The translations under genes and the position numbers were made by a program. Shown piece after piece: positions 1 to 64,000 of a stretch of 64,000 bases of DNA. Under the pieces are notes generated by a model, which was not told the origin of the DNA, searched no databases, and saw nothing but the letters and a program-made list of their open reading frames with translations. This DNA is from Actinernus sp. WN-2022 (Eukaryota > Cnidaria > Anthozoa > Actiniaria > Actinernidae), in NCBI GenBank assembly GCA_030867875.1, contig JAOWCC010000577.1, positions 90,749,740 to 90,813,739 on the forward strand, written 5' to 3'. Every line of letters begins with the position of its first letter. The first letter of the stretch is position 1.

Positions 1-1953
1 CTAATACAGTTAAGTACTATTTCAGTTCCTTAAAACGACTGCGCGGGCAACTACGGAGCCACGGAGCCAGATATTTCTAAAGAGCTTCAAGAGTGCCACT
101 GTATTCTGCAATTTAGCCAAGGTTTATTCTTTCGGATTTTAGATGTCAGAATTTCTTAGGGAATGAAAATGTGTTCTCGAAAACTTTAGGTGGCCGCTTC
201 ACTAAATGATTAGTGATAAAATGTGACTCTCCCGAACAGCTTTTTAACCGAAAACTTCGTTGGGTGCCCTTGACTTTATAATAGTTGCCATACGTTATTT
301 TAACATTATCGACGTCCTGTTGTATTAGTTATAATTATTATGCAACTACAGTTACTTTACATTATCTCCCTTCCCCTCTCTTCCTTCTTTTCATTCATTT
401 ATTTAGGAGAAAAGAGATATCTGATCGCAGGTTAGAATTTCAGTAGCTCAATATATTTTTTCTGCTTCTGACCCTCCATGAAATTTCTACCATGATCTAG
501 TCAGGAGTATCAGTAGATGGTGTGTCTATTTATAGCCGCGAAGTTCTGGTATGCGATTACGTTGTCTTTTGTTCTCTTGCGCTTTAGTATTTTTTAGCAG
601 TTTGAACCGTGTTAATCACAATTTTTCAGTGCATCCTGATTGGTTGAAAGTGACGGCCTTTGTTCTTCTCGCGGGAAACTCTATACTAAAAATATGACAA
701 TATAATGTGGGAAGAGGAACACTCCTCTGTTATATACTCCTGTCTAGCACGATATTGTTTTCTAACTTATCCAAACTCTTAAACAAAATCGTTTTACTCA
801 TTATTATTCGTACCAACATTTACATACTTTTCGATTTGTTTTAATTAAACTCATGTCCTTGAAAGCCATTGATGTTTTTCTTATAATTTTATCACGCTTC
901 TAGAATAATTTTTAGAATTCTGGCACTAAAATAATATTCTACATTGCTTTTAGGCTGCAAGCTTCGTGAATTGGAAATCAGTGCCGATACATGTATATGT
1001 ACCGAGGCATATACTAGGGGAGTTTAAAAGGGAGTATATAAATTATTTTAAATTCTAAGTTCTCGGAAGTACAATTTCCTGCAAGTTCTAAAGTGATTTT
1101 ACTTAACCCGTGAAGCAAAAAATAATAATCAGTATATAATAGTCAAATAGGAACAAAAGAAAACAATGGAATTAAGGACTAATAGTGTCTATTAGACAAA
1201 GTCTAATATATTCTATTTCACGAGTAAAGTAAAATCACTCTACACAGTCATCAATAATCCCATCAATTAATGGTCCTCGTGACACGTCATAAGAAATGTT
1301 CTACATGTAAATAAATGTGGCATTATCCCATCTATCTTATTTATACTCAGCATCACATAGTATACAGGCCCTGACAAAAGTCACCGTAAAGACACCGTAC
1401 GAACAACATCAAATTTTCCACACGAACGTCTGTAAAATTTTCCAAAATGTTCCGAGTTTGCGGGCCTATAACTTTGCTCCTATTCAAGATATAACTCTCA
1501 AATTTGGGATTTTGACTAACTGCGAGGTGCTCTTTTCAGCAGTATCGACGGTTTTGCTGTTATACGTATATATCAAAAGTTCAAAGAAACCGTGGAAGGG
1601 TCTATTACGAAATCATTCACGTTAACGTTTTGAGAAACAGCTTCCAATGCTTTCTGCAGCAAATGTTAATATTGAGCTTATAAGAACATTTTGAAACATA
1701 CTTGGCATCTATCATTGCTACTGGTATTTTATGGTGATACAATTTCTGATCACTTACTCCACTAGTTGGCCACCAGAGACGAAAATAAAGATTACCTGTT
1801 CCTGTATTATGACATAATCATCATAAATAATTAAACGTCAAATCAAACTATCAAATACGAAAAATAACAACTTTTCTCTCCCCTTGTCGGGGAAATTCAT
1901 ATCAAGGAGTGAAATATTGGATATTTGTTATGTTTGTATAGGCTTGCATATCC
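1..1953. other. Upstream flank of Dickkopf-like gene A, no supported gene
   Basis: AT-rich non-coding sequence. It holds one dispersed repeat (about 478-752) and an imperfect inverted repeat with ~25-bp arms at 1091-1115 and 1217-1241. An open frame of 102 codons at 1317-1625 has no recognisable domain and no convincing splice or promoter context, so I do not call it a gene. The promoter of gene A should lie in the last part of this stretch, but I see no clear TATA box. Confidence 0.6.
478..752 (+). repeat. Dispersed repeat family 1, copy 1
   Basis: About 275 bp matching, in reverse complement, the segment at 23513-23793. Shared blocks include the run around 'tagtattttttagcagtt', the 'gcatcctgattggtt' stretch and the 'ggaacactcct' end with 'atactcctg' boundaries. 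I see no coding capacity. Probably a short non-autonomous transposon. Confidence 0.7.
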
Positions 1954-4900
1954 ATGATGTCGACCTATAAGTGTGTATTACTAGTTTTTACACTTTTCCT
2001 GGCGGTGTTGTTAAGAGAAGGAGCAGCAGAGCAAGGCAAAATGTACGACACAGCGCGATCGAAAAGGGTAGGTTCATAATGTATTTTAAATATCTCTACA
2101 AAAACAAAGGAAAGAAAACACCAATAACTTTATACAGCATGAACTTCTTTGGTCAGTTTGAAAATACGTAGATGTTATTACATTGGCGTGCGGAGATAAG
2201 AAATTTATCACCAGAGTTCAACTCGATATCTCCAGTCACGAATGAGTGAAATATTGGGTTGAGCACGAAGATAAACTGAATTTCATATCTCAAAGCGTAC
2301 ATGTATTATTCTGTTTATTTTATAAACAATACTAATAAGCACAATATTAGTGAATCAATTGTATTGCCCGATATATATCGCCTCTCAGCCAATCTTCTCG
2401 CCTTAAATTATCGTAGTTTTACGTGCGTCCAGATATCATATTTCTCAGTGGTCGAAATCCTTGTAAAAACAGTTTATATATATATATATATATATAATCT
2501 AGCATGTTTTCACAAAAGGAGCCTTGGAACGTAACACCCCCTTTTGTGAAAACATGCTAGATCTTGTGTGCCTTTAAGCTTTAAAAGCCAGTTACTCGTG
2601 TTTTTGCCGTTTTCTTGAAAGGGCAAATGGTAGTTGAAGACTTTTCAGCCCTTTCTATCCCATAATTGATCTCTAGTTTTGTTTTTTTACGTGGGTGGGG
2701 GGGGGGGGGGGGAGGGGGTGGGTGTGTGTGGAGGACTAGTTCAAACATTTTCGCGAATAACTCGAGCTTTTAATGGATTTCGATGTACTACACGTCAAAA
2801 CAACGGTCTCTTCCAGTACTTTAAGACTAGCGTGCCAGTTTTGCCGTATTTGGAGGAGAAAATGCGAAGAAGTTTTTTTTTGTAACCTAACCTTACTGAA
2901 TCTCTCAAAGTTACTTGTGTACCCTAAAATCTTCAAAGTGGCGCTATTTCTCGAGCTTTTAATGGATTTCGATGCACTATACGGCAATACAACGTTCTCT
3001 TAATGTAGATTGCGTTTAATTGATTGAAGTTTCCTGTATTTTGAGTAACAATACCAGAAAATGGCCTTTTTCTAACCTAAGCCTAACCTCTAGGTCTCAA
3101 ATAAAGAAATTATGGGATGGATCTAAGTCAAGTCAATTATGGGATAGAAAGGCCAGAAAAGTCTTCAATCAACTGTCATTTGCCCTTTCAAGAAAATGGC
3201 AAAAACACTAGTTACTGGCTTTTAAAGCTTAAAGGCACACAAGATCTAGCATGTTTTCACAAAAGGTGCCTTGGAACCTAACACCCCCTTTTGTGAAAAC
3301 ATGCTAGATATACTAAGGATTCGGAGTATTTAAATTCTTGGTTGATTCATATTTCGCTCTACAATACTGTTTCGTGGGGACCAAAGTCCTCACTCATCAG
3401 GAGTTTACACAAAAACAGTCTTAGACAAAAAGGCTCCTTTCGTGTTAACATGCTTCATCTTGTGTGCTTGTTCACTTTAAGAGGCAATAACGCGCTTTCC
3501 AGTGTTTTATTTTAAGAGCAAATGACAGTATCTGACTTTTCTGGCCTTTCGATCCCATAATGCCTTTGTCTCAGATCTATCCCATAATTTCTTTATTTGA
3601 GAGCTAGAGGTTAGGGTTAGGTTAGAAAAAACGCAATTTTCTGGTATTTCTACTCAAAATACGGCACAATTCCATTAATTTATCTTAATCTACTGGAAGA
3701 GACCGTTGTTTTGACGTGTAGTACATCGAAATCCATTAAAAGCTCGAGAAATGGCGCCACTTTGAAGAGTTTAGGGTACACAAGATGAAGCACGTTTACA
3801 CAAAAACAGTCTTAGACAAAAAGGCTCCTTTCGTGTTAACATGCTTCATATATATATATATACCATATATATATATATATATAAAGTATGTATATAATGT
3901 CCAAATGTCTTCAGGCCAACAGCTAGTCCAGCCAAGAGGATCAATAAAATTGATTCGAAGTTCTTGTCCACAGTAATTGTTATAAAAATTGAATAGAAAA
4001 ATGTGAACGAGAGCAACTCAGGCCTAGGACTGTTATTAAAAATTTACTAAAACGTTTCGGCCTTCGGCCTTCATCAGTTAACCTTTTAACCTTTTTAACT
4101 GATGAAGGCCGAAGGCCGAAACGTTTTAGTAAATTTTTAATAACAGTCCTGAGTTGCTCTCGTTCACATTTTTCTATTCAATTTTTATATATATATACAG
4201 TCAATGCCAAAAACGTTGTCCAGCAGAAAATAATATAATACTATAATATCCATTGTTTTGGGCTATTTTCTAGACCAAGACAATAGGCCAAAACAATGGC
4301 TATTGAAGTATTATATTATGTTCTGCTGGACAACCTTTTTGGCATTGACTATATATATATATATATATATTAATAGAAATTACCGTGAGATCTATACTGC
4401 ATTTTCTTTAGTAGTTTTGTTCTGTCATCTTTACTGTGGTTTGTTCATGTGTGTTTACCTTACCTTTTGACTTACTTTTTTCCTATTAACATCAGATTAT
4501 TATCTACATATAAATTAGTGTTCACCGAAATATCATGATGTTAATAGTTTGGTATTATTTCCAAGAACAATGTATATACTCTATGTATCAGTTTAAGTAC
4601 CACAATTAACATGTATTTATATGTATATGTTCTCATCACATATATTGAATAAATACAAATATGGCGCGGCTAATTTGCATAATACTTCAGCTCTATATTG
4701 TCACGCCAGTTGTCCCAAAGATCACAAAATTGGAGTCGGTCACAAATATTTTAGTTTCTGTTTTACCGCACTGTTGTCTTATTTTGTTGCATATTAACGT
4801 TATTTTTCGCCATCGACTGTATATTTCTCTCTTCCTGTAACAAGCTGGAACAACTATCCTCGCGTTGACATTATATATAAGGTCAATAAACTGTGCCATT

Positions 4901-6547
4901 TAAAAGGAAATGTCTTGTTAGTAAGGTTTACAAGTTTGGAGATGAAATAATGAATCCTTGTGAATTTATAAAGATTTAGAGTATGTGAAAAACACCAAAA
5001 CGAGGCTAGGCAATAACGACTGCCTATTCTCAACTGTCTGAAACTATTGATTTCAAAGTGAGCTTTTAGACAGTAGAGCAGGTTTGATAGGAATACTCTT
5101 GGTAAGCGAAGTTTGAAAATCGCCATATTTGGATTCGGTCAATATGCCATGCAATCATGCATGTACAGTAAATCCATCCTTTATTGGTCTTAGATCAAAG
5201 ACCATTTAGTTTAATATGAAAGTGTGGTGTCTCTGGCACATACTTACCATTTTTCAGTTGCCGATTTTAAATGTTTAGTTTTTCTTGGCAGGTGATATCC
5301 CCAGGGTACTACTCTCAGGAGTGTAATGCTCACAAGACGTGTAAAGAACAAACAAAATACTGTCACATGTTCTTGTGCGTAGACTGCTTGAAAGAAAACG
5401 TCGCATGCACTCAAAACGGACAGTGCTGTCCTGGATCTGAATGTGTGTATGGACGATGTAAGACTGGATCGAATGCTGGTCAAGCAGGTAACGTTAACGA
5501 ATTAGTGTTAACATTTCGGTGATTGAATGTCCCATATGGCCTTGTCCTATGTACTGTCTACATGACAACATTAGTTTAGAACTAGGTAAATAATGTGATT
5601 GTTGACAGGCCTGTCATGAAACATGGTTCATATAGTCTTCTATATCAATACCAATTCCGTGAAAAATACAAGTATTGATAAGTAACAAACCAGTAAAGCA
5701 ACTAATTTTATATTTAAGGTACTTTCTGTGATCGTCAAAGCGACTGTAAGGATCAAGATCTTTGCTGCGTCCGTGAGCCCGCAATCAATCCCGCCATATC
5801 TATCTGCAAACCCGCTCTTGACGAACATCAAACCTGTGGACCTTATAATCAGTATAGGACCGTGTATATCGGAGGAACAGTACAGCCCGCATGTGGACCA
5901 TGTAAGCAGGGTCTGACGTGCAAACAAGTTGGGTAAGTTACCTTATTGTAAGATATCTTCACGATAACGTAATTTCGTGATGTTGATACTTGATTTTCAT
6001 GGTGCTGTGTTGTGGTTTTGCGCATATCTGGGATCAATGTTCGATTGGTTGCTGCATGTAAATTGGCTTCAATCAGTTAAAGTCCCATCACTTAATGTCT
6101 ATTGAAGGAAGATACAATACGTTCCTTGCAGACTATATCTACGTACAGTTTGTGTGTTAGGATAGTCAGTTATATGACGACACTGAAGAAGATAATGTTG
6201 TTCGATTCCAACCCGGAACATAAATTCAGGCCCTCGCCGTGACACAGCTCCTTATTAAATTAAACCGTGTCTCAATTTTCGCTATTTCGTTGAAATAACT
6301 AGCTTCAGTCAAAACATATCCTGATTTTGTTTTACTTTTGAGTTATGACCGTCAGGCTTTAGTAATAAGAAGAGGAGCACTTTATGGCGAAAGTATTTCT
6401 ACCTTCGTATGACCAAATTAATTAACTTAAACATTATTTTATATTTTTATTCATATTATTTTTATTTTTATTTTTAGAATATTTGGCGTGCATCAAGTGT
6501 GCTTACCTGAAGCAGCGGGAGCAGCACCGGCACAGGGCGGCAAGTGA
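1954..6547 (+). CDS. Dickkopf-like secreted protein A (DKK3-type), 4 exons, 197 aa
   Basis: Exons 1954-2067, 5292-5487, 5719-5932 and 6478-6547 join in phases 0, 1 and 2, with GT/AG borders and a total of 594 nt including the stop. Exon 1 starts ATG-ATG and gives a hydrophobic signal peptide, ending in a dibasic RSKR that resembles a furin-type cleavage site. Exon 2 encodes a DKK_N-type module with ten cysteines, including the CC-P-G and Y-G-R-C pattern. Exons 3-4 encode the colipase-like module, also with ten cysteines, opening GTFCD and ending at VC near the C-terminus. The linker between modules is only ~10 residues, like vertebrate DKK3 and unlike the ~50-residue linker of DKK1/2/4. Family knowledge: Dickkopf proteins are secreted and several modulate Wnt signalling through LRP5/6 or Kremen; the receptor of DKK3-type members is less settled. 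Gene A converges with gene B. Function here is inferred from fold only. Confidence 0.88.
2490..3312. mobile_element. Foldback element with hairpin at each terminus
   Basis: Each end is itself a hairpin, 'tctagcatgttttcaca' followed by its inverse ~45 bp later (2497-2563 and 3246-3309). The sub-terminal sequences at about 2563-2670 and 3115-3245 are inverted copies of each other. Internally, 'taatggatttcgatg' occurs twice (about 2771 and 2961). It is embedded in a TA microsatellite, suggesting TA-target insertion. No transposase is visible. Confidence 0.75.
3400..3850. mobile_element. Second foldback element related to the preceding one
   Basis: The end motif 'caaaaacagtcttagacaaa' occurs at about 3411 and again at about 3798, each followed by 'aggctcctttcgtgttaac'. 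The interior (about 3570-3775) is the reverse complement of parts of 2770-3110, including the 'gtcaaaacaacggtctctt' block. So it is a diverged, rearranged relative of the 2490-3312 element. Confidence 0.65.
3981..4189. mobile_element. Palindromic MITE, about 209 bp
   Basis: The two halves are near-perfect inverted copies from 'tataaaaattgaatag' to its complement. The centre lies around 4080-4095, next to the repeated 'ggccgaaggccgaaacg' block. The right end abuts a TA run. It is non-coding. Confidence 0.85.
4199..4351. mobile_element. Tc1/mariner-like MITE
   Basis: Inverted repeats start CAGTCAATGCCAAAAA at 4198-4213 and close with the complement near 4335-4351. Both flanks are TA repeats. 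A CAGT terminus and TA target are typical of Tc1/mariner-derived MITEs; the superfamily assignment is inference. Only ~150 bp long and non-coding. Confidence 0.75.
4688..4900 (+). repeat. Dispersed repeat family 2, copy 1
   Basis: Shares 'gtttctgt', 'taacgttatttt', 'cgccatcgactgta' and 'ctcttcctg' blocks in the same order with 31070-31310 and 58330-58545. It lies in intron 1 of gene A. No coding capacity seen. Confidence 0.65.
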
Positions 6548-6923
6548 GGAGCGACCAGTATTGGTACAACATTGGACCCATATTGAAACAACATCATTCA
6601 ATATACTCTCGGCTTAATTCAGAATAGCCCACTTTCGATACATGTTTCACTTGTCATGCACAAAGGTTTCAATATGAGGCCCAGAGACAAACTAGATTTA
6701 TTCTATTGGCTGAGAATATTAAAAAAATATAAGTTATCTCGAAGCCTCAGATTGAAACCTTTGTGCGTGATAGTAAGGGAAACATAATTTTATAGAATGG
6801 GGGCTATTTGTATCGTTAATAGAATGCCAAGCCTCACAACTGCCAATCACATCAAATAATGTTGCTTGTATATTCAACCATATTATTTACACCACAGCAA
6901 TGTACTTTCCTCTACTAATACTA

Positions 6924-6929
6924 AATAAA
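6924..6929 (+). terminator. Candidate polyadenylation signal of gene A
   Basis: AATAAA 377 nt downstream of the gene A stop codon. It is the first canonical hexamer I see on this side. Not proven; 3' reads would show cleavage shortly after it. Confidence 0.45.
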
Positions 6930-8018
6930 GATAACACATTTTCTTACAAGCGTCAGTATTGTGGTTTATTGAGGGAAAGTTGAGCATATATTCATTTCGA
7001 TCACTTCTGTTTTGGATGTGTTTTTGTCAAGTAGTACAGGGAGGCTAATTTAGTTATGACATCACATGGACATGTTTCTTGAAGTTTATTTTAATTTCAT
7101 ATAGCTCAGTTACAGCATATATATAGCTAATAAAGTGGAATGGTTAGGAAACCCAGCAAACTTCAAAAGGGCTAACAAAGTCAAAGGCGCTGCGATTTAG
7201 GTTGGAAGGGGATAAGACAAAATATTGTACATGGTCATAGTTCATTAGCGACCCCTGAACGACTGAACCCACACGTTTCTATTGACTGATTGATTAACAT
7301 ATTCCAATATCTGTTGTGTTTTGTGCACGGTCACGGTTGAAAAACGCGAGCAAAGACTTATAGCAAAGAAGGTCGCTGAGTTTCATACCCATTCCACTTT
7401 ATTAACTAATATGGTTCCAATATTCTGATTGGTCGAGAGGTTCACTGTGTCTCTATATTCACAGCGCTTTTGTTCCAATATCAGGGGAAGAAATCGAGTA
7501 TATGAAAGTAAAATGTTATGTCTTTTTTCCCAAGCACACTAAAGATGCGAAGCTCTGTTTATTGTTCTTCATCTCGCTGTCGTGTTAGCTTAAGCTACAT
7601 GATATTCGATCCCATAAAGGGCAATAGGTGTGGCATTTTGCTAAATCGTCGACATTTAATTTCTCACTCGTTTGGGCTTTAAATAATTCGTTTCTGCAGA
7701 TTGTTTTGTTTACCAACGAAGCGAAATGTTCATATTTTATTTCAAGTACAGCCAGGTAAATTAATAAGATACAAAGATCGGTCGGCTTCCTCGAAGACCG
7801 GTCTCTATATACGTTTTTGCTTGTTTTAGCCAATCCGGTTTCTCGATTTGCTAGCACCCAGATTGCGAGAAATTCGACCAGTTAAGGTGATTATTAACCT
7901 TGGCTGTAGCTCTGTAAGTATATACTCCTATGCACTTCGAACTTCGGTGAAAAATTGCTGATGCATTTTTGCAATTGTTACAAAAATAGTGGTATGTAAT
8001 CAGCCTTTCATTGTATCG

Positions 8019-8024
8019 TTTATT
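8019..8024 (-). terminator. Candidate polyadenylation signal of gene B
   Basis: TTTATT on +, so AATAAA on the gene B strand, about 264 nt past its stop. Plausible by spacing only. Confidence 0.3.
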
Positions 8025-8287
8025 GCTATTTATACAATTATTACTATTTCGCTAATTTAGATTCCAAGGTGATCCTGTACTTTAACTTCGTCCGTTGGTC
8101 CTTGCATATTTTCAGTATCAATTTCCGTTATAGCTTCCTCAATGTGACATTACGTCACCAAGAGTCTGCTTATCTACGTCATCTACGTCATCAAGGGTCT
8201 GTCTGCTTTTCTACAATATTATTTAGGTCCATTTTTGAAGTTTGAGTTTCCCAATGCAGCTATATCCCATGGAATTAAATATTTCCG

Positions 8288-8984
8288 CTAGTCTTCTTCT
8301 TCCTTTAGACATACCAAATGCAGCCCTCTGGTTCTGTAAATAGAAATCAGATTTATAAAATTAATCCATATGTGTACATACATAATAATACATTCGTATA
8401 ATTTTGATAAACTATTGAAATTGTTTCAAAACTGAAGTCACTATGAAGTATTACTGTTTAATTAATAAATAAATTCGCTTTGGTCTAGCCTTGTATAATT
8501 CACGTGTTCCCGTAAATGCGCCTTTTGCAAGATGCAATCACGTGGTTCTACTGGGTACCAAAAATAACCGACTAAAAGACTTAAAGGCACTTGTACGAGA
8601 TCGGTAGCGTTATTAGTAAAACCTGTTTTAAATGTTATTTTCCAACTCCAATCGGTTGTCGATCTTTCTAAAACTGCGTTTTTGAAGTTTGTTTGCCGTT
8701 CAGTAACTAAATTAACTAAAGTCTTTCTCATGGGATCACGAGTGCAACTCATTGGTTACTGAAGTGATATATCAGCACCTGACTTCCTGCAAAAGACCTA
8801 TCAATTGGCAGCATTTATAGATGACTGTGTAAAGCATGCTAGAGTTTAATGTTTACCACTGCGGTTTAAATGTTCTGTCTCCTTGTATGTGCTTTTCTCA
8901 GGTTCAGGTCAGGCTTTGTTTTGTGTACTGTATGCTATGAGGATCGAAGTAACTGAGAGGGGTTTATATAGGTAAATTCAGTGC

Positions 8985-9024
<40 letters not shown>

Positions 9025-12000
9025 ACGTGGAATTCCTGAGTCGGGCAATGAATTTTCTTTGAATCCCATAGCATTTACGAAAATAGTAAAACTATTAAAA
9101 ATCAGTTTGAAAGTCTTGCTGAAATTGCCGCCACACGCCAGGAGCCCATTGCGAAGTAAACAGAAGAGCGAATAGAAATCAAGTAAAATTAGACTGAAAC
9201 CGGCTCACGAGGTTCAACTTCAAATCACAACATTTGGTTTCCCGATTTCCGACATCAAAACAGCATTTTTGTGCATGAAAATACCTGTATTTTATTTAGG
9301 TACACTTCATTTCAATCTAATCTTTACCAAGGAAGCGAAAGTACATTAACTGGTCACAAAATTTACTGAAACCGACGGCCTGTTGAATCACTTGCTATAA
9401 TGGCGGATGGCGATAAGTGAAACTGTAAATCCTGACAAAAAGAGCTGTACAAGTATATACGAACAAACTTGTAAGTATTAAGTGTTCTTTACTTTATAAC
9501 CAAATTACCAAATTTTAATGCTGAATTTCTCAGTCTCGCAATAAATAAGCTTTTTTTTAACTGTTGAATGTTGTGTTCAGTTCACTCGTTTCCAACATTT
9601 TCCTTGCATGTACTTGTAGTTGTACCACAATTTTAGTAGCGTTTTGTAGCCGTGTTCTTTGAAGGCAGTCATTTAAGCTTCTGTGTGTGAATACTACATG
9701 AATTGAATCAGCAAATCTACAAAGCCCCAGCTTTTCCGTTCAAAATCACACATTTTTGCTGCAGAATGCAGTTGTTTCCGATTCCTCGGACAGCGCCAAA
9801 ACATATCATTTCTCGTGAAAAATGGAAAAGAAGATAATTTTCACGTTCTTTTGACTGCTGTTAACTTTGTGAATATCATGGATTGGACGTTTAACATAAT
9901 TATTCTCTGTTCGCGATAATAATAAATAAATAAACAACAGCAACGCGCGGGATTCCTGTACATCGTTAAATACAGCTTTTCAAACCGTTGAATTCCACAA
10001 AATATTAAACGCTTCGTTAGCCAATCAGCGCGCGAGTTTGAGTCGTGCTATGGGATTCTATTAGAAGTAAAGCAGTGCCCAGCAGAAGAACATAAGAAAA
10101 TACTGTAACATGCAGTGACACACTTCAATCGTCTCAAGAAAGTCCATTTCAAGCAAGCGTTGTCAGGCGCCCATTACCATTATACTAAGTGGTATGTGAG
10201 TCAGCGTATGACGGATTGAGCTACGTTATACATTTAGAACACTCAGATCTTGCGCGAGTTCTCGTTCCCACACTTTGAGAACCCAATCATATTATACACT
10301 CAGGACAATGTAGTGTCAGTAAATCACATGACCAAAGCCTCAAAGAACCACAAAGGCGTTCTCAATCTCAATGGCGGAAAGCGTGGACAGCTCAATCTTG
10401 GCATACGCTGAATCACAGATACATAATATATATATATAACTTTAGGCGCTCCTGGTAATGCGCTTCTGGCGTTGTACATTAGTTAACGTTATCAAGTTCA
10501 ATCTAGCAACGACAGAAAGTCGACAATAGTCAGACTGAGTGTAACTGTAAATGAAACTTCATTTGGTGTTACTCACTAGAGCTCTGGGTATAACCCGGGG
10601 GGACTCCCATATATAAGGGGCGAGGATGCTCGTCGGAAATATTCGTTCGTCCCCTAATAGATACTAAAATGGGCGTGACTCAGGCTAATTTTGACCCCTA
10701 AACAAGATTTTTTTTTAAATACTCTAAATTTCTAACGAGATCTGAAACAACCATGCATGGGGGCTGATCAAAGCCACATCCCGGCTAATCCACAGATAGA
10801 ATTGGAAATTAGCGTGTTGGTTTTTGCGGAGGGAGGAAAACCGGAGAACACGGAGAAAAACCCTCGGAGCAAGGGCGAGATTCAAACAAACTTAACACGC
10901 ATTTGGCGCCGCGTCCGGGAATCCAACCCGGGTCACAGAGGAGAGAGGCGAAGCGCTTAACCACTGCGCCACCCCGGCACCCCTTTCGTATCTGAAAAGA
11001 ACAGTCCGTTTATTGATTAAAACTTGTATTAAATAATATCCATATAATTATGTGACAATACAAACCATGGAAATTGATAACAGTTTTGTGTTCAACTGAC
11101 AACTGACCCCTAAAAGGTACCTACCGCTTTACATAAAAATGTCTGCGTTTGATCGTGGGTACCCTAAGTGGTACCAAAACCCGTGATTTCGACCCCTAAA
11201 AGGTACGATGAGCATCCCGCTCCCTTATATACAGGAATTCCCCCCCTCTACCCCCTCCCCCCTCCACGGGATATAACCAATTAATTAATTAAGAGGCCAT
11301 CGCTTAAAGTGCCTATAACTGAGCCCACATGTTACCATTAAAATCGATTCTACATCGCCGGTAAATACATGTACATGTAGGTGAATAGTAAATTATTTCT
11401 TGATTTGAGTGTTGCGTCCAATATGAGTTGTAAAGGTTTCTTCTATTTCCAATATACGAATTATGTGATGTCACAGGAGGCCTCATTTAAAAGTGTTTTT
11501 TTTAAGGAAAAGCACGTCAGAACAAGTAGGGCAACCAAAATATCTACATGTCAAACTATTACAGAAAAACAACTGGTAAGTTTAAGTGTTATCTATCTCT
11601 TTTTCTAATTTTAATTTCTGCTGGTTTATGCCACTGCTCGGCCGGGTTGGAAACTCTAACAGGCTTTAAAAATCGTCGCTCCTCATGCCGACGCACAGAC
11701 GATCATTTCAAATGCATAATTACGGTGACACGTTAGTGAAATAACCAATCGGATAGTTTGACAAACGATAATTTATGAAAACTAAAAATAAATCGGCGCA
11801 CACTAAGGCGAGAAAGGGGGATTGGTTCTGTTAAGGCTGGATGGCATTATAACCTTTCCTTGTTTTTCCATGTTTTTCAAATTTAAACTAGTCTTTTCTT
11901 GTTTTTCATATATTTTTCGAGTGTATTTCAGTCTTTCCCGGTTGTGAGCGTTTCTGTTGAGTTTTGGCGGCAATTTTCTATGTGACAACAACTACAACCG

Positions 12001-15000
12001 TCGCATTGCATCATGGTACTGAAAGTGTCTTTCCATACCTTTTCGTATTTTTCTACACGTTTCCATTTGTTTTTTTGTTGCGCCGTTCTGTTTTTCACTG
12101 TAAATGTTTCAGACGTGTCTTTTTTTGTTTCGGAGTTAGGATGAGTTTTATCTGAAAACAAGGAACGACAATTGCTTTTCGTGTTTTTTTGTGATTTCCT
12201 AGGTCTTTTTATTTGTTTCCATGTATCGTTCTTTCTTTTTCGGGATTTCACGATGCCAGAAATTGACGAGAGAACATCAAATATGGTTGATTGACCGTAG
12301 TAATTGACAATGTAACGTCACTGCGAACGGTTCAAATTTCGCGCCAAAATTCACGATTTTAACTTCGAAAACACGGGAAAGAACAAATGCTATACGGAAA
12401 CTAGGCTTCAGATGGTCTTATGGTACAACAGCTTACCCTACATTCTTGCACTGTAGCTTTGGTTTACAAGGTCCGCATGCTGGTTCTACCTTCCCATCAT
12501 TGTACACTTGATGGAATAAATTGATTGGTCCACACGATTCGTATTCATCCAACATTGGTTTACATAATGACGTGCGAGGATTCACTGAGATCTCACGAAC
12601 ACAACAGCTGGTTTCATCACATTCAGATGACTTATCACAATATGTCCCAGGCTCTCCTTGCTTAGCTCCTTTGATACACTGTCCATATTGGCAAGCAGTC
12701 CCCTTGCAGCAAGTTCCTATTTTTCAATCAACCCCACAAATTAAAATGAAGGAGGGTTGGTTGATATATAGACTCATAAGAGCATGTTAATTTGCTTTTT
12801 TTTCATACCTAAAAACTAACATCCTTTCGTTGACATAACTAATTGGGAATTTTTGAATTGATATGTGCTGTTCGAATGGAGCATTTTCAAAATGACGTCA
12901 CATGCTACAACTACCAGAACTTCTTGCGCGGATTCTTTTGTTCCTTTAATTTGGACCATTGATATCCTCAAAAGAGTTGATAAATCCGAATGAGAAAAAG
13001 AATTTGAAAAGATTCTGATAGCTGTAGTTAAATGACGTCATAATGCAACTGAAATGTCCCATTGAAAGTTGCCTGCATATCAAGCCACTTTGAGGACAGA
13101 CGAAGCACTGTCATAGATTTTTAAAAATTGTTAAAGTTACCTGAAATTTGTTATTCCCGCATAATTTATTGTCTCAATTGTACATTCAAAAAATATGTTA
13201 CCACATCACGTGACATGGGTGATGTAGCATGCTACAACTACCAGAACTCCTTGCGCGGATTCTTTTGTTCCTCTGATTTGGATCATTGTTTTGATATCCT
13301 CAAAGGAGTTGATAAATCTGAATGAGAAAAAGAATTTGAAAAGGATTCTGTCCACGGATCCCAGGTGCTTCAGAAAATATTTCTAGTCTAATTTGCACTG
13401 GCACATCAGTTGACCTTTTCTATTTTTTTAAAATTTATATTGTGAAACTCCTGAGCCAAGACAATGTAATGCTCTACATTAGAGAAACACAAGAATCAGC
13501 GCAAAGAATAGGCCATGTGACGATGATGCGCACGCATTAGTAGAACAATAGACGCGAGCTGCTAAGACTCGTTCTGGTTCACCAGCCTTTTGTTATTTAA
13601 AATAGAACAAACGCGCGCAACATCGTCCAAATGGCCTATTGTGGTAGTTGCAGTTATGACCTTTTATTATCATAACTACTTTTAATAAACAGAATATTAA
13701 ATATTAAGTATAATGGATCAAGTGTGAATGAAAATAAAAAGGAGAAAAAAGAAAAACGTACTACGGTGTCAGTCCATTTTTGCTCGAAACGTTTAAAATG
13801 TTTTATATTATATATAACTGGACATTATTATGAAACAATTCTCCGTTTGAACAGCAGTTTATTACTCTGTTATTGTATTGTCCTTTCCACACGTATTAGC
13901 TATTGTAAACTAACATGATGTAAGCCTCCTAGATGCACAAACGTACATGCTTCTGGGGCAAACGATGAGAACCGATATGTTTAAATTAAAAAAGTACTTT
14001 TAAGTTTAAAAAAATCGACAAGCAAAACTCTTACGACAATTATCAAATTAAGGTTGCTCTAACACTTGTCTAGCCTCCTCCGAAGGCGCTAGGTACCTCT
14101 ATATGAGCGCGTCACCATCTCTAAGTCTCCCTGTGAAGAAATGGACCTCAGTCAAGTTAAGGCATCATGATCATGTCTCCAAGGTTTGTAGTGAAAACAT
14201 ATTTATTATACGCTCTTTCATTTTCTTTTAAACTAAACTTCACCAAACTTGGCCAGTGTATTTAATTGATCAATCACTACATTTTCGAAGTGTCGGTTTT
14301 CATGGAAACCTAATCACGCAACCACGTGGCTGCCATTTTGAATTTTACCTTCAAGTCGACTGAGTACCTACACAAACATGGAAATGTTTCAAATCAATTG
14401 CGTATTCAAGTTATAATTATTATTATCTATATACATCTAATTGAAAAAAAAAAAGGAAAAACACTTGGCAAAACATGTAATGTTACAACGGAATTTTCTA
14501 AAAAAGGCAATTTTAACAAAGCATATTCCTTTTTCTCCAATTAGATGTATATAGATAAGAATTGTTACAATTTGAATATGCAATTTATTTGAAACATTTC
14601 CATGTTATTTATATTTTTGAATGAGTACTCAGTCGACTTGAAAGATAACATTTAAATGGCCGCCACGTGGTCACGTGATTAGGTTTCCTTGGAAACAAAC
14701 ACTTCCAAAATGTAGTGATTGATCAATTAAGTACACTGGCCAAGTTTGGTGACAACAACAACAACAACAATATTTTATTGGCTCACACTATAAATTACAA
14801 GAATGATATAATATACATCATAAGTTATTAAAGGAGAAGACAAAGAAAAATAGAGTGTTTGTTTGAGCCTAGAGGCTAAGGGAACCGTGAGTGAGGTTTT
14901 CGAGTTAGCCCCTAGTAGCTATCTAAAGTTTGAGTGTTTTTTTTCAATAAAAGAAGCAGCAAGGAAGAGGAACTGGGACTAATAAATAATGTTTAGTGGA

Positions 15001-18000
15001 AAGGTAACTATAATCACTTTTACAAATGAAGAACGTTCTATTTAAGTTTCTTTGGAAGTTGTTCTTGACAGTAAGTAATGTTTTATTTCTTTGGTAAAGG
15101 AAAATGTACTAAGGTCTTTCAGATGGTGAAGGATCTCGTGCCAAAGATAAATTGCCTGGTAGGAAAACATTTGTTTTCCAGTATTTGTACGAACACGTGG
15201 TTTACATAAATTTTGTTTGGATGCATACCTTGTGTTGTATGTATGCCGGTCACTGGCATATTGAAAAAGATCATCAAATAGTCTTGGCAAAAGCCCTTTA
15301 TGCCACAAATGCGTAAATTTGAGGGCGTGGAGGCGGTAAACATTATTTACAGTTAGAATGTCTAATAGGTTTAGGAGAGGGAGAGCGCTTTCAGTATTGG
15401 ATCCAGACGTTACTGTAAAAAAAAACATTAATCTTAGGACGGCACCTTACTTTGCTTAAATTGTATTTTTTGTAAATGCGTTTTGTAAGCACTTCCCCGA
15501 GCTATTACAGCATATGATAGATAGGGGTAGATAAGGTTATAGTGAATTTGTTTAAGTTGATGAATAGAGAGATAGTGCTTTAGTTTTGAAACGATGCCAA
15601 TATTCCGTGAAATACGAGAGCAAATGTAGGAAATGTGATATTTCCAAGATAGCGAATCGTCTATCATAACACCGAGATATTTTATATGATCTTTTTTCTC
15701 TAATACGTGGCACGATCCATCTGTGTTCTTTAACTTGATTTCTATATTTCCATCTCTTTTTCTGGAAGTTTTATTACCATGTAATTTGTTTTTGTAAAAT
15801 TAATAGAAAGTTTGTTTACATCGCACCATTCCTTGATTTTTCAGTTCCAATTCAGAATTAACTAATGTTTCGAGGCTTTTAAGGTCACGAGCTGAGGCAA
15901 AGAGATTTGTGTCATCTGCAAATATTCTAAAAGTCAAGATCTCCGAGCAGTTGGGTAGATCATTGATGTTAATTAAAACTAGTAAAGGTCCTAATGTACT
16001 AGCTGTGGAATTCCACAAATCATCACTTGTTTTGGTGACTCTGTGTGCCCTATAGCTACATATTGTTGTCCTGTTTGCAAGATAACTTGCAAACCATTTC
16101 AAGGGAATCCCTCTAATTCCGTACGATTCTAATTTCTTCAGTAGTATTTGGTGGTTTACAGTGTCGAAAGCTTTCGAAAAGTCTAAAAATACCCCACAAG
16201 TGTATAAATTATTGTCTATTGCTTTTCATAGACTATCCGCAATTTCCCTAACAGCTTGTGCTGTTGAGTGGCCTTTCCTAAATCCAAATTGACATTGGAA
16301 AAGAATATCATGTTTTTCAATGTAATTAATGAGTTGCTTATATACAAGCTTTTCAAAGATTTGCGTTAAAGCCGACAAGGTAGAAATAGGGCGAAAGTTT
16401 GTTGGGTCCGTTAATTTGCCCCCTTTATCAACAGGGGTTACTTTGGAGACTTTTAAAACATCAGGAACAATGCCTTGTAACAAAGATTCGTTAAATATTA
16501 ATGTTAATGCTTCAGAAATATGGTTTCCCGCAAGCTTTATATATCGCTGCGGAACACCAATACATGATTTTTCAAATTCATATATGCAATGGCGTCATAA
16601 ATCTCCTGCGTACAGATACCTCGAAACGTAAAGCTCATTTGAAATGATCGTGTAATGTAACAAGTAGGATTCGTATCCGTTCAAGGAAGTTTATCCGTCA
16701 GGTTGCGTCCTACGTTTATATAATACGTGTTATTATAGATATTTTTTTTGATTATCGGTTGTGAATTGGTCTTTCTGTTTATGAGCATTCCAATAAGTTT
16801 CCATGTAGTTTTTAAGTTCTCCTTATAAATGCAAATCAAACTGTGTCCTGAAATAGTTCTTTTGAGATATCTCTTTGATTTTGTTCAACTTGTTATTATC
16901 AGCTTTCTATTTCTTAACCTTTTCTTGGGCTTTATTTAGGAAGTACGTCTGAAAGAGTTTTTGTTTTCTCTTACTGATAGAGATCAAAATTGCATTTGAA
17001 ATCCACGGTTTTTTTAATTGCTTTCTCTTTTGTTTAGACGCCTTCCGCACTGGTGCATGTATATCGGATATTTCTTGAAGTGTTTGTATTACTCTATTCA
17101 TACTTTCGTTAACATCTTCAGTGACAAGGCTGCTAAAGTTAATATCAGCTAAGGCATTTAAAAAGGCTTCATTATCGAAGTGCGAAAATTCTCTAAAGTA
17201 CTTAATTTCATTGGTAATATAAAGTTTATTTGCTACTGTACAAAATACAGGTAGGTGGTCAGAGATGTCGGCTAAACATATTCCTGCTGTAATAATCTTT
17301 TCTGGTACTTTCGTATAAATGTGATCAATTAAAGAGGTGTGATCTGTGATCCTAGTACATGTAGCTTTGGTTATGAGCGGCATGAAACCTAAATCAAGTA
17401 GCATGTCAAGGAAATCGGAGATGTAGTTGTCAGCATTATATTTGAGGAAGTTAATATTTATATCGCCTAAAATAAATACTTCATGTCCCTTGCTGTTTAG
17501 CTTTTCTAATTGAGTCTTTAGTGTTTCGAAGAAAAGATCGCGGTTGCTAGAAGGGTGTCTATACACACAACCAATCAAAACACTCTTTTGTCTTTTGCGT
17601 GTTAGTTCGATCCAGCAGGATTCTACGCCGTCCAAACGTAGGTAGGGCATGTATTGGGCGAGTTCTTCAACTTGGGACATAGCGTTTACAGCACACTTCT
17701 TCACTTTACCTAGATCCTCCTTCACAGCATTGATGCTTTGTGTTTGTTAACTTCACTTGAGCGAGAAGGTCATCGTACTTGTCAGATAGAAAACTAACCG
17801 CTTTGTTGAGTTCTTCGGAATTAGATTATAAGTTATCAAGATTAGCATTTATAGGACCAGTTTCCTTCCTTAGGAGCTCTTTTATCTCTGCTAATGTAGC
17901 CATATTGGCCGTATTTTTGGCGGAGCACTAAAGCACGCGACCAACCGCCATAACGACATATGCTAAAAAAAAAAATCAAAATTTAGTTTAAAAGAAAATG

Positions 18001-19396
18001 AAATAGCCTATAATAAGTATTTTTACTATAAGTGACTGGAGCCATGCCTTAACTTGGCTGAGATGCGGGGGAACCCCATATTTGAGCTGAGACTCCGCGA
18101 CCGATATAGAGTTGTCAGCGAAGGAGGCTACTATTATACTATTATCAATACTTACCAATGAAATGACAGGCCGTATTTTCGTGTAGACATGACCTGCACA
18201 CATGTACGTCACAAAACTGGTCAGCGGAACACGCCTTGTTAATGTTACACTCGTCCTCCTCATCCTGCGGGAATTGTGTTCTGTATCTCCATGGAGACAA
18301 CTGGTTTATCATTCGAAAACGCATGGTGTTGAACAAGAATTGCTGGAATTCGAAAAAAAGATGTTTGGACAAAACAGTATCATTCCGCTTGTTGCATTTC
18401 GGATAATATAAGTAAAAAGAAATCACATGGAAATTGCATAGAATCTTTAGTGAGCTGGAGCGGTTTAATTTTAATTGAGTGTCAAAAAGGTAATTGCTTT
18501 CGAATTTGATTGGTTAGTTATCCATGATTACGTTTACTTTGCCTCGTGATTGGTTGAAGTAAAACCAATCATGAATTGTGATTGGTTCTTGATGGTTTTA
18601 CTTGCTCCAGCTGTGATTGGCCTTATTTTTGATCTTAGGACACTCAATTGAAAACCACACTATTTGTGCGTAGGCTAAACAGGTAATGGAAGTCCCAGCC
18701 AGGCTCAGATTAACTCGCATGTATAGATCCATATTAAGTACTTTACAGAAACGAGAACACCTGGTTGTCATTAGATGTCCCTTATTGGTTGGTTAGACTT
18801 GATGATTGCTACAACAAAGCTAAGGCTGGTATCGTCAATTCTAGTAGGACGCTATAATAATTGCTAACCTGAATTAAAAGCAAATCGGTTATCGCAGAAA
18901 AGAAAAGAGAGCAAAAAGAATGGATTCCTCAGTCAAATAGCAATGATAATGAGAACATTTCAGGTTGACAAAGAACCAGCTATTAATAAAGTAAAACAAA
19001 ATAGTGCTGAAATCAAATGTGATTCGGTTTTTACATTGTAGCTAGCAATTTTTTGTTAGCATAAGCAAATAAAATTTGGCTACTCTGTTTAGTTTCAGTA
19101 AAACATGTTTATCCGGTTTCATTTTTTTTGCTTCCAAGCGATTGACGGCATCGACACAATTCCAATTTTCTATGAATCAAATTACACGGCTTCAGTTTGT
19201 GGTTAGCCTAAGTAATCGAAGACGAAAAATAATAAATAGACATCAGTAAACACAACAAAATACGTTTATATTCGTAGCAAACACTCACCCGTTTGCTTGC
19301 TTGTACATCGGTCATATTGTGGTGAAAATTGTCGAGAAGTTTACCACATACAGTTCTTCCTACGGTTAGGAAGATCAACAAACAAATGATATCCAT
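8288..19396 (-). CDS. Dickkopf-like secreted protein B (DKK3-type), 4 exons, 180 aa
   Basis: Exons on the minus strand, in transcript order, are 19396-19289, 18264-18156, 12716-12437 and 8333-8288. Junction phases are 0, 1 and 2 and the total is 543 nt with the stop. Exon 1 encodes a signal peptide beginning MDIICLLIFL and ending ASKR, matching the dibasic end of exon 1 in A. Exon 2 carries the first six cysteines of the DKK_N-type module. Exon 3 completes that module, runs through the linker without an intron, and carries most of the colipase-like module. Exon 4 is tiny (46 nt) and gives the last cysteine and an acidic EEED tail. Both modules keep ten cysteines. The intron inside the first module and the lack of a linker intron differ from A. 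The introns are very long (5.4 and 4.1 kb) and hold a LINE, a SINE and MITEs. Exon 4 was recognised by its match to the end of A (H-x-VCL), acceptor and phase, so it is slightly less sure than the others. Confidence 0.83.
8727..8815 (+). repeat. Dispersed repeat family 4 fragment
   Basis: The block 'gggatcacgag...ttggttactgaagtgatatatcagcac...cctat' recurs at 58610-58690, and partly at 48800-48850. Non-coding. Confidence 0.6.
10195..10395. mobile_element. MITE-like element, relative of the 45769-46021 element
   Basis: Shares the terminal 'gtgagtcagcgtatgac' and the 'ttgagaa..ccaatca' and 'attctcaatc' internal blocks with 45769-46021. The right end carries a diverged inverse of the terminus ('catacgctgaatcac'). 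Confidence 0.6.
10595..11275. mobile_element. Palindromic element, split by a SINE insertion
   Basis: The left end 'cccggggggactcccatat' (about 10596) and right end 'ttatatacaggaattcccc' (about 11225) are inverted relatives. Inner blocks, 'gacccctaaa' and 'gtacgatgagcatcc' against 'aggatgctcgtcgga', also pair. A SINE (10741-10982) sits inside. A related element lies at 60755-61250. Confidence 0.6.
10741..10982 (-). mobile_element. tRNA-derived SINE, copy 1
   Basis: Minus strand reads GGTGGCGCAGTGGTTAAGCG (box A-like), then a box B-like 'GGGTTGGATTCC', followed by a unique body ending 'TGATCAGCCCCCA' and 'GGTTGTTTCAG'. It is ~80% similar by eye to the copy at 37079-37312. The apparent 67-codon open frame across it is the usual spurious SINE translation. 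Confidence 0.85.
11320..11500 (+). repeat. Dispersed repeat, pair member with 51880-52060
   Basis: Shared blocks are 'cattaaaatcgattcta', 'cttgatttgagtgttgcgtc' and 'atgagtt'. No coding signal. Confidence 0.55.
11850..12240. repeat. T-rich strand-asymmetric tract
   Basis: About 390 bp strongly enriched in T runs on + (motifs like 'gtttttc'), purine-rich on the gene B transcript strand. The open frames here (for example 11928-12251 on -) are lysine-rich products of this bias, not genes. Confidence 0.55.
12850..13345 (+). repeat. Tandem duplication, unit about 150 bp
   Basis: 'catgctacaactaccagaac', 'ttgcgcggattcttttgtt' and 'gagttgataaat..gaatgag' occur at about 12900-13010 and again at 13229-13335. 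A split relative flanks the microsatellite at 27285-27560. Confidence 0.7.
14241..14751. mobile_element. Large palindromic MITE, about 510 bp
   Basis: Arms start 'caccaaacttggccagtg' and end with the complement at 14734-14751. They pair along ~200 bp each, including 'gatcaatcactacattt' and 'caattagatgtatatagata', around a poorly paired centre at 14445-14535. It directly abuts the LINE tail. Confidence 0.8.
15042..16483 (-). pseudogene. LINE reverse transcriptase, fragmented
   Basis: Consecutive pieces in different frames cover RT from the region before FRPIS to the C-terminal tail. The catalytic box is FADD. Frameshifts and stops around 16102-16226, 15667-15800 and 15428-15434 break it, so no full RT could be made. 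Confidence 0.85.
16907..17725 (-). pseudogene. LINE endonuclease domain, 5'-truncated, 272 codons open
   Basis: The longest open piece of the LINE. It shows the C-terminal two thirds of an exonuclease-endonuclease-phosphatase fold: the YRHPSSN segment, the catalytic-type GDIN motif and the SDHLPV motif near residue 160. The N-terminal catalytic residues of the fold are missing, so it is very unlikely to be active. Confidence 0.85.
18455..18655 (+). repeat. Dispersed repeat, inverted relative at 44215-44345
   Basis: Blocks 'ggttagttatccatga', 'aagtaaaaccaatca', 'tgattggttc' and 'ttttacttgctcc' recur in reverse complement just before exon 2 of the receptor gene. It lies in intron 1 of gene B. 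Confidence 0.65.
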
Positions 19397-20457
19397 GTTA
19401 TGAATTCTACCTGCTAGAAGTGTTAAAAGTCATGATTGGAAATGAGAAATGTAACCATCACAAAATCAAAACTTGGCCGGGAGCAAGACGAGACTTCACT
19501 TGTGATCATAAAAGATTGATGCCCTTTACTTGTTCTTCGTTTAACTAGTCACCAGTCACCTTCCTCTGCACTAAGGCTTGACCACCTTCTTCCGTTTCAC
19601 ATACCCAATGAATTCCCTTATATGGTATTTCATAACGCTATTAATAGCAGAATGGCAAAAAACAGGATTTCCCCTATTCGTTATTTTGTGCCAAACATCG
19701 AAACGAAGTAATGGCATGCAACCTTATTGGCTACGACACATTCTATTCTAAAGTGGTGAATACAAATGCGTTTCCTTCTCTGTTTTTGAAGTGGTTTGCG
19801 TAACCTTCATCTCAGGCAACTGTGATCAACGCACACTTCCAGGCATGATGGTATATAATGCAGCTCACTTAATCTTTCGCGTTTTGCGCAATCGCATTGT
19901 GGAACAAGTGTCCATTTGTGTACTGAATCGTCAAGGAAACGTAACAATGACTCCGGAGGGAGTATGGCATAGTAGGAACATACTAGTTTTGTTTTCAATT
20001 TCTGTTGCAGATAACATCGTTTCAGTTTAGAACCATTGAGATCAGTAGGAGATCTGATCTTGTATCTTGTTTCTCAGCCGTGTCCTTGTGATCGGAGTGT
20101 CGAGCTGGGCAGGTACCTGTTAGTTTAGTGTCTCTTTGTAAAACCTTATACAGAGAGAACCTGTCAGGACTCAGGTTTGTAGAACAAGAGAAAGCCGTCT
20201 AATTCTCTATTGAAAATAAAAGAAATCTTACCAAACTAGTTTAGCTGTGTTTCAGTTAGATGTAAAATATCCTGGTATAGCAAGGCTGCCTTTATAGGAA
20301 AGTATTCAAAACGCGTCAATGTTTGAGAGAACTTCATGAATAAATTGATTAGCTATAAAATAATCATCACATGACACATAAACAAAGTATTTTGGTGAAC
20401 TTCAAGGAAAAATAAAGAGTTCAGGGACGACTTGGACTCTTGCCGTTAGAATACAAT
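19397..20457. promoter_or_regulatory. Shared 1.06 kb interval between divergent start codons of B and C
   Basis: The only sequence upstream of both head-to-head genes, so it should hold both promoters. I see no strong TATA box or coding region. The 79-codon frame at 19791-20030 has no recognisable content. The regulatory role is inferred from position only. Confidence 0.45.
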
Positions 20458-23400
20458 ATGCAAGTTCAAACGCTTTCTTGGATTCTCTTCTTGACATCAG
20501 TTTTTCAAACATGGAATCTTTCACAGGCGACCGTAAAGAAACACACGAGGAGACAAACACAGAGGCGCGTACCACGAGCGGTCGGTAGTGACATTGTTAA
20601 AAAGGTATGTATTTAGTGTGAAGTTTATTTAAATTGCCGGAATGCGTTAGAAAGATAGGTTATACGTGTTTGTAAGGCATTTTAACTTAATTCTCAAATG
20701 ATTTAACACTTAAAGTTGTTTATGCGCCAGTATAAAAGGTCAAAGTAAGAATTCGGTCGAGGTTCTGGTATTTACCGGCAAGATATAAGTCATGTTATCT
20801 GTTGTTCTTGTGATTGTCACAACAAGGGAAAATGTTGACACTTCAGAGGTTTACAACATTCATTACAGTCTTTCTGGATGTACATGTATATATAGCTTGC
20901 AAAAATCATAATAACAACAATTATAGTTTATTGACTTCAGGGTACAATATGGCCGATATTTTGATATTTTGATGTCAGTGAATAAAGATATACTTTGATT
21001 CCACTCATCGTGCTACATGTATGTATAGGAAATAAACCTAAAGTAAATAATACAAAATAACAAAAATAGGATTGCATATTATTTTGACGCGTAATAAAAC
21101 CTACGCAAGGCTATAATCATATAATAATTTTCACATGGTACTTTGTCATGCAAAAACTGCTGTCTAGTTGAGAGTTCATTCAGTTTACCAGATTTATCGT
21201 TCTAGAGTGAAGAGATGACCTACATATGGTAGGTTCTGAGATGTTGTGATTAATATTCCTTATCAAATAAAAATTGAAGACATTATAAACGAAAGATCAA
21301 AATTGAACTTTTAAAATTGCGAAGTCGGCACCAGTCCATCTCGTCTAATTTTAAGACCCTAAGTTGACCTGTGGCCAAGGTCGAACAAACAAGTGAACTT
21401 ACCGCATACCGATAAACCGCACGCGCAGTTCTAACGCTAACGGCTGACCGGATATTTTTTTACTGTATGCGGTAAATACTTTGCCTTCGACGGTAACCTG
21501 CTTTACCGATAAAGGTAGTTAAAGTTGGTGGAAATTGTATTGATTAACTGTTGATCCAATCTTCCATAAACAGGAATTTCTACCGGTCTCCCCATTTGAG
21601 TCTCGTACACCTACGTTTGACGGAGGGGCTGAAAAACCCCAACAGCGCACGTTATCCGCCGGATATTATTCCCAAGAGTGTAACGCCCATAAACCATGTG
21701 AAAAGAGTAAGTCTTTGAAATGCATTTGGAGGGGAAAGCTGATCGCAGAAAAAATATCGGTAAAATCATTTAATACTTAAGCTCAGTTTACACGATAAGA
21801 ATTTTGGGCACGGAATTCTTAATGTTTGGTACGCGCGCGTACCAACAGTTTTCGGCACGGAACCCGTTATTGTTGTCGTGTAAATGGAAATTAAATGTTC
21901 CGGGTACGCGTGCCAGACCGACGCAAAACGTCACGCGCATGCGCTGTTGATGAACCGCTATTCCCAGTTTCCCGACGAAACTAAAAGCAATCACCCTACG
22001 TGAAATGTTTCGTGAATAACAAGAAAACTACTTATTTATTAAATAAAAGGTAAGCTTAAGTTAGCCACGATCGAATTTTTCTTAATTTGTAATTCACTGT
22101 TAGTTAACCAAGTTATAAAATGATTTACTAAAAACGTTTAAAGTGCCACTACGACGAAATTCGACCATTTTCATTTCTACTTTTTTATCTTTCAAAACGA
22201 CACAGTGTCGAAAATATCCAAATAACTGAAAAATATTACCAAAGGACCAAATTAACCTATGAATTTTGCAGAGTGTTTACCGTCGAAATCATCACGTCCG
22301 CCATTACTGAAGTGTGTTCCAAATACTTTGTCCAGCGGTTTGCTGTCGTGATGTCATCCTCTCAACGCGTCGCTCTTGTAGATGCGTATTTCCATTCAAA
22401 ACTTCGTTCTTTCCTTTCCTTTTTGGAAAAAAATAGTATAAACATGTACTTGACTTATAAGTTCGTGCGAATGTTTGTGTGAACGTAGCCCGGCATGTTG
22501 CTGTGTTAAGAAGATGACGTCACTTCCGCTGGAAATTAGCTCTGTCATGGCTCTGTCACGGAACGGGTTCGAGTAATTGTGGACATAAAAAGTCAAGATT
22601 CGTACCCCAAAAATAAGACTTCCCGTCGTCATATCAAAAAACGGTGTGGGTAGGAAAACATATAGCAACTTTACTTTACAAATACGCGAAAATATCTCAA
22701 AATGTGATCGTAGTGGCACATTAAGCCCTCGGAAACTTGTATTTGAACTCTATAGCCTTCGTTCTTTCGTCCAGCGCAGCATAAAGTTTTGCCGCGGTGT
22801 GGTCTCGGCCCGCCTGGTTGGAGTGCTGCATGTGCTGTGCCCAAAACTCTTGTCGTGTAAACTGGGCTTTACTCCGACTATATTAGCCGCGATACGCATT
22901 ACTTGCATGTAAATATAACATACAAACTTAGCTTCAGTCAGGATTCATTACCCGGAGCGTCCATATCTACTATATCTGTAAGTTACCGTATCTAACCTTC
23001 GGCGATTTTTAAATTTTCTTCCCCGCGAATAAATGTGTTTCCTACGATTGTTCGAAAGAAAAACAATGGCAGCCGGTGCCGTTCATTCAAGGGTTCAGTG
23101 TTCTGACAAAATAAATATTAACAATAAATGGTTACATTATGTATAAAACAATGAAACCTGCGTGGTTCTATAAATAGCGCGAGGTATAAATGCGCCAACT
23201 TTCAAATACAGTGATGATGCTCCGAGTCTTCAGGCTTCTGATATTTGTCATTGGACAATATATGATCCTCGAAGCTCACAGTTTCCGCCGAGCGTCGCTC
23301 TCGGGAACTGTTTCTCTTCTCAGTTGGAACAGATAATATCCGCGAACGGAATATCAGGGCATACTTCGACGCCATAAACAGGTTATTGTTATATATATAT

Positions 23401-26400
23401 GGATATCGACTGAGCGACTAACGCCTTGTAACTAAGAACCGCTGATATACTGTTACCCAAATTAGTTGGGATGTTACATTATGTTGTTACAGCTTAGGTT
23501 TGATTATAGACCCAGGAGTATATTACACACAACACTGTAGACGGTAGAGTTATTTTTAGCATAGAGTTTTCCTCGAGAAGGAACAAAGGCCGTCACTTTT
23601 AACTAATCAGGATGCACTGAAAAATTGTAATTAACACGATTCAAACTGCTAAAAAATACTAAAGCGCAAGAGAACAAAAGACAACGTATTCGCATACCAG
23701 AACTTCGCGAATATAAATAGACACACCATCAACTGTGTTAGGGGCCAACACAAGGGCACAGGAACACTCCTGTGTAATATACTCCTGATAGACCTTATTC
23801 ATAAATGCGTATTTCCGTTTCAATAATTTATCCGCATGTATAAATACAGAAACAAATACCATGTGAACGCGCATGTCGACATTAGTAATCTTGTGAAATT
23901 TGAGTGGTATAGCTTAAAATGAGATTCATATATTAAGAAAAAAACGGACGGACAGTATAGGCAATGCGTATAACTGCTTAACAGCATGCAATTATCCACA
24001 TTGCTCCAAAGTTTAACACCATTACTAATGTTAATTCCATCTTTTATGTGGTAGTTGTATTAGTTTGCATCTACAGATTTATCTTCTAAATTACACAAAT
24101 TAGGAGGCGGTGATTATGAATTAAATCTACGATCATTAACATGATTCATTGTAACTCCCCAGACAAATATTGCCACATGTTTCTGTGCGTGCACTGTTTA
24201 AAGGAAAACGTGGCCTGTACACAGAATGGCCAGTGTTGCGGCGGTCAGTGTACGTATGGCCGATGCAAGAAAGATGCGCAGGGGGGAGCGCCTGGGACTT
24301 TTTGTGACCGTCATGACGACTGCAAGGATCCATCCGGCACGTGCTGCGTTAGGTATGCTTTAAAAAAAAACACTTTTAAGATTGAGGTTTTATTCTGTTT
24401 TACCACCCGAAGGTGGATGGAGAACCTCAACAGTCTTAAAGCCCCTCTATGGAGGTTTCCGAGGCCCTACGTTTTATCGTCCTTATCCGAGACCATTTGC
24501 AGTTCGATCAAAAAGGCAACACCTTCTATTTAGTTATTTTAAGACCCTGGGTGTTGGCCCGGCCGGAGTTTAAACCCGCGACCTTTCGCTCGACTGACGA
24601 GCGCTTTACCACTGAGCTAACCGGGAGGCGGTTAATATGCCATTCACACCAATTGAAAGCCATGGGCAATTACTAATGGAGTCCATCTTGTACCATCTCT
24701 GTTCCCATCAGTTTGGAACCATGGCCTTTTTTACTAACTGCGCATGCGTATAGCAGTCCGGTAAATCTGAACCAAATAAGAGGCACGCGACTCTAACTTC
24801 TGTAACAATAGTCCAATTCGTAGTTATTGACCGCCATTTTGAAAGGTAAGCAGGCTGGAGCTGCGACAGCTTAGTTAGAGGCTTGTATCTAGTTAGTATG
24901 ATAATCACAATCTATCCATATTCATAGAAAGAGGGTTTGTATCAGTGCAGGGCTAAGGCTTGGTATTACTCAGAGGTAAAAAAAATTCTCAAGCGATGAT
25001 TTGTATTCTTTTATTTCTCAAAGAGAACCAGCCATTAATCCACACATCTCAGTATGCAAGCCACCCCTAGAGGAGAGCATGGTTTGTGGACCAATCAATT
25101 TCTTTAAGAATGTATATATCGGAGCCCAGGTGCAGAGAGCGTGTGGACCATGCAAGGAAGGACTCATGTGCAAACAAGTGGGGTAAGAACGATGTTTATA
25201 CAATAAATAGTGCGAAACGCGCGCTCTGATTGGTCGATGGCCATGATCTATTACAGTACAGATGCACAGAAGACTTCATAAAGTCATGCGTGCGCTCTAT
25301 TTTGTTGGGAAAGTTCGCTAATTATGTATAGGAAATCATATGGTTTCGAGCTCTTTAAAAACTCACGAGTTCGAACTTACCCAGAATTGCATGACAAAAC
25401 CGTATGATTTATTGTTAATCATATACTCAACAAATTTACTTGAATCTTCGGAAATATCGGACAAATTGAAGCACCGTTAGAATAAGTAATGATACAACAT
25501 CTGAAATGTTAATGTTTAGTACTGTCAAATGAATGTACAGGGTTAGACGTGTTTTTGCCGTAACCACAGCGCGAACCTGTATATAACAGCCCTGTATTAA
25601 GCGGACACCCTCTATTAAGCGGCCAGATTTATTAGACCACTCGATCGGCCATCGCACACACGTTAAACGTCATTAATAATGTAATGCGCGAGCAAGTGAG
25701 GCTTGGTCAGCGGTGAGGCACACACGCATGCGGCGTGATATTTTTTGACTTGCATGGTTATCATTTTTCTTTTCTCCCCCTGTTTTCTTTTATTGATTTT
25801 CAATGTGTATAGAGCTCCGTTATAAAACAAATAGGTGTCATTTAGCCGTGGGTCTCTTTGTTCTCTTCACGTTGTGACGTCATCTGTTTATCGGTAAAAT
25901 GACAGATTCCCGCGTATGAGCATCCAATTAAGACAGGGCCGGGCGGTTATGCTCTGCTGGAAGTGTTTTGCTGCATAGAATACTATTACTACTATTAATC
26001 ACATAGCTCAGATTTCTTATTTATTTTCTACCAATCATAATTCGCGTTAGACCTGGTTTTCACTAGCGACATAAGCACAAGTAACATACGAGACGTAGTG
26101 CCGTATTGATCATTAGCAGTACTTGTTCTACTTACAGGTGTGAGATAAGAACAAGCGCCGCTAATGATCAATGTATTAAGTCTGGTTTTCACAAGCGACA
26201 TAAGCATAATAATAATAATACTCTTTATTTGCACCACTATTTAGAATTTTACAAAACTAAAAGAAAAATTATCTTATAAATTACCATATACATACATTAC
26301 AAAGGAAAGACAATGAAAGAGAGTGCAGGGGAGCTGGAGTAACGTAGGTTTTCGAAGCCAACTCCCCATTAAATAAATTTCACATAAATAAGGTCAAGGT

Positions 26401-26895
26401 GCAGTATTTCTGTGAAGTGGAAGTAACATACGTAACATACGTAACATACGCAGACGCAGTGCCGTATTGATCATTAGCAGTACTTGTTCTACTCACAGGT
26501 GTCAAATAAGAATAAGAGCTGCTAATGATCAATACATTACTGAGTCTGCGTATGGTGCTTGTGCTTATGCTTGGGCCCTATTTATCATTAGTGGTGCTTG
26601 TTCTGCTCACAGGTGTGATATAAGAACAAGCGCTGCTAATGATTAATGATTACTGCGTCTGCGTATGTTGCTTGTGCCCAGCTCTTACTGAGGTTCTATT
26701 ATAACATATATTATCCATTTCTCTTTTAAATGTTTAGTATAATAACTTTTCGTACATATTACCGATTTTCTAATAGCGACCAATCCCTTAAGATATCATT
26801 GTTTTCTAAAATTAGATTTTTTTTTTTATTTGCTTTTCAGAATTTTTGGAGTTCATGAGATTTGCGTGAGGGAGGATGACAAGAAAAAGAAGTAA
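20458..26895 (+). CDS. Dickkopf-like secreted protein C (DKK3-type), 5 exons, 227 aa
   Basis: Exons 20458-20604, 21574-21706, 24163-24352, 25024-25182 and 26841-26895 join in phases 0, 1, 2 and 2, totalling 684 nt with the stop. Exon 1 has a signal peptide (WILFLTSVF core) followed by a very basic stretch (KKHTRRQTQRR). Exon 2 adds about 30 residues absent from A and B before the GYYSQEC start of the DKK_N-type module. The module is then split by an intron just before KYCHMF. Exon 3 finishes it, crosses the linker without an intron and opens the colipase-like module; exons 4 and 5 complete that, ending in a lysine-rich KKKK tail. Both modules keep ten cysteines. Sequence is closest to A: the 'YCHMFLCV-CLKENVACTQN' segment is nearly identical, so A and C are the more recent pair. 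Likely secreted; function inferred from family. Confidence 0.88.
20605..21573 (+). other. Intron 1 of gene C
   Basis: Phase 0, GTATGT donor and CAG acceptor. AT-rich. I see no repeat or coding feature worth naming in it. Confidence 0.6.
21779..22873. mobile_element. TIR element, about 1.1 kb
   Basis: Outer arms 'cagtttacacgataag...ttttgggcac' (21784-21817) and the inverse at about 22836-22867. A second inverted pair, 'gtgccactacga' (about 22144) with 'gatcgtagtggcac' (about 22706), lies inside. A diverged partial relative with 'ggcacgcgtgcc' and 'catttacacg' is at 32740-32940. No transposase found. Confidence 0.65.
23213..23387. mobile_element. Palindromic element family 5, copy 1
   Basis: Inverted halves around 'gctctcgggaactgt'. 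Blocks 'gatcctcgaagctcacagtt' and 'gaatatcagggcata' are shared with 38170-38345 in the same order. Non-coding. Confidence 0.7.
23513..23793 (-). repeat. Dispersed repeat family 1, copy 2
   Basis: Reverse complement of 478-752 across nearly its whole length, with ~85% identity by eye. Ends carry 'aggagtata' at one side and 'atactcctg' at the other, so the ends themselves are short inverted repeats. Confidence 0.7.
24365..24640 (-). mobile_element. tRNA-derived SINE of a second family
   Basis: The minus strand starts with CCCGGTTAGCTCAGTGGTAA (box A) and GGTCGCGGGTTTAAACTCC (box B-like), then an unrelated body that ends near the donor of exon 3. It differs from the SINE at 10741 and 37079. It lies in intron 3 of gene C, opposite to the gene. 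Confidence 0.8.
25183..26840 (+). other. Intron 4 of gene C
   Basis: Phase 2, GTAAGA donor and TTTTCAG acceptor. The first part (25200-25420) resembles 50095-50340 ('ctctgattggtcgat', 'acagatgcac'). The second half holds the palindromic repeats at 26040-26690. Confidence 0.65.
26040..26690. repeat. Three palindromic copies with an inserted LINE-tail-like segment
   Basis: 'tgatcattagcagtacttgtt' or a close variant, followed 40-50 bp on by its inverse 'aacaagcg.cgctaatgatcaat', occurs at about 26107-26180, 26465-26545 and 26587-26650. Between the first two, an ATA-repeat-tailed segment (26205-26400) resembles the 3' end of the LINE at 14752 in layout ('gaggttttcgagttagcccc' type end). Confidence 0.65.
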
Positions 26896-27064
26896 ATTTA
26901 CCATGACTGGGTTGCACAAGCGATTTCCACTAGACTGGAATGAGACTGGAAAGGAACAAAAAAGGACAATGATCAGCGGGTCATTTATTCCAAATCAGAT
27001 CTCCCAGAATGCCTTTCAGCGTTTTCACTACACTTTCTATCACATTGTTCGTAGAGCAGATTTC

Positions 27065-27265
27065 ATATGAGTGGGACAAACTACGGCAATGACTATGGCA
27101 CGGTTACTCTACGGCATACCATGACATTGAAATGGTTTCCCTATTGTGTTTGTCTTTGTAATCTAATCAAATTACTGTCAACAGTGTTACGGCAGAGTAA
27201 GTTGCAGTACGATTATGGTAAGGCGACGGCCATGCCGTAGCTTTGTCCAACTCATACGAGATGCG
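27065..27265. repeat. Imperfect inverted repeat just after gene C
   Basis: 'catatgagtgggacaaacta' (27066) pairs with 'tagctttgtccaactcatac' (27238), and 'ggcatgactatg'-type inner blocks also pair. It may fall in the 3' UTR of gene C. Confidence 0.55.
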
Positions 27266-27329
27266 CTCTCCCAATGGGACATTTTCATAATGACGTCACA
27301 TACTAAAACTATCAGAACTCCTGGCCATC

Positions 27330-27478
27330 CCTTCATGTAGGACGACACGAATTGCTACCAAATTGTATTCTATTGTATTGTATTGTGTTGCGTTCTATTG
27401 TTGTATTGAATTGTATTGTGTTGTATTCTATTGTATTTTTGGTAAAAATTCGTGTCGTCCTACATAAAGGGATTGCCG
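27330..27478. mobile_element. Small inverted-repeat element with TTGTA-rich centre
   Basis: Arms 'tgtaggacgacacgaatt' (27335) and 'aattcgtgtcgtcctacat' (27446) flank a TTGTATTG-type microsatellite. It splits the 'ccagaactcctt...gcgcggattctt' repeat seen at 12900 and 13240, which marks it as an insertion. Confidence 0.75.
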
Positions 27479-27649
27479 AACTCCTTGCGCGGATTCTTGT
27501 GTTCCTCTTCTCTATACCATTGTCTCGATATTCAATCTCAAATTTATGAGTTTACAGATTCTCTGTCGACCGTTACATATTGCGCGACGCAAGCGAATTT
27601 CGTATGATATGAAATTCAGAGCTTTAATACGTAAAAACAATATCTAATG

Positions 27650-27935
27650 TGATTTAGTATTGTTTTTAGTGTTCCCAGAAGGTATGTAACAATATAGCTA
27701 CTCCCTCGCAAAACATGACAGTCGACATAGAGTCTCTGAACAACAGCGATAAAATTTAGTATTGTTTTAGTATTCCCAGAATGTAGGTAACAATGCCTAC
27801 ACCCTCACAAGGCATAACGGTCCACATAGTCTTTAAACAATAGCAATATAATTATTTTAGTATTGTTTTAGTATTCCCAGAAGGTATATAACAATAGCTA
27901 CACCTTCACATAGCATAACGGTCGACATAGGGTAT
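27650..27935 (+). repeat. Tandem repeat, about three units of 90 bp
   Basis: Unit contains 'tagtattgtttt', 'gtattcccagaaggtat', 'aacaatagctac' and 'catagcataacggtcgacata' variants at about 27656, 27755 and 27853. A lone related unit is near 28775-28840. Confidence 0.75.
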
Positions 27936-29577
27936 TTTAAAATCTGAATGAGAAATAGAATTTGAGAAAGATTCTGGAAGTTATAGTTACATGATGCCAT
28001 AATGAAAATGTCATATTTAGCGTTCGACTTTTGCCTATACATGTGACGATATCGATATGCATGATCAGTATCTGATTGGTTTGTAATTTAATTAGCATTT
28101 CAATCCCCTTGATTCACTGATTGGATGAATTTGCGCAGATTATATTTATATAAAAAATCTAGAAAGAAGAAATGATGAAAGTGCAATACTATTGCTAATA
28201 ATCAAGGATGATGCCAAGTTGTCCGTTTGGCTACCGTCAATCCATCGTACGAAAAAAAAAATGGCGGCTGTACATTTGACCACAATCCCTTGCGAGCCTA
28301 ACACAGTCAAAATACCACGTATAAATCCTATATTATCTTCAATGACAGTGTATTGGTAACAGCACTTGTACTGGCTGATTCCTAGATTTTAAAACTCTAC
28401 CGCAATTTTATAACAGATTTAAGGAGTTTCGCGTGCAAAGGATTGTGGGTAAAAGAACAAGCTGCCTTCGTTTTCTGTACGGTTAATTTTGAATGAACAA
28501 CAGTAAGGGCGAGTGTTTGAGCTTAACATGACTGGCAGAAGTCAACTTCAAACGGACTTAAAGGAATTCCAATGGTAATAGATACGGCAAGCGGAAATAT
28601 GCGGATTTATTATACATAACAATGTCAGTATAGACTGTTAAACTGTAAATTGCGAAACTGGCGGCAGATTTCAACACGTTGAAGTCTCACCGTCGACCGT
28701 GATGCTCAGCGTGACTATGCAGAACTTCGTAGGCAATAAATTCCGCCTTGAAAGCGTAAAAACACTCTAGCATTGGTTTTAAGTATTCCCAGAAGGTATT
28801 AACAATATAGCTACATGATGGTCGTCATATGGTATTTAGCATCAGGCCTTCGACGTCTGATGTCCCTAGTCATATACACGAAACACATTTATGTATTAAA
28901 TATCATTATACACCGATATATATTAATGTAAAAATACATGATTCAAACAACTAGGACTATTCCAGCGATGAAACATTCACGGCATAAATATATAGGGAGT
29001 TTCTTTTATATTTTCACTACTTGCTAATTCTGATGGGGGTTGGCCATGCTAGCCGAAAATATTGGTTTAATATTATTATTCCCCATACCGTACCAGTCAG
29101 ACTAGCAACGTTCTTTTGTTACTATACTTTCATAACTTTTGCTTGTTAGATCCCAACATGGAATATGCGGTCCTTTTGCTTCGTCTGTTAATTCTTTCAC
29201 AATTGTTCCTCAAATATTTTCATTTTCGATTCATTTTTCCCTTTCTACCGCTATAATTTTTGCCAGTTCCAGCTTCTTTAAATTTCTTTCCTTCCCATCG
29301 CCCCATTCCCTTCCCGGCCAGCCTAAGCCGCGCATTAGACTCCTGTTTGAAGTCTGGGTGCGAATACCTGCACTTAACTTACACAAAACGTGTCAACTTT
29401 GTGTCACTCCTCTAGGTCCTTCCTAAGCACCACCGTATTGACTCTTATCCAATTTAGAAGGGAAGAGAAAAAACGCGTATATATGTTTAAATGTATAGAT
29501 GTATATATAGATGAATATATAAATGTATAAATGTGTCATGAAAATTAATCATATCAACAAAAATATATTATACTATG

Positions 29578-29743
29578 GTATGATCAACTAAATGTCGATT
29601 AAGGTATGCTAACCGCCGTGGAGAGCGAGTAGCAGCTGACGTTTCTGCTTTTGCTTTGACGAAGGGCTAGCGCTCGAACGTCACCTGCTACTCGCTTCCC
29701 GCGGCGGTTAGCAAACCTTAATCTACATTTAGTTGATCATACC
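29578..29743. mobile_element. Palindromic element, about 166 bp
   Basis: Arms 'tggtatgatcaactaaatgt' and the complement ending at 29743 pair through 'gcgagtagcag...gacgtt'. A linked block right after it ('ccagtgtttatcttcccc') recurs at 44136-44190. Confidence 0.75.
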
Positions 29744-29815
29744 AGTGTTTATCTTCCCCGCCGACGTAGATCAGCACTAATTTTACAGGAACTAGTCACC
29801 CATCGTATATTATAA

Positions 29816-30567
29816 TATGTCTTGGTGTTGCGCATGTAATGAGTCATTGTTCGATTGGTGGCTGTTAAAGGGACTATGTCTTGGTGTTGTGCATGTATGG
29901 AGTCAATGTTCGATTGTGGCTGTTAAAGGGACTATGTCTTGGTGTTGCGCATGTATGGAGTCAATGTTCGATTGGTGGCTGTTGAAGGGACTATGTCTTG
30001 GTGTTGTGCATGTATGGAGTCAATGTTCGATTGTGGCTGTTAAAGGGACTATGTCTTGGTGTTGCGTATGTATGGAGTCAATGTTCGATTGGTGGCTGTT
30101 GAAGGGACTATGTCTTGGTGTTGTGCATGTATGGAGTCAATGTTCGATTGTGGCTGTTAAAGGGACTATGTCTTGGTATTGCGCATGTATGGAGTCAATG
30201 TTCGATTGTGGCTATTAAAGGGACTATGTCTTGGTGTTGCGCATGTATGGAGCCAAGGCTGTCAAAGATACTATGTTTTGGTGTTGCGCATGTATGGAGT
30301 CAATGTTCGATTGGTGGCTGTTAAAGGGACTGGGACTATGTCTTGGTGTTACGCATGTATGGAGTCAATGTCCAATTGGTGGCTGTTGAAGGGACTATGT
30401 CTTGGTGCTGCGCATGTATGGAGTCAATGTTCGATTGGTGGCTATAAAAGGGACTATGTCTTGGTGTTGTGCATGTATGCAGGCAATGTTCGATTGGTGG
30501 CTATAAAAGGGACTATGGGAGTCTTGGTGTTGCGCATGTATGGAGTCAATGTACAATTGGTGGCTGT
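29816..30567 (+). repeat. Minisatellite, 58/59-bp units, about 13 copies
   Basis: Unit holds 'gactatgtcttggtgttg', 'gcatgtatggagtcaatg' and 'ttcgattggtggctgtt'. Early units alternate between 59 and 58 bp (GATTGGTGG versus GATTGTGG), so pairs total 117 bp and keep long frames open. The unit matches part of dispersed family 3 (48270-48910, 60000-60420), from which the array probably expanded. Confidence 0.9.
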
Positions 30568-31069
30568 TAATTGATTACAAAGTAACAGTATCCTCCCTCG
30601 ATGCTTGATTGGAATGACATGCAATATTTTACTTGATATTTTGTTAAACATTTTTCCATATTTGTTGAGTTTGATTTTAACCATCTCACATGTGCGCGAG
30701 GTTCGTCAGTTCATATAAAAGTCGCTGTAAAGTATGTGTTCGGCCAGTACTGCGAATATAAAGTATAACGTATAACGTCCGCGGAGCGTCATAGATACAG
30801 CAAAAGAGCAGCATTTCGCTGAATTTCATGTCTGCATTCGCATCCGGCGCCGTAAATCCGGCGCGCGACGCGCAACCGGCAACCGGCCCCGAATGAAGGA
30901 AGGACCAGGGGAAAGGGGCTTTCTATTTCTCGCTTTAGTCCCCGCTCTCACAAGATGATATTCCCGCAGACTCAGGATGAGAAAATAAGGGACGGCTAGC
31001 AGTCTAGTTCTGCCTGGAAGCGAGGCTTATACAACCTAGTTCAGTTAAACAGAGGTCATGCACCTTATT

Positions 31070-31310
31070 CATATCTCATGCCCGAGAGGGAAGTAGTCTG
31101 GTAACAATGGTATCAGAGCGAGGCCAGTTCGCAAATATGGAGTCGATCAAAAATGTCTTAGTTTCTGTCGAACCGCACCGTTGTGTTATTTTGTGTCATA
31201 AGGACACTAACGTTATTTCCCGCCATCTATTGTAGATTTTTCTCTTCCTGTGACAAGCTTGGATTAATGGCCTCGCTTTGATGTATTTACGAATAAGGGC
31301 AACGTTTTGT
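31070..31310 (+). repeat. Dispersed repeat family 2, copy 2
   Basis: Shares 'cttattcatatctca', 'ctggtaacaatggtatcaga' and 'gcgaggc' with 58330-58545, and the downstream 'cgccatc..tgtaga' block with all three copies. Confidence 0.7.
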
Positions 31311-31644
31311 TCATATATTCATCGCCGACACCATCTCGTCTAACCCGACTGAGTCCGATTAAAGCGGTACTAGCTATCTATCGTCCGATCCGAATTAAGT
31401 TTAAGGTTTAATGATTTAAGAGAACTGCGAAAATGCATGCTTTTCAAACAGAGTCGATTGTAACATCTTATTCTAACAAAACGGCGAACTAAAATCTAGT
31501 TGTTCTAAATTTCTCTCAAAAGCATAATGTTTTTATCCACATATATCTTTGCCATCCTTTATGGAAATGGTCTCAGATATTTTCCAGTAAAACGTGAGAT
31601 CTAGCTTGTTATTTTGTCTTTCGTCATAAAATAATATCTCTTGT

Positions 31645-32650
31645 CTCTAATCACGGTGGACACAAATGACCCTCAAATCGATTACTTTGCTATATTTTCA
31701 AAAGTTCCTAACGTAGAAAATTGAATTTTCGTGGAAGGTTTAAGAAGGATACCAAAACAAAATCCGATGATTTCCACTACTGTAGTCATATTGATGACGT
31801 CACAATACGTCATGTATCCATTTATAATAGGTTTCTTGATATTTTCAAAAAAAATAATTCTCGAATTCCCATCATGTTGACAACAAAGTAACCGAAAACT
31901 CGAGTTCGATTGCTTAAGAGGGAGAAAAGTTATAAAATTGTGAAATATTTCCCGCCAAAATTTTAAAATACAATATAGAACAATTTCCAAAATAACTTCT
32001 TCATTCATCGAGTTTAAAATATTTATTCACGACAATCTAGCAATTTAAAGATTAAATCGGTACCCACAATCGTATGTCGAGAGGAAATACTTTAAAATTC
32101 AGTGAAAAGCATACGTCATTATGACGTATTTTTTTAAAACGTCTGTTAAAATTGATAAATATTTGGGTATTTTTTCGGGTTTTAATGAGGAAATGTACTT
32201 ATCGTACACTGAATAGCCGCAATATGGTATTTTTTGTTTCTTCAATGTAGAAAAAGCATGAATGATGTCAGACCAATGACATCAGAAAATGTGACGTCAC
32301 AGAAAACTTATCATATTTAAGTTCTTAATAACTCAGCATATGCTTATCTCGATGTTTATATTTACTTTAAACTTTTCGTCAATCAAAACCACATTTTATG
32401 TTGCTATGATAAACATGTTTTATTTCAAACGTATAGGTAACGGAGAATTTGACCTTAAAATGAGTCGTTCATTATGACGTCATAACGTCAATATACAAAC
32501 CTGATTGATCCTAAAGACGTCATTTCATTTTAATATTAACCTATGAAAATTTCATTAAATTTGACATCGAATTAAACAAAATGTGCTAGTTCATATATTA
32601 TTGGCACGCGCAACATGAGCGATTTGAAGGTCATTTATGCCTGCCCTAAT
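31645..32650. mobile_element. Inverted-repeat element rich in TGACGTCA palindromes, copy 1
   Basis: Left end 'acaaatgaccctcaaatcg' (31661) pairs with right end 'cgatttgaaggtcattta' (32618). The interior has several CRE-like palindromes (about 31795, 32290, 32463, 32515). No open reading frame of note. Confidence 0.55.
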
Positions 32651-34599
32651 TAAACGACAGAGCCCTCTTTAAAAACATTACTTCTTATATACATTAAACT
32701 AAAAAAAACATGCATGCATAAATCCAGATTTCGATATCATAACTACGATGAATCAAGCCTGGGTAACACGACAAGCATTTTCGGCACGTAGCTCCTAACT
32801 CCTAACAAGGGCACGGCAGTCCTAACGTGGGTACGGCACGCCAAAGAGGCGGGCGAGACTACCTTATGACTAGCACCCCGATATTCTCGGGCACGCGTGC
32901 CCCGGCTGAACATTTCCATTTACACGCTGTAATGACTGAACGACAAACCACTAGAGAGATTTAGTGCCACGTTTTGCAGAAAACGGGAAACATCAGAGTT
33001 TGTTGGTTTGTTCAAAGTGCTAAATAAACTGGTATGACTGAACATGGTAAATAATTCGCACGTCCACAACAACTCATTGTCACTGTAAACGGCAAGCGAC
33101 AAACGTGGGAAAATCGTGGTCGAGTCAGTACAACAGAAGTAAAATTAACCAGCGTATTCAGCGTCTTGTCTTTAATTGTCCTTTCTTTTAAAAAACAGTG
33201 AGTGATAATTATCAGCGAATTGCTCTTTCATAACAAGTGCAGATTAGCACTTTTGTTTTAATTTGAATGACTTCTTTGTAATAAATATTTCCATAAATCT
33301 TTCATAAATCAATTTCACTCCTTTGATTTCTAGCAGTAGGAGCAAATAATAACAATGATGATCTGTTGAGCCGAAGGTCATGCTGCTGTCAATGCAACGG
33401 CAGATTTTGAATGCAAGTGTATGCCTTCCCGAACAGGATAAAGAACGCTTTTGGTAAGTTTAATAACTTTACGAAATCGTACATTTGAGATTCGTCGTAA
33501 TCGTTTATAAAATTTGTCGATTCTAGATTATTATAACGCCGTAAGGGTTTACGAATACTAGAGTCTGCCGGGCTAGCAGATAGAGTCTTACATTACAAAA
33601 TGGAATTAAAACATAGCTTTCTAAAACTATCATAAGAATTGGTTTAAGCAAACATGCTCATAACAGTTAATTAAAATAACTAACAACGATTAGACAAATA
33701 TAGACCTTCAGAAACTACGACGGCAACGTCTTGGACGGCGGCATAAAATAATATATAGTCTTGATTACAATTACAAAATACAATAACTGCACGTGAAAAT
33801 GCACGAATTCGCCTACATATGTTCTCTGCAGAAAAACAACGTAAAAGCTCCAAATTTAACGTTCAAAGGAGAAGGCGAACGCAAGAAAGTAAATCACGCC
33901 ATTCTTCCTTTCAGCATGATCGGAACTCTATACTGTTATTTTTTTGTGAAAAATGAAGGAAATAGTCAACATTCCGTCATCAAATCCGTCGCCAACATAA
34001 ATCAGGATGGCGATGATAACAGTCGTCAGTATACAATGATCTTAATCGAATCACATCATGCAACACGTTGTACATACATTGGAGTCGTTGTCTGCAAACA
34101 CAAAACGACGTGAAACTAAGTTGTATGTTTAGTAAATTTAACGTGAATGTAAGAAAGCACACTGTATTTCGTTCTGCCTTTTGTTGGTCTAAAGAAGAAT
34201 CGGAGCAACTACAGAATGCAGGGCGGCTTTTGAAGCTCCTTGTGTTTTGAGCGGTGGCTCAGTGGATATATCAGGTCTTCTGGTGATATATAAACATCAG
34301 AAGTTGACGAGAACTACGTTTTGCGTCCTGTCGCACAGCCACTGCCATAAATGAAATGTAACTGCACAGTTAGTTATCCAATCAAAGCCCATAATTTCAA
34401 GAGTAATCGTTTAGTTTTTCGTCGGCTTTGTTCAGTTCTAACCCATGCGGCAAACTCCACCAACAACATGCAGTCAAAGGGTTTTAACCCTGAAGTCCTT
34501 CTAGCTGTATAATAGTATTACTTTAATTTTATTTTTCCCGTTTGAATAGCAGGTTGAGTGTGTAAATATTGCTGAAAAGTAATAGCAGACATGAGGAAA

Positions 34600-34705
34600 A
34601 TTAAAGATTAAATTTCTCTGAGAGCCGAGGGAGGATTTGTGGAAGTGGCGGAGCTATAGGACTTTTACAAATCCTCCCGAGTCTCGAAGGGAAATTTAAT
34701 CACTA
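34600..34705. repeat. Inverted repeat, about 100 bp
   Basis: 'gagggaggatttgt' (34627) pairs with 'acaaatcctccc' (34666), with 'ttaaatttc' type arms outside. Short hairpin of unknown role. Confidence 0.6.
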
Positions 34706-34914
34706 ATTTCCCGAAATGTCATGTTATTAGTTTGTAATTCCATGATCTCCAAGAACGTTAGCTTTCTCTGCATGCTGATTACAAGACGTCGTCGCAGTTG
34801 GGTTGCTTTCGATAACGTTTTGTTATTATGCTTGATTGAGCGCCATTGATTGAGCGACCTTGACTTCCCCTGGGGACAAGTGTTTTTTTTAGAAGACTAA
34901 AATACAATGCAATA

Positions 34915-35105
34915 GACCGATTTAGCTTGTACAGTTGTTGTCCCAATTCAGATCATGTGACAGATCTCCAGAGTATTCAGTTCTTTGTTTTCCAATTAGA
35001 AAAATTCATACATTACCTCTTGGGATACAGAAATACAAGAAAACATTACTCAAGGGAAAAGTCAGGTGACCTGAATTGGGACAACAAATGTACAAGCTAA
35101 ATAAT
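34915..35105. mobile_element. Palindromic element, about 190 bp
   Basis: 'tagcttgtacagttgttgtc' (34923) pairs with 'gacaacaaatgtacaagcta' (35080), and 'atgtgacagat'-side blocks pair more loosely. Confidence 0.7.
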
Positions 35106-35420
35106 GGCCATATTTATATAGCACCATATCACCACAGTCTCATGACGCTTTACATATTACTGACATATCCCGTCAGTGAATATTTTCGGACTGCTTTTAC
35201 GGCGCTAATAGCTGCCACGCAGTTTACAATGTTGGGTGTCTGGTTAATGCAATGGCCAGGTTGCTGTACCGGGTGACAACCCTTCTCTTTTTCGAATAGT
35301 ACGACAGGTTATTTCATGTCCCCTTCAAATACTGATTAGAAGTAGGAGGAGACAAGGCCAACGGCTTATAAACGTCCCTGCCCAAGGACGCGGCAGGGAT
35401 TCGAACGCAAATCGGTCAAT
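35106..35420. repeat. Dispersed repeat with SINE-like B box on minus strand
   Basis: 'tttatatagcaccatatcac' and 'catgacgctttaca' resemble a widespread short repeat type, and 'gggattcgaac' (35397) is a reverse B box. The A box is not clear, so the SINE nature is tentative. Confidence 0.4.
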
Positions 35421-35499
35421 TATGTGGTACGTTTACTTAATATTCAAGGAGCATGCGTAGAGTTTAATTACGTCACATTTATTGTTTTAAGTATCCCAC

Positions 35500-36600
35500 A
35501 TGGTAGACGAGGAGAGCTATTTCATCGCAAGAACTGGAAATATCGGCCATTGTTACGTCGGGCATAAAGTACGTCAAAATCGGCATCAGTGAGCGTGGAC
35601 AAATAATTAAAATTAAAACCATTTCTTTACTTATAGTCTCAATTTGAAGAAATGTTGGTGACTTGTTAACAAAATGAAACTACATATTTTAGGTGTTTTA
35701 TCTTAGTATGATGACGTTGTTGTGACGTCATAAGTGATGCCTCCTTTTTTGGTAAAATTCCCCCTTTAATAGATGTTACAAACAGACTACACCATCAAAT
35801 GGCCTTCATGACACACATTCCTTTGGCGCAAATTTGAACGTTCTACGACTATTATAGCAAAAGTTATAGAGGAATGACTGTTGCTATGACGTCATATTTA
35901 GTGACGTCAGGTGTCATACCTAAATAAGGCTGCCTATTGTTAAAAAATCAAGAAAAGAAAATAATGTGGGTTTTGAGTGCCAGACTAGCGCATTTCATCA
36001 CTAAAACTCGAAAATCACTCAAAGGATTTTTTTCTAAGGGCATGTATAAAAAAGTATGACGTCATAATGACGTTGCTGAAAATATGACTTCAATTTTAAG
36101 CCGGTTATGGACAAAAAAAATCAAAATTCAAAAAACATACGATTTTAGCCACCAACGTGTTTTATGATTGGACAAAATGTCATGCAACAATATTTACAAG
36201 TCTAAAAATTGAATGAAGCGATGTTTTTATAAATGCTTTTGTGGTGTTTATTTCCCGCCAAATTTTGGCGGGAAAAAGGACAAAATTCAAACTTTCATAA
36301 CTTTTGATTTCCTTAACCAATCGACATCGGGTTTTCGATTCCTTCATTCTCATCACGAGTAGATTTTAACAATATACGACATTTCGTTTTTAGAGATAAT
36401 GAACAGTTGCAAGAAACGTATTACAAATGGATAAATGACGTCATTGTGACGTCACGATGGTAGTAACATAGCTTAAAAAATCAGGTTATATTCCTTTTGC
36501 GATTCTACATCCTTATACCAAAATTCAATCGTCTGCGTTAAAAACTTTTTTAAATATAGAACTGATGCCGTTTTTATGGTCGTTTGTGCCCACCGTGCGC
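35500..36600. mobile_element. Segment rich in TGACGTCA palindromes, copy 2
   Basis: TGACGTCA-type palindromes near 35724, 35885, 35901, 36057, 36436 and 36448. It ends 'gtgcccaccgtgcg' (36587), an inverse of 'cacggtggacac' at the start of the 31645 element. Left boundary uncertain. Confidence 0.45.
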
Positions 36601-36897
36601 GTGCGCGCGCGTTATATACATGTAGCAATAAGCTTTTCAGATATGACGAGCGCCCTCGTTGGTTGATTTATTGTCACCTGACAAGTCATAACAAACTGCT
36701 GCCCAGAGAGCAGAGAGCGTTGAAAATGGATCTAGCTCCAAAGAAACAATTTACATCTTTGTCAAGCGTGGGAGAAGGAAATTAGTAGCTAAAATAAGAT
36801 GCAAGAAACTAACAAAACGCCACTAAAAATGCCGTAGCGACGCTGGCAGCAGCTTGCCGAAGAGAACATGAAAACTCTATATAACAAAATACTTAAT

Positions 36898-37020
36898 AAC
36901 TGGTCGCTCGGGAAACCAGTGAGTCTTGTTTCCCTCGGCTCTCGATGTTACCCTCAACTGGCGTCTCGGAAACATCGAGAGTATCGGGAAACAAAACTCA
37001 TTGTTTCCCTAGGGGCCAGT
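36898..37020. repeat. Inverted repeat, about 120 bp
   Basis: 'gtcgctcgggaaaccagtga' pairs with 'ctcattgtttccctaggggc', and 'ctcgatgtta' with 'acatcgagag'. Hairpin-like MITE fragment. Confidence 0.6.
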
Positions 37021-37078
37021 CCGCATTAAGTGTATATTATAACCCATCAAATATTTACTCCCGCGCGTGATTGGGGAA

Positions 37079-37312
37079 CCAGGGTGGCGCAGTGGTTAAG
37101 CGCTTCCCCTCTCACCTCTGTGGCCCAGGTTCGATTCCCGGACTGGACGCCATATGTGAGTTGAGTTTGTTGATACCTCACCCTTGCTCCGAGGGTTTTT
37201 CTCCGGGTTCTCCGGTTTTCCTCCCTCGGCAAACACCAACATGCTAAATTCCAATTCGATCTGTGGATTAGCCGGGACCTGGCTTTGATCAGCCCCCATG
37301 GTTGTTTCAGGT
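37079..37312 (+). mobile_element. tRNA-derived SINE, copy 2
   Basis: Starts with box A-like 'GGTGGCGCAGTGGTTAAGCG' and box B 'GGTTCGATTCCCGG' at standard spacing, then the same body as 10741-10982 in inverse orientation. The B box is closer to consensus than in copy 1, so it is likely the younger copy. Confidence 0.87.
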
Positions 37313-37319
37313 CTGCAGG

Positions 37320-37635
37320 GTTTTTTTTATTGGTTGAATGCGTCACGTGATCCGATATTTTCTCTCCGCGAGCGGGAAATATCAACGATTGTAACCCATC
37401 AAATATTACGCTCGCGCGTGATTGGTTGGATGAGTCACATGACCCGATATTTTCTCTCCGCGAGCGGGAAATATCAGCGATTATAGTTCACCACAAAATT
37501 GTGACGCGCGCTCATTGGCTAAGAGCGATCACGTGACGTGATAGTTGTCGTCCGCGGATGCAAACTATCAGGCGATAGTACCCGCTGAGGGCGGAAGACA
37601 ATTTTGTGATGAACAATAACGACAAATAGACTGTG
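37320..37635. repeat. Tandem and inverted 'CGCGTGATTGG' repeats
   Basis: 'gatattttctctccgcgagc' plus 'gggaaatatca' occurs twice (37352, 37446), each beside 'cgtgattgg'-type sequence. A third, related palindrome with 'acaaaattgtgacgcgcgctc' (37493) and 'agacaattttgtgatgaac' (37596) follows. Confidence 0.65.
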
Positions 37636-37649
37636 TTTGTCTCGGACCT

Positions 37650-37985
37650 ATCGGCTGATTCCTGCTACCAGAGGTCTCTCTCCGTCTTGGTAAAATGGAA
37701 GGCGAGGGAGAGACCTCTGCCGACATCCGACGCTTTCTCTGTCGGGCATGCGTGAAGTTTCCTTGGCAACAAGTGATCTGATCTCACGTGTACTTATGAG
37801 CGCACGAAACAACTGTAACAAACAACTGACGCGTACAGCTATTTTCGGTAAAACGTCTTTCCGAAACTGGTTTGACTCGTCCATGAATGTGGACGGCAAG
37901 TGTCGGATGTCGGCAGAGGTCTCTCCCTCGCCTTCCATTTTACCAAGACAGAGAGAGACCTCTGCTAGCAGGGAAATCGGCTGAT
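37650..37985. mobile_element. Palindromic element, about 335 bp
   Basis: 'aaaatggaaggcgagggag' (37693) with 'cagaggtctct' ends pairs with the inverse at 37912-37985. Arms ~85 bp, centre at 37760-37870. Confidence 0.8.
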
Positions 37986-38002
37986 AGTTTCCCTTGGAAA
38001 GT

Positions 38003-38047
38003 TGATGTTCTTAAAACTAGCATATAAGCTAGTTTTAAGAACATCAA
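38003..38047. repeat. Perfect palindrome with ~20-bp arms
   Basis: 'gatgttcttaaaactagc' runs to a short ATA centre, then its exact inverse. Beside it 'caactatcagccgatagttg'-type hairpins recur. Confidence 0.8.
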
Positions 38048-38169
38048 ATTTCCGCGGGCAACTATCAGCCGATAGTTCCCCGACAGACACAGTCTATTTG
38101 TATAATATACCCCCTGTGAGCGTATACGCGCGCGTCAAAGAAAATATTTGAAGGATGATAATAACAATA

Positions 38170-38345
38170 ACCTACGTTGTGGCGTCGAAATATGTCCTGA
38201 TATTTGTCCTTGGATATTATCTGATCTTCGTAGCTCACAGTTTCCTTCGAGCTTCGCACTCGGGAACTGTTCTCTTCCCGGAACAGATAATGTCCGCGGA
38301 CGAAATATCAGGGCATATTTCGACGCCACAAATAGATTATTGTAT
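38170..38345. mobile_element. Palindromic element family 5, copy 2
   Basis: 'gtggcgtcgaaatatg' at the left and 'catatttcgacgccac' at the right are near-perfect TIRs. Homologous to 23213-23387. Confidence 0.8.
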
Positions 38346-39439
38346 TTATAGGGGAAACTCTTCTTCATGACGTATTATATATACTTATATGCGGAGGCAC
38401 AGGGTCCGGTTTGAGCCTAATTACTTAGACTTCAAGACCCGGATTTGTTGTAACAATTTTTGGAATTCCGGATGACAGACTACTCAGAATAATCAGTAAT
38501 GATGAAAATCCGGGTTCATTTTCATAACAACTGGTGCTACCATTATGAGATCTTGTACTGATCGACTGGGTCTGGTTCTTACCCCATGGCTTCATATCAC
38601 CTATTTCAAAAAATGGTTGCCACGAACGAGCGACAAGCGACAAAGGGTTGCCATTATAACTGACGGCAGTTATCCGGAATGGAGTACGGTGTAATTCGAA
38701 AATCTATTCGAAGGAAAGCATCAATATTCTTCTTAAAGCCTTTGACTACAAAAACAAAGGAATTCACCAGACCTTTAGCAACAAACGAAATCCATTTCGG
38801 TCTGGGTATGTCGCTCGTCGTTTGCCGCTTGTCCGGGACAACCTTCTTGAAACAGGTGTATACCTAGCCATTTCATCACATAAGTGCCCCACTAATTATT
38901 GACTTGCAAACAACCCCAGAGATTCAAATAACAAAGCCATGGCGGCCATGTTGGTGGAACTAACAAGAGAAGCTAACGAGAAATATTTTGTTAACGTCCA
39001 CCAACATGGCGGCGATGGAGTAACGTGCAAGTCAGCAATAGTAATAATTCTAGGTCTCGGATCGGAACTTTTCACGCCTCTGGTACAACATTGAACTGTC
39101 ACTTACAAATATGAACTTGCACAAATCTGTCTTGGAAAAATACAAGATAAACTGCTCAAGGACAATGCTGCATGCACAGAACGTATTTAAACAGAAGCCA
39201 TAACCACAACTCGGTATCGATAAGTAATTGGACGCGGCCCATCCGTTTACGGTATAATCTATTTTTAGAACGGTGCGCAAACTACTATTGTGGATGGAAA
39301 ACAATGGCTGGTTAACACCATGTTTAGCCTCTATGTTAGTCTTTTTTTTATTTTACCTATTTATTTATATTTATCAGTTTATTAATATTTAGCTTATAAA
39401 TAAGATAAGAGGGCCATTATGTACTGACAGACACGCCAG

Positions 39440-39505
39440 TAATCAATGTATACCCACGTTAAATAAAGACATTATTATTATATATATTATTATTATTATA
39501 TATTA

Positions 39506-39552
<47 letters not shown>

Positions 39553-39555
39553 GAT
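39440..39555 (+). repeat. TTA trinucleotide microsatellite
   Basis: Long run of ATT/TTA units, interrupted, about 95 bp upstream of the receptor start codon, so probably near or in its promoter or 5' UTR. Confidence 0.9.
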
Positions 39556-39650
39556 TATTTTCCGCTTCTCCTATTGCATGCTTGAATTCAATCAACATCA
39601 GAAACAGAAAAACAGAATATATCCTGTGAGAGTCAGAACCTCCGCTGAGA

Positions 39651-39708
39651 ATGGACAGAAACGCAACACACCTACTTCTTACTGTCATAGCTATTGTTAC
39701 TATCGCCG
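39651..39708 (+). CDS. Receptor exon 1: signal peptide
   Basis: ATG followed by MDRNATHLLLTVIAIVTIAG, a short hydrophobic leader, split in its last glycine codon (phase 1) by a GTGAGT donor. Chosen because phase and leader fit exon 2. The 4.7 kb intron after it holds the large TIR element. Confidence 0.75.
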
Positions 39709-42700
39709 GTGAGTACAACAAAGCATGCCAATGATTCTTCTTTTATTCTTGGTAACTGTCGGACATTCGTCAAATTCCATATTCGTATTTTACCCAATAC
39801 TAGTTACCAGTAGCAGAATTAAGAAAACTGCACGAGCGATATTTTTCTTGGACAGGCGACAGGACTTCCTGAAAAACTGTCGCGTTCTCATCGCGCGGTG
39901 AAAACGACACGTGTGGCGACTCTTGGACAGAAAGTAAATGAGTTGTATTTTTCACGACAATAAGTACGGACTTTCCACACGTGTAGCCACCCTAAAATAT
40001 GTTTCAGTGCCTGCGACGCGACATTAGCATCTCTACCTAATAAGGAGCAAGTACTAAATCGAGGCAATAAACTAGTTGGTCGTATCCGATCTTCCACATT
40101 TCACGACAGTTTGTCGCCCGTGCAGCCACCACCGCTCGCTGGGGACGCGACAGTTTGTCACTCGTGTGGCCACCACCGCTCGCTGGGGACGCGACAGTTT
40201 GTCACTCGTGTGGCCACCACCGCTCGCTGGGGACGCGACAGTTTTCCAGAAAGTCGTGTCGCCTGCGCAGGCAAAAATTCGCTTGCGTATTGTCGCGGCT
40301 TTACCTACGAGCACAGAACTATAAGTGATATTGATTCTTTCAGTCACCAAAGTTTTATCGATGATGAACTCAGGTTGCATGGACAGATTCGAAGCTTGGA
40401 ACATAGAACGTAGATAAACCAAATCCATTCGTAGACAGCTCTTTCAACCAATGTTGAATTTTGGGAAGAGCGAAGCGCAATATGTAAAATATAGCACTGG
40501 ATAAACCAATCGATGTCCATAGTACGGAAGTGCCATGAGAAAATGCGGTAAATTGGAATTTCCAACATTATACTGTATTTTTCCATTGTATGGAAATACC
40601 GTGGAAATTTCTACGGTATTAGCGTGATATTTCAATAGTATAACTTAATCGACTTTTAATAGCCGTTGCTGAAAGGCCTACTCTGGGATCTAAACTCGCA
40701 GCGAGTTAAGGCGAGGTTGTGTGAGTTAAGGCGAGCTAAGGCGATTTAAGGAAAAATACTTAAATTTGTATGTGGCGAGTTAAGGCGAGTTAAGGCGATT
40801 TAAGGCAGTATAAGGAAAAATACTTAAATTTGTATGTGGCGAGTTAGGGTGGGTTAAGGGTGTTTAGGGAAACTCCTTACAAGATTTAGTGTATGTGGTG
40901 AGCTAAGGTGAGTTAAGGCAGGTTTAGGAAATTCACCACTGCCATAATAATATAAAAATTGCAATTATAATTAATATATACATGAAATACAGATCCAATT
41001 AAATAATTATTAAACTTATATGGTAAGTCAGTATAGTCGTTATAAATAAATACCCTATACAGCAGCAATTTAAAAAAGCTGTCTGGTTAATTCTGCATTC
41101 CCCAACACAATCTATTGTTTTACACCATTGCCATATTGGTCTCCAAATCATAAATACATGTACAATTCATTTGTGTTAGGGAATACAGAAATTATATATG
41201 ACCTAGCCAACAATTTTCTGTAACATCTACAAAAACATCTGCAAAACACATCTGCAAACATATACATCTGTATTCATCCCATGTATAATTATCTACATAT
41301 TTATGAATATATATATTAACTATTATATGAATTATAAAATTAAGGGTAAGTCAGAAAAATATCCTTGTCATTTATCTGTCAGACAATTGAGTGGTTAATA
41401 TTGAAATAGTCAGTCGATATTTATTAATGATTAATAGACATACACCTATCCTACTTGAGCACACTGCATGGCTACCTGCACATACATTCTAATGACATAT
41501 ACTAGTAAATATATATGTGCATACATAATACACAATATATAACACATACTCAGTGAATACATAACTGTGTTCATCATTCAATCCATGCAGCCATCCATAA
41601 TCATCCAATTCCACCAATTAAGCCAAACATATATACAACATTAACATACACACATGCATAAACTTAACACATTTATATTCAAAATGATGGCTCAGTTAAA
41701 GAACTATCAGTGACTCAACTCACTCACATGCTAATAATAAAGAAGCACACCTTTAGCTTTAAAGGAAATGACAAATCAATAGCTCAACAATTATTTTAAT
41801 TAAAATAGCTTTGACATTGCATGACAGTTTGGTTTCAACAAGCATAGGTAATTGTTATAGAATCATGAAACAGATTACGTAATTTCAAAGCAAAATAACA
41901 AATAAAATAACAGCTGCTTGTGATTCACATTTTTTAACCAATTAACTTCAACTAACTTTCATTCACAATCATTAATTCCATGTATAAAATTGTAAAAAAA
42001 ATCTTAACATTTGTGGACCATACAAAAACATAGTTTTGCATGTTCTGGTGTTGCCCAGAGGCCAGATTAAGTGTCCCCTCTTCCCTCTACTATTTTATGC
42101 AGATTAGCTAGGTTATATTGTTACGTGTATATTGACTAACCTTTCTTCCGAAACGTTTATATGAGAACAAACAATTTTATCGCTTCCTACTTCGATAGCA
42201 GCCATCTTGGATCCGGGCAATCAATAATCAATCAAACTCCAATCAATATAAAATCGATAATTAGATCAGCTTCGTGTATTCAAGATGGCGGGTGAACGTG
42301 AAGCGCGTGTTGGTAGCACGTACATACTTGGTTTTGGTTTTGGTTTTATACGAAAAGGAACAGAACATTTGCATCATTTCTGGTAAGTAAGCAATTTAAA
42401 GAAACATTATTTTGATTAGCATCAACTAGTTTACTCGGGGATTTTAGCAAACAATGGATTTGGCTCGACGATATATGATATGTTTATAAAAACTTAAACA
42501 TTTAAACAGAAAAGTTATTGCTGATCTTTGGTCAGTAGCAATAAGCTTAAACTTGAAATTATTTCCCGAGTGACGTGACCACAATTGAACAGTGCGAAAA
42601 TAAATGTTGATTTTGACACGAGAAGATAATCAACGTTTTATTTATTTATTTTTATTATAGTCCTTGCAAATAATCATCCAATCAGATGTGTGCATTAGGG

Positions 42701-45700
42701 CCACGTGCAAGCCCAATATAGTTCCCCCAAGCTGTTTATATTATTGTGTTTATTGATTGGATGATAATATTTGTTCGTTATGCATTAGTCAATAATATAA
42801 ATACCTCTTCACCCCAGGCGGTATATACTTCATGGTAGTGTTTCGTTCCATAGAGTCTCCCTGCATAATACTGTAAAACAGTAGAGAAAATAATTATGCA
42901 GGGAGCTAGACTATATGGAACGAAACACTACCATGAAGTATATACCCCCCAGGCCTTGGATTAGTGGGGCATAGCAAAGACATTGCCGGTTGTGAGGGAC
43001 AAGTTTCTACTTTAGGACCAATATGTAACACCCTGGGGTGTTGAGTATCATCTATGTTTTATCATCTCTGCCCCTCAGTACTGGGGCTCAAAATTGTATG
43101 ATAGTATGTGTTCAAGGCATTTTACAGCAAAAGTAGGAATTTTCTTCATATCAACACCCTGGTGGGCAAGGGCTAAAACATATTTTGCCAGGTTCAAAAT
43201 CCAAGTCCCACTAATTTGTAGCCTGGGGAAGGTGGGGATTTACATTGACTGGTGCATAAAAATAAAAAAAACTTTTATAAATATTAGGCTCAACCTTCTG
43301 TCCCGCCATCTCTATACTTAAACATTTTGCCATACTGGACTCAGATAAATCCAATAGTTGGACATCATAAAACAATTAGGTGTTACTACATTTGTGACAA
43401 AGTGTACATTGACTTCAGCCACAGACTACAGTACTAGTGTTTTTTTGACACGTGTGAACACAAATCACATGTATCAACATATTTGTAGACATGAATTTCA
43501 GTGAATGGGGCTCAAATTGTAAGTCATGTTTAGTGATTATCATTTTTAGCTTTGCCAATGAAGGCAATTTAAGGAAAACTTGGGGGGTGGGGACTTTGCG
43601 AGTTAGGGCGTGTTAAGGCGATTTAGGGTGGGTTAAGGTGATTTAAGGAGAATGTCCATTTTCTGGCTTTGTGAGTTAGGGTGGGTTAAGGCGGGTTAAG
43701 GCGATTTAGGGTGGGTTAAGGTGATTTAAGGAAAATTTCCATTTTCTGGCTATGCGAGTTAGGGCGGGTTAGGGCGGGTTAAGGCGGGTTAGGGCGGGTT
43801 AAGGCGAGTTAGGGCGGGTTAAGGCGATTTAAGGAAATTTCCATTTTTTGGCTTCGCGAGTTAGGGCGAGTTAAGGCGAGTTAAGGCGAGTTTAGATCCC
43901 AGAGTAGGCCTGCTGAATACCAGTTTCAGCGGTATTGCAGTTGCAATATAATTAAGTACTAAATTCAAACTGTGTATCTAAATAAGTTGTTTTTGTTTAA
44001 GAGGATGGTTATGTTATGCAAGAACGATGGTTTCACTTATTACATCGAAGTGAGGCATTTGGGTTAACTACCCCTGAAACTGCTATTCGTATACGCCACT
44101 GTAATATATAATATACATGTCATTGATTATACCAGTGTTTATCTTCCCCACCGCCACAGATCAACGCCAGTTTTTACAGGAACTAGTTAGAGTGATTTTA
44201 ACTTGAGAGTTGTAAAACCAAATACAAAACGAATCACAGGAGCAAGTAAAAACACAATGAACCAATCACAACTAAAGTAATTCAGGATTGGTTTTACTTA
44301 CACGATGAAAAGTAAACACTTTCATGGATAACTAACCATTCAAACTTGAAAGCTCTATCCATTGTATGTTTTGTTATCTGCTCTAGCTACCTCTTTTTCG
44401 TTCGCAGGCCAATATCGTAGCCAAGGCACATCCTGTAAAGCCCGTTACTCCAGCTCCTACACTGGTTCATGTATGCCAGTGTCCACGTGTATAGGTGCAT
44501 CATTCCCAGGAATCTGCACCAACCGTCCTACTATTGTCTGCTGTATTCCTGATTCTTCCACAGGAAGCCCGCCAGTGGCTACCCATCTCATTGTGACAAG
44601 GGAGGTTTTTTATAACATTACTGGGGAGTCTCCTCGAACAAGAGCTTTGTATCCGTTTTACGTTAAAGCTCTTGGTGACGCAGGTATATCGACTATTGGA
44701 GAAACAGCCGCATTTACTGCTCAGGTGAGGGCCGAAATTCCCCACAATTCATTAAATGAGAATGATACCTTTTTCCTATTTGTTTGAAAGTTGAAAATTC
44801 TCAAAATACCGTTAAATCCCCTCCCCCCATTTATAAGCTCTCCCGAATATAAGCCCGTCAGTCTGGTAACATAAAATCCCTTTCGGTTATAAACGCCCCC
44901 TTTTACCAAATCGGTCCTAATCTCTTGATATTGACTGGGGGAAAAGGTTTATTATCGTAATGTTGCATGCTTCAATACAAGTAAAGCAAAAACTCATTAT
45001 AAATACTACTCAACAAATTGTATATGGATAGTGAAAGGCTAGTGTCAAAAGCGTTGACGTATAGTTTCCTGCTAAAGCATTCCCAAACGTTTTTCCCCCT
45101 CCCGGTTATGTTTCTATCAAGTTCCGTTAACATCATCGATTATTGTTTCTTAGTTGTAACAGTTGTTGTTGTTTTTGTTTGTCAGATTCTTTACGAGACC
45201 TCGGACATGATGTTGTCAGAGGAGACAACATCAGCACTGCAATACGAAAACAGTGCATCGCTTGGCAACACTCAGACGGGAGACGGTGAAAAATACATAG
45301 GCCGTGGGTTTTTACCTTTAAGAGGACGACATATGTATGAACTGGTCGGAAAGAGTATTAATGAAGACTTAGTAGGTAGGGATATGAGCTTAATTTGGTC
45401 TGCAATGCAGATATTCAGGTGTGATTTTTTATCTGGCAGGTTTGAGCTTGGATTGCTTGTTTTTTAACCCATAACCATGATTGTGCATCATAGCTAACTG
45501 CTATTCACTCTTTTCACCTGGTGGCAATCTTGGATTCAAAGCGAGGCAATCCTTTGTTTTTGCCAGGGTAGCCTCGTTTTCACAATTCCTCACTACGAGG
45601 CTAACCTGGCAAAAACAAAGGATTGCCTCGCTTTGAATCCAAGATGGCCACCAGGTGAAAAGAGTGAATTCACACCAGCCGGACAATATAAACCCGACGA

Positions 45701-48700
45701 GGCACTAGCAGGGATCTGGGTTATGTCAGGATCCCATTACCAGGAGCATCCATCTCCCATAATAGGTCTGTGAGTCAGCGTATGACCGGATTGAGCTATA
45801 TTTAGAACAGATCTGATGGGAGTTCTCGTGGCGACACTTTGAGAATCCAATCAAACCATAGTAAGAACAATGCAGTGTTATTAAACACCTCAGAGAACAA
45901 TATATCATTCTCAATCGCGATAATTACGGCAAGCGTGTACGGATCGCAGCGGAGTCAGAAGGCAGACACCCAGGAAACATGTTCTAAAAATAGCTCAAAC
46001 CGGTCATACGCTGACTCACTGGTAGAGTATATATGGACGCTCCTGGGTAGGGTTTTTGTTCCATTGTAACGTCTCTGGAATATGTTTCCTAACCCATGGC
46101 CAATTAACGCCCTAGCTCTAGACGCCAATTATTGTGTTTTCTAATAATTTGTAACGACAAGAACGCCATTCCCCGTTCTCCAATACCGAATCCCCATTCT
46201 CCGTTTAGTGACATCCCAATGAATATAGCAGGCTATACTGATAAATATCATTCAGTACAAAATAATAATTATTGATGGAGTACTCTTTGTCGAGATCTTA
46301 GCTGTAATGCACATGTGTACGATAACATGTAACCGTTCCGTTTACGTGCGCAAAACTGATTAAAAATCATTTGATGATCATTGACAAGTATTATCTGTTG
46401 CTATATCTTTCACTTGAAGATCCTATGATACATATTCATGTATTATGTTTTTCATATAACATTGAGAGTCTTATGTCGCTAAATTCTTAAAATCATTTAA
46501 TATTACCTGAAACTGATCTAGCGGGCAATCAGCGTTATTCAGTTATTTATTTATTTCATGCAAGTCATATGTTTTCTGCTTCCCGCAAGTCAGGCTAACT
46601 TGGATTAGGTGTAAAAACCAAGGCATGGTTTTGCTTAACCTGCGAAAGCAGCCACATCTCTGTGATTCCCCCCAAAGAAACGTTCGCGGGACGAGCCAAA
46701 AAATTCCATTCTGATCACCTGAATCCGGGCAAAATATGTGATTGGTCAATCACCGATCCTTTTGTCTTATGTGCATAAATTAAATTATCAACAAACTTCG
46801 AGTACAAAGCGAGCGTAGGGAAAGGTAACTGTGATTCTCATTGGATGTTTTTAAACGTTGTGTCGAAGAGATGCGCCCTGCTTTTGGCTTGGAGTCCCAC
46901 ATCTGACTGTTGGCAAGTGACTCCAGCCTTGTCGAAGCCAAAAGCAGGGCACAGCTCTTTGACACAATGTTTAAAAACATCCAAAGAGATTCTTTCCCTA
47001 CGTTCGCTTTGCACTCGAAGTTTGTTGATAATTTTAATTTTTGCACATAAGAAAAAGGATCGGGTGATTGACCAATCACATTTTTTCCCGGATTCCGGTC
47101 AAAAATGACGTCATCAGTATGGCATTTTCGGGCTCGTCCCGCAGACTTTTCCTTGCGGGAATCCATTCGGAGCGAGCACAAAGTTGCGGCTGCTTTCGCA
47201 AGCTAGTCTTTACTAAGCATTTTAATTTTGTTTTCTTTCAATTGAAATTTCAGATGCGCCTGAGCTAGCAGCGATGCCTTCTATCGGGTTCATTGTGGCG
47301 TCCTGGCTGTGGAGACATGGATACCAGTCAGCAGATGGTTCTACTCCACCTACTGGCCCATTGTCTAAATATGCTAATGAGACAAAGTATGGATTTGCAA
47401 TGTTATCCTATGCAATTGCTCAGGACGGCAAAATACTGGCAAGAAAACGATTTTCATTTTGGTCTAAAACAATCAAGGTATAGTGATATCATTATTATCA
47501 TTTCCCTCACCTAGTAATAGTTTAATAGGAACGGAATTCGAAAAGTAGGATTGAGCTTGCCAGTGAGAAGGGAAAAGTTGGGATGCACGTATTAATTAAG
47601 GAGCAACAAAAACGCACAACAAAAGACAAACTTAGCTTTTAATATAGGACTTCTCATGTTCACCCATCTTTCCTCCAAACGCATGCAAATGAAAATGAAA
47701 ATACCTAGAATTTCCAAGGGGCCTTGGGTCGTCTTTTAAAGTGTCTATGAGCTCAAGCCAGACATCATTTCTTTGGGCGCAGTAAAGTGTTTTAAATCTT
47801 GTTCAACCAGTTTTGGACGATCTATTGGCGTAGTACTGCTATAAAAAGCATTACAAATCCTTGAAATGACGTCATTTAAGGGCGTTATGCTAATGAGTTG
47901 AACAGGAATTGAGCTATACCATTGAATGCCTTCATTTATACAGTTGTTTTCAGGTGTCAGATATTTTATACTTACAATTTGAGAGAATGATATTTTAATC
48001 AGTGGAGCTGACATAAAAACAGAGGAAAAGGAACCGTATAAGTAGGTTATCCCTAAAATGACGTCATTGAAATTCGATTCCTTATTAATCGAAATTGGCA
48101 GACTATAATTATATTTTTCAAATGTCGATCATTTTGTTTCCCAGTTTGACTTTTAAATCAAAGACAACTGGCTATGGCTTACAGGCACTTTAAATCTCAC
48201 ATGATATATATTCATTGGTCATTATTTCTGTAACCCTTCATCCTCGATTGCACTTTCTATTAAAGAGTTTGTGTGACCGCGGTGTGACGCCTTTATCTTC
48301 GCCGTCCGGGCCGGACACAGTTTAGTTTCAGAAATTTTCATATGAACTAACGAACCTCACGCACATGTGGGATGGTTCAAATCAAAGCAACTGTGCAAAA
48401 TGAACTAACAAACTGTGTGTAGAGGTAGTCTTCAAGAAAACTTATCATTTCAATCAAGCGTTGAGGGAGGAGACTGTTTTTATTCTATAAACTACAGTAT
48501 TTTCCAAGGACTTCCAGCTCTGAGAAAAATCGTATCTGAACACCGTAAAAATACGATAATTTTACGTGTGTGTATATAGCCTTTCAGCTGAATCAGCGAT
48601 TTCACGTCACGCGCTTAACCCTTCTCTGCGCTCACTCGTGAGATGTCGAGTTAAACACTCGAATATAAATTCCATATCTTCGTGCGCCTATGTATTAATA

Positions 48701-51700
48701 TGCAGCCAAAGCTGGGCCTTGTGTAGGATATAATAACGCGGTTGTACTGGTCAGGAGGGTAAACAGTATCTGATCATGCACGAGCTCAATTCATTTCTTC
48801 ATCGAAGTGATATATCAGCACGTTCACTTACTGATTCCAACAAAAGGCCTATTAACAGCCATCGATCGAACATTATTGACTCAATACATGCACAGCACCA
48901 TAACATAGCTCCATTAAGAACAAATCACTATCAGTTCCCGTAATTTACTATCAGTTCCATGTTCTAACACTAACTTATGGCGACAGAACATTCTTTGTCG
49001 CTGCAGCGAAACTGTACGTGGAACTCTCTTCCGGACTGTATTCGTAGTATCGATTCGATAACTAGGTTTAAATCTAGTTTGAAGACCTTTCGTTTTAGAA
49101 GCTATTAGCTAGTTACTTCGATACATTTGATATATTCATGTATTTTTTAGGTATAATATGTAAGAGCATCGATACTTTGTAGGATGCTCCTAACACGTTG
49201 TTATTAATATATGTTTTTTTTCAAGGCGCTTGATTTACCTTGCCCATCAGAGGGCCATGGACCTCAGTGCATTGTGGGTAATAGACGAGGAACTTGTCTG
49301 CTGGCAACCACATGTATGGGAAAGAACGTAGAAGGAATCTGCACTGGCCCTGCGGACGTAGAATGCTGCATTGGTGGGTTATATGATAGACCCTTATTTT
49401 AACGCGATAGTGTTTAAAGCTAACATCTTGTGGAGTCGTGTTTTGATGAAATTAATCAGAATAAGAATCCCAGTCTGGCGATGAGGAGACAAATCGACTG
49501 GCTATTAATTTACTAGCGTGCTCGAACGTAAGGGGAATCGAACCTTGGGTCCACCTGTTAAGTGAGATTCTTGGTTATCCTGGAATGTCAATTTTCACTA
49601 CCATCATTGAGCCGGTATAATCATTGTCATTATACAACCTGGCATTTTCGAGTGCAAATACAGGATAAAACGAGTGCAAACTAGCGAGCGTATTACACGG
49701 GTCACAACAAGGTTTGTACAGGTTTATTCAACATTGAAACGGTTTTGTAAGCACGCGAGCCAATCAAAATGAGGCTGTTCGAGAAATAGCCTATCGGCTT
49801 TTGGCGCGCGAAAACAGTTATTTTCAGCGCGAACATCCCCGACAATTGGCTTCCTAAAAGGCTAATATAGTTTCTTCTATAAAGATAGTTTCTTCAAACA
49901 GAGCTGTAAGGTAAGCGAAAATAAACACTATGTTTCGTGTTAGACGTCGTATAATAAACAATTTATTACCCGGAAAGTTATGTAATACGGCTGGGAATTT
50001 TTACTCGCCTTTCAGGCTCGAAAAGAAAGACTGACTCGTAAAAGAACCCAGTCGTATTACATAACTTTCCGTGTAATAACCTCTTTATATACAATACAGA
50101 GTGTGAAAAGCTCGCTCTGATTGGTCGATAGCTATGTGTTATTCAGTAGAGTATAGATGTACAGATTACGTCACATGTTGCACGTCATTTCCTATTATTT
50201 TTTCGAAAGCCGCGTCTCGTGGCGTACTAACAAATAGATGCCATTTTACCGTGCGTCTGTCCTCTTATAGATGCACAGGTGACGTCACAACGTGACGAAT
50301 ACAATGAAATGCGTCACGAGACGCGTAACCAGTAATGTTCTCGCGGAAGACCTTGGGAACGAGATTAGAAACTAATGGTTGTTGCATTTCTTTTTCAAAG
50401 AATGCCAGAACCCCGTAGACCTCGTTTTCATTGTGGACTCATCTGGAAGCGTTGGGCAACAAAATTTCCAAAAGGCACTGGATTTTGTGGCGAGTGTTTC
50501 GCAGCGTTTTGATGTTTCAAATTCTTACATCCATGGGACGAGAATCGCACTTATACGTTATTCTTCAACGCCAGCGATAATATACGACTTTCGTACATAT
50601 AGAAGGTACGTGTACATGCGCTGCGCTGTGCTTTATACTCTAATCTGATACATTTATATATATTTCGTTCTGATTATTAGACTGGTACCTACATGTAACT
50701 TTCTTTTTCACTTTGTCCATTTTTCGTTTTCTTTTCAACTTTATAATTACTTTATGCAACCTCCTCATGGCCAATTCTTCTTTCATGCTACCCACCTCGA
50801 TTAGCTCACTATAGTTATCCTGAGTAGCAGTATTCAATTAGTATTACCATTAGCCTGTTCTATAAATAATAATCCCTTCTAAATGCTTGGTTTTTTTTAT
50901 CCTGTTGGTAATAATAAAAGTTGTTGTTGTTGCATGTTGTGCTCTTTCTTAATGTTATTTAATCGATTTTAAATTAATTAGGCACGAACCGCTCTAGTGT
51001 ACAACATGTGAAACATCTCCGAAAGTTCTTGACAAATTAAAGGAACCATCGCATTAGGGAATATTGTTCCACTGTGATATTTATTTTAGCTGAGCTAGGT
51101 TTAAGATTAACTGTTTCACCCGTGAAGTTATCTGGCAATGTTTCATCTCAGATCGGAGAGTTGAACCCAAAAAGTAACCACCACTGTTTGCTTTACTAAA
51201 TAGTCCAGTTTCGTATTCGAAAATTACCGCTGAATGCAATGAATACAGACGCATGTACGCAGGGTTAGCTTCGTTCTGAAGTTAAACATTCATAAATACC
51301 AGCGAGAAGGTGCAACACGTGAAACTATAACAATACGCAGAGTTGTGAATAGCCCACCTTATCGCTGGTATTTATGAATGTTTAACTTCAGAATGAGGCT
51401 AACCCTGCGTACATGCGTCTGTAGTCATTGCATTCAGCGGTAATGTTCGAATACGAAACTGGGTTATTGTGTCCTCGATTGTCCTGCTTTGGCTAAGGAC
51501 AAATAAAATATTGGCAAGCTTTGAAGTTTGTTTGGCCTTAGAATTTCAGGCAAATGTCAGACAACACAGTATCACTGTTACAAGTTGCCCGATGGCAGGA
51601 TTTACATGAGGAAAACATAAATTCAGAAATAATTTCTAAACACAGAATATACTGAGGCCAAAGTACCAATGATAAAATCTAACAAATAACAAGCCGGTAG

Positions 51701-54700
51701 TTGCGTGAATGGAACAAGCCTTGTAAACTAAAGTATAGTAAGGCGCCTGGCTCATTTAACGTAAAGAGATCTAACCTAATAAAATGTTTTCTAACGGGGA
51801 CAACAGTTTACACAAAATCTATTCTATTCACACTACAATCCTAATATCCACTTCCTTAAATGTATACATATGAGCCCAAATATATTGTATCATTAAAATC
51901 GATTCTAAATCAAATAAATGAATTAAAGGTAAAATATTTCCTGATTTGAGTGTTGCGTCTATGAGTTATAAAAGTTTATATTTCGAATATGTTAATGCAT
52001 GACGTTAAACAGGGAATAATTTATTATACAAAACCTTGCTGATGAAGATAAATGATATTTTATAAACATCCATGTTATATTTTAAGCTTTTATCAGTGAT
52101 TTTACCCCCCCAAAAAAATCTAAATCAGAAGTATATTTCATTTACAAAGAGAATGAAATGACAGTAAATTCCCTGTTTGACGTCACGTTATTAGCGTATT
52201 CGATTGCTGTCGGCTGGCCACTGGTCAGAGGTCACTTCCTTTTCGTGGCACAAAAATGTCAAACTCTCTACAGAAAGATTTAAAAACTATTCAATGTATA
52301 AATATTTTGAGGAAAAGACTTTCAACTTTCTCTTATTCGGGAATATTGGTATTTTTTTAAATAAGTAGTAATCATAGGTATATGATAGTAGCTATCGTTA
52401 GGCCTTTCCAGATTGCGCTCGGCAACTTTTTAGCGCAATTTGGCTTTATGAGCAACTTTTTGGCCACAGAGCAACTTCTGGCAACTTTTTGGGAAACACG
52501 CCATTTTTTAGCCTTTTTGAAGCAAATTACTGGATTTTTTGTTTTATATTAGCAATTTCAAGTTCTCTTGGCAACAAATTCTTTCCCATCTACACTAAAA
52601 CTGGTGATTTCATCTTTGACTGGGTAGCCTGTGGACTGTGATTGGGTAGCCTGTGGAATTAGTTAATGACTAATTCAAATAATTTTTTTCAATTCAAATT
52701 TTGTAATGAATTTAATTAATTAATCAATTAATTAACATTACTAGAATTCATTACTAGAATTTATTCTAGAAGTTGAGTAAAGCCTAAGACAGATTATAGA
52801 AATAAATTAATTAATTAATTAATTGATTAATTAATTTTATATTTATATAATCTGTCTTAGGCTTTACTTAATTTCGAGAATGAATTCTAGTAATGTTAGC
52901 CAGAGAAGCAGATATTATAGAGAAACGGGTATTATAGGAATGAACATTGGTTTAACACATTAATAAAAGTACGTTTGTTTATTAATTATTTGTCCAATTA
53001 GTGACTTTTATTCAACAGAAAGTTGCCTTAAACCAGTTAAAACTATAGTCATTTAGTTACAAATGTTAATTGGGAAGCAACTGTTATTAAAATAAAGACC
53101 AGTCTATAAAAAAACATTTGAGCAACTTTTTAAAATATGGTAGCACCTTTTTTATTTTTGAGCAACTTTTGAGCAACATTTTGGATTTGGAGCAACTTTT
53201 TAGCAACTTTTGGGCATTTTTGGGAGCAACTTTTTAGCTTTTTGGGAGCGCAATCTCAGTGGAAAGGCCTAGCTATCATATTCTTGTCAAAGTTAATAGT
53301 TATTGGGTTTCCTTTTTCTCAGTTTTTAGATTGTTATCATATATATATACCTCTTATTAACCGAGTACCCCATCCGTACAATAACTTATGGAACAAGTTT
53401 GTTCCCTTTTTTATGGCGCAAGAGCGAAGCGCTTTTTGAACGTGGGTTTTTGAATGTTTTGAAATAATTAGAGCCTGGATATTCTTTGCAATGAGGTAAA
53501 AAGTTACCTTTACTTCGGGGAATAATTAACTAGTTTGATATCAACTGTTATTTTCATTCCTAGCACTGCTGCTGTTGTTAATGCCACCAAGTTAACCTGG
53601 TACATCAGTGGAAGCACTTATACGGATTTAGCCCTACAAATGGCACGTGACCAACTATTCGGTGATACGCTCAGTGGAGTAAGACCAGGTAACCTCGGAA
53701 TATCTCGCATCTTGGTGCTTCTTACCGACGGGAAAACGACCAAGGGGACGGAAAGTGTCCGAGAACCTTCGGAGGCTCTTCGTACCGAAGGTGTTACCAT
53801 ATTCTCTGTAGGGATAGGTTCGGGTGTGAAGATAAGTGAACTGAATGAAATAGCAAGTAACCCGGATGCAGACCACGTGTTTCTGTCTAATTCTTATAAC
53901 AGCGTGTGGAGAATAAGCAGTGGCGTGCAACATGCATCGTGTCGTGGTAAGATTTAGCTTTAAGCCATGGCCAAATGGAATTGCAAGTCATTGCAAGTTT
54001 CCGACTTGCGTTGGACTTGCGTTTCGTTTGGCCACTTGCGATAGCGTAGACTTTGACCGTGCTCAAATTTGCACGCAACTTGACGTTTAATTTTCGCCAA
54101 TGGAAGTTGACTGCAAGTCGAAAGTAGTAAAGAAAATCATTTATCAATGAAATTTGTGAAATTTAAGGGGGACTTTAACTAAACCGTATAGAAATTACTT
54201 TTCACGGCTAAACGTGCGACCGAACTTGCGAGTCCGTTGGGCTACCTGTCCGCAAGTCTGAGCGCAAATTTTAATTTCGAAACTTGCATATAGAATTCAA
54301 TCTAAATTGTTCCAACAGCGTTATCATTGGAAGTCGAGAAATGGTATAAGGTTTTATAGAGTAAAGAAAACGGAGTTTAACGTGATAGAATGAAAAACCA
54401 TAGTAATCATATTTTCAAATACAAAATTATATCAATGAAAATCGATGAACCCGAAACTAATCAACTGATATTCTCTTACAGAGCCTGCACTTCTGGACGT
54501 AGGAAAATCAATCTTATTAGAAATTGATAGGAAGGCCAAAAAGTTCTATAAATACCGTACCGATTTACTTGAGGAGTTATCTATACTAAAAATAACACCA
54601 GCTGAAGGGGATGTACGGATGTACTTGTCGCTTAGGGACAAAAACCCACGAGAAAAACAACTAGAATTGTGTTCAATAAATGCGACAACAGCGCAAGCTA

Positions 54701-57700
54701 GGAAAGAAATATTCCTGATTAGGGAGATTGTCAACACAACATTCTGCTCAGGACAGAGCTCTGGAGGCATGAGAGCATTAAGATTAAAAAGGTTTCACCA
54801 ATCAAAGATAGCCTGTATCAAGGGATGTTCAAAAGCGTACGTTTATGTCAGTATAGAGGGACTGAAGGTAGTGAATAGGTTCAACATATCACTGGTAAAC
54901 CTTACTGACTCCGGTATCAGTATAAAGGAACTATTATGGAATGACCGTCTTGGTGAGGTGAGTTGAGTTGCCTTTTTTATAAATAACTGTTACCAGGGTC
55001 CCATTACCAGGAGCGTTGCTCCGGCCCAAATAGAACGTATGCAGGCTACGTCTCGCGTCTCGCGTCTCGCGTCTCTCGTACGTCTCTGCTCTCTCATCTC
55101 TCGTACGTCTCTCGTACGTCTCTCGTCTCTCGTTTCTCTTTTTAACGTTCCCAGATCCCGACCGTTCGCCAACAACTAGACTTTTCGGCTCGCTTGCTGA
55201 AAAGGCTATCACATGTTTCCACATGCATATAACTCACTGAATATTAATATGTTCTCTTTGCTTAGAGCAATGCAACATTCACGTTTCCTCTTAAAAGTGA
55301 AGTCTACGTAGGTAGCGCCTTGGCTGTCATGGGTACCATGGCAACAATAGCAGCCTACGTCACATTATCGTAAGTACCATGAGCATTTGTCTTCCTGCCT
55401 GTTATGTTATTGTTCAAGAGAAATGTCATGTTATTTAAACTTGGAGAACATTGTGAGACCTCAGCAGCAAAAGAGCAGAGTTGTGTTGTGAATGTATTGA
55501 TTGTTTGTAATAATTACTAAGTCCAGGTTATCAACAGTTATCATCAATTTATGTCCACTGGTATAATTAACAATTAGACCCGCAGCCCGAATGGGCTACG
55601 AATCAATATCCCATAAGGCGCAGCCGAATGGGCGGCGAGAGGTTTAATTGTTTTAGTATCAAGTAACTATTCGGACAGTAGAAAATAATAGAAAGAAACA
55701 AATTGAAGTTGAATAAACGTTATTATTTCGTGAAAATGGCTATAGTAGGGTAGCCAATCAGAATGCAGGATTTCTAATAGTCCCTAGTTAGTTTATACTA
55801 ATAACTGTGATACAACTTTTAAAAAACAAAGTTAAAATCTACTTTCTCTATTTTAATTAACCTATTGTTATAGTCGTTATGTTTTTTGTTGTTTTTACGA
55901 TAACATTTATACTAACAATTATATTTACTCCAGTTGCGCAGGGAAGACATTAGAAATAAAGTGTTCGTCGAAACTTAAAAAGAAAAAGAAAGAAGAAGAG
56001 AATCAAAATATTCAAAAAAGAGGCAGCGGTTTAGTAAATGGCGGAGGAGGAGGTGACGAAATCGATACAACGAGCCCTCATAATCAGCCCTCGAGATCAA
56101 AACCATCTAAACCGAATAAACATGCAAGCCTTGTGTCTTCTATGATCAGCGCGCTAAAGAGGCGAAGAAGCAGCAGCAAAATGGAATTATTACCTAAAGA
56201 TAACGGACATGACAATGCGGCATTTGCATTAGAGGGGATTGATGTACAGCGATCTAGTTCAGATGATGTGGTTAGTGGCCAAAGACGTACTTCAGGAAAT
56301 CCTGTTTGTAAGAACAACAGCTCTATAGGAAAGGGCAAACTTAAAGTTTCGTCAAGAAATATCGGGAGAAATGGCGGAAGTAGGACTGAGAGAAAGGGTA
56401 GCACTGTGAAAGGTGTTGGAGGGAAAGAGGAGAAGGACGTTATGAGAAATTATGAAAAGGGACGGAGTAAGAATGCAAATAAAAGTGGTAGAGAATTGAG
56501 GGGCGTCAAAAGGGATGAGAAAGGGCACAACATTGGTAATACATTGGTTCATGAAAATACGACGAAAGGTAATTCATTGGAATGCCCAACTTTTACAGAT
56601 ACTCAAGTTCGAAAAATGAGTTCTGAGGATCACGAAAAAGTCACGAGGTCTCTTAACAAACGTTCGCTGAATGACGTCACGACTAACAGAAGTTTTTGCT
56701 GTTACTGTGGAATGCAGCTTCCGGACATGTTGAAATTTAACCGTAAAACTAAAGAAAAAAGATCGTCTGATACTAATTACGAGAGAGGGAAGCCACAGCG
56801 ATTTCGGATCACAAAGGCTAGAGTTCTTACTGTAGCGTGTCCATGCTTCACTGTTTTTGTTCCTGAAGATGACACAGAGGAAAATGAAGATGAACAAACA
56901 AACCGGTGAGTCTACAGGAAAGTATTAATAGCAGTGCGACTACAGTAACCGGGGCCACTTAGACAACAAGAACCAATTAAATCACATTGCAGAACAAAAA
57001 CAAAGCATTCCAACTTACGGTTACTTGGGCCAATCAGTGTCGAGTAGAAGACAATTAAAAGCATTCCAACTTACGGTTACTTGGGCCAATCAGTGTCGAG
57101 TAGAAGACAATTAAAATCATTCCAACTTATGGTTACTTGAGCCAATCAGTGTTGAGTAGAAGACAATTAAAAGCATTCCAACTTACGGTTACTTGGGCCA
57201 ATCAGTGTCGAGTAGAAGACAATTAAAAGCATTTCAACTTGCTCGAGCTTCGATCGAGTAAAAGGCAAATTTGGTGGCCTCGTTCTGAAGTATTTTAAAT
57301 TAACAAAATCACATGACTATGCTAGGATTCGTATTTTGGAATGCTTTGTTTTCGTTTTCCCCCGGTTTCAGCTAACAGTAGCCGCACTGTAATAGAACAG
57401 TCAGTTAAACACAGAAAAGAACTGGAACTCTACTGCAGTATAGAAATCATTTTTATTAACAACCTCCACAATATTTCTATAATATATTGGAACTGGACAA
57501 AACTATCGAAATTTAAATTTCCAACTTTTTTCTAGAATATTTCCAAGACATTTCCATACTATGCTTGGGAGAGGACCAGGCATTTTTTTTATACGCATGC
57601 GCAATGCGTCCTAACATACCAGCGCTGGAAACGTCAGTTGTACTGACCTGGCTTCCTTGTCACTTTATAGATAATATAACCCACTTGCCTTTATGGAAAC

Positions 57701-60700
57701 TAGTTATCCATTCTAAAAAAATATATCGTGATGATCATGAAGAAAGTAATATTAATTCTTATTTACTGCATCCAGATGTCCATAACCATAAGTCTCGATA
57801 TATCATACTGCCCATCAGTATACGATATATTCTATTTTCAGAAACGATTCTCTCTTAATCGATACTATCCAAGCGTGTTGCACCTAACGGCAAACTGAAG
57901 TAATTCTGATTGGTCCAATGACATAACTAATTTCGTGTTCATATATAAACCAAACCGGCTGCCATTGTTTTCCCTCACGAATGTAGTTTGAGCGCCGTTC
58001 TAAAAATAGATTATACCGTAAACTGATGGACCGCATTTCATTGAGACTTCTGGTTATGGACTTCAGCTGCATCTGAATAAGATGCGTGAATATGTTTTGA
58101 AGTACTATAATAAAGTTTGTTTTTTCGTATATTTTACCATTTCAGGGAGAAACGATTTGAAAGAGATATGCATATCAGCCAATCATTCTGTATTCTACTT
58201 GCTCAGCTTATATTTGTCGTTGGTATACACGCGAGGAACAGTGTGGTAAGCAATAGAGGAAACTATTATTATTAAATAAATTAAGTTGAATAAGTCCGAC
58301 AAAAAATGGTTATTTTCAGTTCACCCCAAATGTGCACTTTATTCATATCTCACCTGTCTGGTAACAATGGTATCAGAGCGAGGCTAGTTGCCCATAGATC
58401 GCAAAATGGGATCCGGTCAGAAATGTGTAGTTTCTGTCGTATAACGAAATTAACGTTATTTTCCGCCATCGACTGTAGATTTTTCTCTTCCTGCATGTGA
58501 CAAGCTTGGTCACCAGGCCTCGCTTAGATGCCTTTATGAATAAGTGACCAATAGATTTGCTTTCCCATTCATCGGCGATTTGCTGACTGACTGTTTCCAG
58601 TCAAGCATTTCCCATAGGATCACGAGCGCATTGGTTATTGAAGTGATCTATCAGCACGTGACTTTGTCCTGCAATAGGCCTATTCAGTATTTTCCTTTTA
58701 ATATGGGGCAGTAATTATAAATCCAAGCTTAAACCTATCCACATTTTACAAAAGCGAGCGCTTCGAGTCATTACTTTTTCCGATTTCAAAACCCCAAGCA
58801 AACCTTTATTCAACAAGCTTAATATTTTAAATATATTTCAAATAGTGGACGTCCAACTCGGTGATTTAGTGCATAGGCATTCTATCAAACAACTTCCAGA
58901 TATATTTTCGAGTTACTTCAACGACGTGTCCCTTATTCATAATTATAACACTCGCTCTAAATCAAATAAGAACCTTTTTTTGCCACGACAAAATCTAAAC
59001 TATGGCAAATTCGGTGTTAAATATGCAGCCGTCAAAATTTGGAACGACATTCCAATAGAGATTAAAAACAGTTCTTCAAATAAACATTTTAAGAAACACT
59101 TCAAAAAACATCTAATTTACACACCGTGATTCATATTTGTGTACAAAGCTAATTCTCTTGTACATGAATAGAATGAACTCAGTATCGTATTTCAACTATA
59201 AAATTATCTAATTATAAATACAGTAATTGTGTGCCTATCCAGCCATCTTAGATTAATCATAAATAATAAATAGGGTGCAGGAGTTTATAATTAACCCCTC
59301 TGGGTTGTATCTCTTGTATCCTTCACAAACTTTTCTTTATGTATGTATATTTCCTATTGTGTGTTTTTGTGTGAAATAAACGAACCATTAAACCAACCAT
59401 TGAACCATTGATCAATGTTCACCTGTTAAATACTGTTCTTCTAGGTTGGTTGCGCGTTTGCAGCAATTTTCATGAACTACCTTTACCTTGTGGCTATGGC
59501 ATGGCTCATGCTTGAGGCCTACTACTTGTACTCTTATGCTGGCAAAACACTGAACGACACAAGAAGTACTTACCGTAAACGTGTGCGGAAATATTACGCT
59601 GCTGCTTGGGGTGAGTAATATGTGCATTTATTACATAAATGAGAAGTCCAAGGACTACGTCAAAGCTAATACAACGTTAGTTATATTGAATACAAATTCT
59701 GTCAATGATAGTAGCAAAGTGATAGATAGTGAGTAGCGACAAAGCCAGTTTTCAAAAGCAAAACAATGGCTGTCAAGTCGTCAATATGTCAAAACATATT
59801 TTTGTTTCAGTTTAAAATTGAGTTTATACTGGTTGGTTTCTACTAAAACAATTAGACTATTCGCTCTCTGTTTTTATGCCTGATAGTTGAATTGGAGCTA
59901 CACTCCTCGTCACATATCGGCCTATAGAAACTTCAAGCTCATAGTCTAATTGTTAATTACAAAGCGCGTGCGAGTCACTTTAAGCTAGGCGTATGTACGC
60001 TGAATGGGTTGAAGCGTGTTTTAAAGGAGCTGTGTTTTATGTTCCGGGCTCCGCGGAACAAACTTAGTTTCAGTAGTTTTCATATAAACTGACTATCCTG
60101 ACACACGTGCGGGATGGATGAAATCAAAGTAAATGTGCAAAAATGATTAACAAACTGTGATCTAGCTAGTATTAAAGGAAAGTATTGCATATCCTTTCAA
60201 TCAAGCATTAAGGGAGGGGAGTTTAACTGTTTGAAGCCAATTAACAGCCAGCAATCGTACATTGAGTTTTACAATAGTTCCTTTTGCTAGAATACATAAG
60301 TTCCCTAGATAAGCTACCCAGCTTTTGGAACAAATGTAAAGAATACATATTGTTAAATAATAATAAAAGGAACATTGAGTCCATAGATATGCGCAAAACC
60401 ATGACACAGTGCCTTTAAAGTATCGATTACCTTTTTAATAGTTGTCGTAACTGCTTCGTCCGAACCCTTAACAGTCCACATCCAATGAGGGAAATCTCTA
60501 CCTACTTTAGCTGACCCTTCTCATATGGCGGCCATGTCGAGTCCCAGGAGGATGCCAACCTTTGTTTGTGCTAGCCTAACCTCAGTTCGAGGCTGACCTT
60601 ACAAAACCTATTGTTTCTAGCCAACATGACCGCCATGTCAGAAGGTTCAATGGGTAACATTACCCTGTCCCTATACTATTGATATTTAACTTGCATATGG

Positions 60701-62672
60701 CAGTGAAAGATCAAGACATATGATTACAACAGAGAGCTTAGTATTCGTCTTCTACCCGGGGGGTTACTCACAGGATTTTTGGGTAGGGGTGTGCTGCGGA
60801 GACCTATCCCAGACCTAAAAATGCCGTTTACCATACCCCATTCCAGACTTGAAGCAAAAAATATATACCTTATCCCAGACTTGTGAATCGCGCGCATTGC
60901 GTTGCATTTGCATTATCGATCAAACGTAATATTGTGATGTTTACACAGGTCAGCATGACATTAGATACGAAAGAGTCCAGATACCGAACAGTTTTTAATT
61001 AAAATTACACTACGAAAGCTGTTGTTTTGTTTTAATATGGTATTTTAAGCTGTAGCTAGTGTGGGCGATAGAGCGCCAAGCATGGCGTCAAAGATAAGTA
61101 TATCAAAATCCATACCCTTTCCCAGACCAAAACCGTAAAAAGATACTCTATCACAGACCTCGGCAGCTCAAAAACTATATATACCCTATCCTGCGGCACA
61201 TACCCGTAAGCCCATATAAGGGAGTAACCCCCCCCCCCCCCCCCGATCTTCTACTTTCATAAACGTGAGTGCATTTGTATTTTTAATACCTGAAGCAATC
61301 TCATGTCAACACTGATATTCTTCTCTAGGGCTCCCTCTTATCGTCGTTGTTGTCACTGCAATAAAGCCAAGAAACTACAGCAAGAATCCGCAGTGAGTTC
61401 CAGTTCATCATGTTGTTACACGCAATATTTTTTCTTTTCACATGTAACGCAATATATACGATAGAAAATCATTACAAGTTGCTGTAGCACTCGCGGATCC
61501 CAGACCGTTTCCACCGGTCAGATTTTGTCCATTTGCTTTTGGTAGTCTATTAAAAGGAAATATTGCATCGAAAACGCTGGAAATAGCGTTTCAGAGCTTG
61601 TAAATTTCAAAATTTCCCGGGGGAGGGGGGGAGGAAACGCATGCCTCCAGACATGCCCCCCCCCCCCCCCCCCCCCCCCCCAGGATCTGGCGATTTCAGC
61701 ACTCGTTTGGCTTTTACCTTCGTTTCGCTCGGAAAACGGTCAGATTTTCCCTGGATCCGCACCTGTGGGTGGCAGACGTTCGCAACTTTGTTTCAATTTG
61801 CAATGCGATCGGATGTTTTCCCCTCGTAGCGTTGCTAAATGTACATGAGTCCGTGTCGCAAAACGAAAAATCTACAACTTGTCTTGCAACTGGCGTTACC
61901 TTGAAAGTTGTAAGAAAAATTGCCTCAAGTAACATGTCGACCTTTAATAAAGCGTTCGGCTTCATAGACTGAGCTTTGATTCCCGATCGTTGTGAAGTGA
62001 TTTATTTGGATTTCACCTTAATGCAGTTTGTTGGTAACGTGATTTGAGTTATAAACGAGTTATATTGCTGTATTAGTCTTTAGATAATAAAAGTGCGCTC
62101 TAATTGGTCGATATCGACTTGTTCTCGTTTCGACATCTGATGATCTTTAATAGGACAGTGGAAAATGACGAAAATAGTAAGCACTTGTCACCAGATCATT
62201 TCACTAATCTGTGTTCAATGCACCGTCTATTTCAGCTGTTGGATTGCCATGACTGGAGCGTTGGACCTTGCTGTCTCTTTACCACTTGCATCCATTGGAA
62301 TGGTAAATAACTTTGTATAATTTTCCTGATGTCAGAACTTCTGCGATACTTGTCTGAATATGTAGTGAATGGGTGGCAAGGATTAAAACGCTAAAGAGCC
62401 TGAGAAATAGAGATTTATGATTGACAGGCGCTATTGCATAATTGTACGCCCCGCCCACAATGGAATAGATTTCTGACAATGAAAAAACTTCCTTTCACTA
62501 CATTAAAAGTGCCGGTATAATACCAGTTTTTCCTGTCTTTGTTTATGTTGTTTTGACGTTCGTTCTATTTCTAGGTTCAGTTGCTTCTGCTTCTTCTGAT
62601 GCTTAAAGCTATAATAACTTACAAGAAATCAACAAATGCTGAAGAAAAGGATATGAAGAAAGAAATACTCAA
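39651..62672 (+). CDS. GH19-chitinase-like / VWA adhesion-type 7TM receptor, 15 exons seen, 3' end beyond window
   Basis: Exons: 39651-39708, 44408-44724, 45186-45375, 47254-47477, 49226-49373, 50401-50605, 53564-53946, 54482-54957, 55266-55369, 55934-56905, 58146-58245, 59445-59610, 61329-61392, 62236-62302, 62575-62672. All borders are GT/AG and all phases match (3572 nt, 1190 aa so far). Order of parts: signal peptide 1-19; CLIP-like 29-65; GH19-like about 74-263; CLIP-like 269-311; VWA about 319-495; unrecognised N-glycosylated domain about 509-667; TM1 678-702; giant ICL1 703 to about 1034; TM2 about 1036-1056; TM3 from 1062; TM4 about 1116-1126; TM5 about 1141-1173. The 7TM part follows adhesion/secretin receptors: MHISQ before TM2, cysteine 1062 at TM3, CW at 1137-1138 in ECL2. 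No GPS cleavage motif is seen. A chitin-, glycan- or matrix-sensing receptor is inference. A chimeric model from two genes is possible but unlikely, given the continuous phases. Confidence 0.85.
40100..40250 (+). repeat. Tandem repeat, 44-bp unit, about 3 copies
   Basis: 'cagtttgtcactcgtgtggc' and 'accgctcgctggggacgcga' recur at about 40108, 40151 and 40195. GC-rich compared with its surroundings. Lies in receptor intron 1. Confidence 0.85.
42150..42400. promoter_or_regulatory. Candidate bidirectional start region inside the 3.2 kb element
   Basis: CAAGATGGCGGG on + (ATG 42285) and CCAAGATGGCTGC on - (ATG 42205) face away from each other 80 bp apart. On +, an open stretch of 33 codons runs to a strong GTAAGTAAG donor. 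On -, about 22 codons run to GTTAGT. CAAGATGGCGGC-type motifs are the YY1 initiator-linked site in many animals. Downstream exons were not found. Confidence 0.35.
42825..42948. repeat. Palindrome, arms about 48 bp
   Basis: 'tatatacttcatggtagtgt' pairs with its exact inverse at 42921-42942, continuing through 'ttcgttccata' to the 'ccctgcataat' core. Nested in the 3.2 kb element. Confidence 0.85.
44215..44345 (-). repeat. Dispersed repeat just upstream of receptor exon 2
   Basis: Reverse-complement relative of 18455-18655. It ends about 60 bp before the exon 2 acceptor. Confidence 0.6.
44408..44724 (+). CDS. Receptor exon 2: CLIP-like module and start of GH19-like domain
   Basis: Six cysteines in the order C-x11-C-x5-C-x8-C-x7-CC (residues 29-65), the layout of arthropod CLIP domains. 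Then a GH19-type N-terminal helix region running to AAFTAQ, which lines up with the 'AF.AQ' before the catalytic acid of GH19 enzymes. Confidence 0.75.
45186..45375 (+). CDS. Receptor exon 3: GH19-like catalytic core
   Basis: Begins ILYETSD; glutamate 129 lines up with the GH19 acid in the HET motif, with Tyr for His. YEN (glutamate 146), SLGNTQTGDG and KYIGRG follow, matching the bacterial-type 'YEGR.DLGNTQPGDG..F.GRG' segment. After GRG the usual I-Q-L-T/S becomes FLPLR, so Gln and the water-binding Ser/Thr are replaced by Pro 169 and Arg 171. Confidence 0.8.
45504..45669. mobile_element. Near-perfect palindrome, 166 bp
   Basis: 'attcactcttttcacctgg' to 'ccaggtgaaaagagtgaat', with arms of ~68 bp pairing through 'gcgaggcaatcctttg' and a short unpaired loop. 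Receptor intron 3. Confidence 0.9.
45769..46021. mobile_element. MITE with 28-bp TIRs
   Basis: 'gtgagtcagcgtatgaccgg' at 45771 and 'ccggtcatacgctgactcac' at 46001 are perfect inverse ends. Related to 10195-10395. Flanks carry 'accaggagc' and 'gctcctgg' blocks. Confidence 0.85.
46607..47225. mobile_element. Large palindromic MITE abutting exon 4
   Basis: Arms of ~300 bp pair, for example 'gtgattggtcaatcac' with 'gtgattgaccaatcac', and 'acttcgagt.caaagcgagcg' with its inverse, around a centre at about 46905. The right end lies ~30 bp from the exon 4 acceptor. Confidence 0.8.
47254..47477 (+). CDS. Receptor exon 4: C-terminal part of GH19-like domain
   Basis: Completes DLV-DAPELA, the GH19 'DLv..PelA' step, then SWLWRHGY, matching the 'A.W.W...g' helix. 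The family's T..ING segment is not evident, a further sign of divergence from active enzymes. Phase 1 in, phase 0 out. Confidence 0.75.
48270..48910. repeat. Dispersed repeat family 3, copy 1
   Basis: 'tttagtttcagaaattttca', 'cacatgtgggatggttcaaa', 'caatcaagcgttgaggga' and 'cagccatcgatcgaacatt' recur in the same order at 60040-60420. Receptor intron 4. The tail corresponds to the unit of the 29.8 kb minisatellite. Confidence 0.7.
49226..49373 (+). CDS. Receptor exon 5: second CLIP-like module
   Basis: Seven cysteines, including C...RGTC.....TC....EGIC...... .ECC, so the same six-cysteine spacing as exon 2 plus one early extra cysteine. A whole module in a single exon (phase 0 in, phase 1 out) beside GH19. 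Confidence 0.7.
49615..50090 (+). repeat. Long dispersed repeat family 6, copy 1
   Basis: About 470 bp, matching 63105-63545 in reverse complement along almost the whole length, with a palindromic end block ('ggaaagttatgtaatacggc' and inverse). Confidence 0.8.
50095..50340 (+). repeat. Dispersed repeat related to 25200-25420
   Basis: 'gctctgattggtcgat' then 'agatgtacag.ttacgtcacatg'. A distal part with 'gtgacgtcacaacgtgacg' resembles 25860-25900. Confidence 0.55.
50401..50605 (+). CDS. Receptor exon 6: N-terminal half of VWA domain
   Basis: VDLVFIVDSSGSVG gives the DxSxS MIDAS motif (Asp 325, Ser 327, Ser 329). The second strand, RIALIRYSS, follows. Phase 1 in, phase 2 out. Confidence 0.85.
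51203..51467. mobile_element. Palindromic MITE, about 265 bp
   Basis: 'cagtttcgtattcgaa' (51206) pairs with 'ttcgaatacgaaactg' (51447). Arms ~110 bp run through 'gtacgcagggttagc' and 'gaagttaaacattcat' to a short centre. Confidence 0.85.
52400..53270. mobile_element. AGGCCT-ended TIR element with subterminal minisatellite
   Basis: Left AGGCCTTTCCAGATTGCGCTC and right GAGCGCAATCTCAGTGGAAA followed by GGCCT form imperfect TIRs. Both sides carry 'gagcaactttttgg'-type units in the same orientation. The centre is a palindrome (about 52725-52920) with ATTA repeats. 'tagctatc' occurs 3 bp outside the left end and immediately at the right end. Confidence 0.65.
53564..53946 (+). CDS. Receptor exon 7: C-terminal half of VWA domain
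   Basis: SGSTYTDLAL supplies the MIDAS threonine (399), and ILVLLTDGKTT the distal aspartate (436). GVTIFSVGIG and ELNEIAS are typical last VWA strand and helix. The metal site is therefore complete, so adhesion or ligand binding is plausible. Confidence 0.88.
54482..54957 (+). CDS. Receptor exon 8: unrecognised extracellular domain before TM1
   Basis: 159 residues with four or five cysteines and several N-x-S/T sites (NATT, NTTF, NISL, NLTD). It occupies the place of the GAIN domain in adhesion GPCRs, but I find neither the paired Trp/Cys pattern nor the H-L/x-T/S cleavage site of a GPS. A diverged GAIN or a new beta-rich domain are both possible. Confidence 0.7.
55025..55140. repeat. CGTCTCG / CGTCTCT simple repeat
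   Basis: Irregular run of CGTCTC units in receptor intron 8. It creates arginine- and glutamate-rich frames on minus that are not genes. Confidence 0.85.
55266..55369 (+). CDS. Receptor exon 9: TM1
   Basis: SNATF, then a hydrophobic helix of ~22 residues around ALAVMGTMATIAAYVTL. Ends phase 2 in a serine codon. Confidence 0.75.
55934..56905 (+). CDS. Receptor exon 10: giant first intracellular loop
   Basis: A single open exon of 972 nt giving ~324 polar residues, rich in Lys, Arg, Ser and Asn. It starts with a KKKKKEEE cluster, has a G-G-G-G run, repeated basic stretches and, near the end, SFCCYCGMQL and an acidic DDTEENEDE stretch. No known domain. In class B and adhesion receptors this loop is normally about ten residues. 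Splice phase fits exons 9 and 11 exactly. Confidence 0.72.
57004..57235 (+). repeat. Tandem repeat, 56-bp unit, four copies
   Basis: 'cattccaacttacggttac' plus 'gccaatcagtgtcgagtag' repeats at 57007, 57063, 57119 and 57175, highly similar. Receptor intron 10. Confidence 0.92.
58146..58245 (+). CDS. Receptor exon 11: TM2
   Basis: MHISQSFCILLAQLIFVVGI lines up with the 'IH.NLC.SL.LAELLFLIGI' TM2 of adhesion receptors, including the conserved His (1035). Phase 2 in, 0 out. Confidence 0.85.
58330..58545 (+). repeat. Dispersed repeat family 2, copy 3
   Basis: 'ctttattcatatctcacctg', 'ctggtaacaatggtatcaga', 'cgccatcgactgtagattt' and 'gacaagcttgg' blocks shared with 31070-31310 and, in part, 4688-4900. 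Confidence 0.7.
58719..59400 (+). mobile_element. LINE 3'-end fragment
   Basis: An open stretch to 59129 gives the C-terminal tail of CR1-like reverse transcriptases (PIHILQKRALRVITFSDF, NYNTRSKS, KIWNDIP). It ends in an 'aaccattgaaccattga' tail. 5'-truncated, as usual for LINE copies. In receptor intron 11, same strand. Confidence 0.87.
59445..59610 (+). CDS. Receptor exon 12: TM3 and second intracellular loop
   Basis: VGCAFAAIFMNYLYLVAMAW then LMLEAYYLY. The cysteine, the AW, and the acidic-tyrosine motif at the helix end match adhesion/secretin TM3. A basic loop (RKRVRKYY) follows. Confidence 0.88.
60000..60420. repeat. Dispersed repeat family 3, copy 2
   Basis: Same block order as 48270-48910. 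Includes 'cagccagcaatcgtacattga' and 'gtccatagatatgcgc', inverse of the minisatellite unit. Confidence 0.7.
60755..61250. mobile_element. Palindromic element with GGGGGTTACTC ends
   Basis: 'ggggggttactca' (60769) and 'gggagtaaccccccc' (61221) close an element with 'ctatcccagac' blocks on both sides. Layout resembles the split element at 10595-11275. The right end runs into a poly-C tract. Confidence 0.65.
61329..61392 (+). CDS. Receptor exon 13: TM4
   Basis: GLPLIVVVVTAI, the short TM4 starting GLP as in many adhesion receptors, followed by KPRNYSKNP in the second extracellular loop. Phase 1 in, 2 out. Confidence 0.8.
61656..61682 (+). repeat. Poly-C tract
   Basis: About 25 consecutive C residues in receptor intron 13. 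Length is likely unreliable in assembly. Confidence 0.9.
62236..62302 (+). CDS. Receptor exon 14: ECL2 and start of TM5
   Basis: HCWIAMTGALDLAVSLPLAS, the conserved CW of ECL2, which would disulfide-bond to Cys 1062 of TM3, then TM5. Phase 2 in, 0 out. Confidence 0.82.
62575..62672 (+). CDS. Receptor exon 15: end of TM5 and third intracellular loop
   Basis: VQLLLLLLMLKAIITYKKS then a charged loop (EEKDMKKEI), typical of ICL3. Ends phase 2 at a GTAAGT donor. TM6 was searched for downstream to 64000 and not found. Confidence 0.8.
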
Positions 62673-64000
62673 GTAAGTCAAGTCCCTCAATGACAATGTC
62701 CTCTGTCAGTTGATAATGGCTAACGGAATTCGTCGGGCGCGGGGATCGCCGACTATCTCTATATCTCACATGATCGACATCAATTTCGGCTGTGAATAAA
62801 AGTGCAATGTTCAAATTACTTGTTGGCCATCAACTAGTCAAATGAGGTTTGTTATTGTACCGAGGGGAAGATCGCTGCTGACCGCTTCTGAATCCGATCT
62901 AACTCTTTGCCTGCTTAGCCAGACCTCAAAATATTGTGCAAACTGTCAATTTATTGACTTCAATTCAATTTACAGTTAGTCTGGGAAAATCAACGCGATT
63001 ACTGTAACTTCAACATAAGCACGACGTTATTATTATCAAACTGTCATACTTGTGCGCCAGTGAAGTTTCTCAAAACAGGGAACATCATTAAGTAATAAAA
63101 AGAGGTTATTACACGGAAAGTTATATAATACGGCTGGGTATTTTTACAAGTCAGTTTTATTTTTTGGAGCCTGAAAGGCGAGAAAAAATAAAACTGACGA
63201 GTAAAAATTCCCAGCCGTATTACACAACTTTTCGTGTAATAAATTGTTTATTATGCGACAGCTAACACGAACAAAAACGGTTTGTTTTGGCTTACCTTAC
63301 TGCTCTGTTTGACAAGAAATCTCGAGTGAAGAAACCTCGGCCTTTATAGTTCAAGCCAATGTCGGGAGCGGGCGCGCATTGAAAACGTTTTTCCCGCGCC
63401 AAAAGCTGATTGGCTGTTACTCAAACAGCCCCATTTCGATTGGCTTGCGCGCTTACAAAACCCTTTAAGTGTTGAATAAACCTGTGCAAACCGGTTTGTG
63501 ACCCGTGTAATACGGTCTCATATTTGCACTCATTTTTCAGCCCGTAGTTGCACTCGAAAATGCCAAATCGTATAATAATGCAGCTTATTTAAAGAACTCT
63601 AGCAAAAGAGGGAGGAGAAACAGCCAGTTCCACCAGTCACTATGATGGCGTCTCCCGCTCCTACTGGACCTGGTGGAGAAAGGACGGGAGAGGGACTGGA
63701 GAGTTCAGCTCCTCCCCAGTCCCTATTACCTTCCTCTCCCCCCTTAGTGCGCGGCCATGTTGAATAGAAACAATAGATTTATCGCGTGCAGCCTCGCACT
63801 CAGAGTTTACATTGGGGGGGGGGGGGGGGGGGAGGGAGGGAGGGGGGGGGGGGCTGGGTGGGGGATAACGGGTTTTATTGTCCTGGGACTCAACATCGCC
63901 TGAATGCTGAAGGAACGTCAGTAACTCGTGATCATGACAGTCTGGTGAGACTGATAAACTTGAGGCCAACGTAGGACCTACGATTTTATGTCCTTATCGT
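62673..64000 (+). other. Receptor intron 15, running out of the window
   Basis: Contains family 6 copy 2 (63105-63545) and a poly-G tract (about 63813-63852). No TM6-like exon seen. Confidence 0.65.
63105..63545 (-). repeat. Long dispersed repeat family 6, copy 2
   Basis: Inverse of 49615-50090, with 'ggaaagttatataatacggc' and its palindromic partner at the left, and 'cccgtgtaatacg' and 'tcgaaaatgcca' at the right. Confidence 0.8.

Follow-up and report, generated by a model that had tools for sequence, protein, structure and literature searches.

The window analyzed here is a 64-kb stretch of the Actinernus sp. genome, at 90.75-90.81 Mb on a contig of 190 Mb (assembly 1.39 Gb), and it carries a gene on the forward strand that codes for a predicted multidomain seven-transmembrane (7TM) receptor. 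Rebuilding the exon chain base by base from the ATG at 39651 gave 15 exons ending at 62672, with every intron of the GT-AG type and with compatible phases throughout, which join into one frame of 1190 aa with 0 stops, just as the initial annotation had described. The encoded protein begins with a hydrophobic N-terminus, likely a signal peptide, supplied together with the start codon by exon 1 (39651..39708), and continues through a cysteine-rich repeat (CRR), a GH19 domain, a second CRR, a VWA domain and a juxtamembrane domain to the 7TM region. The GH19, VWA and 7TM assignments originally made by inspection were borne out by Pfam profiles (GH19, 27.4 bits against a cut-off of 25.5; VWA, 131.4 bits; 7tm_2, 85.2 bits). 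Two points had gone unrecorded, viz., that the gene continues past 62672 and that exon 10 lies between TM1 and TM2. Reading the next 40 kb of the contig with the Oculina patagonica protein described below recovered, with matching phases, exon 16 with TM6 (window-equivalent 75587-75713), exon 17 with TM7 (window-equivalent 78442-78588) and a tail exon from window-equivalent 79181, all beyond the window. The gene thereby extends about 16.7 kb beyond 62672, to window-equivalent 79354, and the extended model comprises 1339 aa to an in-frame stop at that position, which a further splice could move. No second copy of the gene was found by tblastn (E up to 0.01) in the 303.5 kb around it.

Two introns contain features of their own. 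Intron 1 holds an insert of ~3.2 kb (40677-43908) with inverted copies of CCTACTCTGGGATCTAAACTCGC at its bounds, as read by eye, GTTAAGGCGAG-like repeat arrays inside both ends and GCTGAA nearby on each side; it looks like a non-autonomous DNA transposon. Intron 11 holds a 155-aa ORF (58662-59129) that by eye resembles the C-terminal part of a protein of a non-LTR element; it gave 0 Pfam matches. Elsewhere in the window, the reverse strand bears a non-LTR retroelement (15803-17746) with endonuclease and reverse transcriptase pieces in several reading frames, adjoined by further ORFs at 15042-15799. Three cysteine-rich ORFs, at 12436-12723 (-), 18148-18513 (-) and 24120-24530 (+), show a likeness to colipase-type domains (Dickkopf/prokineticin); the first gave a weak Prokineticin match (18.4 bits against a cut-off of 21.6) and the other two gave none. 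Together they may form a group of short signalling proteins destined for secretion.

The same order was sought in other proteins and found in P0002 of Oculina patagonica (1449 aa, a gene model), a full receptor that follows it along the entire length. Of three protein searches, the first scored 7995 candidates and returned at least 9 matches, the second scored 1569 and returned 9, and the third scored 7988 and returned at least 3; among the matches listed, three proteins (P0002, P0001 and P0010) have an identical ectodomain order, the full order occurs in one further species only, namely Oculina patagonica, and the third search, with region 500-1180 of P0002, added only eel ADGRB1. P0001 (820 aa), also from Oculina patagonica, agrees in order through TM1 and into the loop that follows; it is likely a tandem copy of P0002, since their locus tags are neighbours and their contigs equal in length. 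P0010 (621 aa, from one 5.4 kb contig) shows the CRR-GH19-Cys-VWA-sandwich order of the receptor ectodomain, with no hydrophobic helix at the threshold used. Identity to P0002 is 40-52% for exons 2-7, 9 and 11-15 (40% for exon 2), 26% for exon 8 and 22% over aligned positions for exon 10; in exon 1 it reaches 46%, across 13 residues. Each of exons 2-15 gave a local score above those of all 200 shuffles of P0002, and exon 1 (19 aa) was the weakest, its score being reached by 20/200 shuffles; with 14 of the 15 exons conserved against P0002, chance ORFs were ruled out. The stability of the order over such divergence argues against an accidental fusion, both sides of the comparison being gene models.

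The first CRR (about 44434-44544, aa 29-65) lies in exon 2 (44408..44724), which also contains the start of the GH19 domain, and has the spacing Cx11Cx5Cx8Cx7CC; the second (about 49268-49369), in exon 5 (49226..49373), has the spacing Cx8Cx5Cx8Cx7CC, so that each has six cysteines and a CC end. The spacing of repeat 2 is identical in both Oculina copies, whose repeat 1 is without some of the cysteines. The rusticalin repeat motif is given as Cx6Cx6-7Cx8Cx7CC in the accessible part of its description (PMC6339383): the x8, x7 and CC elements match, and the first spacings (x11 or x8, then x5) differ. No Pfam family was matched by either repeat up to E 10, a search that short cysteine-rich pieces can escape; with no profile match and a spacing nearer to the rusticalin repeats, which fit better, the earlier label of CLIP-like was dropped. 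As far as the accessible text of a survey of such repeats goes, most of its 382 proteins are fungal and 69 are animal, 63 of the 124 proteins that combine the repeat with another domain carry bacterial wall-hydrolysing domains, GH19 is not named and the word chitinase does not occur (PMC7379824). The placozoan lysozyme PLys is likewise described, in the part of the report available, as bearing such repeats (PMC12855814). A repeat joined to GH19 thus has the look of an antibacterial effector module that was already available as a unit.

The GH19 domain continues through exon 3 (45186..45375), which encodes its core, and exon 4 (47254..47477), which encodes its C-terminal part. Against the same Pfam cut-off of 25.5 bits, P0010 scores 41.0, P0001 25.8 and P0002 24.5, the last falling below it; no NCBIfam GH19 family was matched by any of the four proteins searched. 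An exon-by-exon PF00182 search of the source genome was as silent as that of its 14 control genomes, and so carries no information on the domain. PHROGs places the domain with endolysin family 181 (70.5 bits versus 23.0 bits for the chitinase family), and in the PDB the first rank is taken by 9hnv, named N-acetylmuramoyl-L-alanine amidase (9.7e-16), ranks 2-3 by a putative bacteriophage protein (7r6s) and the PWe2 endolysin, and ranks 4-5 by an ancestral and a plant chitinase, after which endolysins and chitinases are mixed. With endolysins leading in both, the plain label of chitinase was dropped, and the chitinase-like domain of the initial annotation is probably better described as endolysin/lysozyme-like, with an apparently eroded site. 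According to the accessible part of the GH19 database report (PMC8547705), the endolysin branch is mostly bacterial, probably from phage or prophage regions, and animal members are placed in a chitinase group.

The VWA domain is a phase 1-1 module of two exons, of which exon 6 (50401..50605) carries the DxSxS element of the MIDAS (DSSGS) and exon 7 (53564..53946) the remainder with the MIDAS Thr and Asp; the residues of this metal site (DxSxS, T, D) are unaltered in 4/4 proteins. The segment that follows, previously an unknown domain, is a juxtamembrane domain encoded by exon 8 (54482..54957) and is likely a beta-sandwich according to a weak model (pLDDT 58.8, four sequences). A structure model of the whole P0001 ectodomain reached a pLDDT of only 37.5.

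Exon 9 (55266..55369) encodes a linker and TM1, followed, after exon 10, by TM2 in exon 11 (58146..58245), TM3 and the start of TM4 in exon 12 (59445..59610), TM4 in exon 13 (61329..61392), the second extracellular loop (CWI) and the start of TM5 in exon 14 (62236..62302), and the end of TM5 and the third intracellular loop in exon 15 (62575..62672). The TM3 Cys, WGLP and HCWI are all present in the window protein, and the nearest solved 7TM structure is that of ADGRD1 (70.9 bits for the window protein, 92.4 bits for the Oculina one). The 7tm_2 match of the window protein begins only at model position 39; leaving out exon 10 raises it to 96.0 bits with a start at position 7, and joining exons 9 and 11-17 without exon 10 gives 100.2 bits over positions 8-248 of 250. 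The phmmer program aligns the exon 9 helix with TM1 of ADGRD1. TM1 as a separate single-pass helix was ruled out by the rise from 85 to 96 bits on omission of exon 10, and because TM1 thus belongs to 7tm_2, exon 10 must sit in the first intracellular loop. There is no break between exons 8 and 9, and the corresponding parts are also contiguous in Oculina, which supports the claim of one gene rather than two.

No GPS or GAIN model was matched up to E 10 in the window protein, P0002, P0001 or the exon 8 piece, and a scan for the H-x-T/S motif gave matches only in TM2 (window protein) and in the VWA domain (P0002). In P0001 and P0002 alike, the domain corresponding to exon 8 has a C-W pair that is absent from the window protein, and the stretch before TM1, at the position of a tethered agonist, is poorly kept between the window and Oculina proteins as judged by eye. 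Since no GAIN/GPS was found, we class the receptor as adhesion-like in its helices only: the original designation as adhesion-type holds for the helices, to which ADGRD1 is nearest, and fails for the GAIN/GPS part. A precedent might be BAI3, a class B2 receptor reported, in the accessible part of the source, to be functional without GAIN or a tethered agonist (PMC13322242).

What is directly observed is the exon chain, the domain order and its conservation in Oculina, together with the failure to match GAIN/GPS, the alterations in the GH19 site and an unaltered VWA metal site; on these we place the reading, to which we assign roughly even odds (about 0.5), that the gene encodes a predicted GAIN-less class-B2-like receptor, which likely senses bacterial wall glycan via a pseudo-lysozyme and would signal via G proteins. 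The foremost alternative, which we hold to be unlikely, is a matrix or mechanical adhesion receptor, in which matrix or adjacent cells would be bound by the VWA and a collagen-binding-like sandwich, and the GH19 domain would not bind glycan and would serve only as a spacer of structural or protein-binding kind. However, the GH19 domain and repeat 2 (exons 3-5) are 48-50% identical to P0002 and thus as well conserved as the VWA domain, and the GDG..GRG stretch along with both acid residues persists in the window copy.

In the accessible part of its description, the active site of PaGH19Lys comprises H50, E51 (base), E60 (acid), Y103, Q127, T129, I187, N188 and R197 (PMC12329726). We aligned 160 loci (the best 80 of 231 prokaryote and the best 80 of at least 597 viral ones) found by short patterns over the same stretch that allowed Q or P and, in the pattern for the genome scan, also T, R or I; these relatives keep E51, E60 and T129 in 160/160 cases each, Q127 in 158/160, N188 in 157/160, R197 in 121/160 and H50 in 116/160. 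As H50 and R197 vary among the bacterial relatives, their loss says little. At H50/E51/E60/Q127/T129/N188/R197 the window copy has Y, E, E, P, R, N and L, the Oculina copies have Y, Q, E, P, I or V, N and L, and P0010 has H, E, E, Q, T, N and R, with every checked residue kept. Exon 3 thus encodes both catalytic Glu (YETSDMMLSEE), the GDG..GRG motif and the Q127->P and T129->R changes, and exon 4 the changed R197 position; the GDG glycines are lost in both Oculina copies. A tree was built from 58 rows, of which 54 are loci from the set of 160; it unites the three receptor copies with support of 100/100 and gives their stem a length of 3.13 changes per column. P0010 joins them at 94/49, which is not firm. 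The simplest story that these sequences suggest is an enzyme-type ancestor like P0010, followed by erosion in the receptor line that would have gone further in Oculina. Because both catalytic Glu are still present, the window copy may not be dead, and one might picture a tethered active lysozyme that still cuts peptidoglycan, so that the receptor senses its own products. We regard this as quite improbable: the invariant Glu pair with the GDG and GRG elements in the window copy, and the complete set of checked residues in P0010, are consistent with it, but the window copy is altered at two positions that are nearly or wholly invariant in the relatives (Q127 and T129), and both Oculina copies, of the same architecture, have E51->Q and lack the GDG glycines.

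On the cytoplasmic side, exon 10 (55934..56905; 972 bases, 324 codons, phase 2-2) lengthens the first intracellular loop by about 325 aa; the corresponding stretch in Oculina measures 259 aa. The loops of the window and Oculina proteins both begin with a Lys-rich segment and have the block H.SLVSSMI in common (HASLVSSMI in the window protein). Their local score of 88 was reached by 1/500 windowed and 0/500 full shuffles; when the first 35 residues were removed the score was 80, reached by 0/500 shuffles; a composition-corrected BLASTP of the two loops alone gave nothing significant (E 41 and 79). From these comparisons a long loop is common to both, with most of its sequence having drifted. 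The phase of exon 10 is such that its omission would leave a loop of the usual length. Reading from exon 10 into intron 10 meets an in-frame TGA immediately, so that retention of this intron could yield a single-pass form of the receptor with a long tail. P0001 likewise ends in this loop, 118 residues into it. These two observations, together with P0010 and its undetected helix, would suit a pair of genes or products, one being a CRR-GH19-CRR-VWA protein that is secreted or single-pass and the other a 7TM gene of its own, but we consider this very improbable, as P0002 is a single gene model over its whole length, TM1 belongs to 7tm_2 by both score and the ADGRD1 alignment and is continuous with the ectodomain in P0001 as well as P0002, and intron 8 is only 308 bases long.

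For the preferred reading, a GAIN-less receptor with a pseudo-lysozyme head, we propose the following course of origin and action. An animal wall-cutting effector with the repeat and GH19 would have been joined to the VWA, beta-sandwich and 7TM modules, after which the GH19 domain may have lost turnover and kept a putative glycan cleft. The GH19 head would bind peptidoglycan (or chitin) fragments or whole bacteria, and the VWA domain might hold matrix or a partner. The resulting pull or rearrangement could then reach TM1 by way of the sandwich at the membrane, with no cleaved tethered agonist involved, whereupon the receptor would engage G proteins; exon 10 would provide a long, basic and probably disordered first intracellular loop that might act as a docking platform. 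In its most specific form, which we advance tentatively, the proposal is that a phage-type lysozyme module was taken up with its repeats by an animal lineage, lost its cutting activity and now serves as the sensing head of a GPCR, that the membrane-side beta-sandwich replaces switching by GAIN and the tethered agonist, and that the 324 codons of exon 10 encode a skippable signalling platform in the first intracellular loop.

Animals sense the bacterial wall via TLR, NOD and PGRP pathways. If the proposal is true, a GPCR with a lysozyme-derived head would link wall glycan directly to G-protein signalling, and would be a clear case of a bacterial or phage-type enzyme turned receptor. It would also mean that a class B receptor can function although it has no GAIN and its first intracellular loop runs to several hundred residues. 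In the anthozoan setting, how symbionts, food and pathogens are told apart is an open question.

Each part of the protein can be set beside a known system. In its sequence family, its GDG..GRG elements and, in the window copy, its Glu pair, the GH19 domain is like the GH19 endolysins (PaGH19Lys, 9EOI; SPN1S, 4OK7; PHROG 181), whereas here it occurs in the ectodomain of a membrane receptor encoded with introns, with Q127 and T129 changed and E51 lost in Oculina. Rusticalin and the placozoan PLys, in the accessible parts of their descriptions, likewise present CRRs of partly similar spacing beside a bacterial or phage-type wall hydrolase in an animal; in contrast to the rusticalin-like proteins, which are predicted to be secreted, and PLys, which is a digestive lysozyme, the module is fused here to VWA and 7TM domains. 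Comparison of the juxtamembrane domain with the ectodomain of SIDT1/SIDT2 and with clostridial collagen-binding (PPC-like) domains gave ~10% identity or less, no sequence-level match and low model confidence. The adhesion GPCRs (class B2, with ADGRD1 nearest) share the 7tm_2 fold, the TM3 Cys, the loop CW, the WGxP motif and a long multidomain ectodomain, whereas the receptor described here has no GAIN/GPS that could be found, likely has a membrane-side beta-sandwich and carries about 325 aa in its first intracellular loop. In the accessible portion of the open-access literature, an ectodomain of GH19, CRRs and VWA was not met among adhesion GPCRs, and no description of the whole receptor combination was found. 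The parts are known, and what is new, as far as that literature shows, is their combination, the GAIN-less joint between ectodomain and helices, and the long first intracellular loop.
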